Positions 1-64,000 of a stretch of 64,000 nt of DNA are shown here, piece by piece. Position 1 is the first letter of the stretch; each line of letters starts with the position of its first letter. The notes beneath the pieces are model-generated. The model saw only the letters and a list, made by a program, of their open reading frames with translations, did not search any database and had not been told where the DNA came from. Made by a program: the position numbers and the translations under genes. Origin of the DNA: Sclerodactyla briareus (Eukaryota > Echinodermata > Holothuroidea > Dendrochirotida > Sclerodactylidae); assembly GCA_026419785.1 (NCBI GenBank), contig JAODTK010005835.1, forward strand, positions 62,001-126,000. The letters run 5' to 3'.

Positions 1-103
1 ATCCTGAAAGTCTCGTTTGTTAAACAGTTAGATATTACTCAATGAAATGGCAGGGAATGACTACGCATAGTTGCGTTCTTGTTTTAAACACAGTAATAAT
101 TAC

Positions 104-2110
104 CTGGTAGCTGTATATGGTATGGTCCAAAAGGTTCCTGGCGTCTGTCAATATCTCCTCTGCACTTTTTGACATCCCTCGTCCCACTTGCCATTGCATA
201 CATACTTGAAAGTATACTTAAAGTCGACGAAAGCAATCCGGATGTTAGTCATCAACTCGTAACGAGTTGCCAGTAGAAGAGGCAATCCGTTCAGGTTTTG
301 GGGGTACGTTAGGACTTTGGTCAGTAGTTCCTCGATAGTATTAACCACGGGAACGCTAGCGCCAGAATGTTCTTCCATGTCGAATTTACGATGAACACTG
401 TCCTCCCTCGCAATGCATCGTCTGATATCTGCAAGTACTTCCGCATGTTATTATCTTCTTCCCTACATACCAGTCGTGATAGGTCTGTTACCTTAGCCAG
501 AAACACATAGCACGCTTCAAAGCTACCGTCATTGATCGCGAGACTGAGATTCTCAACGACATCCGTCCGTTGATCTTCGGAAAGGGTCGACCAAGGTGTT
601 TCCAGTGTGAACTTAGCCGCCATTAGGTGAATGTCAGCGATGAGTCTCCTGTATTCCTCGCTCGCTTTTTTTTCTTGTTCTCCTGCAACAGTTCATCAGC
701 GAATGCTTCCGCTGCCTCGACATCTCTGAGCGCACAGAGACACTGACCAAGACGAGCAGAGAATCTCCGGGCCCGATATCTGGGCCTCTTTTCCCTTGCC
801 TGTAATTCCTTCAAAATAGCAGCTGCTCTTTGGAAGTCACACAACCTGTGCCTTATATCAGAGAGGTAACTCATCGCATCTAGCTCTAATTCGGACTGAT
901 TGTTAATCTCTGACTCAATCACATCGAACGCTTGCTTCGCTTAGTTTTGACTGGCGCTGAGAACTCCTTCTGCTTACTCTGTGCACCGACGCTAACGTCG
1001 AGGAAATGGTCTGCGCACAACAACAAAATTGCGTATGCATTATCAAGCGTATCGCTGCGCGGGAATATTGCCTTAAATTGCGTTTAGAATTCACGGTACA
1101 ACGGCAATGAATAATTGGTTTTGGAGACACTTCGGTGCTCCTGAAAAGGTCAGAAAACATTGTTCTGGCTTTCTCAATATGGCCTAGCTCGAATGTTATT
1201 TTCGGCCCTGGTGCATAGCGCAAGGTATATGATTTTTTGTCAGATTCCACTGCGCGACTCACCCATTTCAAGGCACTTTCCCTGAATTGTCGCCGGACAT
1301 TTTCGGGGTAATTCCTGTCTCTGGATAATGTCAGATATACCAAGCCTAGTTGGTATGTAGTCTCTTCAGACTGGTCCCAGTCACTTACCGAAGTTAAAAC
1401 ATTCTTGCTCTCCGGATATCGCCTTTGCTGCCTCAACAACCGTGCGTATATGTGGGCAATAACTCCACTTTAGGTGATTGGGCAGTTCGGCTACCAATTT
1501 TTAGCCCCTCAGTTCTGGTATTCATACGATAAAGGCAATTCCCAAGCTGGGCCCTAGCAAGAGCAAAGCGTGGATGGTCGTCCACCAGTCGTTGAAATAT
1601 CAACTTTTCCTCGCCGTGCAGGCGTTCGACTTCTTCGTGCGTCAACCTTCCCTTTGCCATGTGATATTCATTGGTAGCTTTACGTCCAATCAAAAGAGCT
1701 TTGATGTATAACCACTGTTTTCGGATACCCGGATACCCGATATATTGTGGTGCACTCAGAGCTCTTTCGAGGAGACCGATGGCTTCGTCGTACCGGTCCA
1801 GACCGAGTCTTCTCAACGCTGCGGCTCGCACGACGTCTATATGGGGAGTCGGAGTTGATCCAATACCGCGTTGGAGGTCGCGAAGAGTTGCGTTTTTTAA
1901 ACGTATATTTTGTCACTCTCTTTGAAGTTTCCATCATTGCAGAGCCACATTCGGAATGCGTTGATTAGCAGGTTGTAGCTGTCTTGAGCGTGTTTATCAC
2001 CTGCCCATATTTCATTTGCTTGGGCCTCTCCTCTCAGATATAACAGAGCAGTCTCTGGACTCGATCGTCCCTTCATTTGGAAACTCTCCGGTGGTACCTC
2101 GAGGAATGCC
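104..2110 (-). pseudogene. IFIT-like TPR protein, large internal exon, multiply frameshifted
   Basis: Related to interferon-induced proteins with tetratricopeptide repeats; in vertebrates this family binds foreign RNA in the cytosol. Read from 2110 down to 104, the three frames together align along their whole length with the plus-strand gene at 33.6 kb. Shared blocks include FLEVP, MKGRSSPETAL, INAFRMWL, a HIDVVRAAAL helix, NQSELELDA, ENLSLAI, TRYELMTNIR and FKYTFKYVCNGKWD. TPR-like helix pairs run from about 1840 to 1150. Frame changes fall near 1915, 1448, 1082, 935, 672, 447 and 168, several in homopolymers such as the A-run near 670. The exon is bounded by an acceptor at 2111-2112 after a pyrimidine tract and by a donor at 102-103 directly after codons for YSYQ, the same donor site as in the plus copy. 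The 5' exon is not visible to the right, and the 3' terminal exon must lie left of the window. It is either a decayed paralogue or an intact gene with unpolished indels. Confidence 0.85.
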
Positions 2111-2112
2111 CT

Positions 2113-3445
2113 AATAATTGAGAGAGAACGAAAAAATCAAGGCGATATACAATTTAATAACAACGCACAATAATTGTTACCCGATGCAATGTTTGTTCAG
2201 AGGTTGTATACTGAACGATGTTAGGACCTATGTTATTATATATCTCCGTTTTGAAATACTTGATCGTTTGGAATAGCTTACAGTCAAGTGTAATTGCCCC
2301 TCGACAACGCAAATTATGGGACATTTTAGGCAACACTCGAAAAAAGTACAGCAGTTTTTCACTTTCTTTTTCAAGTATTTTTTTTTAACTCCCAGCAACC
2401 GTGAAATCCCTTTGTATTATTTCTATTATGAAGTTTCCCAAATAGCGACTACGTCTTGTGTATATGAAGAACATTCATACAAATCTTCGACTAAATAACC
2501 CAGGTGTGCCATGGATTTTACCCTGGTTTCTTCTTCAATATCTCGGAAAGAATCGACTGATATGATTAACTGAAAAAATAAAAATAACATAAAAAGAAGC
2601 TTATTATCATGGTTTACTTCATATGAAAAGGTATAATTTTGTCACGTCGTCACGATGAATGATTCGACCTTGAGGAAACTCTCCTCCTGAACGTCTCGCA
2701 CTTTGCCACTAAATGAAGGCATTATCATATATTTATTAATCCGATATGTGATCGTTTTAACCATGGTAAAACTGACCTTCCGGACGGTCTTCCCACCCAA
2801 AAGGTTCACTCGCGTATACGTAACAAGAGCAACCAATGGTGCTCTGTAGATCAAACGAACAAGGACCAAGACCAATTTAAATTATGTGTAAAAGCCTCCG
2901 TGCCATGCCACGCGGGCGGGCGGGCGTCTAAAAATCGCTCATCGTTATTATTTTCAATGGAGGCCGTTTCCGATGCAACGGAGGGCGGGGCGGGCGGGCG
3001 TTTTCTCGAAATCGGTATGTAGCGATTTTTTCGGCACGCCGCGGTCCGGTGGTATTTAGTAATCAATCCCGGGGGATTTCCCTCAATCTTACCGGCTTGA
3101 AGCCGGATGTAATGGAGAGTAGAGGACAATTAGGTTCAAATAATGTTCCACAACATTCCTAACTGTTTCAACACCAGGTATGAGATTTTATACAGATTGG
3201 TTCTATATTCAAACGGCCAGACACCTATTTGAACCATATTTACATGTTTAACCGATGATTATGTCAAGTATGCTAATTAAATCTCCAAAAACCAGTCAAT
3301 TATAATATTGTGAAGTTTTAATTGTGGTCCGTAATCGTTGACATTCAGAACCAAGAGTTTTCAGGAAAAAAACACGGTGTTTAGGTTGAAAATAGTATGC
3401 GTCCGGTGTTTGATAAATAATATAAGAATATATAGTAAACAAAAA
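2113..3445. other. upstream/intron sequence of the minus-strand IFIT-like copy
   Basis: No convincing 5' exon matching the N-terminus of the plus copy was found on the minus strand here. The stretch holds T-rich unique sequence, GC-rich GGGCGGGCGGGCG words near 2,920-3,000, and one copy of a small hairpin repeat (2826-2845). Confidence 0.5.
2826..2866 (+). repeat. hairpin repeat end, copy 1
   Basis: An AGAGCA...TGCTCT hairpin is followed by GTAGATCAAACG. Nearly the same hairpin plus GTAGCTCAAACG recurs at 17,241-17,267 in the same orientation, so this is the end of a dispersed repeat rather than a chance palindrome. Confidence 0.5.
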
Positions 3446-3449
3446 CAAA

Positions 3450-4301
<852 letters not shown>

Positions 4302-4419
4302 CTGGGTTGAAGATGTAGAAACAACTCTGATAGAGAGAGAATTATCACCCATTAGAACTGCCCAATATCGTAAATTTGTTAAATTGGTTCACCTAATTAG
4401 CATATTTTAGTCAGTCAAT

Positions 4420-4770
4420 CAATTCAAGTCAATTTTATTTCGTCCATACAAAAATACTATGGTACAGACAGGACACTAGAAAAATGAGTGTTATAACAGT
4501 TTATCAGCTAGTGACAGGTAACTAAAAAAGTGAAGAGACATAAAAAGGAAAGTGGATCAAGTACAATTATAGAGAATTTGATCGATCAGGTTAAGCTTGC
4601 GATTACGTTTGAAGGTGGCTAGTGTGGTAGACTCATGATGACGTTTGGTAAACCATTCCATATCTTGAAGCAATAGTTGTTCAAAAGTAATTGCCATGGT
4701 TTCGAAGCTGTGCCGGTTACCGAGAAGAGAGATTGTTCTTTGTGCGTGCGCCAGCTCGGGAAGGACGACA
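4420..4770 (-). mobile_element. LINE 3' end fragment (C-terminal tail plus 3' UTR)
   Basis: Read on the minus strand, shifting frame, the segment gives IWNGLP followed by residues resembling the FK..LK tail at the end of CR1/Jockey-like polymerases. It then ends in a short UTR with GACGAAATAAAATTGACTTGAATTG-like sequence. No catalytic domain is present. It may belong to the longer minus-strand LINE beginning at 6.95 kb or be a separate truncated insertion. Confidence 0.5.
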
Positions 4771-4904
4771 CAAGGTCATAAAGCGGAAAATACAAGAGGT
4801 AGATAAATATTTACATACTGGTAAGTAAACAACAAACTGCGAAATTGAATATCGTAGCATAGAGGGTGATCGGAATGAAGGAGCATCGTGGAGTACCGAC
4901 AGTG

Positions 4905-5045
4905 TTGAGGCTCGAGCCGGCCTCGGCCTCTGGCGGCCTCGAGGCCGGTTTTGCGGCCTCGGCCCGGCCCTCGGGGCTGCTACCCTCGGTATCGGCCTAG
5001 GGAGCTCCGGCTACGGATTTTGGCCGAGGCAGGGTCGAGCCGACA
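4905..5045. repeat. GGCCTCG-rich island
   Basis: GC-rich stretch dominated by GGCCTCG and its complement, including the perfect palindrome GGCCTCGAGGCC. A smaller patch of the same word lies at 6,818-6,865. Confidence 0.7.
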
Positions 5046-5599
5046 TATTTTTTGCAATTTAAACTGAAGAAAAATAAAAATTTAGTCACAAATGATGCTC
5101 CCGGATTTGTTTGAATTTCGCGACAATTGAACTAAAGTAGCATTCCTCGGTATCACCAAGAGACTGCCGATAAAAAATGTAATGGCGCTGCCGTTCGGCC
5201 CGCCGTTGCCAATTCCCCAGTGCAGTGATAGGAGTGCCGGCTGCCTGCGCAACTCGCTGGGCATAGACATCTTACAGTACTGAATGACTTGCACGGCACA
5301 GTGCACACATAAGGAGATGTCTCGCTTTTGTACAAAGCAGCGAATCTCCACTGGCGTGGGCACGTGTGAACACTCACTCACTGATCGCCCCGCTTATGAT
5401 GTCGCTAGTAGGAGTTGCGAGATGAAATTATAGTCTCCAGTGCAATAAAACTGTACATAAGCCTGGACCATAAAATACGAAGAATGTGGTCCGTTCTGCA
5501 GATCGTGAATGTATTTTATAATTCAAAAAATGTATTATTTATATACACTGACACTGTAGTGTGTACATGAGGAAATCACACCAAAATATATTAGATTCC

Positions 5600-5810
5600 T
5601 TCATGGCATTATATCTCCAATGGTTCTGTCTTCGCCAGCGCCGCCGCCGACGGAGATTTTTCCATGTTAGCGCGATAACTCTCCAACGCATTGTAGGGTT
5701 CACTTGAAACTTTGCACACATGTTTATCGAATAAAAATCTCGGATGAGTTCAAGCAATGGGAGTCGCCCCACTATCACGATGGCGGGCATCCTGGATTTT
5801 TGACGTTACT
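5600..5810 (+). repeat. GCC-rich hairpin-family repeat, copy at 5.7 kb
   Basis: Contains a run of GCC codon-like triplets, then TTAGCGCGATAA, then AATCTCGGATGA. The same order of words occurs at 28,670-28,800 (same orientation) and in reverse orientation at 24.9-25.4 kb. Confidence 0.5.
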
Positions 5811-6050
5811 TTTTTATCGCGGAGTTGCCTGTTTTGGAACATGGACGATCGTTTCAGACTAAACTTTAGGTAGCCTCATGGGACCCACCGATCTCAGTCG
5901 TTATCGAATGAGATCTAATATTGTCTCTCGAGTCCCGGCCATGATTGCTCAAATATTTGGATAATACGTTGCTGGTTTTGGTTTACCCGCCAGGCGATGG
6001 GTAGTTTAATGTTGACGTTAGTTCAAAAGGAATCGGATGACAGTTATGAC

Positions 6051-6052
<2 letters not shown>

Positions 6053-6084
<32 letters not shown>

Positions 6085-6270
6085 ACGCCCGGATTGTTAA
6101 CACGATAATTCGACTCCACCTTGGTGGATCAAGCTCATACTTGGTATGTGGGTTCCCCATAATGCGGATATGAATCCCTATTGTTTTTCGGTCAGGCTAA
6201 AGGTCATCTGAGGTCAACAAACTTCAGGGCAGTCAAGGTCATTAAGCCTCTTGGCTCTCTGGTTTTGTTT
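6053..6270 (+). repeat. (GT)n-led AGGTCA repeat, single unit
   Basis: A (GT)n run is followed by a unit with ATTGTTAACACGATAA, CTCATACTTGGTATGTGGG and AGGTCATCTGAGGTCA (6201-6216). It ends with TTAAGCCTCTTGGCT. It is the shortest copy of the family that forms arrays at 50.6, 55.4 and 59-62.5 kb. Confidence 0.75.
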
Positions 6271-6819
6271 GTGTGAGGTTTGAGTAACTGTATGATTTGG
6301 ATTGATATTGAGTGAATGTATTGCCTAGCCAAGGTGGATTTTAAATGTACTTTTATTAGATTAAAAAAAATATGTGTTCGTACAAAGGATTGGATGGGCA
6401 GGTCATCTGCTGATTAAGATCCACAGCCCTTTGAAGGAAAGCAGATTGGTCAGCCAGAACAAGTACTCTGATTTCTCCCCAGATGCTGAAATACTTGATG
6501 TTTTCAAAAATGCAGTGCAGTGTCCTTAACATCTAAGGCTAGTAACTGTCTGCCTGTGCCTTATTAAGAGTCATATGAAGAGTGTATTTAATGTGATGGT
6601 ATAAGTAAGCATTTCATATTGTTTCATTCTGAGTACTGACTCCAAGACTAAAATTGGTTGCATAACAACTTTTGCTTGTTCAGTCCCCATTTTCGGGACT
6701 CAAACATTTCTTGTCACCATATTAATCATAATGACTACTGTAGCCATGGGGCAGACAAAACAGAATTACTTATGTATTCAACAAACACGGAATTAAAATG
6801 TATGCTGTTATATTATGCC

Positions 6820-6866
6820 CGGCCTCGGCCTCGGCCTGGGCCTCGAGACTTGCAGCGGCCTCGAAT
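6820..6866. repeat. GGCCTCG-rich patch
   Basis: Short GGCCTCGGCCTCGGCCTGGG patch like the island at 4.9 kb. Confidence 0.6.
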
Positions 6867-6949
6867 ACAACCATGGTACGACGGTTGTCGGTAAGTCGCA
6901 TTTTCAAATCCTACTTTGAAGGACTTGTAAAGGCTTCAGTAAGGTGGCG

Positions 6950-9330
6950 GAGGTCATCCGTACATTTCTACACTGTAGAGATCCTTGACATTACAAGGTG
7001 AATGGTATAGCTTAATAGCGACAGCAGGGGTGAGCGAAGCTCTCTAATAAGCGAAAGAAAATAGGCATTATACTTAGCAATATCCTTGGCAGAGAACATC
7101 AATGTGGCTGCTTGAAGGATAACTGGTCGTCGATAAAAAGACCTAAGTACTTAACACAATTCGCTTTAATAACTGATATCATTCAAGGTAAAGTGCTCAG
7201 GAACATGGTGTTTGGGTGGAAAATGGCGAAGTTTGTGTTTCCCTTAGATGCACAGTCAGTTTTTTAAAATCAAACCAGTTTGAAATAAGCCGGTACGAGA
7301 ACATCATGAGCTTTGTAAACAAGAATCAGTGCACTGCATGGTCATGAACAAAAACATTTGTTCATCAGCGAACATCTGAGGGAATCCGAGGAACAACATT
7401 ACGGATAATGCATTTAGTAGGTAAATAAGAAAAAAATCACGGGCCTCAACAGACTCCGGGGCACACCCGTAGTAACGACGTTGGAACTTGAAGAATAACA
7501 TCCATTGACATACGTGCGTTTTTGTTTATAATTAGTTAGGTAGCTGAGTATGACATCATAAGCTACACCACGAATAACGTTATTGTACAATTAGCAAGAA
7601 GGATATTATGGTCAATATATTCTGGTGTCAAAAGCTTTCTTTAAATCAAGATAAAGGCCCAAGACGCACTTCCCGTTGTACGAATACAATTAATTGTTTC
7701 CAACAGAGCATGACCCGTGCTGTGCCCCTTACGAAGCCAAATTGAAAATCGAATAAAATATTATTAATATTCAAGGAAAGAAACGGAAGGTTTCGTTCCC
7801 CCTTCTTGAAAATGGGAATTACTTTGGCCTCCTTCCAGGCTTCGGGTGGTAAAACACCCGGTGGTTAGAACAGATTAAAGACAGGACACAGAACTGGCGC
7901 AATTAGATGCGAGATGGACTTCCAGACTTAGGGGGGCTGCCATCAGCACCAGGCGACTTATTATCTTCAAGAGCGTCAATTTTATTACAAATTTCATCAC
8001 AAGTGGTAGAGTTAAAAACCATAGTGTTAATAATACTAGTATAAGCATGAATGCATGGATCGTATTACTCAGGATATATCACTGAGTGTTTTTACCAACT
8101 GTTGAAAAAATAGTCATTGAATGCATTAGCTATGTCACCGTCGTCAACAATAGTACCATGATGTAGTTAAGATGTCAACCTGAGTGTGGAATCCTCGTCG
8201 TTGTAGCAGATGTGAGGATAGACCACGTTTTCTGTGCAGAGTGTTGATTATCATGAATAATACGCTTGTGATATTGTGACTCGAATAGCTTATTGTTTTG
8301 TTGAGGACAGATCTGAACTTCGACAATGAAGCTTTTCTTTCGGGAGTAGGGTTAGCAATAAACCTGCGGAACATGGTATTTCTATGGTTAATCGAAGTTT
8401 TTGAGGCGGCAGTATCCAAGCTTTTGCTTATCCTTCATGCGGGACCACCTAGCAGTAAGAAAAGCTTTCAGTCATGGGTGGAAAACTCTTGGAAATGAAT
8501 ATGCTGTAAGCTTCGCTTGCATCAGCGGAATCATAGACACTAGAGGAAGTCAGTAGACTGAATGTTACCAATAAAATTTATCCAAAAGTTACTACTGCTG
8601 TAATTAGAACAAACGGTCTGTTTGCCACAACACCATGAGTGCTAATGTTTCTGAAAACACAGAAATTTGGCGAAAAAGCTGCCCGCAATAATCTCTGAGG
8701 CGTAATCAGTGTGCAATGATCAATCAGCGTACTTGAAAATTCAGTTAACCTAGTAGGTAGGGGAAATTGCAGGTTGCAAAAAGGTTGCCTTCATAGGAAT
8801 AAAATAAACTGGCAAACAGTGCTGCAGGTTTTTCCATATTTGCCCAGATCAATGTTCAAGTCCCATCAAAAATACAAGAACTACCTGGGGGATCGTACTG
8901 CCGTTTCTAGAGCATGGATAAAGTGATTGATATTTCCTTTGGGATGCCTATAGCAAACTATGAATTATAATCTTGTTGTAAACATTGACGTCTAGCCATG
9001 TAGGTCCTCTACTGGCAGTTATCACATTGGCAGTCTAAATATGATGAATACTATTTCTTTTCGATTGACTTGACAAACAAAGTGTTATAAAAAATAGCAA
9101 CACCACCGCATTTGGACTGCGGAGGTACAAGTTCAAAGGAATAATCTGGCAAGATGTTGTCAAACGAATGTGGGACAACATTTAACAATTTCAGAGAGCA
9201 TAATGATATCAAATTCGTATTCAAGACATTCAAGAAAAGTAACAAATTCACTCAAGTGCTTTGGGAGGCTTCTAATATTGAAAAAGTGGAGCACCGAAAG
9301 ACATTATGAAGGTCGTTTTTCATATTTTTA
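6950..9330 (-). mobile_element. degenerate non-LTR retrotransposon (CR1/Jockey-like), endonuclease plus reverse transcriptase
   Basis: Minus-strand ORF2-like protein broken by many frame changes and stops. From high to low coordinate: start of an APE-type endonuclease (FDIISLSE near 9,200; PDYSFEL and GGVAIF near 9,110; WDLNIDL at 8841-8866, matching the GDFNID block); a basic linker (FRRFIANPTPERKA, about 8,340); reverse transcriptase with FDFQFGF near 7,745, a GVPQGS-like block written GVPRS at about 7,460, and the catalytic FADD block read as FADE at 7361-7372; then a C-terminal VKYLG-like stretch (KYLGLFIDDQLSFK, about 7,130). The altered catalytic residue and the stops make activity unlikely. 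The clade is inferred from motif style only. Confidence 0.85.
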
Positions 9331-10110
9331 AAAGAAACGTCACTATAATAGTGCTGCAATTTGAACTAAAACGTTCGTCGGATACATTATTTCCAACACA
9401 AGTTTAGGGTTAAATTCAGAAGAGAAATAAACCTGGGGCCACTGGGTAGGTTATCCAAAAGTAACGCAACTGGATATATCAAGACCGTGAAAGGAGAAAA
9501 AACAATTAAGGCCTGGGGTGATAGTCAAGTTAGTGTTGAAATTGAATGATGCGAGCTTCAGTAACAGCCTCCTCTGAACTGTGGGAATATTTTCTTTAGC
9601 CTTCTTGGGAGAGCGATTAGGTTCAATACCATCTAAAATAGATACTTCAAAGGCCAGATATCTCGATCCATGAAGACAGCAGGGTCGTCGCACTGTCAGA
9701 TCTGACGTAGAAGAGCTATAATTATCTGCAATTTACTGTTGAGACGTTCAACGATGACTTCAACCGAAAGTTTTTCCTCGAGATACTCCTTCAATTCGCA
9801 GTCTCTCCATCCGGGCTAAACCGAGTGGGCGAAGAACGTTAGCCACTCGATATTTCGCTTTGACCGAGGAGATCCCGTAGAGCTGCCCTTTCTCCCACTT
9901 TTGGCACTGATTTTGACTCTGTGCAGACTGGGATTTCTTCAAGTGCACGTCTCTCTTATCTCGGACTCGTTCATGTTTTCCCCTCCATTCGGAACATATA
10001 ACCATGAAAACATCATCATCTGTACAGTTTTCTCCATGTTTACATCGTCCATGATGGCAGATAAATCCTTGTTCTAAGGTATTAAGGGTTATTTTCGGAC
10101 CGGGCAGAAC
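9331..10110 (-). mobile_element. probable 5' part (ORF1/5' UTR) of the same LINE
   Basis: Immediately upstream of the endonuclease on the minus strand. Near 10,000-10,080 a frame reads CHHGRCKHGENC then MVICSEW, a cysteine/histidine-rich patch like those in LINE ORF1 zinc-binding regions, followed by a lysine- and arginine-rich stretch. No complete ORF1 can be joined. Placement with the LINE is by adjacency and strand. Confidence 0.35.
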
Positions 10111-10719
10111 GCGCCTCGTCCGATCCGATATGACCTGTCCGGGGGATTACTTGGCGTTTCATTGCACGGGTCAGTTAATCAAGTCATTTGACTTCGTCTC
10201 AATTGTTGGCAGTGTTCTCAAGTGACGAATATTTCCTTTCCCTTTCACGAACGTGTCCAGGCAGGGATAATCTTTCACGGTCCTGAGTATCATAGCCTTG
10301 ATCATTGTGATGAGCTTAGCGTACGTTATTGATTTCTCTAAGAACGCCTGAATCGTTTGATTTTGGTATTTGTTTTATGTCCCCTTGCCACAAAATGCAG
10401 TTCTGAGGCCTGCACTTCTTTTAAACCTTGAATCACTAATATCTTCCAGATGTTTCTGTTTTTTGTTACTTTTAGCTACCTTTGCGTGTAGTCACCTTGA
10501 AGTTGCAGGTCCTAAAACTTGAAGATCGTCAAATGAAAACAATAACTTTTATGCATTTTCCACAGATTTGTCAAGTAGAACTATCACAGTAGCAATGATA
10601 GATTCTGGAGGGTGACCACGCTTACCTCGTTGTATGTACATAAAAGCTCATTAATAAAGAAAATCCATTGATTGTTAGTTCAAGACCTATTGTAGCTGAC
10701 CTCAACCGTCAAGCAATGC

Positions 10720-11460
10720 AAAATAATGGCGTCGGTATCCTGGCCACACATTTTCGCGGAACAGGGTATCGTACAAATGTTATCTATACACAGGCCCCGC
10801 CGGGAACACGTTTTTTTTCCACGGGGGGTGCTGAGATTTTTGGCCGACGGGTCGCGTGTCCCTCACCCTACCCCCCATATCAACACCTACGTTTTTGACG
10901 TTAATTTTTTTCACTCCCGCATTTTTTCCAAACTTTTTCCCTTTTTTTTCTTTTCTTCTAGATTTTCTTTGTCACAATGTCACCCTATTAATCCACATTT
11001 TAAGAACAAACAGAGGATGAGTGAATGCCCGATAACTTGATGAATGAACCCAGGAAATTCGATCAGCTGGTCTCGATTTTTACGTCTGGGCAACGTACAA
11101 GGCAAGGCCGATAGGTTATAGAGCGTAAATACGGACTTACGAGAAGGAAAACCGTGTTGCGTGATATCACCGTTACTAATCGGGAAAGTCCCGATCTCTT
11201 GCGCAATCCCGAAAATGTGAGGTTGTGACGCAGGCGACGTAGCCAAGGGTTCATATGATTGGGGGGGGGGGGGGGGAGGGGTGAAGAGTAGGGCATTCCA
11301 CAGCCAGATTCATTTTTCCAACTCACCCTACCCCCTATATCTGAAAGGTGCATTTTTGGCGTTCCAATTTTTCATTTTTCTGTTTTTGGTTTTTGGGGGG
11401 TGGGGGTCTCTTTTTTTTCAAGAAGTTTGTAAACTTGCTGAAAATGGTCTCCGGGAATGA
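10720..11460. repeat. duplicated C-rich/T-rich repeat with poly-G
   Basis: Two direct copies of a unit with TCACCCTACCCCC.ATAT followed by ACGTTTTTGACGT or TTTTTGGCGTT and a T-rich tail, at about 10,858-10,950 and 11,321-11,400. They are separated by a poly-G run at 11,260-11,276. No gene is seen. Confidence 0.5.
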
Positions 11461-11889
11461 GAGTTCACAGATTAAGGAGGTCAATGAGGTCAATGAGGGA
11501 CATCTCATCTAAGAAAACTGTTTCGTGGATGGATGTGGACACGTCTACAACGAATGCATGGAAGGTGGCGACTCGGCCGTCAAAGCTAGAGTGGGATACA
11601 CAAGTAACACAACAGCATAATTATAAATGTACGCTCTATACAGTGCTTTCAGACTGACCTCAGTGGCACTCTCGGTATGTGGGTCAGGTTTGGAGGGTAG
11701 TGAGGCCAGTGGTCGCCACAAGCTCACGCCGTGCCAAAATATTCAAGTAACCATCAGTTTGAGTGGGAACATATTTTTTAATGGGGTACTGAAGGTGCTA
11801 AGGGATCTGGGGGATGGGTAAAGGGGAGGGGGCTCCCCCTCCCCTTTGACAATGTTTACTTTTTCGGTAACAGTAGATGCCAATTTGGT

Positions 11890-12190
11890 GCAAAAGACAT
11901 AGCACTCCAAAACACCACTGCATTCCATGAATTAATTTGCGCATTTTCACATGTCCAGATACGATTTGCTGCTCAGGATTTTGAATCGAGGGTAGCAAGA
12001 TTCAGTGAATTAATAGATCTCACTTTTCATGGCCCGCCGAAACTCTCCGCCTCCACTTTGAGAATGTTTGCTTTTTTTTCCCAGGTGCTCGCTGCAGTCC
12101 GATCTCATGACACTCCTAAACCAGAAATAATTTTGCATTTTCACGTCCTTAGATGCGATCTGCTACTCATGATTTTTGTGATTTTTTAGA
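11890..12190 (+). repeat. two-copy tandem repeat
   Basis: GCATTTTCACATGTCCAGATACGATTTGCTGCTCA-type sequence occurs near 11,940-11,975, and a diverged copy (GCATTTTCACGTCCTTAGATGCGATCTGCT) lies near 12,134-12,170. An inverted single copy lies at 47,800-47,840. Confidence 0.55.
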
Positions 12191-13257
12191 ATGGCGCGGA
12201 GCGTCCACAACCCTTTTACGTTGGCGCAAGCCCCCCAGATGACCGAAAATGACCCCTGCGCCAGCTTTTTCGCTGCATGTACCGCGCTTCAACCCTGGGC
12301 ATTTTGTGATAAAAAAATCTGTAATCGTGGAATTCTTCCAGACCTCGGTCTTAAATCGCTGGTCCCGTCCCGATTTTTTGCCAAATGTCAAGAGTTTGTG
12401 CTGCACATTACTGATCACTAGATCTCGTATGTCCACCCCTTCCGCTGACTATCCAAGACGCTATTTGAATATTTAATCCATGCGGAATTTTACAAAATTA
12501 CCCTAGCCTAATGTAAAATAACGCTTGTGGGTCAATTCGCACATTACTAGCTTTTTCTATGGTTGTACGCGAATCTAATCTCTACCCTAATCTCTAATCA
12601 TCACAATAACGCAATTTGATTGTCAGACAAGCAACGCAATCACGTGTAAATATGCTTGTGAATTGAAGGAAGAAGATCTGTTATTGCGCGCAAAATATGT
12701 GCACATTACTGGGATAGTGATAAAAAAAATTTACAATCTTTGTTGTAAGTGTAAGCACCGTTTTACATAAATAAGGGGAGAATATTCCGTTGGTTGATCG
12801 GAAAGTAATAGTTGACTGGGCCGAGGACCCCCTTCGTAAATATCCAATCTGACGATCCGTCAGAAATTCCCAATTGGATATTCGAAAATTCAACTGCGAG
12901 TATTCTGACGATTTTTTGAGGGTGAGACACCCCCACCCTCCGCTCGCGACGTCCCTGTGTGTACGTAACGCGGAACACATGGGGTAAATAATGTCAGCAC
13001 TGCATGCACACTGCGTCATTGCAGAGGCTACATGTATTCCCTATTCATTCTTCTGCGGCGTACAATAAGCAATGATTGGACTGGTGATCCAATAGAATAG
13101 ATCGAGCTTCGGTTTTTTTTTTATCACAATGTTAATTGTAATACGTCATGTTTGATGGATAGTTAGAGTTTGAAGTTTCCCACTTACCGCCTGTACTTTC
13201 TTTGGCGGCCAAGAGCTTGTCGAGGCGAGTGCTAAAAACTATGGGGCTGTGGCATAT
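12191..13257. other. no gene seen
   Basis: Unique-looking sequence with short chance open frames and no domain that I recognise. No splice-bounded coding block was supportable. Confidence 0.4.
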
Positions 13258-13305
13258 TCCAGCACCCCTATCCAAAAAGTGGGGGGTGCTGCAGCACCTC
13301 CCTCG
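13258..13305. repeat. palindromic repeat core
   Basis: GGTGCTGCAGCACC (13285-13298) is a perfect 14 bp palindrome inside a G-rich to C-rich context, typical of the core of a short foldback repeat. Confidence 0.5.
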
Positions 13306-15800
13306 CGGGCTTGATATATAGCAAATAACAGCAATCCGAAGGAGGATACGAGGAATTAAAATCACGTAAAATGTTAGAATTCGTGATCGGAGGTCAATAA
13401 GCGACCATACTAGCACTTAATACAGTGCTGCAACTTGATAGGATTAGATTATACTGACGAGGAGTAAATGACCGAGGTAACATCGCTTTGGTCACTGTGC
13501 ATGCATTTCCAAAGTTCATGAACCTGCCATCGATTAGATGCCAAACCACATCATTAAAGCTTGAATGGTCCTGGCGTAATCTTACTAACGAGCACAAACA
13601 ATAAAGCTATGGAATAGGCAAATCACTCATTAATTATGGTGTTTGTTGCCTAAGATCTGATCAGATTTCACTTACAACCATTATCGGTGCTGCACCTAGA
13701 ATTTTGTTGCGATAATGTAAATCAACCGCTTATTAGCTGAAACCATTCAAAGACATGCCCATTATTCCATTGTGGCTGCTTTCCTGGTTCTGCTGGTTGC
13801 GCAGGTGCAGTGACATGTAAGTATTCTTTTGGGCGGAATGGTCTTCTTACCAATAAGTATTGTCAGTCGGCCGGTAAACAGTCACTTGTAGCATGAATCT
13901 TTTGCTTATCCGGGTTCTGAGAAAGTGGTCGGATCCTGGGATTCACTGATTGTCTTTCGGATGGAGACGGAAAATGGTGGTCCTGGGAACAGGTTGGGAT
14001 AAACCACTGCCTTGAATCATCTGACCATTCTTGCGCGGGGAAGTAGGGAGTTATAGCGAGTGCTCATCAAAGTAAAAAGTGGCCATGATTCCTAGATGAG
14101 GCTGAATTGGCTTCCTGAATGTCGTTGAAAAGTTGTAATCAGCAAGTAAGATCAGTAGCAAGACGCTAATGGGCAGAGACATTGAATAATGGGAGAATTT
14201 GTGTTACACACTGTTTGCTACTCAACAGTCGTCTTTTTTGTGTAGGTACTGGGGGGGTCGAGATAATACTGATAATATCGAGGAAACATCAGCAGTTACA
14301 TGAGAAGTATCTGCAGGTTAGCTTCAAATTTAGCAGTGTTGTTTATGTTGTTCAAGCAATTACTCCCTCCTCATAACCATTCACCTGGTTTGTGTGTGGC
14401 AAAAGCCTAGAGGATAGAGTGTTGGTCGATACAGTGATGGAGGGCTGCCACATTGGAATGGGTGCAGAAGTCATGCAAGGTCTGGAGGCCAAGAAGGCCA
14501 TGGCCATCGGATTTTGGACGAATGGCTCTGAACCCCAAAATTAACTTCTTTTCAAGGCAAGCTCCTGTGGAGAAAACATAGTTAGTGTTGCAGTTATACT
14601 TATACTGCATTTGTATGCAAAGACATGGGATTGTGGCTACTGTGCCCCAGTTTATTATGGAGCCAACCATAGCTACGCACACTTGCCTATCCAGCCTCAG
14701 GTGGGGGAGAGGGCGATTGCGTCAGGTATTTTTTCTATTGTCTTGTCCAAACATTTTAGAGGGGAGGGTCGTCACATATTCAAACAAGCATTAAAACACA
14801 ATAATGATCATTAGTCACAATTGCACTTACGGCATTTTGTCTTCGGGGTTCGGGGAGAGTGGGTTGGCATTTTTTTTTTTTTTGGGGGGGGGTCAACTCA
14901 TATCCATATTGAGTGTCACGGGATTGGTAGGAGGAGACACACGAGAAAGAGTAGATATGGTCTTTTGGTATGTGTATGTCTTCTACCAAACTACTGTAAT
15001 AAAAAGAAACAATTCTTAATGGACTGGCGAGAATATAACAATTAATAATTGACGTTGCAGTGCGACCTTTTGAAAGCCATGCAATTACAGAACCATTTAC
15101 CAGCGTCGTCGGACCAGTGCTACAAACTCATAAAGGACGTACAACAAAATACATTGCCCTATACAGGAATGTCATGGCAAAATACGTGAACAGACTTATG
15201 CTCAACTAAACGGAATATTAACGCGTTATGCCTGCCCAAAAAAATAACGTCACACAGGCGCACATGTGCCTTTTGTCACGCTCCAAAACGACCGTCCACG
15301 GTTTAACAAATCGGTTTCCTAAATTAGCTATCGTTTTTCTATACAAGTCACAATAACTTTTAAAATGGCCACGGATCAACCAAACTTAACATTATGGTAC
15401 TTCAAGACATCCCACATACAGTAGGCCTATCAAATAGTACGCGATTTAAAGCAAATAAGGTAATACTACTCTTGATAACAAATACGGCAATTCCCATGGA
15501 AAAGGCCGGGTGTTCAACTGCTACATCCATCAGCGTCAGCGAGCATCGGCAGAACTCGGGACAACCACAGGAACACAAAACCTACGTCTGACGTACTCGC
15601 CGAAAAAAAAGAACTCTAATCCACGGGGGTCCTCCAGCAGACTCATAAGGGTTATTTTTTATAGCATTGGGCTGGCCTTGTGGTAATTAATTGACATGTG
15701 TCGCCAAACACAAACAATGGAATTCGATGTCAAAACACTAATTGAATATGTGATTTGAGGGGGGATTTGTGAATGCCGAGTTGCAATCAAAACTGTAATT
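13306..15800. other. no gene seen
   Basis: No recognisable coding block. It includes a T11G9 homopolymer junction at 14,869-14,892 and otherwise unique-looking DNA. Confidence 0.4.
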
Positions 15801-15814
15801 TGGGACATCATAGT

Positions 15815-16030
15815 TGTGGATGAGGGAAAATGGTGGCGGGGGATTTGAAGAGGCTGAAGGAGGAAGTAACAGTAGGGGAAAAATAAAGAGTAGTAGGGAA
15901 AATTGGAGTTATAGTAGGAGGTAACAAGGGGGTGACTAGGGGAATTTAGGACATCTTTCCCATTGGTATTTGGAAATATTGATGAGGAGGGGAGGGGGAG
16001 GGTTTTCTGAGGGGGGGGGGGTGTGATTGA
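15815..16030 (+). repeat. purine-rich, G-run strand-asymmetric tract
   Basis: The plus strand is almost wholly purine. The end (about 15,985-16,022) has four or more closely spaced G-runs and could form a G-quadruplex. No coding signal. Confidence 0.55.
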
Positions 16031-16129
16031 GTAATGAAGGAAGGAAAATTTCCATTTGGAATTAAAAATTGGGGGATCATCAGCACTGACCTGGCTTCAA
16101 AATTGTAGAAGCATTTGGGTGATTTAAAA

Positions 16130-17995
16130 TAAGGGCCCTAGGGAAAGATTCGGCCTTCAGCCAGAAAGTTCACGAAACACCCATGATGGACAATAACCAA
16201 GGCTACATGTACCTTTGAAGAAAAATCATTGAAGCTTGTGGAGGAAGGAATGCATTCAAGTACCAATGTGTGGAAATCCATGAAATTTCATAAAATGGGC
16301 CCTAGGGGCCAAGTGGGACCTTGGATCGATAGTTCTTTAACACCCCGAAAGTTCCACTGTTAGACCATCATTGGTACCGAATGTCAGTACTGTGCACCAA
16401 AACTTGTAATAGGAGAAGCATTTTGGTAATTCTACATGATGGGCCCTCAGGCCCACACTGGCATTGGGTCCCAAAGCCCTGGGCACCCTGAGGGTAGGGC
16501 TAGTAGACCATGATTATGACCGAACATCAACACTGTGCAACTAGATTGTAGGAGATACTAGATTTTGCAGTACTTCATATAATGGGCCCGAGGGCCCAAA
16601 CTGGGTCTTGAGGCCCAAATTCCTGAACAAGCCCAACGGCCCGCTACCCAAGGACTATTACATGTAACTTTGAAGAAAACCACCTGACGCTTGTGGGGAG
16701 AAGATGCATTTCAAGCATCATTGTGTGAAAGATCATGAAATGGGCCCTAGGCCCAGGTCGGACCTTGGAACAGATAATCCTGAACACCCCAAAGGTATGT
16801 CTATTAGACCATCATTATGACCGCTGAATATCGTAATTGCAATTGAATTCGTAGGAGATACAAGATTGTGCGGTATTTCATAATGGGCCTTTGGCCCAAA
16901 CTGGGCACTGGGCAAAAAATTCGCTGAACACCCCCAATGGCCCTCTACCCAAGGAACATTACATGTAACTTTGACCAAAATCAATTGAAGCTTGTGGGAG
17001 GAGATGCATTTGTGTTTAAAGTACCATTGTGTCAAATTTCATAAGATGGGCCCTGCGGACCCAAGTGGGGACTTTGGATCAAAAATTCCTGAACACCCCC
17101 CGAGTTACGACTGATTGCATTGACCTTGACCTTTTAGTGGTCAACGATGACCCATCAGTCAATAAACATTTTGACCAAGTCTGGTCGAGATTCATCAAGC
17201 ACGAACATTTTGTGGCCCAAAAAGCAAAAAGTTGAACTAGAGCACCAATGGTGCTGTAGCTCAAACGCACACAAATGCACGCAGACAGATATAGGCCTAC
17301 AATTATGTGATAATTTCAAGATCATGAGTCCAAGAAGGTAGTTTCAACAATGGCTTATTGAGCCATGTAATAACTTTGAAAATGATCATATGGCCCAAAG
17401 ATGTCTAAGCAGCTTATGGACATTCCACATAATGGGCCGCAGGGCCCATAGTGAGAATGGGGTCTTGGGTCCTACTGTAAATTCTTGGGCATCCTGAAGG
17501 TACGCGTGTAGATATCATTATGACTCAACCGTACATCAGCAATTTGCAACAGAATTTTGTATTGGAGATACAAGATTTTGCAGTATTTCATATATTGGGC
17601 TCTAGGGCCCAAACTGGACCCAATATTCCAACACCCCTGAGGGCCTTCTACCCATGGACCATTACATGTAACTTTGAAGAACATCAATTGAATCGTGTGG
17701 GAGGGGATTCATTTCCAGTACTATGTGTGAAAATTTCATTAATAAAATTGGAGACCGGGCCCAAGTGGGGGAACTTTTTTTTTAAAAAAAAAAATTTGGG
17801 GGGCACTTTGGACCTTGACCTTCACAAGGTCAAAACCAGGTCCCATGTGTCATGAAACATTTTTCAAGTTGGTCAACATCCATGCAAGAATGATGTTTGG
17901 GAGCCAAAAACACAATTGTGACACAATTGGATAGGATGAGCAGAGAGATAGATAACAGCCTACCATGATAAACAGGGAAAGAATGCCGAATTTGT
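16130..17995 (+). repeat. GGGCCC-rich repeat field (imperfect direct units)
   Basis: Several diverged direct copies of one composite unit. The words ATTACATGTAACTTTGAAGA followed by GAAGCTTGTGGG recur near 16,205, 16,660, 16,960 and 17,660. ATAATGGGCC...GGGCCCAAACTGGG and ACC.TGATTATGACC recur between them. Spacing is irregular, so it is not a simple satellite. A hairpin repeat end lies inside it at 17,241-17,255. A further fragment is at 19,030-19,195. Confidence 0.75.
17241..17267 (+). repeat. hairpin repeat end, copy 2
   Basis: AGCACC AAT GGTGCT hairpin followed by GTAGCTCAAACGC. Same layout as 2826-2866. Confidence 0.5.
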
Positions 17996-17999
17996 AGGT

Positions 18000-19029
18000 A
18001 GGTCAGGCATAATAAACCTCCCAAAGGTAGCTATAGTTCAGTTTCTGCTCGCTATCTTACTCATATGAATTATATCCGGCAACCAAAATGCCAGAACCTC
18101 CTGAATGTAAAGACTATACCATCGAGGCAGTTTCAGTTTAATAAATAATTTAATTATTATAGATAATATAAAAAAAGTTCAGATCATTCTGATTTAGGGA
18201 ATTTCAACTCTAGGAGAAGAGCATTTGGCATAGGCTACCTATTTGCATGGAAATGTCCCAAAATGACATGAACTGCATACTGAGCCACTGTGCTCCACTA
18301 CGTATTGTCAGAGGTCAAGACAAATATCCAGGAATGTACAATAAATTATAAGAATGGAATGTCAGGAGGAAGTTGACTGTTCGATTCTGAACGTGAGGCT
18401 ATACTAGGCCGGAATAATACTTAACTTCTAGGCCTTAGGAGCTCTATGCTAATGCGCATCGTGAACATCAGAACAAATATCGGGAACTGTAACAAGTTTA
18501 ATACTGGCAACGGTAACATTCAAGTCACAGATTTCTGTGGTCTTATATGAAGGTATGATAATGAGCGACTATGGGGTCAGTAGTATCAATCGCAAGTCTA
18601 ACATTTAATATTTTGTCCCACCTAACAAGAGTAGGAAAAAGAAAACAACCTGAACAAGAATTTTCCATTGAAAAGTAATTAAACCTTCAGACTCATTTAT
18701 TCCTCCCTGACGGGTGCCCATATCCGCGAGTGCATCAATATTATCATATTTCTAATGTCTAAACCCTAATGTACTTAACGAGTGCAGTGGGAAACAGTGG
18801 GTGCAGGTGCCTAGTAGATAGCTGTAGCCTGTGAACACTTATTACGTACAATAATATGCGAGCTGGGTTGGAGGCCCAGTGGAGCACTGACCACTGACCA
18901 GATCCAGGAGGGGGCATTCCTATTTCCAGTGAGACGAGGTGGAGGGTTCCCAGCCACATTCCAAAAATAGAACTAACAGCAAAGGTATATGAGGAATATG
19001 ACTCCCAGCAAAGCAAATCTCTCTAAAAA
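18000..19029. other. no gene seen
   Basis: AT-rich sequence with no recognisable repeat family or coding block. Confidence 0.4.
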
Positions 19030-19195
19030 AATGCATTTCAGGCCCACAATGGGCTATGGGTTCCTAATGTCATAATTTAGGCTCGAAGGGACCAAAAAAT
19101 GGGCCCAACCCCCAGAACCCCCACACCCACTCTACCAAGGTCCATTACATGCAACGTGAAAAAAATTAAAGTGAAGCTTGTGGGAAGAGAGTCTT
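19030..19195 (+). repeat. isolated fragment of the GGGCCC repeat family
   Basis: Carries AGGCCCACAATGGGC, GGGCCCAACCCCC and ATTACATGCAACGTGAA followed by GAAGCTTGTGGG, in the same order as the units at 16-18 kb. Confidence 0.6.
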
Positions 19196-19389
19196 ATCAT
19201 GATGATGAGGGCGTTTACAATGAAGAACGAGACAACAGATGCCTTCACCACCTCCTGTGGATGTAGAAGGGCTGCCCCAACTATCCCCAATCCTCTTGCC
19301 TTATGAATGGCATGTAGGACTGTTGGTTTGCCTGGGGCTACTATAGGTGAACGCACAGTGACGCACAGTGACTGAGGTCCTGTTAACAT

Positions 19390-20215
19390 CTCGCTGCGGA
19401 AGCAGAAGCGGCTCTCAACATCTTAGCGGACGTCTTCAAGCCTATCAGCTTGGTTGATTCACCCTGGTAAAACAGCTCACTTTGTCATCCAGACAGACCC
19501 TAAACTCTGCTGACACTGTCCACATGGGGCCCTCCATTATCCCCAAGGTTAACTCATTTTCATTTGTACCTAGGATCCATCACAACCCAAAAACACCGTG
19601 ACACTCAGAAATCAGCAAGCGGATTGGAATAGCAAAGACTACACTCGGTGAGTGCAGACCTCCGTAGGCCACACTTTTCCGATGCGGCTAAGCTTCTGGG
19701 CATCAGAAGCCTTGTAATGTCCCGGTTGACTTATGGCTCCATCACATGGTCAATATTAAGAAATTGGATGCAGCTAAACGGGAGCTTTGGTAGTACATCT
19801 GGGGATGCTTGCTTGGTGTAAATTGGAGTGACATGTTACCAACGAGTCACTTATGCGAATGGTAGACGGAAAGGGCCTCACTCATGAAAACTATTTACAG
19901 AGAAAGGGATGGTTTCAGCCATATTGCCCGTAAACAGGGCCTCTTGTGGGACCTTTTGTCAGGTGCCGTGCAGCACAGTGAGAGACGGGCGCCTCGGTAT
20001 GACCTGGTTATGATAAACATCAGAATTTCCACTGGGATCACCATGGAGGAAGCAAATACCATGCCCTTTCCCGGAATGTCTGCAGATACGACGCTCACCA
20101 ACCAGGTCCACCTCGTCGGCATATCGCATGCAATTGAGACAGCACGTCACGGACTCTTCAGAGTTTTGACGATTCACTACTCAATACTAATAGTTATAGT
20201 CGTAAACTCGTAATC
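19390..20215 (+). mobile_element. LINE 3' end, RTE-like reverse transcriptase C-terminus
   Basis: In shifting plus frames the segment reads SRLTYGSITWS near 19,725 (the L.YG.ETW block after the polymerase domain), then HIARKQGLLWDLLSGAV (about 19,918) and RISTGITMEEAN (about 20,026). That order is typical of the tail of RTE/BovB and related LINE polymerases (GH.AR...GRPR...W...TG...EEA). No catalytic YADD block remains, so it is a 5'-truncated, dead copy. Confidence 0.65.
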
Positions 20216-20904
20216 ACTAAGCCCCCCGAACCGCGGTTATAAGAGAACAAACTGAATAGCTCATCGAGCTGGTGGCGGCAAAAACCGTAACGTATGTTAT
20301 GACTGGCCACAAACAATGGCCGACGCGAGCAAAGATTGCCAACGCTCGGCTGCCTGGCAATCACATGAACAAGCGCAAGTCGACGACAAACGTCTTATAG
20401 CTGCGGACGGCAAAATTCCTGCGGCGAATACACTGCATTGTGCTTCACAATCCACATTTATTTTTGGTTTTTTTTGTTCACATTTTCATTACCTTACTGA
20501 CATATGTCGTAACTGGAATGGATTGGAACAGTCTACCAATGGGCCTAATATTGCTATCAGGCCAACACAAAGTACTCAACTAACTTTCTAGGCCTGTATA
20601 TTAGCTACATTAGCCTACCCAACAGAACTCACATGTGAAAACAACTCTTCCTGGGTCACCAGCAAACAGAAACTAGAGCGTGAAGTGTTGACAGACAAGT
20701 CATCTTCCACTGGACAATAGGTTTTATTGTCAAATAGGATGCCAGACCTGGACTTCGGAAGAAAGGTAAAATTGGATGCAGAGGGATGGGGTATTGTGAA
20801 AAAAACCGCTCTACACACTGTCACAGAAGCTAGCTCAATGGAAGTTGGAAATTGGGTAATTCGTGATTTGAGTGAAATTATCACACTCTTGCAAACATAA
20901 AGTA

Positions 20905-21195
20905 AATCCGCCTAGCCCAGCTGGCATGCTTCATCCACCCACCAGTTTCAACCTGAGAATGTACGAGTTCAGAGTTTTACGAATGAATACTTATTGGGGT
21001 AAATAAGTGGATTTAATTAAAATTTCATAGCACTATGCAAACAAAAATGTTACCTTCAGTCTCTAGCCAGTGGCATGCGTTCATCTACCCACCAAGTTCA
21101 TCTGATTCGACACAGGATGAACAGAACGGAAACGAAAGAAACGAACAAACGAACGGATGGAGAGAACATGATAACTTGTAGAGATGCTTACCTGC
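20905..21195 (+). repeat. dispersed repeat, copy A
   Basis: TATGCAAACAAAAATGT.AC then GGCATGC.TTCATC.ACCCACCAAGTT then a GAACGAACAAACGAAC-rich end. The same order is found at 22,795-23,045. A third partial CATGCTTCATCCACCCACCAG core is at 20,924. Confidence 0.6.
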
Positions 21196-22794
21196 AGCTA
21201 AAAATGGGATGAAGGACCAAGATGAGGTAATTAGTTCGTGTAGAAGGAGGCTCAAGCGATTTCACTACAGCGAATTACGAAAATTCGAGAAATTAGTCTC
21301 TCAGATCACCGGAAAAAACCTTTCCAAGCTTTATAGAGGCATTATAGTGTTGTTGTATTATAGTACATTCATCGTATATATGTCTTGGGGGACTAGCAAG
21401 CTTTCGGGCGGCCCCTGCGTATACGTGCTGAAATGTAATACAAGAACGTTCAGAGGCCTAAAGAAGATGTTTAGCTTTTTGGGCACTTGTTTCTATTGAA
21501 CCCTAGCATAGTTGACATGCCTGAAACTGTCAAGTGTTTGAATCTTGACCATCATTGGCAGGCCCATATCCAGACTTGAAGAACAAGATAAGGGAGGGGG
21601 TGTACTGAGAGGCATTAGGTCCCGCAGAACAGAGGGCATGGCAACACAAGTGTTAAACATTTGAACTCTAATGCTGAACATTTTCGAAATTCAAACAACA
21701 CTTTATGATTTAAATGAAACATCTGTGTTCAAGTTCAACTATTGAACACTGGGCGGAAAACCTGAACACCACATTTTGAAGATGTGGCGTGAGAAGATGG
21801 TCATTTGATGGCACTCAACTATCTTTGAGCTTTACGGGGTGTTGGCCTTTTGTTTTGGGTCGCCCCCACACTCACCGGATTGATTTCCGAAAAGACTAAC
21901 CGACTTTCCAGAAAAGCCTGTATTAGACACACGGTCCTACGTACTGACGGTAACCAAGGATGCGACGATGTGAGGTAGTCTAAAAGTAAACCAATCCCGT
22001 CCAACAGCCACTTTTGCAAGGCATGCACTTCCCCACACTAGAATACTATAGAAGGAGTGGGCAGGACTCATTAGCTCATCGATAATGCATTAAAATTCGC
22101 AACCTTTTTTCAGTAGCATCCATTGATATGGTCATTCAAGTTAGTGTCTAGTGAAATTGTTCATTGCTAACAAGGCCATCGTGAACGTCTTGGTAGCTGC
22201 GGGAGGAAAAAAATACCGTAGATGCTTAAACAGGCCAATTATTTACTACATTAGTTCCCATCTAATTACAGAACCAGAGATTTTTAGACGTGATATCTCA
22301 GTTGATTTCTGAATGACCTGGATATCGGCCACTGGTCAGTTAACTATGTGTACAAGGTTTCAGTTCGAACCAAAATGTCAAATAATGTGACTTATGATGT
22401 GAACTTAGACATGTCACCAATTTTCTGATTAGTAATATGTTCACAGTAATGAATTTTATTTTACATGTTTACAATTGGCTGATATTGCTTATGTACCAGC
22501 CCCAAGGAAGTCTAATACATTCTAGGCCTGCAGCAGTGACCAATGGAAACACACTTGTAAGTTTGTAAATGCCGACGCAAAATTCCAGCGTAACAGGCTT
22601 GTACAGCAGCCAATATAATGAGAAAGTGATGATAGATCTCTCCTGGATCCACTCAGGGCTACAGTGCAGTGCTTACATAATGAGAAAGGATGTGTTCCTG
22701 CAGAGCTTCTGTGAAGAAATCTAAACAAACAAGAAACTGGAGCGAGATGTGTTGACAGATGAATGGCTTCTGGAACTTTCTAGCCGCTGTTGTA

Positions 22795-23045
22795 AATAAT
22801 TGGGTTAATTATTGTGATTTAATTAACATCTAATCACCGTATGCAAACAAAAATGTAACTCTGCCTCCTGAGCAATGGACATGCTTCAAGTCCACCTACC
22901 AAGTTTACTCAACTGATCGCATGTCGGTCTAGAAGTACGAGTGACTGTGACGGGCAGATCCGATGAACGAACGAACGAACAGAACTATCGAATGACGAAC
23001 GCGACGGAGAGAGATGTGCTGAGTGTAGAGTGCTTACCCGTAGCT
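22795..23045 (+). repeat. dispersed repeat, copy B
   Basis: Direct copy of the 20.9-21.2 kb repeat: TTTAATTAACAT, TATGCAAACAAAAATGTAAC, CCACCTACCAAGTTTACTC, GAACGAACGAACGAACAG and CTTACCCGTAGCTAA in the same order. Confidence 0.6.
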
Positions 23046-24880
23046 AATACACTGCATGCGGCGATGCTCTATTACTCACCCAGTCTGATAGCATTTCTAC
23101 GGGTATCACCGACTTATTATCGAAGCCACAGTAGGTAGTTTCAAAAATTATACACGGAATAATGAGTTTGTCTTTAGCCAGTCCGATATATGGAGAAAAC
23201 CTCGTTTTTAATATAAATATTTGAAAAAAAAATCTCGTTTTTAATATAAAAAGTTAATTAAGTAAGATGAGTATTTTTCGACAGCACTCCATATGTAGGA
23301 CCATTGTTCATCAATGGCGTTGACCACATGCTATACGATTACCCATTTTAATACCGGTATGCAGGAGCAATTGACTTATCGACTCACAATTTTACCTTAG
23401 GTGCATTACCGCCGAAGTAAACCATTATCGTCAGACAGTCAGGCAGACATACATATGGACGGAAGAGCGGATCACTGGCACAAAAATGTGCCAGCATATA
23501 GCTGGTGTGAGCAAGTGAGTAAGTCAGATCAAAGGGTTTGTCCCGTCCATACCTGTAGAGCAGATGGCTCTATTGGCATTAAATCCGGCTCATCCTTCAG
23601 GTCCCAGTCAACCTTAATCTTGAGCTTTCTGACGTCCAAGTTTCTGTCTCCTCTGAGGTTCCATTCTGGGCACAAATGGCAAGGGAGTACTTTCCACCAA
23701 TCAGGTGATGAGTTAATCCAGGTTCTTCAGCCAGTGCTTATACACCGACCAAGTAGTGCTGTTCGTCAGATGACCTATACCAGTACACAGAAAACAACAC
23801 GGCTAGTATTCCATAAATACGAGTGCGGGATACGGCTCGACACCATAATTAGCGGGTTCACGTGAGTAAAAACATAGAAAGTATCCCTATAAGCTGTAAT
23901 TGACTTGCAGAGATAGAAACAAGTTCCGTCGCGGTCAAAATTATATCCAAATAAAATGGAACATGCACTGGGTTGGCAAAAACTACATTGTGTGCCACGC
24001 ACGGCAAATGATGCCGCATCACGACTGACGGACCTATAGAATATATCATTCATAGAACAATATGATGTCGTTATTCCGATCTGCTAAATATGTGTGGCCT
24101 TTTCCCCACATCATAAGGGGTATTCGCTGGAAAACAGTACCATGTATGGAGTCCTAGCCTTGAATATAATTGTAGCCGAGGATACTGATACTGGTAGATC
24201 ATCGAATTATCACGAAGACCTCTGGGATGCATCCTGAAAATGGTGCACCTTGTTTTAACAGGAGTTGGGGGATGGCGAGGGTAAGGGTAAGATAGGCTTC
24301 ATAAAGCGGAGGCGGTGTGGCGATATGAATGCAGAAACCGCAGTTTGTGAGAAGGCTATTCTTTAGAATGGATTAAAACTGTTACAATGAGTGTGAATGG
24401 GCCATACATATCTATCAACTCATGAATAGTAATCCGTTTACTCAGTGCTCGTTCATTTCATTTAGATGATTTTTTTTTGTGCTGCTACGGAACTTGTTCC
24501 AAACTCTACAACTAATGCAATCTTCGTCAGCAAACTTCCAAGTCTGTCCCCGCAAGAATCAGCAATATATTAGCGCAGCATACTGCACTGTGCCGCCGCA
24601 TTCACTGAAATCGCCAACCGCACATTGCTCAACAATTCATATCGTCGATTCAAAATCCGTCTTTTTGTGCGTTTTACCTCATATGGATAATATATGTATT
24701 TGTTTCTACATGAATGATGTAGTTACTATCGCCTCTAGGAAATGGTGAGCCTCATGAATGAACCTATATAGAAAAACTAGGCTAGGCCATGTGTAGGGGG
24801 TGGTGAACCGCCTAAGTGTCTATCCCCGCTGTTGATTAATCATTGGGAAGATCTAACACCCCATAAAGACCTCCATTTTG
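23046..24880. other. no gene supported
   Basis: The longest open frame (154 codons, plus strand, 23,401-23,865) shows no domain, no compositional signal and no homology to anything else in the window. I treat it as chance. Confidence 0.35.
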
Positions 24881-24884
24881 GTCA

Positions 24885-25410
24885 GAAAACTAAGAGAGCG
24901 TCCATCACCAAGTTCTACCCATGACCCATGATAACCAATTTGACACATGGTGACCTTGAAATGCCTCCACTTGTCAAGGAAAAATAATGTAGCCCCCATT
25001 CACCAGTTTCGTTCAAATCTGACCAAGTTTAGAAAATCGCTGAAAACTTATGAAAAGCTGACCTCCGATTACTTGAAATGAGTTCCACATTTTTCGGGAT
25101 CAACATAGTCTCTACGCACACCAAGTCTGGTTCAAATCCGATAACTGTAATAAATTTCGCGTAATATCATGCAAATCAGCGGCCCCCAGCCTTGCACTGA
25201 TGCCCACTTTCGACTCATCCGAGATTCCACTTGGGCGTAACATTGTGTAACAAGTTTCAGTCAATGGATAAAGCGTTAAAGAGGTATTAGGCTACCGCCT
25301 AAAGTTCCGGCGGGCGCCGAACCGGACGGCGGCAGGTGGCGGAGACGGCGGTTACACACCCAAAAACTATAATACCCCAAGACACTTCCTGTGTCGCGGG
25401 GTATAATGAG
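24885..25410 (+). repeat. composite repeat ending in a GC-rich hairpin
   Basis: A degenerate part with TGACCTTGAAATG and CAAATCCGATAAC-type words is followed by a GCC/GGC-rich stretch, TTACACACCCAAAAACTATAATACCCC, and a hairpin with GACAC ttcct GTGTC at its core (25,368-25,407). An inverted copy ends the same way at 28,615-28,730. Confidence 0.6.
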
Positions 25411-25480
25411 CCTCCGTTTCCATCCTGATTGAAGCGCATGTCCTAATGAAAGCGCCCTCGCGTTTTCAAAATGAGTTATC

Positions 25481-25768
25481 TTGTTTGTTTTGTTTTGTTA
25501 TCTGTGCTCCATGTCAAAAGTACAATACATTACAAACATAGGAAAAGTAACAGAACAAAGAACAATAGAGACACAGTCAACACCATCAGGCCAAAAAAAA
25601 TTAGCCCATTTTCAATGGGGTCCCACATACAACATTGCACAAGTGTTAAGAGAGGAAAGACAAAAACAAAGCACCACCCAACCTAACCACGGAACCCCCA
25701 CTAAACCCACACCCCAACATAGAATGGACACACCTAAAAAAAGGGCAGGCAGGCAGGCAATATCATGA
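25481..25768 (+). other. A/C-skewed open frame, unassigned
   Basis: An open frame with a possible internal Met start at 25,511 lies in DNA that is markedly poor in T on the plus strand. The predicted peptide is hydrophilic, rich in Q, T, P and K, and ends KKRAGRQAIS. No family is recognised. It sits directly beside the GC-rich hairpin element and may be part of a mobile element. Real translation is unproven. Confidence 0.15.
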
Positions 25769-26049
25769 ACGATGCTGCTTCAACTTAGCTTTAAAGCAGT
25801 GTTAGAGGCACAGCCCTATATGCTTAGAAGCGCAGTCCAGTCACTGTATAGCATAGAAGCCAGAAGGTGGAACAGTATCTCTTTAATCCTTGGGACCTCT
25901 TGTTCCTGAAAAATAGTAGATCTAGCAAGGTAGCAAAATTATGAACGTAGAAGTTTTAAGTGAAATTAATATTCAAATATGGGGAACTATACCATAGAAT
26001 TATTTTAGGTGTATGGTCAGGCCTGCATAAAATTTAGGCTCTATTTTCC

Positions 26050-27420
26050 ACTGTTATATAACATAAACCAGCTATCTTCTGTTGGCCAACATGGAATCTT
26101 GGGCCCTGCAATAGCATAAACGAACACATTTTATTTTGAATAATTGGAATCTTTTTGAGCGATGTATTAAGGCCAGTATACCATGTTGATGAAGAATAAT
26201 CAAACAGGCATGTATGAGAGCCATAGAAAGTAGTTTCCGCATGACTTTTTTTTTTTGATTAAGGCAGCTGGCTTTACGATGAAGACAGGCAAGTCTTGCA
26301 TTTGCCTGTGATGATGTTCTGAGCATAATCGGATAAACTCAGATGGTCAATATAATAGAACCGAAGATAATTGACAGAAGTTTTAGCAGAAATAGTGTGA
26401 TTGCCACTAGTGGTAACTTTGAAATCCCGAGTATCTTAATTTTACGACTTGTACCGAGAGGATCATTCAGTTTTCTCAAGTAAGGGACAGCTTCACACTG
26501 CTACACACATATCGTTAAATAACACAGGAAACAGTAAGGGCCCTAAGAGCTTCCTTGAGGAAACCCATGAGAGCTTTCATTGACCCGCATCCATCCACAC
26601 AAGTGACCTGGGATCTATCAGAGAGGTATGAATGAAACCAGATGGTTGCGAACACCCATTAGCTGTATTTTTTACACAAGTAGCATGATCAACAGGTCAA
26701 AGGCATGGCTTTCAGGTTCCATAATACCATACCGTAAGAAACCCCTGGCAATGTTGCTCTTGATAGTATCATGCAAGTCAATTAGGACTAAAGGTCTGTA
26801 GGAAAAGTTGGATCTGAACCCCGACTGATACTCGTAAAGTAAGTTATTGCGCACAAGATAAGTTTTCAAGCATGAACGAAGACAGCCTTTTCTAGATTTG
26901 GAAACAGGCAGGAGACAAAACTTATCGGACGGTAGTTGGCCACCAACAGTTCACTTTTGTTTTTGTTAGAGGGCGAAACAACTCTAGCCAACCTTGAACT
27001 CGGCCAGGAACCTACCCTCAACATGGATAAATTAATGATGTGGGTAATAGGGGCAGTTAGAACAGGAGCACCATCCTTAATGAACCTAGATTGCAGGCCA
27101 TCAAGTCCAGGGCTCTTGAAAGAATCAGATTAGCAAGTTCCCGCCTCAACAAAATCCTCAGAGACTTGATCAAGGAAGAGAGTGTCAGTCACTGGGATTG
27201 ATAGTAAGAAAACTACTGAGTCAAAGAGGAACAAGCAAATGTATTCTTTGGCGGTGGTAATTCTTCCACTAATTTAGCAGCCATGCTGTGAAGAAATTGT
27301 TGAAGCAGTTGGCCACATCTTGGGTTTTCTAGACCGCGGAGTTATTAAGGTCAAAGACTTGTTTTAGCAGAATCACTAGATTTTGTGCTATAGCCCAAGG
27401 TACGAACAGTCTACTGAACC
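26050..27420 (-). mobile_element. degenerate CR1-like LINE reverse transcriptase
   Basis: Minus-strand, frame-shifted polymerase. From high to low coordinate: FNNFFT near 27,290 (linker before the polymerase domain); YLVRNNLLYEYQSGFRSNFS near 26,850-26,810; DLHDTI about 26,780; a stretch with SQVTCVDG near 26,610; a GFPQGS-like block near 26,565; and a C-terminal SLIHACLDYSSS plus QNKMCSF near 26,220-26,110. Order and spacing fit a CR1/Jockey-like reverse transcriptase. Multiple frame changes make it inactive. Confidence 0.75.
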
Positions 27421-27589
27421 CCAAGTTCTCAAGCAAACAATGACTGAAGAATAGTTCTTCATGCATCTCAATCCGGAAGTTTATGAGAGGTGAACTGGGA
27501 TTTGGTCAGCATATAAGTGACAAAGACGGCGAGGGGGTGGCCACTCAGGCCAACACTTTGATGTGCCTGAATTGGGAAAATCTTATTTC

Positions 27590-27745
27590 AGGCCATTAGG
27601 CCTATTAATATGGGTGTCTGGTGTGTCGTTACCACAGAAAAGAAACACTTGTGAAAATTAGAGGCGGAAGTCTCTTTGACAATCAGACGACCGCAAAATA
27701 AAACTACAAGGCCATTAGGCCTATTGAAAAAGGTGTCCTTCCGGT
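27590..27745 (+). repeat. two direct copies of a 32 bp word
   Basis: GGCCATTAGGCCTATTAATA at 27,592 and GGCCATTAGGCCTATTGAAA at about 27,710, each followed by A.GGTGTC. They are 118 bp apart and contain the palindrome TAGGCCTA. Confidence 0.45.
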
Positions 27746-27887
27746 ATGTTTGCGTAAATGCATTTCTGCTTAGATTCATGTGGTTGGTACAATGTGCTAG
27801 TTCCTAGAACCAATGTTCTTATACCCAGATTGTTTTTTTTTTCTTTGTTGTTGTTGTTTTTCCTACTTTACTAACCTTCAATTACAG

Positions 27888-28105
27888 ACCGAAATGTCAC
27901 AGAAACGTACAACGTGACCTTGAATGAATCGCAACACAGTTACTGGTCATGTGTGTCTACTTTCAATTCAAATCCACAAATTGAAGCGTATCTTAGTGAC
28001 AGCATCCAATCGCAGATTCTGTGGACGTAAAAGTCGTGTCGGTAACGACTCGCACTCTTATATCGGCCATTCGTGTCTTTCCTGGTCGAATCAAGAGGAA
28101 TCTAT
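27888..28105 (+). CDS. candidate orphan exon, product unknown
   Basis: A long pyrimidine tract with a CTAAC branch-like word and ATTACAG precedes 27,888, and a consensus donor GTAAGTAT follows 28,105. Between them one frame reads for about 45 codons with three N-glycosylation sequons (NVT, NVT, NES) and the words YWSCVSTF. After a single frame change near 28,028 it reads on to the donor (VVSVTTRTLI, VFPGRIKRN). This could be an extracellular domain exon. No neighbouring exon is identified, and the splice signals may be fortuitous. Confidence 0.25.
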
Positions 28106-28119
28106 GTAAGTATATGTAA

Positions 28120-28600
28120 TGTGTGTGTGGGCGCCGTGATTGTGGTGTGGGTTACTCGCGCTGTGCTCGTGGGTGTCTGTGTATGTGTGTGTGTTCATGT
28201 GATGCTATTTGTGATCACGATATCTAGAGAAAACAAACATCAATCAAATTCAAATTTGCCGTGTAGGTTACAGATATACAGAGGAAGACCCTGTTGTTCC
28301 TGGCATGCAGTTTGAGGTCGTAGAAGGTCAGGATGGACCAAATATAAAAATGCCTCCGAGCACGATACATAGATTGCAAGTATCAATTCAACTTCAAAAT
28401 AGGCATGTAGGTTTGCAGATATGAAGAGGAAGAACTCTATTGTTCCGGTATCAGTCCAATTTCATGTGAAAGGGCAGGGGAGAGCCAGAACGATCATGAT
28501 TGGTATTTTCTCGACATCATCACCTTCGAAGTAGGCGTGTTGGTTTTCAAATATAAAGGATGACGAACCAAATTGTTCGGGAGCTAGCACGCAATTCAAC
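28120..28600 (+). repeat. (GT)n-led repeat, second subfamily, copy 1
   Basis: GTGTGTGTGTTCATGTG is followed by ATCACGATATCTAGAGAAAA, then units with AGATATA.AGAGGAAGA.CCT.TTGTTCC and AAGGTCA. Same architecture as 29,310-29,720. Confidence 0.55.
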
Positions 28601-28614
28601 GTCGAAGAAAGAGT

Positions 28615-29000
28615 TCGAAATCTAGAAACACGCGACACTAGAAGTGTCGTGGTATTATGGTTTTGGGTGTAGCCGCCGCCCCTGCCTCCGCTGCCACCGG
28701 AAACTCTAGCCGTTAGCGCAATAAAAACTTTTTAAAACGTTTTCAATCCGCATTGATCGGAAACTTGTACACATATCCGCCCTAGCGAAATCTCGGATGA
28801 CGGTGATTTCAGGGTCACCGGAGGTCACAATTGTGCGTTTTTTTTTTGCGGAAATACAACGTGAATCCAATTTACACGGAACTTGGTGGGTGGGGACAAC
28901 GTTGATCCCGAATAACATGACTGTGGTTCCAAGATCACCAAGGTCAAATGTGTGCTTTTGGAACTTCGTCGGCTTTGAACAAACTTGGTGGATGTGGGTA
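28615..29000 (-). repeat. inverted copy of the GC-rich hairpin composite repeat
   Basis: On the minus strand: TACACCCAAAACCATAATACC, then CGACACTTCTAGTGTCG, as at 25,350-25,400. Leftward on the plus strand is the hairpin; rightward are AATCTCGGATGACGGTG and CACCAAGGTCAAATGTG-type words. Confidence 0.6.
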
Positions 29001-29309
29001 ATGGTAAACCCACTACCCTTATTAAGACCCCTAGCTCACCAGGGCAGTCACCACCGCTCAGCCCACTACTCAAAAATACATCACCTCACTTAAAAGTGTT
29101 GAGGGGATATATTGACGAATAAATCGTTGTTCTCGATGATTGAGAATTGGAAAAGAGGTATCCCGAAACGAAAAGTGGAGGGGATGATACTGCCGCTACC
29201 ACTTGTTTTTTCACTAGGAGTGGGGCCTTAGCTCCCTTCCCGATTCTATACCTTTGACTCCAGTTCATTCCAATTTTTATTCTCGCGAGGTGTTATATGT
29301 AGTCATGCA

Positions 29310-29336
29310 CCTTGCGTATGTGCGTGTATGTCTGTG

Positions 29337-29391
<55 letters not shown>

Positions 29392-29720
29392 GTGTGTGTG
29401 TGTGTGTGTGGGTGTGGCATACCTTGTCAGCGCGATATCTAGAGAATGTATGAAGCTCAAATTAGGCACGTTGGTTGCTCATGTGGGATTGTTTTCAGTG
29501 CCAGTTCAAGGTCATTCAAGGTCACGACAGGGCAAATTCTGAAAACTTTGTCAGCACGATATCTAATGATTCAATGTAGGCCTATCTATCAAGTTCATAT
29601 TAGGTTCGTGGGTTCCACATTTGGGGCGGATGAACCCTACTGTTTCTGGAATCAGGTCAAGGTTATTGAAGGTCATCACCAAATAACGGGCAATCCTTCT
29701 ATATCTTGACAACGAAACAT
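29310..29720 (+). repeat. (GT)n microsatellite and following repeat, second subfamily, copy 2
   Basis: About 100 bp of (GT)n with sparse GC interruptions (29,313-29,411) is followed by CAGCGCGATATCTAGAGAA and units with AAGGTCATTCAAGGTCACGA and CAGCACGATATCTAATGA. Apparent long valine/cysteine frames are simple-sequence artefacts. Confidence 0.75.
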
Positions 29721-30557
29721 TTCAGAGCGATGGCGTAATGGAAAATTTTGTTGGTCCAGTGAACTACATCTGCTCACTTTTTGAACCTCATTGCCCTTTT
29801 GACCGTATTTGATTGAAAGAACTCGTGACCTTCGGGGTAAATTTTTTTGTAACGACCAGACTTGTCTTGTTGAAACAACAAATAATCAATTGGCACTGAC
29901 TACTAAAACACTGCTAGCACCTCGATATCCAGTTATGTCCTCTGTAAAGGTGAAACCCGCTGAAACACTGATAAATGTTACGTTCGACACCATCGCTTCG
30001 TGGCACGTATTGAAACATCCCAGAGGAATAGCGTAAAGGAAATTTCTGTTTCGTCTGGCTACCACTGGACCCATCTTTTCATGTACCTACTCAATATATG
30101 GCTTGGTATCGGACACATTGCCAGTCATTAACTTCCATCAATCCTGGAGTGAACCAAGCTTTTGAATAATACATAAAATATCCAATATGTATTGTGATTA
30201 TTCATTTACCAGCATAAGCAGATAGAAACCCCTGCCATTTCGGGAAAGTAGTGATTTATATAGCCACAAGGTATTATTTGCATGTAGGCTAGTTAGTGAC
30301 CAGAGGAGGAACGTGTTACTTGAAACTCAACTTAACAGCAAAATCCGGACGTGTTAGTGTGGGATAAGGTAATTATTCTGCTACAATCCTGCTTATCATA
30401 AATATTCAGAATTGAGTGATCTTGAAAGCCTCCCGGCTTTTGTTACAGGAGTGGGATATACTCAAAGAATTGTTCTTGTTACTTTTATGTTAGTGAAGAT
30501 CAGTATACGGCAGTATACGGCAGTCGAGTCCCGTGTTTGTGTTATGTAATGTTTGCA

Positions 30558-30594
30558 CGGGGGGGGGGGGGGGGGCGGGGGGGGGGGGGGGGTC
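30558..30594. repeat. poly-G tract with one C interruption
   Basis: About 36 nt of G with a single C. One of the longest of many poly-G or poly-C tracts in the window (others at 11,260, 16,010, 37,672, 40,716, 44,186, 47,005, 47,850, 48,588 and 50,270). Confidence 0.9.
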
Positions 30595-30599
30595 TAAAA

Positions 30600-33500
30600 A
30601 TTGTTCAGCTGGTTGTGCAGCGCACGTACAAGCATTTCCACAGTGAACGGTTGCGGACCGGCGGAAGAATATAGGCAAATGAGGAAATGAGATCTCAGTG
30701 ACAGTTTGAGGTTTAACTCCGTTTAAGGATAGGCTATATATCTCAATGGCATCTTGTTATGTCACCAGTCACCTAGTGGCGTTATATTATTCAGTTAACG
30801 TTTGGCTGCTGCTTCTGCAAATTAATTACACTATTTTGTGTCCAGACAGGTCACGACAGGGAGGGACAGGGGGTTACCACAGAGCGTTGCAACAGTGTTT
30901 CACAAGACCAGGACAGTCTGCATAATATGTTGTGTTGGAGCGCAGTTGTGCCTAATCAAGCAGAGGATTTAACCATAGAAGGCGTAGCCAGGGGTACACA
31001 CGTGGATACTGCACGTTTCTAGAGACCCTTTCGGCGTTCTATTTATACTCATCTACTCAAATCCCATATTTCACAACCCGCAATTTCTTCGCTGTAGCTA
31101 TAGGCTACAGAGCACTAGGCGCATCTCTGTAGTTACGGGGGTACGAACAAGTTCACCCCGGGCCCGCTTCCGAGCGGGAGAAAACATGCACAACGATAGC
31201 CTGTAGTAATGTATTACTACATTACCAGCAGAGGGTCTTGTAAAATTCGAAAATGTTTGAATTGCTCAAATTTAAATACCAAGATTGGAGCTTACCTAAT
31301 AACCCAGGAACGTCGCTATTAGAGTTCGAGTCCCTTGCCAATCCTGAATTTGCCTGATTCACGCACCGGTACCTCTGAATTCAACAACGCTGCGTACACT
31401 GGCTGATTGTTCTAAATTTTCTCTTGCGTACAAAATCCCCGCTAACTCTTGCGGCTAGGCTACGCGGAGGCCACATAAATGTCACAATAAGGGAATCCCA
31501 CGTTCCTAAAATGGAGCCAATTCCGTTTCTGACATGAACGCAACAAACTACATAGCTGCGACATCGATTTTTTCTACGGTGGTTTTTAGAGACCCCTATT
31601 CCAATGAAATAATAAATATGCTAATACGTTCAGGTTATTGGTGGGCCCTATATATATAATCAGATCAACACGGCTCACAAAGAATGATCATAACTACGAG
31701 ATGCCAAGTTGCCATATATACTGATTCATTATGGAGAGATAAATAATAAAGTATGCGATAATCACTCGAGTAAGGAACTCATAATTCATACGATATGACG
31801 TAATAATTCGGAGATCTTCAAAACATGTTATAAACAAAATGCATTTTATGTTGTATAAAGCTGGAGAAATTCAGCATGTTCACATTTGTTGAAAATTATC
31901 GATGGACGTTACGACAAAGACAAAAGAAGATACCGGAAGATACCGGAAATAATTGACAATGACAAGTTATTGTTTAACCTCTTCAAGATGATAAGACGTC
32001 ATCTTTATTCGTCAGTAGCCAAATTTTAAAAGTAATAATAGTTCCGTCGAGATCCTATGGGCCATCAGAATTACGAAATATTTTGTCATAAATAATAAAT
32101 ATGTGATAACTATGAGATGATGTCCTAATGACGTATTGATGAGTAATCGTGAGATCATTGGATAGATAACAAAGAGGACTCATTAAATAATAAGAGCTTG
32201 AAACGCCTGTTACCTCGATTATACTTCAGTATAGTAGATATATAGTAATGAATGACTATGATTTCAGTGATTTTCATGCAGTAGGCTAATACACAAACGT
32301 AGTCTGGTTGTAGCCACTGCTTTAATAAGGGGGGAAGAGCCTGAGTGGCGGTGCGACGAGAAGGAATATGGGGGTCGGTTCAGCCTCTCCCCACTGTCGA
32401 CTGCTGCAGCAGTATTGGCAGTATGCCGCGTAACTAAGCTCAATACCAAGTTACATCTACCTATGTTTTAATATCTATAGTGTTCACACGGTCGGTATTT
32501 TACGCAGTGCATGAGTGCTGAATTTGTTTGTGAAGTAGACTCATAGAATGAGGGGAACACTCAACAAGGATTTCCGGTGATCCTGTGAATATCAAATTTT
32601 CTGGTGCACTGCAACAAATAACATTGTTTAATTCGTTCTACTGTTCTCGCGGAAGTAGGATTTCGCCACCCTGTTAAGGAGAAGACCCACTGACAGGGAG
32701 AGCCTATCGCTAGTCATTCACTACAGACAACCGCTAACACAGTATCAATGTTACGTGGACTGGCCACCTGCAGTGTCGTTATATTTCGTGCATAATCAGC
32801 GGGATTTGTGTTCTTCGTAATTCTGTACCGCTCTTCGTCTATCTTGTGGATGTTGTTGTTTCGCTCAATCGTTGGATTTTGGATCGTGTCTTTCCCATGC
32901 AGAAATAGTTTTGTTGAGGCCTCAGAGGTTTGAAGGGCAAATACATGATCAATTTCAAATGCGCTAATATTTTAGCTGACGATGAACTGAATGTATCAAT
33001 CTGATCCAGGCAGACATTCGATTTTCCGTTACGAAATGAGAGGCTTCCAAAATGTGTGCGTGCATGAGTATTGCGCAAGCTCGAAACTTTGTCATATGCA
33101 AGAAAAAATGGTGCGACAGTCATGTCAGCATACCTGAATTATGTACTTTGTTTGTTTTTCATTGAAAATCGCCAGTTAATTTGCTCGAAAACTGAGGGTA
33201 ATGTTACAATTGCAACCCCATTACTTCTAGCCCATGCATTTGGAATCAAGGTTGCTCAGACACCAGATTTGTGAGTTTTGTCTTATGGTCGAGCACCACT
33301 GATCGAATGGTACAATGAAAATATGAAGTATGCTCTGGTTTTGGCTGTCAACTGCTTTTCATCACACAAAATGGCAACTCTGATTAGCCCTGCCTTCATC
33401 AGTACTTAACAGAATCACGCGAAACACAGTGCCCATACACCACCTAGCACAACTAATTGATTCGAGATAATCACTCTCAAATAATTCATCAGTTCCCGGT

Positions 33501-33600
33501 TCCTACTTGTTACGCCTGTGTTTACCACTAGGCAGGAAGATATAATTTCAAATAGAGACTATAGTTTCGTGTGCTGTAAAACCGTCAAGACACATATCCA
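30600..33600. other. upstream intergenic region of the plus-strand IFIT-like gene
   Basis: AT-rich, unique-looking DNA. A GGCGTAGCCA word at 30,981-30,990 marks a possible end of a dispersed element. A TATAATTTC word lies 70 bp before the IFIT-like start codon, but no firm promoter or interferon-response element is seen. Confidence 0.4.
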
Positions 33601-33610
33601 AGGCTGAAAA

Positions 33611-35744
33611 ATGGAGGACAATTGGTGGAAACATCTTCCTTGTCACTTCAATCGAGAGTGGAATCTTCAGGGAGAAATTAACCTAGACATCAGAAAGCTT
33701 AAGCAAAGCGTGGATTGGGATCTCGAAGATGAACCAGAATTCATGCAAATCGAAAATCTGTTGTACAACGGGCGTTCCTGGAGGTACCATCAGAAAACTA
33801 CCTCATGAAGGGAAGGTCCAGCCCGGAAACCGCTCTCAAGTATCTCCAGACGGCCGAGAAAAAGGTGAAGGAGATCTGGGGATGCGACCAATACGCTCAA
33901 GATTGCTACAGTCTCGTGATCAATGCATTCCGAATGTGGCTCTACAACGATGGAAAATTCAAAGAGACTGCGAAAATTGAAGAGTTGAACAAAACTCTGA
34001 CGACGCTGAACACCGCGGTTGGGTGTGTAACCTCGACGCCGCAGATAGACATCGTACGCGCTGTAGCGCTGACAAGACATGGTAGATACGAGAAAGCGGT
34101 TGAACTGCTTGACGGAGCCTTGGGGGACCCGCGATATGCTCAGATGAAAAACTGGCTGTTCTGGAAGGCACTTTCAATTGGACGCAGTGCTCGCGATGAG
34201 AGTAGACTCTCTGCAAGGAAGACGTCAGATGAAGATTTGAGGAGACTCTTCAATGAAGAAAAGTCAATCCTGGAAGAGCTAGTTGCGAAACATCCGACAT
34301 TTGCTCGGGCAAAGGCTTATCTTGGGAGGTGCCTCTACAGTATAGATAATAGTAGAAGTAGTTGGCTTGAAGATGTGTGTGGCGCCCTCGAAATTTCACC
34401 ACGTGACAGAGATATTGCGCTTACATGTGCAATAGTGTTTAGATGGAACGGAAACTACGGAAGAAGTAAACGTATTCTAGAGAATTTCGTAGAGAAATCG
34501 CCATCGGCAGAGGTATTTTACCAATTGGCGCTAATATACAGAGGACTCGCTCATGATGAAAGCCTACCAGAAGATCATACACATTATTACATTACACGCT
34601 GTTTTCAATACGTGACCGAAGCTGTGAATCTAGACAAAAGCCACGTACGCGCAAACTTCACAATGGCGGAGTTAACTGTTGAAATGGGCAGAGCCTTAGA
34701 AGCGAAAACTTTGTTTCGTGATCTTTTCACGGGGAAAGACATGACACCGGGTCAACTTTTTGAGGGTCGCTGTCGTGAAAATGAAATCCCACAACTTCGT
34801 CGAATTTTCGACACCAACGAGAGGCTAGACAATGCATACCGCATTCTATTAATAGGTGCAGAACATTTCGCTGAAAATAGTTGTGGTTCCACCAGTAAGA
34901 AAGAATTCATGACATCGGTTAGATCTGGGACCGACAAAGCATTTGAAGTCATTCATTCTGAGATTTCCAGTCAGTCGGAATTGATGTTAGATGCAAAGAG
35001 GTTCCTTTCAGATATCATGTTCAGAATGGGTGATTTCAGGGAAGCCGAGAACAGTTGGCAGTGCGCAAGAGCAGGAAGGAAGTCCGAAGTATAGGGGTGA
35101 GATACTCTGGCGGCGTGGGGAAAAGTCTTTGTGCGATTGGAGACGACGTGACTGCAGAAGAAGTAGCTAAATTGTTGCAAGAGACCAAAGAAGAGAGACA
35201 GAAATGCAGAGAACTCTTTGCAGATATCTATCTTATGAGGGCCAAGTCCATTTTGGGAGATGAGCGGACATCATCCTCTAGTTCCATGGCCGTTGAAAAT
35301 CTTAGCCTGGCGATTGTCCATGGAAGCATTGAAGCCTGCTATACGTTTTTGACCCAAGTTAAAGACCTGTCACTTCAAGTATGCAGAGAGGATGGTTGCA
35401 CTGCCGAAGTGCTGGTGGATATTAAACGATGTCTTCTGAGGAAAGACAGCGTCCACTATGCTTTCTACACAGAAGGACAGTCAAATGAGAGCCTTTCAGT
35501 GCAAGATAGCATTAGAGAACTCTTGACAAACGTACAGACACACCCCAAGCCACTCGATGGTCTCCCACATCTCCTGAAAACAAGATATGAACTGATGACG
35601 AACATCAGGAATAGGTTCATCGAATTTGAATATACTTTCAAATACATCTGCGAAGGAAAGTGGGATAAAAGATGCCAGGAGGCAGCAGAGAAGACGCTAG
35701 TGGATGCCAGGAACTTGCTGGATCATATCATATACAGCTATCAG
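33611..35744 (+). CDS. IFIT-like TPR protein, first (large) exon
   Basis: Cytosolic TPR-repeat protein of the interferon-induced IFIT type; the vertebrate family senses viral RNA, and the role here is inferred from family only. The start at 33,611 (AAAATGG context) has an in-frame TGA just upstream. The N-terminus has the family hallmark LPCHF...INLDI. TPR-like helix pairs lie at about 34,057-34,123 (GRYEKAVELLDGAL), 34,426-34,503 (GNYGRSKRIL), 34,516-34,644 and 34,651-34,728 (GRALEAKTLFRDLF). The exon ends in YSYQ, in phase 0, at a GTAATT donor. Two single-base frame breaks are visible: near 33,771 (a G-run, probably one G missing, restoring AFLEVPSENYL) and near 35,050. With the terminal exon the product would be about 795 residues, much longer than the roughly 470-490 of vertebrate IFITs. 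Alternative: a recent pseudogene. Confidence 0.85.
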
Positions 35745-35785
35745 GTAATTGCTTGTATATTTCATGATTGCGCGTGTGGGTGTTC

Positions 35786-35970
35786 GTATGAACGTGTGTG
35801 TATGTGTGTGGTGTGTGTGCGTGTGTGTGTGTGCGTGTGTGTGTGTGCGTGTGTGTGTGTGCGTGTGTGTGTGTGCGTGTGTGTGTGTGCGTGTGTGTGT
35901 GTGCGTGTGTGTGTGTGCGTGTGTGTGTGTGCGTGTGCGTGGGTATGTTGTGTGTGCGCGTGTGCGCGCG
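35786..35970 (+). repeat. 12-nt (GCGTGTGTGTGT)n minisatellite
   Basis: About twelve copies of a 12-nt unit made of GT repeats with one GC, located only 40 bp past the splice donor. Reading frames through it give valine/cysteine runs and are not coding. Confidence 0.95.
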
Positions 35971-36459
35971 CGCGTGCGTTGTGGTTGGTGAATGCGTGAA
36001 GGGTAAGTCTTGCTTGTTATCGGAATTCCTTTGAAACCATGGGACTCATTTTGATAATTTTGAACGTGGTATCGGGGTCAGGTCTGTTTAGATTCAAGTA
36101 ATTAAGTAGGGTGGGTAATCACCCTATTTTATGGACCTACTTTTTTGCTTGCCAGAAAGTGACGGACGATCCCAAGGAACTGGTGTAGTGATGCACTGAT
36201 GTGGTCTGACATACATGCACAGGATAGCAATTACTTGCACTGATGATTTTCAAACGACGAATATGCTGATTAGTGCATAATGTTATCCAAAGTTTGAATT
36301 TCGTCGGATTCCCCCGAAACTTGGTGTTCAAGTTTAGGATTAGATTCAAATCACTGGTGGTCATTCAATTGTTGTTTTAATTTTCACATGATTCCCCCTA
36401 TTTTGAAAGTCCATCGGATATTTACGAAACTTGGTGATAATGTGATACAAAGTACAATG

Positions 36460-36690
36460 GGATACAAAGCTAGTAAAATAGTAGGAAATATGCACAAGAA
36501 TATAAGCTAATAGTACAAAAATTAGGCAGTGTTAGTGCGTCAAAAACTGTTAGAATGTAAAAATCACATAAAAGCGGATATAAAGAAGTTTGTCTTAAGC
36601 TTGGATTTGAATAACCCAAGAGCATGTGCGTGGCGGATGTCGTTAGGAAGCAAATTCCATAGGCATTGCGGCTCCGGAGGCATATGCTCC
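36460..36690 (-). mobile_element. LINE 3' tail in IFIT-like intron, antisense
   Basis: On the minus strand, shifting frames give a MPMEFAS..-DIRHAHALGLFKSKLKTNFF reading, which resembles the terminal IWN.LP...FK..LK block of CR1/Jockey-like polymerases. An AT-rich UTR follows. A similar tail is at 4.4-4.8 kb. Confidence 0.45.
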
Positions 36691-37129
36691 CCCACCGACG
36701 GCGCTGTTCCCGTACCCCTCCCATCAAAGGCACCGTTTGTTTCACATGTATGTGGGGATGTGTCAAGTATTCAATCAGTCAGGTGTTCAACCAATCAATT
36801 AACCTTATTATCTCCCACATTCCTCCAGAGGGCGGTTTTGGACAGGCATCCCAGAGATACAGTGTTCCCTAATTCACACGGTGATGAGAAGGGAAAGCCG
36901 GTGGAGAAAAAGTTTGAGGATACCTACAGAAATTGCCACAAGGCTTGGTCCCCCTGTACCACAAGATATAAAGGATTACATCATTAAGGTAAAGAGGGTT
37001 AGAGAGACCCTTGCAATTCCACTCACGTGCAAACATTTGGTCAATAAGATTGGTTAGAACATTCACACCTCGGTGACAGTGACAATCCGCCCCAAGCTGG
37101 TTTTAGGGGTACAATTTTGCATTTTCAGC

Positions 37130-37570
37130 CTAGCCTAGCTTTGATGTCATTTCGTGCGATATAATAGCACACTGGAACACTCACCTCGATTTGGGAATAA
37201 TTTTATATTTACACCTAGTTTCAAAGAAGCCAAAATTGATATTTCTGGGTGGCTTCTGATGCACTTTGGTGCAATACAGCACACCTAGCTAGCCACCCAA
37301 ACGGTGTCTCCTCATAAATTTTGTGTATTTGTATAGGTGGGGAACAGAGAGACATTTTTGTATTTCCAGGTGGCCTCCGATATATTCCGGTTTGCAGTAT
37401 GGCACACATGAGCACCCACCTGTTCGGGAAATAGGTTCATATTTTCACAAGTTCCAAGAGGGAAAACTGTGGGGATTTCTTGTGGCCTTTGGTATAATCT
37501 AGTGCAATGTATATTATATACACCTAAACATTCGTTTGGAAATAATCGTGGATTTTCACCTATAGCAGTC
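37130..37570 (+). repeat. four-unit tandem repeat, period about 115-125 bp
   Basis: Units with GTGGC.TC.GAT..ACT..GGTGCAATA..GCACAC start near 37,145, 37,248, 37,370 and 37,480. Each is followed by ACCC and ATATTT.CAC. Units are diverged from each other. Confidence 0.55.
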
Positions 37571-38064
37571 TTAGTGGACTTAGTGGACTGCATGGGTCTA
37601 AAGGTAGGGTGTCCTCTCTCTCTTGAAAACAAAATTTATTTCGAGGTGCAATCTTCGATGTAGGGCAACATACCCCCCCCCCCCCCTCCAAGAAAAAAAA
37701 ATCCAGAAAATTGCAACGGGAGGTGTTTTTATTCAGTAAAAAAGTCAGTAGATATGATATCTTGTTTGCCTTCCTAGCTCATTGTTCACCCGATATACGA
37801 GGATTTATGTTTTCCAAAATGGTGGATGGCAGGGATTCAGTATTATGTTACTGTTCGAACACTTTCTGGGACTCCGATTTTGTGCAACTTTGAATGAAAT
37901 TATTGTAAGCTACCAGAAAATGCAAATGAACCACCCTGTTGCATTTTTTTTTTGGGGGGGGGGGAGACATGTTCTATGTTTACTCTACTACTTATCTAAT
38001 AGGAGAGGTGCAATATATCATGCCTGAATACATTCACGTCAATTTTCCATGAATGGCGAATGAT

Positions 38065-38420
38065 GTTAAAGGAGAATTAAAGTCTGACTTTGACAGAGTG
38101 AAATAATATTGTTAAATGAGAGACCATCATGTCATGAACATCTTTTCCAATTTCATCCTAAAATCCCTTGTATACTTTTTAGGTATATCACTTTGAATGA
38201 AACGACACGAAAATGGGACACGAAACGGGAATAATAAAGAATACTTTGAATACAGCTGGTAGGGGTTGTGTGAATCATGTTAGACTTGTTCAAGTCTCTG
38301 CCGTTCACCTGGAGGGAAAACGGCAGAGCTCGTCTCGTTGATTCAACTGAATATAACTCGGGAAGGAACAATAATTTTTTTTGTAGAATGTTCAGTACAG
38401 AATTCAATTCTCCTTTAATT
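38065..38420. mobile_element. MITE-like element with terminal inverted repeats
   Basis: The left end reads TTAAAGGAGAATTAAAGTCTG (38,066) and the right end, inverted, reads TTAAAGGAGAATTGAATTCTG (from 38,418). The terminal 14 bp are identical, and TTAA at the outer edge could be the target duplication. The element is about 355 bp, has no coding capacity and carries an internal hairpin with CTCTGCCGTT / AACGGCAGAG arms at 38,296-38,305 and 38,319-38,328. Confidence 0.6.
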
Positions 38421-38857
38421 TATTGAGGAGTGAAAAAGGGATGAAAAGTGTGGGACGGGCAGCTCAGTGATATTTCAGCTCCACATTTTTCACCGAAATC
38501 GAATATTCGGCAAAAAACTCATCATACGAAAAATTAAGCATAGAACAGATACCGGACAATCCCGACACGTAAAGCAAAAGTGAGAGAAAATTGTCAGGAT
38601 TTTCTTCATCGAATGCCCGTAAAATATGCAGACGTTGTCGAGCGCAAAGATTTCTATACCAATTCAGCAATTAGTTTTACGGACGAGGGGCAAAAAAAAT
38701 TCGTGCTGCGTTTTGAGATCCAGGCAAAAAAAAATCCCGTCCCACACACATACTTCAATGTGAAGTACCCTGCATGGTGTACGTACCCCCCCCCCCCCCT
38801 CTCCATTACCCTCTTATCTGATATTTACCCCTTCTCGCTCGTTTAGCTGCAACCCAG

Positions 38858-39118
38858 ACCAACCCGAAACAATGGATAAATGCCCTCTCTCAATTCGTGA
38901 ACGACGCCAAGCATAAAGGATCCGACTACAGTGACATCGTTCGGGGTACTGCCGGGAGATTCGGCAAACCTTTCGAGTACAAGAAAGAAAACCTGGTCAG
39001 AATCAGCTGCTGCCGAGTCGAAGAAATTGCGGTCACACTACTTGAGTACATACAGAGTCTGCATGAAGATGGAGAGACCAAACCGGGATTTGTGCTTGAC
39101 CACGAACGGATGACATGA
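38858..39118 (+). CDS. IFIT-like TPR protein, terminal exon
   Basis: The acceptor CAACCCAG ends at 38,857. From there an 86-codon frame runs to TGA at 39,116-39,118 and is phase 0, exactly what the large exon donor requires. An alternative upstream AG at 38,845 would hit a stop after ten codons, so the later AG is preferred. The product segment begins TNPKQWINALSQF and is helical, rich in charged residues (KHKGSDYSDIV, KENLVRIS, VEEIAVTLLEYI). It ends without any recognised motif. No frame break is seen. The corresponding exon of the minus-strand paralogue would lie outside the window. Assignment rests on phase, splice signal, strand and distance. Confidence 0.65.
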   Translation, partial: TNPKQWINALSQFVNDAKHKGSDYSDIVRGTAGRFGKPFEYKKENLVRISCCRVEEIAVTLLEYIQSLHEDGETKPGFVLDHERMT

Positions 39119-39334
39119 ATGTAAACAAAAAATGATCATCCAGCTTCGCACTCTGGGTATCGTATGTTCATTTCCATGGCAAATGAGAGCATTCGAGATG
39201 GTTAGGGATCTGGAAATAAGTTTGAAAGTGCAAGATTCCTAAAATATTAACAGAGAAAGGCCAAAATCCGGGTAATGAAAAGACGAAATTTCGGTAGAGA
39301 TGAAGTAGAAGGGGAAGGTTGTCTCGGGCTGCCG

Positions 39335-39500
39335 GGTGAACTGATTGTTGGCATGGTACATGTAGTTGACGAAGCGCCGGTTATCACCCGGGATGAGGGG
39401 TTCGAATCCCAGTCTGGCTATACCAAAGACTGAAAATGATACCTGTGCATTCCCGCTGCGCGTGCTCAGCAGCAAGGACTGGTATCACCGGAGCAATATT
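39335..39500 (+). mobile_element. tRNA-derived SINE, copy 1
   Basis: A tRNA-like head has a perfect B box (GGTTCGAATCC) at about 39,400 and a weaker A-box-like stretch about 45 bp upstream. The body is AATGATACCTGTGCATTCCCGC then GCGTGCTCAGCAGC. A second copy with the same head-body order is at 63.2 kb. Confidence 0.6.
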
Positions 39501-39956
39501 GCGAATAATAGCTAAATATGAGGGGCCCTATACAGCTGCCAACTGATTGCGAAAGTGTCATTTCTCTCATTCTTTCTCATGCTTGAACAGTTTTTGTAAT
39601 CTTTCACGCGATTTACCATTTGATGTCCGTATATCTTCCACAAGCATTTTAATGAGTCTAATTATCTCTGTTCTCGTTTACTCTCCATGGTCCATATGCA
39701 GTTTTTATTCCCTTTTTCATCTTTGATATAAGCAGATAAGCCTATGTATTTTTCAAATATTTACCCTCTGTTGTTTTAACCGTTTTTGTTTTGTCAAAAC
39801 ATTGGGTTATTTTCATGTGTAATTGACTCGACTCTTCAGTCAGTTAATTCAATGTTTATCATGTTCATTCCTGTTTGATATTCGTTGTATAATTTTTATT
39901 CCAATTATGTGTTCTAAAGGGTCCCGGGAGAGAACCGCTACTTAATTCTCAGCTAA

Positions 39957-40228
39957 CCGAGTGGGGTCAATGAAAGTGACTTCCTTATCCCTAATCCTAT
40001 ACAATGCGTGTATTTTAGTATGTAGTCTGTTCGTGCACATAATACGGTCATTTGGCCTTCAATAACTAGGATTGCTTGCCAAGACATATGACCCGAGTGG
40101 GGTCAATGAAAGTGACTTCCCTATCCCTACCTATACAATGCCGTGTATTTTAGTATGTATCCTTTCTTGTCACAGGTAAATACGCGTCATTGGCCTTCAA
40201 TAATAGGATGAATTGCCAAGACATGTGA
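39957..40228 (+). repeat. 135 bp tandem duplication (two copies)
   Basis: CCGAGTGGGGTCAATGAAAG begins at 39,957 and again at about 40,092. The copies share TGTATTTTAGTATGTA and TTGGCCTTCAATAA and differ by small indels. Confidence 0.85.
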
Positions 40229-42840
40229 CAACATTACGGTCATCTAACACACGTGCTAACAATCGCGCACTAACTACGGGAATGCTTTGTGGTAAATGAG
40301 GCAACATCATACGAAGTGTACACATTGTTTCTCCGCTTCACGAGGAGTAGCGGCGTACGCTGCAGGGGGAGGGTTGCCCCCCTCGACCTTATGACCGATC
40401 AAATTTTTTTAAACACAACAGACAACTCATTACTGTGTCAGTTCAACGTTACAGCTGTTGTTTATCAAATGTTGGCCCGCAGACATGTCTAGGGCCCCAT
40501 AAACTGCCATTGATTTGCAAATAGGGTGTTATGCATAAATGAGTGGCGCACTTCCCATGGGTTCCGACCTCGAGGAATCCCGACCTCGGTATGGATATGC
40601 TTTTCCAGTTCCAGTAAATTGGGTTTCCGCAATTCACGTCATGGATGGCGTGTCAGTATACTCAGCAGGTTTATTCACCGTCTGACACCGCAAATCGTTA
40701 TTCGAGCTAGAATGTGGGGGGGGGGGGGCGGTATTTGCGTGGCCTCTCTCCCAGTCAAAGCTGTGCCTGACTTTCCGCCTATGGTACGAACTCAGCGCCA
40801 AAGCACGACATCGGGTCACACGAATTCTTCGGTATTAATGAAGTCCGTCTCATATGGATTCGACAATTCATCGTTTTTTATTGGGTAATTGAAAAGAAAT
40901 TATTAGTACCTACACATACTTCATTTCATGGAACTGTCTTTGTAGGTGGTTTATTCTACCACATTACTGTCAAAAAACCCTTGATATTATAGACATTATT
41001 TAGTTTATAGTCTTCCAACGTGAAAATCATATCCTAATCCTCTTCTGATGACTGCTCTAATGTATATACTGATCCTGTAGTTTGTTTCTGTTATCCGCAT
41101 TTATTTTCCTCCGGATACCACGTATTTTTTGTCAGCTAAAAGTGGAATCAATATATTATTTCCATATTGTTTCAAATAGTATTTTTATACAGCTAATCAA
41201 TGAATGTGAGTTGGCCTACAGTGGGTCGAAACATCTGCGTGAAATAAGTATTAGCGGCGCCTCATTAAAAAGTCATTATGCCATGTGTGAGAATATCATT
41301 ATTTTAAAAAAGTATAGAAAAGAACAAATGATAGTTTCATTTGATTAGCATGCATATAGAGTGGCCGACATAATTTTATGAATAATCATTCAACAACGCG
41401 AAATTTATATCAGAAACAGGAGATCATCCCAAGAGTTACTACTACTGGATTCTCAAACGTTATCCCTAAAATTCCAGTTTCTTATTCAGGACGTTTTTCA
41501 TCTTAAAAAAATGTTGCGAAAAGCTAGAAATTATCGAATATATTGAAAATGGCCACTATGTGCCCGTTTGCATTGTACTTGTTCTGAAATTTGTAACCAG
41601 TCAGTTTATTCTAAAAGGCTCTAAGACATTTTCAAATTTTGCTCTCGCACGTTTCTTCCTCTTCCCCTTGGAATCCATGATTGCGTAATTCTTGGCGGAC
41701 TGAATGAAAAAAAGTTCAATTCATGCCTTCCCAGCTCGTTACAAAATCAATTCAGCCATCAGCGGTTGGAATCAGAAAAGATCTTGGTAAATAGCATGGA
41801 AACATTCCTGAAGAAGAAAAACTGTTGTCCCAAGTTGTGACTCGGTATGAGGTACCTCATTGCTGGACCCAACTCATGGATACGGTACCCGCACCATCGG
41901 GTACCCCTCACTAGAAGTTCCCCATGCACCCCGATATTGTTTTTCCCATATGGCACTAGGCCTAACTATAAGCACAGTAAATTACAGGTGAATGCAAACA
42001 GACAAAATTTCTCATTCGAGGAGAGAATTATGTGCATACCATGAGTGAAATATGTTTAAATATGTGTGCAGTATAGTAGATCACAATAATGTTCGTGAGA
42101 GACTTGCTATTGTAATATTTTATTAGATAAAAGAACCATGTCCGAATATATGAATAGAAATTATAGAACTCTTCTGTGTTACGGTGATACAATGAATCAA
42201 TGAGTACGAATAGGACCACAGTGTTCGAAATATTTCATGAGCTGAAATTAAAGGTATACGTTTCTACAAGGTGAGGCCAGTTGAATGGAACAAGTTCATT
42301 AGCGCGTGAGGCGGAAGCATTAGGCTTTGGTTAAGACGTCGATATACCGCGTGTTTTTTTTTTTTTGTGCCTTTTATCCGGTATTACATTTTCTGCACTG
42401 CGCCACCATTAGTCTCTGTACACGTCTTGTTCATTTAAAACTTTTTTCTTCAGATATTATTTTTCAGCCTTGTTAAAATTGTCAACTGCTATACGGTAGA
42501 TCCTCTATGTCGCTTGTGTAACACGCTGTTATGTCAACATTTCCATTGAGAAAACTCTAAATATTTAGGCGGGGGTTCTCTATCAGTGGTGCAGTTGGGC
42601 CGCCTCTAATATGAAAACGAATTAATTTGGACACGCCGTTAACAAGAGAAGCACGTACATAAATAGTGGCGCATGCAGAATGTGTATTTGAAAAACTCTG
42701 TCCCATACAGACCAACAAAACGACTTAGCCGATTCGGGCATGAGTTGGTCCGATTTTCTGACGTCACCACTACCGCAAGCAATTGGTTTTGACCTCACAT
42801 CTGGGCAGTTTGAAGATATTATCTTAGATTTCCGACAAAT
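40229..42840. other. no gene seen
   Basis: Unique-looking AT-rich DNA apart from a poly-G tract at 40,716-40,726. Open frames up to 120 codons show no recognisable domain. Confidence 0.4.
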
Positions 42841-42849
42841 TATGGACAG

Positions 42850-42895
42850 GGCGTAGCCAGAAATTCAAAATTAGGGGGGTGCCATAGCATTAGGG
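42850..42895 (+). repeat. GGCGTAGCCAG element end
   Basis: GGCGTAGCCAGAAATT is followed by TTAGGGGGGTGCC. The same word starts a similar patch at 30,981 and, inverted, ends one at 44,207-44,215. This layout is usual for the edge of a dispersed G-run-bearing element. Confidence 0.45.
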
Positions 42896-44114
42896 GCCAG
42901 AGCCACCCGGCGCCAGACTCGAGGTGCATCTAGTATTAGTATATTACCAATGAATGGATGACTATTTGACCATGACGCTTGATTTTCACCAGGGGTGGTT
43001 AAGGCAGGGGCCAATAACACTCGGTAATTGTGCGCTGTGTATCTTTTATTAATCTGGGATTCCGGTTTCCCGTAGGGGAATGAGGCCCTTACCTCAAGAG
43101 CCTTAACCCTCGCTAATCCTTGAATTTGAATGGATACTATTCCCCATAAACCAACACCTTCGTGAAAAGCTCTTGAGCGATCATGTTTGTGCCTTTTCAT
43201 TACAAATACCGTTTTGATCATATCACACTTCATCTGTTGCCCCCAACAGATCCGGATCCCTGACTCTTAGTTGCGTATTTTATTGTGCATCGGAATAATT
43301 ACCACTGAAATTGAATGCGAATAATTGCTACATAACATGGAGAACACATAATACAGTCATGACACATGGCAGTCGATGGCTGAATATACAGTTACAAATG
43401 ACAGATTTATAACATTTGAAGGCTCTGTATTGAGAGATCACAAGACATCACCAACTAACCATCGCCTTCATTAAAAATGAAACTACATAATTTTGTGGTC
43501 GGGTTGTCATAGGCTAGTAACTACATATATAATAGTATTCAATGCTGCAGTCCCATATCAAAGTTATATCGCTAATTATGCTTCCTTACTTTACCATCTA
43601 ATCTCCTTCTTATGTCAGGCAACACGTATTCTCTGTACTGTATGTGTTCACCTAAAGAATAATTGGTAACGCGTGAAATTCTTGGGTATTCTTGGGTATG
43701 TATCATCGGCTGCGTTCCATTTACATTGTTTTTAATAACAAATACCCAATCGTGACGTCACACCTCGTCTTCAGAAAAGTGACTTTCCTTTGACTCATGA
43801 TTCAATTGCTTTGATTTACATGTAGCTGACTGCCTCAGTATTTGTTTCCAATGCATCTATGATCATTATTTGGAACGAAAGATGCATTCCTGTCGGTCTT
43901 GGAGTCATGTTTTTCTCCAATTTCTCCGGCCGAGTCGTGAGCCTACAAATGCATCACAAATGAGTCGCATGCCCGGTGTTCAGTAGGTCCTGATAGGTCG
44001 CAATCGTCAAAATGTCAACACCCTGGTTTCATTTGAAATCATCTATGATTTCATCATAGTCGATACCATTCAATGTTCTGTGCAGTGGTTTCGATTAACT
44101 TTTGACACATAACC
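42896..44114. other. no gene seen
   Basis: No recognisable coding block or repeat family. Confidence 0.4.
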
Positions 44115-44222
44115 TTGATTTTTTTTTTTTTTTTTTTTTTTTGGGGGGGAGGGGGGAGATGGAGTTTGGGGTCAAGGCCTCCAGCCCCCCCCCCCCCCCC
44201 CGGGCGGGCTACGCCACTGAAT
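44115..44222 (-). repeat. GGCGTAGCC element with T-, G- and C-runs
   Basis: A T-run of more than 20 is followed by a G-run, then GGGGTCAAGGCC, a C-run, and GGGCTACGCCACTGAATT. The right edge is the inverse of the words at 30,981 and 42,850. The G-run and C-run could pair as a hairpin. Confidence 0.5.
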
Positions 44223-45685
44223 TCTGGTGGCTACCTTTACCAACGCTGGCCCGATTTTTATGTTTCCAACTTTGCTTGAAGGTTAATTGAACTGTAGGAT
44301 TCGATTTTTTCTGCAAAAAGAACTTCCAAAAATGGCGCAATTCAGTGGTTAGAATGTCTCTGTAATCCCCTCATCGACCGGCCTAACCCAAGAATGTGGC
44401 AATTGGATCGTAAAATGCGTCCTCTAAGACAGACAGATTTGTCCTATCTTCATGGGACGGAATTCTGCTCATGTATGCGTGTTCGTGCGTGCGGATAAAA
44501 GCAGCGGAACAGGATTATATCAACGTCTAGAATTACTGCAGGATTATTATAAAGAGGCTAATGTATTAGCCGGAGAGAAACTTAATGCGTCCATCGCAAA
44601 CCATAAGTTGTATGCTCTCCGTTACAGATTACAGTCACTCTGAAGTTTTGCATGTGTTTGCGCATATCGAAAAGCATCATGCAATAATAAATGGGGGGGA
44701 CGTCAACCTTGCACAACCCTGCAATCGATCTTGGCTTTCTCTTGAAATTCAAACATATTTTCACTTCAAAAAACATTTAGTTTATGGGAGTGGTTTCGCA
44801 CGGCGCAGGCGCGGCGGTATGTATTTTGTATTGGGGGGGGGGCTAATGTGACTATTACTATCTAAGCGTAGCGCCGCCATTGGTTGGCGCGAAGCGTGCA
44901 CGAAATTTTTGGGGTTTCCAGGCCCCTCTAGATGGCCGGAAACGGCATTTGCGAGTGGCCTGTGCTACATATATCTAGGCAATGAAATAATGTCTCATTG
45001 GTGAAAATTGCATGAATATCAAGAACAAATCAGAGAAAAAATGCAATTTGAATATAAGTTTTAATACAAGTTGAATGAATAATGTCACTAAGTACAAGGT
45101 ATTCATTTGGTCCAGCCTATTTATATTCAAAACACCCTTCTAAGCTGTACGTGTTGCAAAGGTTGGAGGATCGCTGTCGTTTAAGTGAATGTTATAGCGA
45201 TGCCCATGTGCATATAGATTTAAGCATATGTTAAACAACACAAATTTGAAATTGCAAAATTTGAAATTGACCGACCAAAGTAATCCTTACAACTCTCGTG
45301 GATGAGGGTGATCCCACCGAAATTGTTATTCTTTAAATTGGTATGGCTCTTTGCTGAATTATGCCGTACCACTTACTGTACTCAAACTACATACCATTTT
45401 TCAAAATGGATACTTTTCATAATAGTTACTTAATTTTTACATATTCTTAACTCATCTGAAGAATGAAGCACATGATGAGTAGGAACATATTTTGTCTTGA
45501 ATTATCGAAATAGCTTCAGCCTTTGTTAATCACGTGACAAGTCATATTACCAGCGAAATAATACAAGGAAATAATACTGACACTGTGTTTTTAATGCGTA
45601 GCCTATGTATACACCGAAGTGTACAATGTTTAGATTTCGTTTTAATGGCCATCTGACTCACTCAGGTCATATTTAGTAGCATGGG
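44223..45685. other. no gene seen
   Basis: AT-rich DNA with a short G-run at 44,835. No recognisable coding block. Confidence 0.4.
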
Positions 45686-45687
45686 CG

Positions 45688-45790
45688 TCAATCCTGGAGG
45701 GACGGGGGGACCGTCCCCTCCCCCACATTTCGATGGGTGGGGGACACAATATCAAATGTCCCCCCCACGTTTTTGGCGTATGAGGGACAT
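45688..45790. repeat. GGGGGACC/GTCCCC repeat
   Basis: GGGCGTCAATCCTGGAGGGAC, GGGGGGACCGTCCCCTCCCCC, then GGGGGACAC...GTCCCCCCCAC. Alternating G-run/C-run arms around GGGCGT are characteristic of a common invertebrate foldback repeat. Confidence 0.45.
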
Positions 45791-46575
45791 GAGCTCGTAT
45801 ACATTGCCTCTGGTGTTGTGATATTCTCCATTTAGGCGCGGGAATTGAAGCATTTAGGCAATAGCAAGATGATGGGCCAATTGAGGTCCTAGAACGCCCA
45901 ATTTTGCATCGAATTCCCGAGTTCAGTGCAATTTTTTTCGCGCGCTCCGTGCGCATTTGCTGGGTGTGCAATTTGTCTTCCACTTTTTGAAATTTTTGAA
46001 ATTTTTACGCAAATGTTCCTGCCCTAATGGCCTATTCACGAAAATTACTCATGGAATTAATCCTTCATTGGTTTTCGCATTCAGAAATAGCATAGGTCAT
46101 GCAAGATCAACTATTTACAAGGCCCTGAATACGGTCACAACTTTCTACCGTAGATGAATTGTATAGGACTCCCCACAATGTATTAGCTGCCCAGTGACTC
46201 AGATTTACATGCAAAAATGACTTCCTTCGATGAGCTGCTGAGCCCAGGTTCACTTCCAATTCACTGTACCGTTACCGCTTAGAATTTCGCTATGGTCGAT
46301 ATTTTCTTGCGCGCGCTTCGCGCGCGGTTGTGTTTTCCTTCGATTGCAATACCAAGTATAGAGCATGAGTTTTGTCACCCCCCGTACCTGAAGAATATAT
46401 GTATTCTTCAGAACGTTCAAGAAACATATTCAATAACTGACTCAAACAAAACACATATTATTTTAGGTCGATGCTTCCCTTCGAACTATCTATTTTTGGT
46501 TATCGCCTACTCCCAGGATGTATCGAGAACCGGAATAGCCGAGACCATTGAGAGTTTATACACTGTAGGTATAGC

Positions 46576-46606
46576 GGTCTCGGTCTCGAAAGTCGAGACC
46601 GAGACC
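46576..46606. repeat. perfect hairpin, 13 bp arms
   Basis: GGTCTCGGTCTCG at 46,576-46,588 and its exact complement CGAGACCGAGACC at 46,594-46,606, with a 5-nt loop. More GAGACTGGTCTCGAC words follow to 46,643. Confidence 0.9.
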
Positions 46607-46643
46607 AGTTATTCGAGAATATTCAACACCGAGACTGGTCTCG

Positions 46644-47785
46644 ACTACATACTCCATTTGATAGCTTTTTACCTCACGTTTCTTAACTTGAATAACAATA
46701 GACTATCCCATCTTCGATTGAAGAAATAGAGTTTATACCCTCACATAACATATTTGCATGCGCCGTATCAAGAAGTCTGTCTCATTCCAGCCGCCCGGGC
46801 AACTGCAGAGCCTACAATTGGTGTGTCAACATTCATCGTTATTGCTCGGACGTATGTACACTGCTCAAAAGTTTGGCCAATCAAAGTCCCCAATTCTAAA
46901 GAATATAGTTTCATTTATATCCACCAAATACGTTACCGTTCGTGTTCTTTGCTTGAAACCAATTCACAGCGCGGGTTCGACCGAGGCTGGTAAGAATCGG
47001 TCTCCTCCCCCCCCCCCCCCCCCCTATGCTCATTGTGGTCGGAGGTACCACCCCCCTCCCCGAGTGTTGAAATCCCTTTTTCTTTTTAATGTGACAAGAT
47101 TGTCGCCAATAACAATAATTCTTTCGTCAATTACTGACACCATATTTACAACGACCGCCGTGATTGGCTGTTTTGCTTCTAGAGCACTCAATTGTGTACA
47201 TTGTTATGATTAGGGATTAGGCGGTTAGGGTAGGAATTAGATTCGCGTACAACCAATGCGGAAATAGCTTATAAAACTCTGCACCTTGACCCTCAAGCAT
47301 TTTTTACAATAGGCTAGTGCAATTTTTATTCTGCATGGGACTAAAAGATACATATAGCGTGCTGGTTAGTCAGCTTAAAGCGTGGACATACGAGTAAGAG
47401 CTTCCCGCCTCCCTTCTTAGCAATCCAATTCGGACGAAAGAAGTTACCATGGGCCAAAATGAGACAGCCGAAAGGATTAAAGACAAATTGAAATAGAGAC
47501 ATCTGAAAGTACCGTACAGCCGACAATGGCGAAATTCCGGGGCGCAGGTAATTAAAAGAAAATGTAACAAAATTGTGCACAAGTTTTAGCGCGCTTTCGC
47601 CGCACCATATTCTTATGTGTATTGTTACGTGAGCCTACCGTTACAAACATCACTATGACCTGGGTCATCTAGTTCTGGACTGATGAGGATCTCGACGGTC
47701 CCTGAAAAGTGAGATTTCGACCAGCTTACTTCGCTGGGCACTCACTGCCCATGTCTGCAGCCATCATTTTGGTAAGAAAAACTCG
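46644..47785. other. no gene seen
   Basis: Contains a poly-C tract at 47,007-47,024. Open frames of up to 151 codons pass through it and lack any recognised domain. Confidence 0.4.
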
Positions 47786-47789
47786 CAAA

Positions 47790-47880
47790 GATTCAAAGCA
47801 GCAAATCGTATCTAGGACATGTGAAAATGCAAAATTATTTTAACGACCGAGGGGGGGGGGGGGGGGGAGGGGGGGGGGAA
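47790..47880 (-). repeat. inverted copy of the 11.9-12.2 kb repeat, with poly-G
   Basis: GCAAATCGTATCTAGGACATGTG is the complement of the CATGTCC.AGATACGATTTGC word at 11,950. It abuts a broken poly-G tract (47,849-47,879). Confidence 0.55.
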
Positions 47881-50085
47881 GCGGGGCCGACTGCGTACAC
47901 ATTTTTCTTTCTGAGATGAGAAATTCGCCGGGCAAAATGACACAAAGTCGTGGGAAATTTGGGTCAGCGAAAGGCGAAAGTAAAAGAAAAACACGTGACC
48001 GAACACATGACCGGATCTTCGAATCCTCTGCTGCCTTGCCAATTTAAGATAAAATACCCCGAAAAACATGCAACAATTTCTCGCGCGGTACCAGTCTTCC
48101 GTGACCCACCTCAAAAATTCGGGCAAATTGTTGTCGGCCCCTAAATAGGAATGGTCCCGTATGCCTGTTGACGGTCCGCGTTAGGTAAGATACCCCCCCA
48201 AAAGAAGAGCCCCCACTGTACTCAGTACACTTCACAACCAACTCCCAAAGAAGAGACTACTCAGTATCATCAAGTGCTCCTGAGTAGCAGTCGCATCATA
48301 AGGACGGAAAGTACAAAATGATTTCTTATTTCTGAAACTAGTGATTGTTTAGGAGTGTCATAATCCATCGGGCTGCATCTTAGGTCACCTGAATGCAAAC
48401 ATTTTCTAAAGTGGGAGAGAGGGAATTCGGCGGTCTTCTTCTGGAAAAGTGAGATTTTAGACTCCCAATCTTACGGCATTCCATTCGATTTGGCAAGAAA
48501 GGGCACAATCTTTCAACCCCGCAATGCATATTGCCACCAAATTGCTCTATGGCCACCGGAAAATGCAAAAAAATTTCTGCAAGGAGGAGGGGGGGGGGGG
48601 AGGAGGAACCCCTCCCTTAGCCCCCCCCGCAAATCCGTAATCATACTTCATCCCCCTCCCCATTCCAATTGCTTGTCCTACTCCACTAGGTTCTGCTACC
48701 CCCTCTCAACAATTTCCTTTCTGATCCTTCATCAATCCGCTTGCATTCGCGGAAAGCGTTCATATGGTCGGAGTAAAATTACAAGGCTTTGCTCTATTGA
48801 AGTCCATTTTCTGTTGACGGGACGGCGGGACGCCGCCCATGATTGTATTGAGACTTCATATAATCTTGTGACGATGTGCTTGACCCCACCGAGTTTCTTG
48901 TCCTAACTGTGCTCATTACACAACTTTACATTTTCGCCCTAACTGATGCACCGTATATATTCTCTGCTTATTCTGTAAACTGTATACCGCTAGTTTGCAG
49001 TTTCTGTAAACTTTTAACACAACCTTGGAGTATCCTATTCAAGAAGGGGTAAGTATTTTCCTAGAACGGGTCAAAGTGCCTGCCCCATATAGCCCAGACA
49101 GTACAATCATTGGCATGGAATGAGTCAGTGCATAATCAAGTTATGATCTACCTACTCGCTAACTCGAGTACCGTTAGTGCAAGTGACATAATTCTGCGCG
49201 TGCCGAAAATGGAGGAAATACGAGGCCGCAATTAATATATGCAACTTTTCTGAGTTTTGGGTAATTTTATTTGCAGAGTACGACAAGGCCACAACCATTC
49301 CAATACCCTGAGCCTCTATCAAAACAACCATGACGTACCACTGCTTTCACTCCGCAAATCGGTCAAGAAAGACCCTAATAAATTCTTCCATCCCCGCCCC
49401 GTCGTTCCCCATCGCGCCCACTGACAAAAATCCTAGACTACGAACAATGGAGCGGGCGCGGTGCTGGATTCAACGTGTTCGTGTGAAGGATACACAGAAA
49501 CAGATAACACAGTGAAGAGAGGAAGAAAGCGTGAAGTAGGGGCCGGCGAATGACATGATTAAAGTAGTCTCACATCTACCATTAGCAATGAATGGCGTTC
49601 TAGTGCATTATTTGGTTTGTAGTCACGTGCTGACATTTTCCTCCACAAACATATAAAGAGGTCGTAGATGCCTGGCAACTCTTCCACATTTTCCTTTCAC
49701 TAAAATTGCAACGTTTAGATGTTTGGCAATTAGCCCTGCATGGCCATTTCCGGCGATCTGGGAGGTATAACTAGCCAAAATGTCCTTGTGGGCTACGCGC
49801 CAACCAATTTTGGCGCTCCGCCTAGATAGTGTATCGCAGTCCTCCCGTCCCCCCCACCCCCACGTTTCGGATAGATTGCCGCCCATGTTAGTCAGTAAGT
49901 CTCGGCTCTACGTCCCTGACAGCATCGCAAAACCTCGATTGATTTGATTAATTGCGGGTTGCCTGGAGCAAACTTACCAACGGGCTATGGTCCACGCCTG
50001 TGGCATATAGACTATAATGTGTACATAGGCTCCGTGATGGTGCTGGGTGAGGAATGCAGTGAATATGTCAAACCGATGCTACGCG
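47881..50085. other. no gene seen
   Basis: Includes a G-run/C-rich patch at 48,586-48,635. No recognisable coding block. Confidence 0.4.
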
Positions 50086-50090
50086 CATTA

Positions 50091-50168
50091 CAAGCCTTCT
50101 GCTCACGAGTATCGCAGTACAGGCCTTCTGCCACGAGTATCGCAGTAACAGGCCCTTCTGCCACGAAG
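50091..50168 (+). repeat. short tandem repeat, about 30 bp unit
   Basis: CCTTCTGC.CACGAGTATCGCAGTA repeated two and a half times with small indels. Confidence 0.85.
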
Positions 50169-50268
50169 TTTCACATTACGCCATTAGGGGACCGCAAAGA
50201 TGCAACTGGAAGAGACTCATACGCTATATAGCCATCCAGGAGTGCTACATGAGTGATGGTCACTATTC

Positions 50269-50316
50269 CGGGGGGGGGGGGGGTGGGGGGGGGGGCTGAA
50301 CCCCCCCCCCCCGGTT
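50269..50316. repeat. poly-G / poly-C foldback
   Basis: A G-run of about 14, T, a G-run of about 11, then CTGAA and a C-run of about 14 ending CCGG. The two sides are complementary and begin and end with CCGG, giving a very strong potential hairpin. Confidence 0.85.
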
Positions 50317-50559
50317 CCGCCGCCCTGGTTTGGCTATGATTGGTGGTGTTTTGACGGTTACTTTGGTGAGAGAAGACACTTCCTGCTAAATGTGACTTAT
50401 TCAACAAAATGAAACAATGACAGACATGACCTAACTTTCCCGGTTTGTCCAGTGTGACGTCATTCGTGCATAGCTTGGTGAGCTCAAAGAATTCTTGATT
50501 CCTTGACTTGACAGACAGATAATCTTTTGCAGTCATGACAGTATGTGTGCGTGTATGTA

Positions 50560-51400
50560 TGTAAGTGTGTAATGTGTGTATGTGACGCCTGCTTGTTAAC
50601 AAGATCACGTGACCCCACTTGGATGGATAAGCTCATACTGGTATGTTGTGTTCCCATGATGAGTACATTAACCCTATTATTTTGGGGTCAGGTCAGAGCT
50701 CATCTGAGGTCCCCAAGGTCCAAGTTGAAACCGTGTGAACACGATGAGTCCGAATGGTTGGTCTGATCGGGTTTCAAATTTGGTGTGTAGCTTACTTATG
50801 GGAAGTACACGGAACCCTATTGTTTTGGTAAGTTCGGGGTGATTTTTTATCAGATAGAAAAAATTTGTGAAAAGTCAATTAATTTCGCAATTTTGGCTTG
50901 TGAATACGATCACTCGACCCCACCAGGATGGAATGACGCTTATACCTAGTATGTGTGTCCCACATGATGATTACATGAACCCTGTTGTTTTGGGGTCAGG
51001 CAGAGGTCATCTGAGGTCACCAAAGCTCAAAGTCTGAAAACCTTGTGAACACGATGAATCCAGAATGGTGTGGTCTGATCGGGTTCAAATTTGGTGTGTA
51101 TTTTATTATGGGGGTAGGGAACCTATTGATTTGGGTATAGGTCGTGGTGATTTTGGTCAAAATAAAAATTTGTGAAAATTCATGAATTCGCCAATTAGGC
51201 TTGTTGACACGATAACTCCTCGACCCCACCTGAATTGATGAAACTCCTCTTGTAAGGTTTGTTCCCGATAATGAGTTCATCACCCTACTGCTTTGAGGTC
51301 ACCAGAGGTCAATGTCTGAATTCCTGAAATTAGTGTGTAACTGTATTAATCAATCGTATAGGAATAGGAACCCTACTGGTTGGTTGAAAAAATGGCTCGG
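50560..51400 (+). repeat. AGGTCA repeat array, about 305 bp period, 2.5 units
   Basis: Units start with GCTTGTTAACA.GAT.AC near 50,590, 50,898 and 51,200. Each continues with GACCCCACC.GGATGGA, a TATGTG.G.TCCC..GATGA word, GGGGTCAGG and AGGTCA half-sites. The last unit degrades and ends in TTAGCCTTTATGGCTTTCTGGTT near 51,500. Confidence 0.85.
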
Positions 51401-51499
51401 AAATTTGGTCAGACGTTAGGTTTCCACAAATGGGTTGGTACTATCTCCCATTTGTCCTGAGTCTGGCTGAGGTTGTCAGAAGAGTCAGGATTCATTTAG

Positions 51500-53290
51500 C
51501 CTTTATGGCTTTCTGGTTATTGTAGTTGTAAGATTCCTAGATGGTACATGCATGGTAAGCTACTCAAAGTAGTTTGTAAGGTCCCTGATAATGTCTAGCA
51601 ATAGATAATATATATTTCTTCCTGAGTCTGATATTTCTATATTCCCCTTTTCCGTGCCATAGTGCACGATCATCATACCGCCGCGTTCACAAGTATGAAA
51701 GATAAATATTTGCCGATTCTTTCAATTTCTTCGCTACATTTTATATCTCATCGAACCATTACCTAAACTGGACTAACTAGAGGTACCTAGTGACGAGGAT
51801 TGGTAAGAAACTAGGCCGTAATGCTAGTGTGGAGCTCGCAGCTGCTAGCGGACATTGATTCCGTGGCTAGGCCACAGTGCAGTAATTAGCCTTACCAGTT
51901 CCGCTACACCTCAGCTCTACCATTGATGTGATGGGGCTATTGATCAGGGGGGGGGGTGGGGGGCGGCTCTATTATTCGAGCTTTGCATGTTAGTACCCGG
52001 GCTCAACTTCTAATTTGAGGATAGCACCCACTTGCCCGGCTCATTACTGAGAATTTGAGATAATGGATGCCGGCTCCATCATTCAATCTTCGAAAGTTTG
52101 CATCTATTCATGATCCGAGTACTCGCTAACACGTACCTCACAATATCAATATCACTCACAGACATAGTGGGTTGTGAATCCTCTGTACAAACTCAATGGT
52201 ACCGTGCAGTAACCTGTCCAAAAGTGGGTTATCCCTTCAGTGTGCAACAATAACGTTAGGCCGCAGTGCGTACACGCGCTGACGTAGAGCCGAATCCAGA
52301 TTACTAGTATAACCTGAGTGTACTTCTAATTTGGGAGATCGCCCCAATTTCTAGTTCGGTATGATTGTATAATGTATACCGTTCTATCTGCCAGTGCCTC
52401 CCGAAGCCTACGAGGTAACAGTAGGGCGTTGTTTTTTTATGGGGACTTTATCCGAACTGGGGCTCGTCTTTCAGAAGTTCTACGAAAGATCGGGATAAAA
52501 AAGTAGTTCTTTTATCATATTTTCTTCTTAATTCCTCTTCCTTCTTGTTCGGTTTTCATTGTTCTGCCCTGCTTTTCGGAGATTGATTGCTGCAATGTGC
52601 ACCTGCGAGTGCAGTGGCCTATTCCTATCCTAGAGGCAGTACTGTGTAAGCCATGTACGAAGTTACGACGTACGCGTCTGATCTTGGCGTATCTGGCGAC
52701 ATTCTGTTATTCGCTGCATTTCCTCCATTCCGAACTTCTTAGAAAAAGTGATCTGTTATCCTCTATTATATCTTTAATTCTACAAACTGTGGATGATACT
52801 TATACTGATCATTTGCTGATTATACACTGAAAAGTAGGGTTAACGGATTTCCACAATTTTTGTAGATCTATGTAGCAGGTCAAGGAGAATCCACCCCCTA
52901 ATTGATGAACATATACTTCCCGTCACCCAAACCGCCTCTGTACACCTCAGGTAGATGCACCGCAGTCTCGTGTTCCTTCAAAATTTTAGCAGAAAAAAGC
53001 CGTAACTTCTATAACAGCAACCTACTATTGGCGGATACATGGCAGGCGTTCAATACAATCCCAATCGCACACTATAGATTTGCAACATATCCTCGAGAAC
53101 GAGGAACCCTATCACATTTCACTATTACTGAACATGTTTCATACATGGTCCAATTGGACGCCAACTAGAAATCCTTTCAGCACGTATCGGGTCCCCCCAT
53201 GGTGAACTGGACAGTGCAAGTGGCATTGTTCTTTATAACCTCCTGGCCACTCTTTGAAATCTGATAAATGAAACATTGTGCATTTATTCA
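51500..53290. other. no gene seen
   Basis: Unique-looking DNA with a G-run at 51,949-51,962. No recognisable coding block. Confidence 0.4.
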
Positions 53291-53299
53291 ACCATCTCA

Positions 53300-54110
53300 T
53301 TAGTTGATCCTGAACTCCAGCGCAAGTAAAATACCGACAATTTCTTCACTGTGGACCAACAATACGATGATGAATATCTCTTGGGCATCGACTGGTGAAC
53401 ATATTATACCAGACATCGAAGAGCGAGGACTGAGAAACTGACAAAATAAATCTGAAATTAAAAGCACAAAAACTGAGAAAATTTCAATCACAAGAAATGG
53501 CAATGACGTTTGGAAGAAATGTAAAATAGTAGGAAAGTGTTTTGTTGGGACCGAAGAGACATTAAACCGAAGAATTGGTATTTCCAACAATGCTTTTTCC
53601 AACACTCTATCACAATTTTCAGAGCAGACGAGTAAGTACAAGCATCAACTCCGGATTTTCGATGACCTAATACTGAGTATTGTTCTGTATAATTGCGAAC
53701 TGTGGGGTACAATGGATAATCTTGAGTCCACAATATTATTTGACACTTTCCAAAGAAGACACTCCGCAATGTTCCTCAACATCAGATGGGGACCAATAAC
53801 AATTGGATACCAAACTATGAAACTCTATGATGTCCTAATCAAATCCCCTTGTCTCCGTAGGTAGCACATAGACGTTGAGATTTTTGTCCATGTCGCGAGG
53901 CTCCAAGAAGAAGCTCCAGCGAAGATCGCTCTGAGAGAAGCATTGATACATACTACGAAGCGTTGGGAGACTTGTGACTACTTTGCTCTGAAAAATCAAT
54001 CGCAATTCAGGGACATCAACATTAACAGTTTTGGAAGGAAGCAATAAATCTTGGGCAAGATCGTGATACGTGGCGGATTGATCACTGAGCATGTTCGGAT
54101 AGACGAGACT
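53300..54110 (+). mobile_element. degenerate LINE reverse transcriptase C-terminal half
   Basis: Plus-strand frames, with breaks, read a QY.DDE..LLGID stretch at about 53,365 (degraded YADD block), then GTEETLNRRIGISNNAFSN at about 53,555, LRIFDDLILSIVLYNCELWG near 53,650-53,705, FQRRHSAMFLNIRW near 53,750 and a FVHVARLQEEAP-like tail near 53,885. The order (YADD, thumb, L.NCELWG, FGHVARL) is that of RTE/Jockey-type LINEs. Catalytic residues are damaged and the 5' half is absent. Confidence 0.7.
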
Positions 54111-54111
54111 C

Positions 54112-54146
54112 CACCTACTACTACTACTACCTACTACTACTACTAT
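54112..54146 (+). repeat. (CTA)n microsatellite
   Basis: CTACTACTACTACTACCTACTACTACTACTA, one interruption, just past the LINE fragment, so it could be its 3' tail repeat. Confidence 0.85.
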
Positions 54147-54239
54147 TCAAGTCAACCACTCAAATACCTCCATAAGATGGTCCCTCCTCAACCCCATACA
54201 CTGGCTGAACAGATGCGAGGTACATACAGTCTAGGCCTG

Positions 54240-55425
54240 CCCCTTCCATTTTCGACCCAAAACATCCCGAACGAGTGAATAATGTATTTCACCCTTTGGA
54301 AATGATATCAGGTTATTTGAATAATCTCATGTTTACTTTGATGTAACTTTCTGGAAAAACCTGAATCAGTTCTATTGGAAGTTAGCATGTATTTCCTGCA
54401 AGCCATCACAACGTTAGAACATTAGGCATTATGCCTCCGGTTCAATTACTGGGGATTTGAGAATTGAGACAATTGACCCGATGCCGCTCTGCTACATGAT
54501 CCTTTCATATTATTAACCCTGACGATTTGAGGCGAGAAAATTTCCAGCTTGTGTCATTCCTTTCCCCAATTCAACTATATATCGTTGTTATTTCTAATTT
54601 TCGTATCCATCTAGGTCCCCACGCATCTCATATGCGTGGTACGCATGCACCACCAGCGCTTGTGTGGACCCATTTTCCCTTGCTACGCCACATGACTCGT
54701 GGTGTTGATGTCACAGCGAATGTGTGTGTTAGCAACATTTGATTTCCAAGCTCCAATTGAATTTCTGATATCCCTAAATTATTCCCATGAACTTTTCAAA
54801 TTTCAATGCGATCAGAGGGTAATGATCTTTAAATTAAATCGCTTGGAAACATTTAGCCCTATTCAGAGAATGTTGAGGTTCCAGGGCAATCAAGATTTCA
54901 TGCCCTCTCCATCTGGAAGCATTGCATTAGCGCTTTAAATCTCCATTGCACTGTCGGACTTACATGAAAAAATTCCGGACAAGCATTCTTGTCTATCTAC
55001 AAGGTATGGAACATTAAATAACAATTTTCTTGTTCCTTTTGGCACTTGTTGGCAGGGTGATCCAGCCAGTTACAAAAGCTCCAAAGTCCAATGAGGGCAT
55101 ACATGTTCTTCCAATACAGGAACAATAAAATATTTCTTATTTCAAATGCGTCTAAACTTGACAAATGTCCTGTTTGTGGGAATATTTTTCCAATGGCAAA
55201 AAGATTCCATGTAGTACTACCACGCTCACTTTCTGCAGTAACTACAGAGTATACATTATTTCAAGTTACAGTCGACAGGTTCCTAGGAATCCCTGCATCC
55301 CAGCCAATTTGCGATCCTTACGAAGTCAAAGGAATCTATGCAGTCATGCCAGTGCGTCTGTGTGTATGTTGTATGTGTTAATGTACAGTATGGGTGCTAT
55401 ATGATGCTATATTGATTGTGTGTAG
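54240..55425. other. no gene supported
   Basis: A frame near 55,091-55,381 contains CPVCGNIFPMAKRF, but it has no partner cysteines, no neighbouring exon and runs into repeat sequence. I do not call it. Confidence 0.35.
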
Positions 55426-55429
55426 GTTG

Positions 55430-56580
55430 TGACACCCAGACTTGTAAACACAAAACTCGACCCCCGCCTGCCGATGAGATGAAGCCTATATAGTAATAGT
55501 ACGTGTGTCCCATAATGTACTACATGACACCCTGTTGTTTTCGGGTCAGGTCAGAGACGTCACCAAGAGGTCAAAGTCTGAAAACCTTTGTAAACATGAT
55601 AAGTCCAGAATGGTTGTCTATGATTGGGGGACACATTTGGTGCGGCTAGCTTTATTATGCGGGAGTAGTACAGGAACCTATGTTTTTGGTATTGAGTCAG
55701 GGTTGACTTTGGTCAAAAATAGACAATTTGGTAAAAGTCAATATTTTGGCAATTGGCTTGGAAACATGATAAATCAACCCCACCTGGATGGATGATTTTA
55801 ATACTTGGTAGTTGTGTTCCCCATGATGAGTGCCATGAACCAAATTGTTTTAGAATCAGGTCAGAGGTCAGCTGCGGTCACCAAAGAAAATGAAGGGGAA
55901 GGTAAGGCCGAAAGCTTGTAAACTGGAAATTTTAAGTCCCGAAAAGTTTGGTCTGATCGAGTTTAAATATGGTGTTATAGCTTTCTTATTGGAGTACAGG
56001 TACCCTATTGCTTTTTGTATTGGTGGGACTTCTTTTGGTCAAAATAGAAAATTTTGTGAAACGTCAATATTTTGGCAAATTTTGGCTTGTAACATGATAC
56101 TTGACCCACCTGGATGATGGAGCTCATACTTGGTATGTGTGGTTCATAATATGAGTACATGAACCTATTGTTTTGGGATCAGGTTAGAGTTCATCTGAGG
56201 TCACCAGAGGTCGGGAAAAAAGTCTGAACACCTTGTCAACACGATAGTCTGCATGGTTGGTCTGATCGGGTTGAATTTGGGTGCAGCTTTTCCTGGAGGA
56301 GTACAGGAACCCTATGTTTTGTCATACCGTAGGTCGGGGTGAATTGTTGGTTGTAAATAGGATTTTGTAAAAGGTCACTATTGGCCAATTTTGGCTTGTC
56401 TGTAAAGACGATAACTGCAATCACCGGATGGAAGAGAAGATGCTCATACTTGGTATGTTTGTTTCCATGATGAGTACATTGAACCCTGTTGTGTTGGGGT
56501 CAGGTCAGTGGTCACCATGGATTCAGTCTGAAAACTCGAAATTTAGTGTGTAGCACTCATCAAGGTACGGAAACCTTCGT
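55430..56580 (+). repeat. AGGTCA repeat array, about 310-330 bp period, four units
   Basis: Unit starts near 55,443, 55,756, 56,085 and 56,393. Each carries an AACA.GATAA.T..ACCCC.CCTGGATG start, GAGTACATGAACC and TTGTTTT.GG.TCAGGT words, then TTGGTCTGATCG.GTT. It ends near 56,690 with AGGAATCTAAGCCGTTGGCTT. Confidence 0.85.
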
Positions 56581-56689
56581 TGGTTGGGCAGAATGGAAAT
56601 TTGTCAGAGTGGTTTATGTTGCCCATTAAAAGATGGTAAGTTCCTATTTGTCGGGTGTCTGTATAGGTTGTCAGACCGAAAGAGTAAAA

Positions 56690-57270
56690 GGAATCTAAGC
56701 CGTTGGCTTACGGTTCTTTGTTTCTCCCACAAACATCTGAACATAAGTCTCCATTGTATATTGATTTGGTTTCAATCGGTTTCCAGGTGTACTATGATGA
56801 GATTTGTGCTGTTGCTTCCCATTGAGAAAATCTAGGTCGAGCGGCCATTCGGGCAATGTCAAGTTTTTCAAAGGATGAAAAAATCATAGGATACATGAGG
56901 AAAGTTCAGGTTGTTCCACCTCGAAGCAGAACACGGAGGGACAGGTCAGGCTGCGGTTTGCGGTCAATCATTTCATTTGCCTTCCTGGGTATTATAGGAT
57001 TTTAATATTGATAGCTTGGGAAAACCATTCAAAAAGTTCAACGCCATGTTTTCAATCCCCAATTATATGAATAGAGGAATTCATTTCGGTGTAAAGACCA
57101 CATTTTTTCTGCAATATCAGGTTGCAAAATGCCAGAATTTACTATGTATGTATAAATCTTGACAGCCTTTAACATCTCCCCCCCCCCCCTCCTCTTCTCC
57201 CTCGCCTGTGCCATCCTGATTCTTCGCAAATAAATCATATTGTACCATTTATTTTATTATCTTGTTTTAG
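56690..57270. other. sequence before the methyltransferase exons
   Basis: No upstream exon of the methyltransferase was recognised here. A C-run lies at 57,178-57,190 and a pyrimidine tract plus TTTTAG acceptor ends at 57,270. Confidence 0.4.
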
Positions 57271-57341
57271 AGCATGGGACCTCCTTGTCTTAGATGGTGG
57301 TGCCTCTACAGAGATTCAGGATACCCATGGTTTCCCATCGG
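57271..57341 (+). CDS. homocysteine S-methyltransferase-like enzyme, exon with the LDGG motif
   Basis: Homocysteine S-methyltransferases move a methyl group from S-methylmethionine or S-adenosylmethionine to homocysteine, making methionine in the cytosol. This 71-nt exon is bounded by TTTTAG and GTAAGT. It reads LLVLDGGASTEIQDTHG, matching the family N-terminal LDGG..TE... strand and loop. The reading frame enters with one nucleotide and leaves with one, which fits the next exon. The spacing from DGG to the WSS of the next exon is within one residue of that in the bacterial enzyme MmuM. The true start exon lies upstream and was not found. Confidence 0.7.
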
Positions 57342-58489
57342 GTAAGTCAGTCAAATTCACAGACTTGAATTTGCCCAATTCAGACTCAAGTAATACTATT
57401 GTTTGAAACTAGAAAAATATATACTGTCTAGTATGCTACTACCGTTGTAAGGAGAAAAGGTTTGCACTATGAATTTACATTGGGAGCAATGGTACAGTGA
57501 TCACAAGTGTCAGAAATAAGTATGACTCGCGATCGATATGCATAATTATTCAATCGTGCAATGCAGACTAAATCTCTTCAGTGCATTTCTAAAGTTTGAT
57601 CTGATCGATGATCGATGTTGATTCAATTTACTGCTGATGAGGTTTTTTAAAAGTTCCTCACGCACTAGTGTTAAACAGACAATTGTCTAATACTGTTCCC
57701 TCATGTTGCAGTTGATAATCTCATCTCAATAATTAGTCATAATAGGCTTACCTCATTATATACGTGTTAACTGGAGTAAGCGAACGAAAAGATCTGATGT
57801 CTTCTTGTAGAACTACCATCCCTCTCCTCTCTAATCCCAACTGGGGTGAGTTGGATGAGGAAAAAATGTGCTAGTGACAAGTACCTGTCATCTACGAAGA
57901 GGTAGGATGCTAAATAAACATGTACGCCTACAACTTGAGGACTCTCTCACTGACAGCTCTCCCTCACCATCTTCATGAGTGGCAGCTGAGGGGGAGGACT
58001 TGAGAAAGTATACATACGTACGATGTGCCACCGGCATTGCCCCCGTCTATCCCATTGACTTCTTTCTTCTAATCTTCTGTATTTAAAGACCTGCCATGCT
58101 CACATGAGGTTTTTGGTGTGTCCGGTCCGTGAGCAGCTTCTGCTGGGCTGAGCCTTACAGCCTTCACCTATTTGTGTTAACCTGGCTACCTGTCTCTCAT
58201 AGGGGGAAAAGCTCAGGCTTCTGGAACCATGGTCCCGCCTTGATTGTGTCATTGGTGGGTTGGTGGGCCTTTCCCTCTCCAGGGTTTTTGCACATTGGCG
58301 CACATGGGGCTTCATGTCGTTCCACACCCCGCTCTATCATGCCTTATTGCTGGAGCCCCACCTTTGTGATGATCATGATACCCCACATTGTTTTTTGTTT
58401 TTATGCTGAATGCTTGTGCAATGTAGTCTGTAACTAGAGGCGCTTTAAAATAAATAATCTTTAAAATTTAAAATTCCCATTTTCTCCAG
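57342..58489 (+). other. intron 1 of the methyltransferase-like gene
   Basis: Donor GTAAGT at 57,342 and acceptor CTCCAG ending 58,489. No repeat family of the window is evident and a possible open frame (58,129-58,437) has no recognisable domain. Confidence 0.6.
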
Positions 58490-58556
58490 TCAGATCCATG
58501 TGGAGCTCAGGCTATGGATACACACCCCAGACATCCATCAAGAAGGCACACAGAAG
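58490..58556 (+). CDS. homocysteine S-methyltransferase-like enzyme, exon with the WSS...H motif
   Basis: 67-nt exon between TTTCTCCAG and GTATGG. In the frame set by the previous exon it reads SMWSSGYGYTPQTSIKKAHR. This is the family block D.LWS...L..NP..I...H, with 17 positions from W to H, as in MmuM. It is out of phase by two nucleotides at its end, which the next exon completes. No stop or frame break is present. Confidence 0.75.
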
Positions 58557-58957
58557 GTATGGTGGTGGTGAGCTTGTTGCAGGATTGTAGTAGTGAGGGC
58601 AGATCGCAGCCTTTAGAATGTTTCAAGATTGGAAGTTCAGACAATTTGTCCCAAGAATAACAACACATTGGTATGATATCTGGTCAGCAAAGTGACAGGT
58701 AGGACTACTTTTTCCTAACATATGTTGTAGCGGGACTGCTTGTCAGTGGCCATTAGGGGATTGCACGCCGTACCTTCCTCACAGCATTGTCAATATACAC
58801 CAAGCCATCCTGGTCTAGAGAACTGTTGAAATGCCTGGGAACCAAGGTGCTGCAGTGAAAACGGAGGGAACCACGGTGAAACCGGCGAGACAACTATGGC
58901 GATCCTTGCTTTTCTTTCGACAGAGTCCATGAGAAATCAAATCATCATGGACAGTGT

Positions 58958-60692
58958 GGTGTGTGTGTGAAGCCTGGCTTGGTAACATGGTAATTCAACC
59001 CCACCTGGGTGGATGAAGATCATGCGTTGTATGTGGGTTCACCTAATGAGTACATGCTCCGTATTGGTTGGGGTAAGGTCAGAGGTCATCTGAGGTCACA
59101 GAATTTGAGTTGAATATTTTGTTACGTGATAAGTACAGAATGTTTGGCCCAGTTTTGTAAATTTTGTATGTAGCTTTCGTATGAGCGTACAGGACCCTAT
59201 TGTTCTTGCATAGACGAGGGTCACTTTGGGGGCGAAAATTTATATTGGCCATTTTAGCTTGTCAACACACTACTGATCCTACCTGAATGGATGAAGTCAT
59301 ATTTTGTATATGGTTTCCCAACTAATGGTAATGATTCTATTGTTTTGGGGTCAGGTCAAAGGTAAGGTAATCTGAGGTCAAGAAAAGTGAAAGTATGAAA
59401 AGTTTGTTAACACGTTACTGTAAGTCCGAATTCTTGGGCAGTCAATTCTGGAATTTGATATGTAGCTTTCCTCAAGAACCCTATTGTTTTTCAGTTGGGG
59501 AAAAATTGAAAAAAATGTGAAGATCAATATTTTGGCCAGTTTAGATGTTAACACCATAACTCGAACCCCACATGGATGGGGAAGCTCATACTGATATGTG
59601 GGTTCCTTCATAAGAGTACATGAAAATTGTTTTGGTGTCAGGTCAGAGTCATTGAAGGTCAAGAGAGGAAAAGTCTGAAAAGCTGTACTACAAATCATTC
59701 CAGAATTCTTGGTCCCATTAGGCTTAATTTGGTTTGCAAAGGCTTTCATATTGGAGTACAAGAACCTATTGTTTTTGGTGTAGACTGGGGGACAGTTTTG
59801 TGTGAAATAGGAAATTGTAAATTTCATTTTAGCTTGTTATAAACAAGATAAATTAATCCCACCATTGTGGATGAAGCTCATAAGTTGTATGTGGGTTTCC
59901 CTATAATGAGTACATGGTCCCTACTTTTTTGGGGTTCAGGTCATAGGAATCTGCGGTTAAGGAGTAAAAGTCTGAAAAACTTCCACATGATAAGTTAGAA
60001 TGCCTGGTCTGCCAGGCTAAATTTGGCATGCAGCTTACTTATGTGGGAGTATTAAGTACCATATCGATTTTGGTGTAGATGGGGGTCAATTTATCTCGCT
60101 GACAAAAGTTCGGAAGGGACATACAATTAGACTTGTTGTGTGTGTGTGTATGGGTGTCCCACTTCCTCGTTAGTAGGATTTCTTCAAAAACAGTGAGACG
60201 ATTTGATGAAATGTGTAGTAGTAGTTCGGAGTTGGGTGAACACGATATGATTAGATTTTGGGTACAAAAATCTAATTAAATGAGGTAATTAGCATATTCA
60301 TGTTATTATTGTTTATGTTTGTTAGCAAGGTTATGACTGAAACGGTAGGTGCTATGGTGATTGGGTTCGGCACATAGATGCTGGACCCTCATGACCCAAA
60401 GACTTCAATGTATCGGCATCATTCAGAACACATAACACAGAGCCACCACAGACTCTGCAGAGTAGATGTAGCTTACTATTGGTGTGTGTTCCATATGAGT
60501 AACATGATCCCTATGCCTTTGGAGTCAGGGGCAAAGGTAATCTGAGGTTAAAAAATGCAGGTTGCCTGAAGGCAGTCGAGGATACTAAGCCTTTGGCTTT
60601 CGGGTTATGTCCTCTACCAAGATAACATGATTGCCGAATGCCACATATCTGTCCTCCATATGCCCGCCCTAGGCACTATTGACCCATGAGTG
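58958..60692 (+). repeat. left arm of a 1.75 kb inverted repeat (AGGTCA array, four units)
   Basis: Begins GTGTGTGTGAAGCCTGGCTTG; units start near 58,977, 59,257, 59,540 and 59,831. It then has a non-array part (GTTGTGTGTGTGTGTATGGGTGTC, AATTAGCATATTCATG) and ends AGGCACTATTGACCCATGAG. The whole order is mirrored in 60,747-62,522. The arms differ by very many one-base indels and substitutions. Confidence 0.9.
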
Positions 60693-60746
60693 AAGGTCAC
60701 GATTGCTGGCTAGCCCTGGATATACCTAAGACATTTCATCAGTGCT

Positions 60747-62522
60747 CACATACATGGGCAATAGGTGCCTAGGGCTTGGCATTTATGGAGACAGCTATGT
60801 GGCATTTCGGCCAATAAATCATGTTATCTTGGTAGGAGGAACAACCAGAAAGCCCAAAAGGATTAGTGATCCTCGACTGCCTTCACGACCTGCAAGTTGT
60901 TACCCTCAGATTACCTGTGCCCTGACCCCGAGGCAATAGGGATGATGTACTCAGTATGGAGACACACACCAATATAAGCTACATCTCCTCGTGCGAGTCT
61001 GTGGGGCTCGTGGATGTGAGTTGACGGATGTTGTAGAGATACATTGAGTCGTGGGGTCATGAGGTCCAGCCATCTATGTGCCCAAACCAAGTCAACAATA
61101 GCACCTACGTCAGTATAACCTTGATAACAAAATAAACAATAAATTACATGAAATAGGCTAATTACTCATGAATTAGTTTTGTACCCAAAATCAAATCAGA
61201 TCGGTTCACCCAACTCAGATACTACACTACAAATTTCATCAAAACGGTCGTCAATGGTTTTGAAGAAATCACTACGAAAGAGGAAGTGGGAAGGACGACA
61301 CAATACACACACACACAACAAAGCTAAGTATGTCCTTCAGAAACTTTGTTCAGGCGAGATAAAGATGACCCCCAGTCGACACCAACATAGATAGGTACTT
61401 TACTCCCATAAGGAAGCGGGGAAGCTGCATGCCAAATTTTAGCTGGTCAGAACAGGGCATTTCTAAACTTATATGTTGGAAAGTTTTTACAAGACTTTTA
61501 CATCTCTACCTCAAGATATCCTATGACCTGACCCCAAAAGTAGGGACCATGTACTTCTTATGGGAACCCACATACCAGTATGAGCTTAAGCCACAAATGG
61601 TGGGATTAAAGTATCGTGTTTATAACAAGCTTCAAATTGAAATTTACAATTTCCCTATTTTCACACAAAACTGTCCCCCAGTCTCACCAAAAACATAGGG
61701 GTGCGTGTATCATAATATGAAAGCTTGCATACCAATAGAACAATGGACAGAATTCTGGAATTATTGTATAACAAGCTTTTCCGACTTTGTCCCTCTCTGA
61801 CCTCAGATGACTGCTGACCTGACCAAAAACAATAGTGAATCATGTACTCATTATGGAGCACCCACATATCAAGTGGGCTTCAATCATCCAGGTGGGTTCA
61901 ATTTATTGTTTTTTAAAAAAAATAAAAAAAATAAAAAAAATAAAAAAAATAAAAAGTTTTCAAATTTTTCCCAAAACTGAAAAAACAATAGGGTTCTTGA
62001 GGGAAAGCTACATATCAAATGCCAGAATTGGACTGAACCAAGACTCCGGACTTACGTAACGATGTTAACAAAAAACTTCTTCCCACTTTCATTTCTTGAC
62101 CTCAGATGACCTTTGACACTACCCCAAAACAATAGCAACATTTACTCATGCATTGGGAAACCATATACAAAATATTGAGCTTATCATTCAAGGTAGGATA
62201 AAGTTATTGTGGACAAGATAAAATTGGCCAAATATAAAGTTCCCCCACAAAGTACCCTCGGTCTATGCCAAGAAACTAGGGTTCCTGTACTCTCCATAAG
62301 AAGCTACATACAAAATTACCAAAAAACTGGGCCAAACATCTGTACTTATTCACGTAACAACATATCAGACTTCAAATTCTGGTGACCTCAGTGACCTATT
62401 CTGACCTGGACCCCAACCAATACGGATCATTACTCATATGGGGAACCCAAATACAAGGCATGAGCTTCATCACCCAGGTGGGATGAAGTTATCAAGTTAA
62501 CAAGCCAGGCTTCACACACAAA
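60747..62522 (-). repeat. right arm of the inverted repeat
   Basis: Reads, on the minus strand, through the same succession of blocks as 58,958-60,692 and ends at the same GTGTGTGAAGCCTGGCTTG. A 54-nt unmatched spacer (60,693-60,746) separates the arms. Unlike the left arm, it has a (AAAAAAAT)n insert at 61,913-61,955. Confidence 0.9.
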
Positions 62523-62540
62523 CGCACACTTCTTGGAGTC

Positions 62541-62830
62541 AGGATTGCTGGGTGCCCTGGATATACCTCAGGACATTCATTCAGTGACCTTACATATGCG
62601 GGGGGTCAATAGGTGCCTAGGGCTGGCATATGGAGACAGATAGTGCATTCGGAATCATGTTATTTGTAGAGGAAAACTACCATGAAAGCCAAACGGCTTA
62701 ATGATTCCTTGACTCCCTTCATAACCTTTCACTCAAGTTTGTTAACCTCAGATGACCCTTTGACCTGACCCAAGGGCAATAGGGATCATGTAATCATTAA
62801 GGGGAACCACCAATATAAGTACATCTACTA
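62541..62830 (-). repeat. third, partial copy of the arm end
   Basis: Same orientation and order as 60,701-60,990: GATTGCTGG, CCTGGATATACCT, GGTGCCTAGGGC.TGGCAT, GAAAGCC.AA.GG.TTA.TGAT, then AATATAAG.ACATCT. It diverges from the right arm after that. Confidence 0.75.
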
Positions 62831-62974
62831 CTACTTAAGAGGTTAAGTAACGCTGTGGATGATTATTATTTGTCTTTGGGACATATTGCAGCCATAAAAT
62901 GTCTGTTTGTTGGCCCACCCTGGGTGTGAGTGTGTTTCATCAGTGCGTATTCTATTGGTGATTGTTTGCTTTAG

Positions 62975-63075
62975 CTTCCGGATGTGGGGCGACATCATAG
63001 AGGAAAACATATCTTATCAGTATGTTGGCATTTGAAGGCTGGTGTGGATCAATATCTAAAGTAAAGCAAATACAG
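62975..63075 (+). CDS. homocysteine S-methyltransferase-like enzyme, exon with the YQ motif
   Basis: 101-nt exon between GCTTTAG and GTAAGG. With the phase left by the previous exon it reads SFRMWGDIIEENISYQ, matching the family block with a (G)AD.I....YQ core. H-to-YQ spacing is 18 residues, as in MmuM. Directly after YQ a one-base frame break is needed; the following frame reads LAFEGWCGSISKVKQIQ, in the position of the family GF...G stretch, up to the donor. The catalytic zinc cysteines are in later exons, beyond the window. Confidence 0.65.
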
Positions 63076-63221
63076 GTAAGGTGAAATTCAAGTGACTACT
63101 GTCGGCGGATCTCCACTTCCTATACTAATTGACATAGAGCCACCTAATTATACCCTGTTATACTATGTTTATTTGAATATCATGGAGTAGATTCCTAGTC
63201 AAATATGAAAGTTATTTGCAC

Positions 63222-63365
63222 AAACCGGTGTTGGCACAATTTGGTTAGAGTGCAGGCCTACACCCCAGGAGACCGGGGTTTGATTCCTAGTGGGTCAGAT
63301 CTTTTAAACTATCTTTTTAAAATGGTACCTGTTGCCTTCTCGCCGCGGGCGCGCTCAGCACGACA
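63222..63365 (+). mobile_element. tRNA-derived SINE, copy 2
   Basis: The tRNA-like head has a GCAC...GTGC D-arm, TTGGTTAGAGTGC (A-box-like) and a B box GGTTTGATTCC at about 63,277. The body starts AATGGTACCTGTTGCCTTCTCGC then GCGCGCTCAGCAC. Head-body order matches 39,335-39,500. The acceptor stem does not pair well, so this is not a functional tRNA gene. Confidence 0.6.
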
Positions 63366-63730
63366 GGATTGGGATAGGGACAAAAGAGGGGGAGGGCAAA
63401 ACTGCAAGTTGCGCCTGCGTTTGATTACACCACCCCCACAGTTGAGTGTCCGCCAAAAGAGGCATTGCTCTATTCTGTGTGACCTAAGGGAAAAAATTCA
63501 GCTGAACAAAAGGTTGCAGTATCCAGGTCTGACCCCTTGCTTGGCCCTGAATAAGTGGCATCTGCGCTCGGCAAGATACCTCAAAAAAAATTCCTTTCTC
63601 CTTTCTTAAATTATGGTATAGCAGAGAATGTATTCATGCCTGCCAATTTTACCAATATATAATGTGATATCTGTCTATTTGTAAACCGCGGAACGTGTTG
63701 AAGTGAATCGTCAGTAGTACAAAAAAACAA

Positions 63731-63796
63731 TATATATATATTATAATGTATGATATATGTAAATATGATAATAATATATATATATTATAATATATA

Positions 63797-63832
<36 letters not shown>
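63731..63832. repeat. (AT)n-rich microsatellite
   Basis: Long alternating TA with ATAATATA interruptions, ending in 20 or more pure TA dinucleotides at 63,802-63,831. Confidence 0.95.
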
Positions 63833-63836
<4 letters not shown>

Positions 63837-64000
63837 AAAACAAGCCACAGTTTGCAGTTTTGGTTTCATTATACTATAAAATGAACCAACGTGGAGAGCC
63901 TGAATATAGGTACAAGCTAGACGGTGACTCTTATCAGCTCAGAAGGGGATATCCACCTAGATAGTGTTTAACTATGAAACATGAATCTGTCATTGTGATG

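What the first reader, a model, noticed from the sequence alone, without database searches (positions are those of the whole stretch)
104..39118. Two IFIT-like TPR genes in opposite orientation, 31 kb apart
Both share the N-terminal AFLEVP/MKGRSSPETAL block, TPR helices and the same YSYQ|GT donor. Because they lie on opposite strands they read away from each other, suggesting a diverged inverted duplication or part of a larger cluster. IFIT genes are best known as vertebrate interferon effectors. A family with large products here would bear on how old this antiviral-type family is.
Basis: partly seen in the sequence, partly recalled or inferred. Interest (0 to 1): 0.75.

Follow-up and report, generated by a model that had tools for sequence, protein, structure and literature searches.

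The report
IFIT-related TPR gene pair
Two real paralogous genes here, part of a family of at least six loci, encode about 800-residue TPR proteins that look distantly related to the vertebrate IFIT antiviral proteins, and their broken reading frames look like assembly errors; if the animal is an invertebrate, the IFIT type would be older than usually stated.

Summary
The minus-strand gene (exon 2110..104) and the plus-strand gene (33611..35744, last exon 38858..39118) read away from each other, are 48.6% identical (320 of 659 codons), share the splice donor and show constrained protein sequence. Three actin loci of the same assembly carry 11 frameshifts and no stops in 1054 codons, so assembly indels are likelier than decay. 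The minus gene has its own copy of the last exon 11 kb outside the window. Four further loci lie on three other contigs. IFIT relationship: the window genes alone match no IFIT in the PDB at E up to 10. A four-paralogue profile matches human IFIT2, IFIT1 and IFIT5 (E 4e-8 to 1e-7) over one long stretch; OGT and designed TPRs rank higher, mainly by summing short repeats. Human IFIT2 and IFIT5 against the whole 319-Mb genome each report one place, a member of this family (E 0.007 and 0.08, weak). So: IFIT-related is likelier than not, membership unproved. Host phylum not established; fold prediction poor (pLDDT 51).

The parts
33611..35744 (+). Plus gene, main exon: N-terminal WWKHLPCHF motif, AFLEVP..MKGRSSPETAL block, TPR body, ends YSYQ|GTAATT. 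Frame changes near 33750-33770 and near 35047.
33805..35091 (+). Uninterrupted 429-codon stretch of the plus gene with TPR repeats (Pfam TPR_19 E 7.1e-10).
38858..39118 (+). Plus gene, last exon (TNPKQWINALSQF..LDHERMT, TGA 39116-39118), acceptor CAG at 38855-38857 (boundary inferred from frame).
104..2110 (-). Minus gene, main exon: acceptor TTATTAG at 2117-2111, donor CAG|GTAATT at 104/103; seven frame changes.
23553..23702 (-). Second copy of the N-terminal exon (DWWKVLPCHL...), donor CAG|GTATGG; probably the first exon of the minus gene, inferred from strand and order.

Best explanation
The two genes are diverged paralogues of a small multigene family (at least six loci in this genome) of long TPR proteins of about 800 residues whose first ~500 residues are distantly homologous to the vertebrate IFIT proteins. 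Shown: gene pair, exon order, paralogues, TPR repeats, constraint on the protein, frameshifts of a like rate in actin loci, in-register similarity to IFIT carried by a ~160-residue core. Inferred: the genes are intact in the animal and the frame breaks are assembly indels. Inferred from homology only: the TPR solenoid forms a groove with a partly basic inner face that captures nucleic acid, most likely foreign or unprocessed RNA 5' ends, keeping it from translation or replication, with the extra C-terminal ~300 residues as a lineage-specific partner-binding or regulatory part. RNA binding and induction by infection are untested.
For: Gene reality. Family. Four-gene profile against the PDB: IFIT2 3.6e-8, IFIT1 8.9e-8, IFIT5 1.1e-7, IFIT3 6.7e-4, one stretch each. 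hhalign of the four-gene profile with four IFIT chains: probability 98.5, E 3.9e-15, score 122.6 in register; next register 45.0, reversed 19.9, 100 column shuffles max 24.3. The 164-residue core alone: E 6.7e-16, 0 of 60 shuffles reach it. Single-sequence templates on the full profile: IFIT1, IFIT2, IFIT5 79.5-84.2 against OGT 63.2 and consensus TPR 75.9. IFIT profile finds paralogue C2186 at 1.3e-8, OGT 0.27, consensus TPR 36. Human IFIT5 and IFIT2 each report one match in the whole genome, the C2186 member (E 0.081 and 0.0068). Frame control: three actin loci, 11 frameshifts, 0 stops in 1054 codons.
Against: The window genes alone reach no IFIT at E<=10. Four designed TPRs (best 1.4e-27) and five OGT chains (best 3.6e-10) outrank IFIT on summed score, and OGT (5.9e-5) just outranks IFIT2 (1.4e-4) for the C2186 fragment. 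A fourth IFIT template, a second IFIT2 chain, scores 62.5, below OGT 63.2 and consensus TPR 75.9. On the core alone the consensus-TPR template (63.9) lies within the IFIT range 55.3-69.5. The N-terminal 62 residues and the C-terminal part give no significant similarity on their own. The IFIT profile had four sequences, its rivals one sequence each, and its lead on C2479 is 20.9 against 19.2 bits. Of the IFIT5 RNA contacts, Q41, Y250, R253 and Y254 are not kept; K150, R186, R260 and Q288 are kept or conservatively replaced, but K/R is common at such sites in ordinary TPRs (the last remark is recalled). The reciprocal hits are weak. The structure model has pLDDT 51.
Confidence: 0.6

Rival explanations
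1. A lineage-specific TPR family unrelated to IFIT by descent; the similarity is ordinary TPR resemblance.
For: Designed TPRs and OGT rank at or above IFIT on summed scores; the consensus-TPR template is close to IFIT on the core and one IFIT2 chain scores below both OGT and consensus TPR; no N- or C-terminal end similarity significant alone.
Against: One register strongly preferred, 122.6 against 45.0; IFIT best on single-stretch score, 28.7-33.8 bits against 16.4 (OGT) and 25.0 (consensus); IFIT profile ahead on 3 of 4 paralogues; IFIT queries report only this family in the genome.
Confidence: 0.32
2. The two genes are decayed pseudogenes.
For: 8 frame changes in the aligned main exons of the pair; some paralogues, above all those on C2474, carry in-frame stops in the matched stretches.
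Against: Three actin loci of the same assembly have a like frameshift rate (3.5 per kb; minus gene 3.5, plus gene lower) with no stops; no in-frame stop among the aligned codons of the pair under the scoring used; pN/pS 0.44 with saturated silent sites; splice signals kept.
Confidence: 0.12
3. The host is a vertebrate and these are merely divergent true IFITs.
For: The host was not identified; COX1 and mollusc haemocyanin searches were empty and uninformative.
Against: Human IFIT5 and IFIT2 find nothing better than E 0.0068 in 319 Mb, whereas IFIT1, IFIT2 and IFIT5 match each other at about 1e-123 or better; product ~800 residues with a separate last coding exon.
Confidence: 0.07

Closest known systems
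Vertebrate IFIT family (IFIT1, IFIT2, IFIT3, IFIT5)
   Same: TPR repeats; in-register profile alignment over IFIT5 57-375; multigene family with copies on one contig; basic or polar residues at IFIT5 K150, R186, R260, Q288 positions kept or conservatively replaced.
   Different: About 800 instead of ~480 residues; extra C-terminal ~300 residues and a separate last coding exon; RNA contacts Q41, Y250, R253, Y254 not kept; 19% identity over 300 aligned columns.
O-GlcNAc transferase TPR domain and consensus/designed TPR proteins
   Same: Generic TPR repeats, high summed profile scores.
   Different: Several short stretches instead of one long one; best single stretch 16.4 bits (OGT) or 25.0 (consensus) against 28.7-33.8 for IFITs; no transferase domain among the Pfam matches.

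Membership tests
IFIT | TPR repeats | tested here: met
   Pfam TPR_19 7.1e-10; both composites match
IFIT | Closer to IFIT than to other TPR families in profile searches | tested here: inconclusive
   IFIT ahead by single stretch and register, but OGT and designed TPRs higher on summed score and one IFIT2 chain below them in hhalign
IFIT | Collinear similarity along the IFIT length | tested here: met
   hhalign 62-383 against IFIT5 57-375; 4-513 against 11-481 at low stringency; statistically carried by the core 212-375
IFIT | N-terminal CHFTWNL-type segment (label from my reading of the IFIT chains) | tested here: inconclusive
   LPCHFNREWNL aligns with LECHFTWNL in register, but residues 1-62 alone are not significant
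IFIT | Typical gene structure (first exon with little more than the ATG, the rest in the second exon) and ~480 residues | tested here: not met
   WWK..C N-terminus fused to the main exon in three loci, separate last coding exon, ~800 residues; in PMC3688568 46 of 60 genes have two exons and exceptions exist (passages)
IFIT | RNA 5'-end contact residues | tested here: inconclusive
   K150, R186, R260, Q288 positions kept or conservatively replaced; Q41, Y250, R253, Y254 not; residue roles from PMC9677429 and PMC13197388, passages
IFIT | Induction by interferon or virus | not testable with these tools
   no expression data
IFIT | Binding of 5'-triphosphate or cap-0 RNA | not testable with these tools
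   bench assay needed

The most novel reading that the evidence does not exclude
The IFIT type did not arise with jawed vertebrates: an older animal family of long IFIT-related TPR proteins, already duplicated into several genes, exists outside them and may bind non-self RNA without an interferon system.
Probability: 0.45. Interest if true: 0.75.

Novelty: new variant of a known kind. Interest (0 to 1): 0.55.

Why it matters
The one survey seen here that looked for IFIT outside jawed vertebrates (PMC3688568, passages) concluded that invertebrate and jawless hits were not IFIT counterparts and tied the family's origin to jawed animals. A paralogous family that reaches IFIT from both directions (family profile to IFIT, IFIT to this genome), if weakly, makes that dating testable, and would give a system in which to ask what an IFIT-type protein does where interferon may be absent. 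It also warns that an assembly with frequent one-base indels can hide such genes from ordinary gene callers.

Tried and rejected
The best hit (C-type lectin, E 0.0039, six stretches of about 3 to 4 bits) and its galectin hits (from 0.53) were judged chance. Rfam gave no match. The COX1 search had no match and mollusc haemocyanin gave nothing, in the 14 control genomes neither, so the phylum stayed open; an annelid marker search did not complete. The prediction of window:33754-35091 from one sequence had mean pLDDT 51.1, pTM 0.40; the fold comparison was never accepted, so no structural match is claimed. Conserved RNA-contact positions were considered and not counted as proof, because basic residues at those TPR sites are common. 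Literature: searches (listings, most of them capped) showed no title on an invertebrate IFIT; the only statement seen is the negative one of PMC3688568. Passages of PMC9334734 named only IFITM-like genes; passages of PMC4887208 were read for contact residues and had none. PMC5787515 and PMC6723221 hold the term together with invertebrate terms and were not opened. From memory, automatic annotations of invertebrate proteins as IFIT-like exist in public databases; not checked here.
Full report
Observation. The minus gene's main exon (2110..104) and the plus gene (33611..35744 and 38858..39118) lie on opposite strands, 31.5 kb apart, reading away from each other. Frameshift-aware alignment gives 659 codon pairs, 320 identical. 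Silent sites are saturated (pS 0.75) and replacement sites are not (pN 0.33). DNA similarity between the two was found only in the exons. Both main exons end YSYQ|GTAATT. The last exon of the plus gene ends with TGA at 39118; searched against the genome at E<=1 it finds itself and one other place, C3078:50955-50779 minus, 44% identical over residues 29-85 and itself frame-broken, in the right place and orientation for the minus gene. The N-terminal exon has a second copy at 23702..23553 minus with a good donor; I take it for the minus gene's first exon across a 21-kb intron, which is inferred.

Broken frames. The alignment needs 7 frame changes in the minus exon and 1 in the plus exon, and the N-terminal part joins out of frame in both. 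As a control I took three actin loci of the same assembly, those holding the best of 16 actin matches; the matches on C2088 and at C2792:288580 were not examined. They are 93.9, 92.4 and 87.5% identical to recalled human actin over the aligned residues and carry 5, 2 and 4 frameshifts and no stops in 374, 369 and 311 aligned codons, 1054 in all. Two exons of the third locus were aligned only over 23 of 41 and 41 of 83 residues. This is 3.5 per kb, as in the minus gene (7 in 659 codons); the plus gene has fewer. I conclude that the assembly has frequent one-base indels and that the window genes are probably intact; that the actin loci are themselves decayed is possible but unlikely for all three. 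Matched stretches of the minus gene and of the C2474 and C2479 loci include stops, and the read-through passes two stops in C2479 and one in C2186, so real decay of some copies is not excluded.

Family. The window lies at C3078:62001-126000 of a 319-Mb genome in 3171 contigs. Protein searches find further members at C2479, C2186 and twice on C2474. C2479 and C2186 were aligned along nearly the whole main exon, from the N-terminal WWK motif to the final YQ or CQ before the donor, needing 11 and 9 frame changes; their identity to the plus gene is 27 and 28%. The C2474 loci match C2186 best, 56% over 126 and 37% over 327 positions in their first pieces. Counts of loci are lower bounds by the tool's own statement.

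Relation to IFIT. Alone or as a pair the window genes match no IFIT in the PDB at E<=10, though IFIT chains are in that library. With four paralogues (A2) 80 distinct PDB sequences match at E<=10, 60 shown; 7 of those shown are IFIT chains, from 3.6e-8 (IFIT2) to 6.7e-4 (IFIT3). Nine sequences rank above the first IFIT: four designed TPRs and five OGT chains, all with more than one stretch. Controls: profile against profile, the in-register alignment scores 122.6, the next register 45.0, reversed IFIT 19.9, best of 100 column shuffles 24.3. By segment: residues 1-62 not significant (1 of 60 shuffles as good), 85-215 marginal (0 of 60, probability 4.3), 212-375 E 6.7e-16 (0 of 60), 372-520 not significant (1 of 60); residues 1-120 gave 28.1 against a best of 26.3 in 200 shuffles, carried by residues 62-90. 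Against single templates the full profile scores IFIT2 84.2, IFIT1 81.4, IFIT5 79.5, consensus TPR 75.9, OGT 63.2 and a second IFIT2 chain 62.5; on single hmmsearch stretches the four IFITs score 28.7-33.8 bits, consensus TPR at most 25.0, OGT 16.4. On the core alone consensus TPR (63.9) falls among the IFITs (55.3-69.5) and OGT below (48.2). In the other direction an IFIT profile scores C2186 37.5 bits, C2479 20.9, the plus gene 11.4 (not significant) and the minus gene -0.8; the OGT profile gives 13.1, 8.5, 1.5 and -0.2, the consensus-TPR profile 7.0, 19.2, 6.0 and 1.7 (four sequences in the IFIT profile, one in each rival). Human IFIT5 and IFIT2 against the whole genome each return one match, the C2186 locus, at 0.081 and 0.0068; the tool's first look passed two candidates each time. 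For the C2186 fragment against the PDB 17 sequences match at E<=10: 7 IFIT, 5 OGT, 3 designed TPR, 2 others, with OGT first by three weak stretches, the best 12.6 bits. I read this as distant homology to IFIT, likelier than not but not proved.

Function. IFIT5 contacts 5'-triphosphate RNA through K150, R186, R253 and others (PMC9677429 and PMC13197388, passages). At the aligned positions the family has R/R/R/K, R/R/R/K and L/H/M/I; R260 and Q288 are kept in all four, while Q41, Y250 and Y254 are not. So part of the basic lining could exist, but a strong contact is lost and such residues are common in TPRs (recalled). RNA capture in the groove is my best mechanism, by inference only.

Age. PMC3688568 (passages) ties IFIT to jawed vertebrates. 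Whether this finding contradicts it depends on the host, not identified here. The weak whole-genome IFIT matches argue against a jawed vertebrate.

Noticed in passing
58953-62530: A 3.6-kb stretch that is 79% identical to its own reverse complement, with related pieces near 6.1, 50.6 and 55.5-56.5 kb: looks like a foldback repeat family.
   Followed up: no
50591-51218: About two copies of a 308-base tandem unit, related to repeats at 55.4-56.6 kb.
   Followed up: no
3451-4301: 851-base AAT microsatellite 1.3 kb upstream of the minus gene's main exon, giving false open frames of over 300 codons.
   Followed up: no
35794-35964: GT-rich microsatellite about 50 bases into the plus gene's intron; it prolongs the open frame falsely.
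   Followed up: no
L026, L027, L028: Each of the three actin loci examined contains frameshifts inside exons: the assembly has frequent one-base indels.
   Followed up: yes
L033, L034 (C2474:126359-126760 and 162328-162799, minus strand): Two more family members on one contig, same strand, 36 kb apart, with several stops in the matched stretches.
   Followed up: partly
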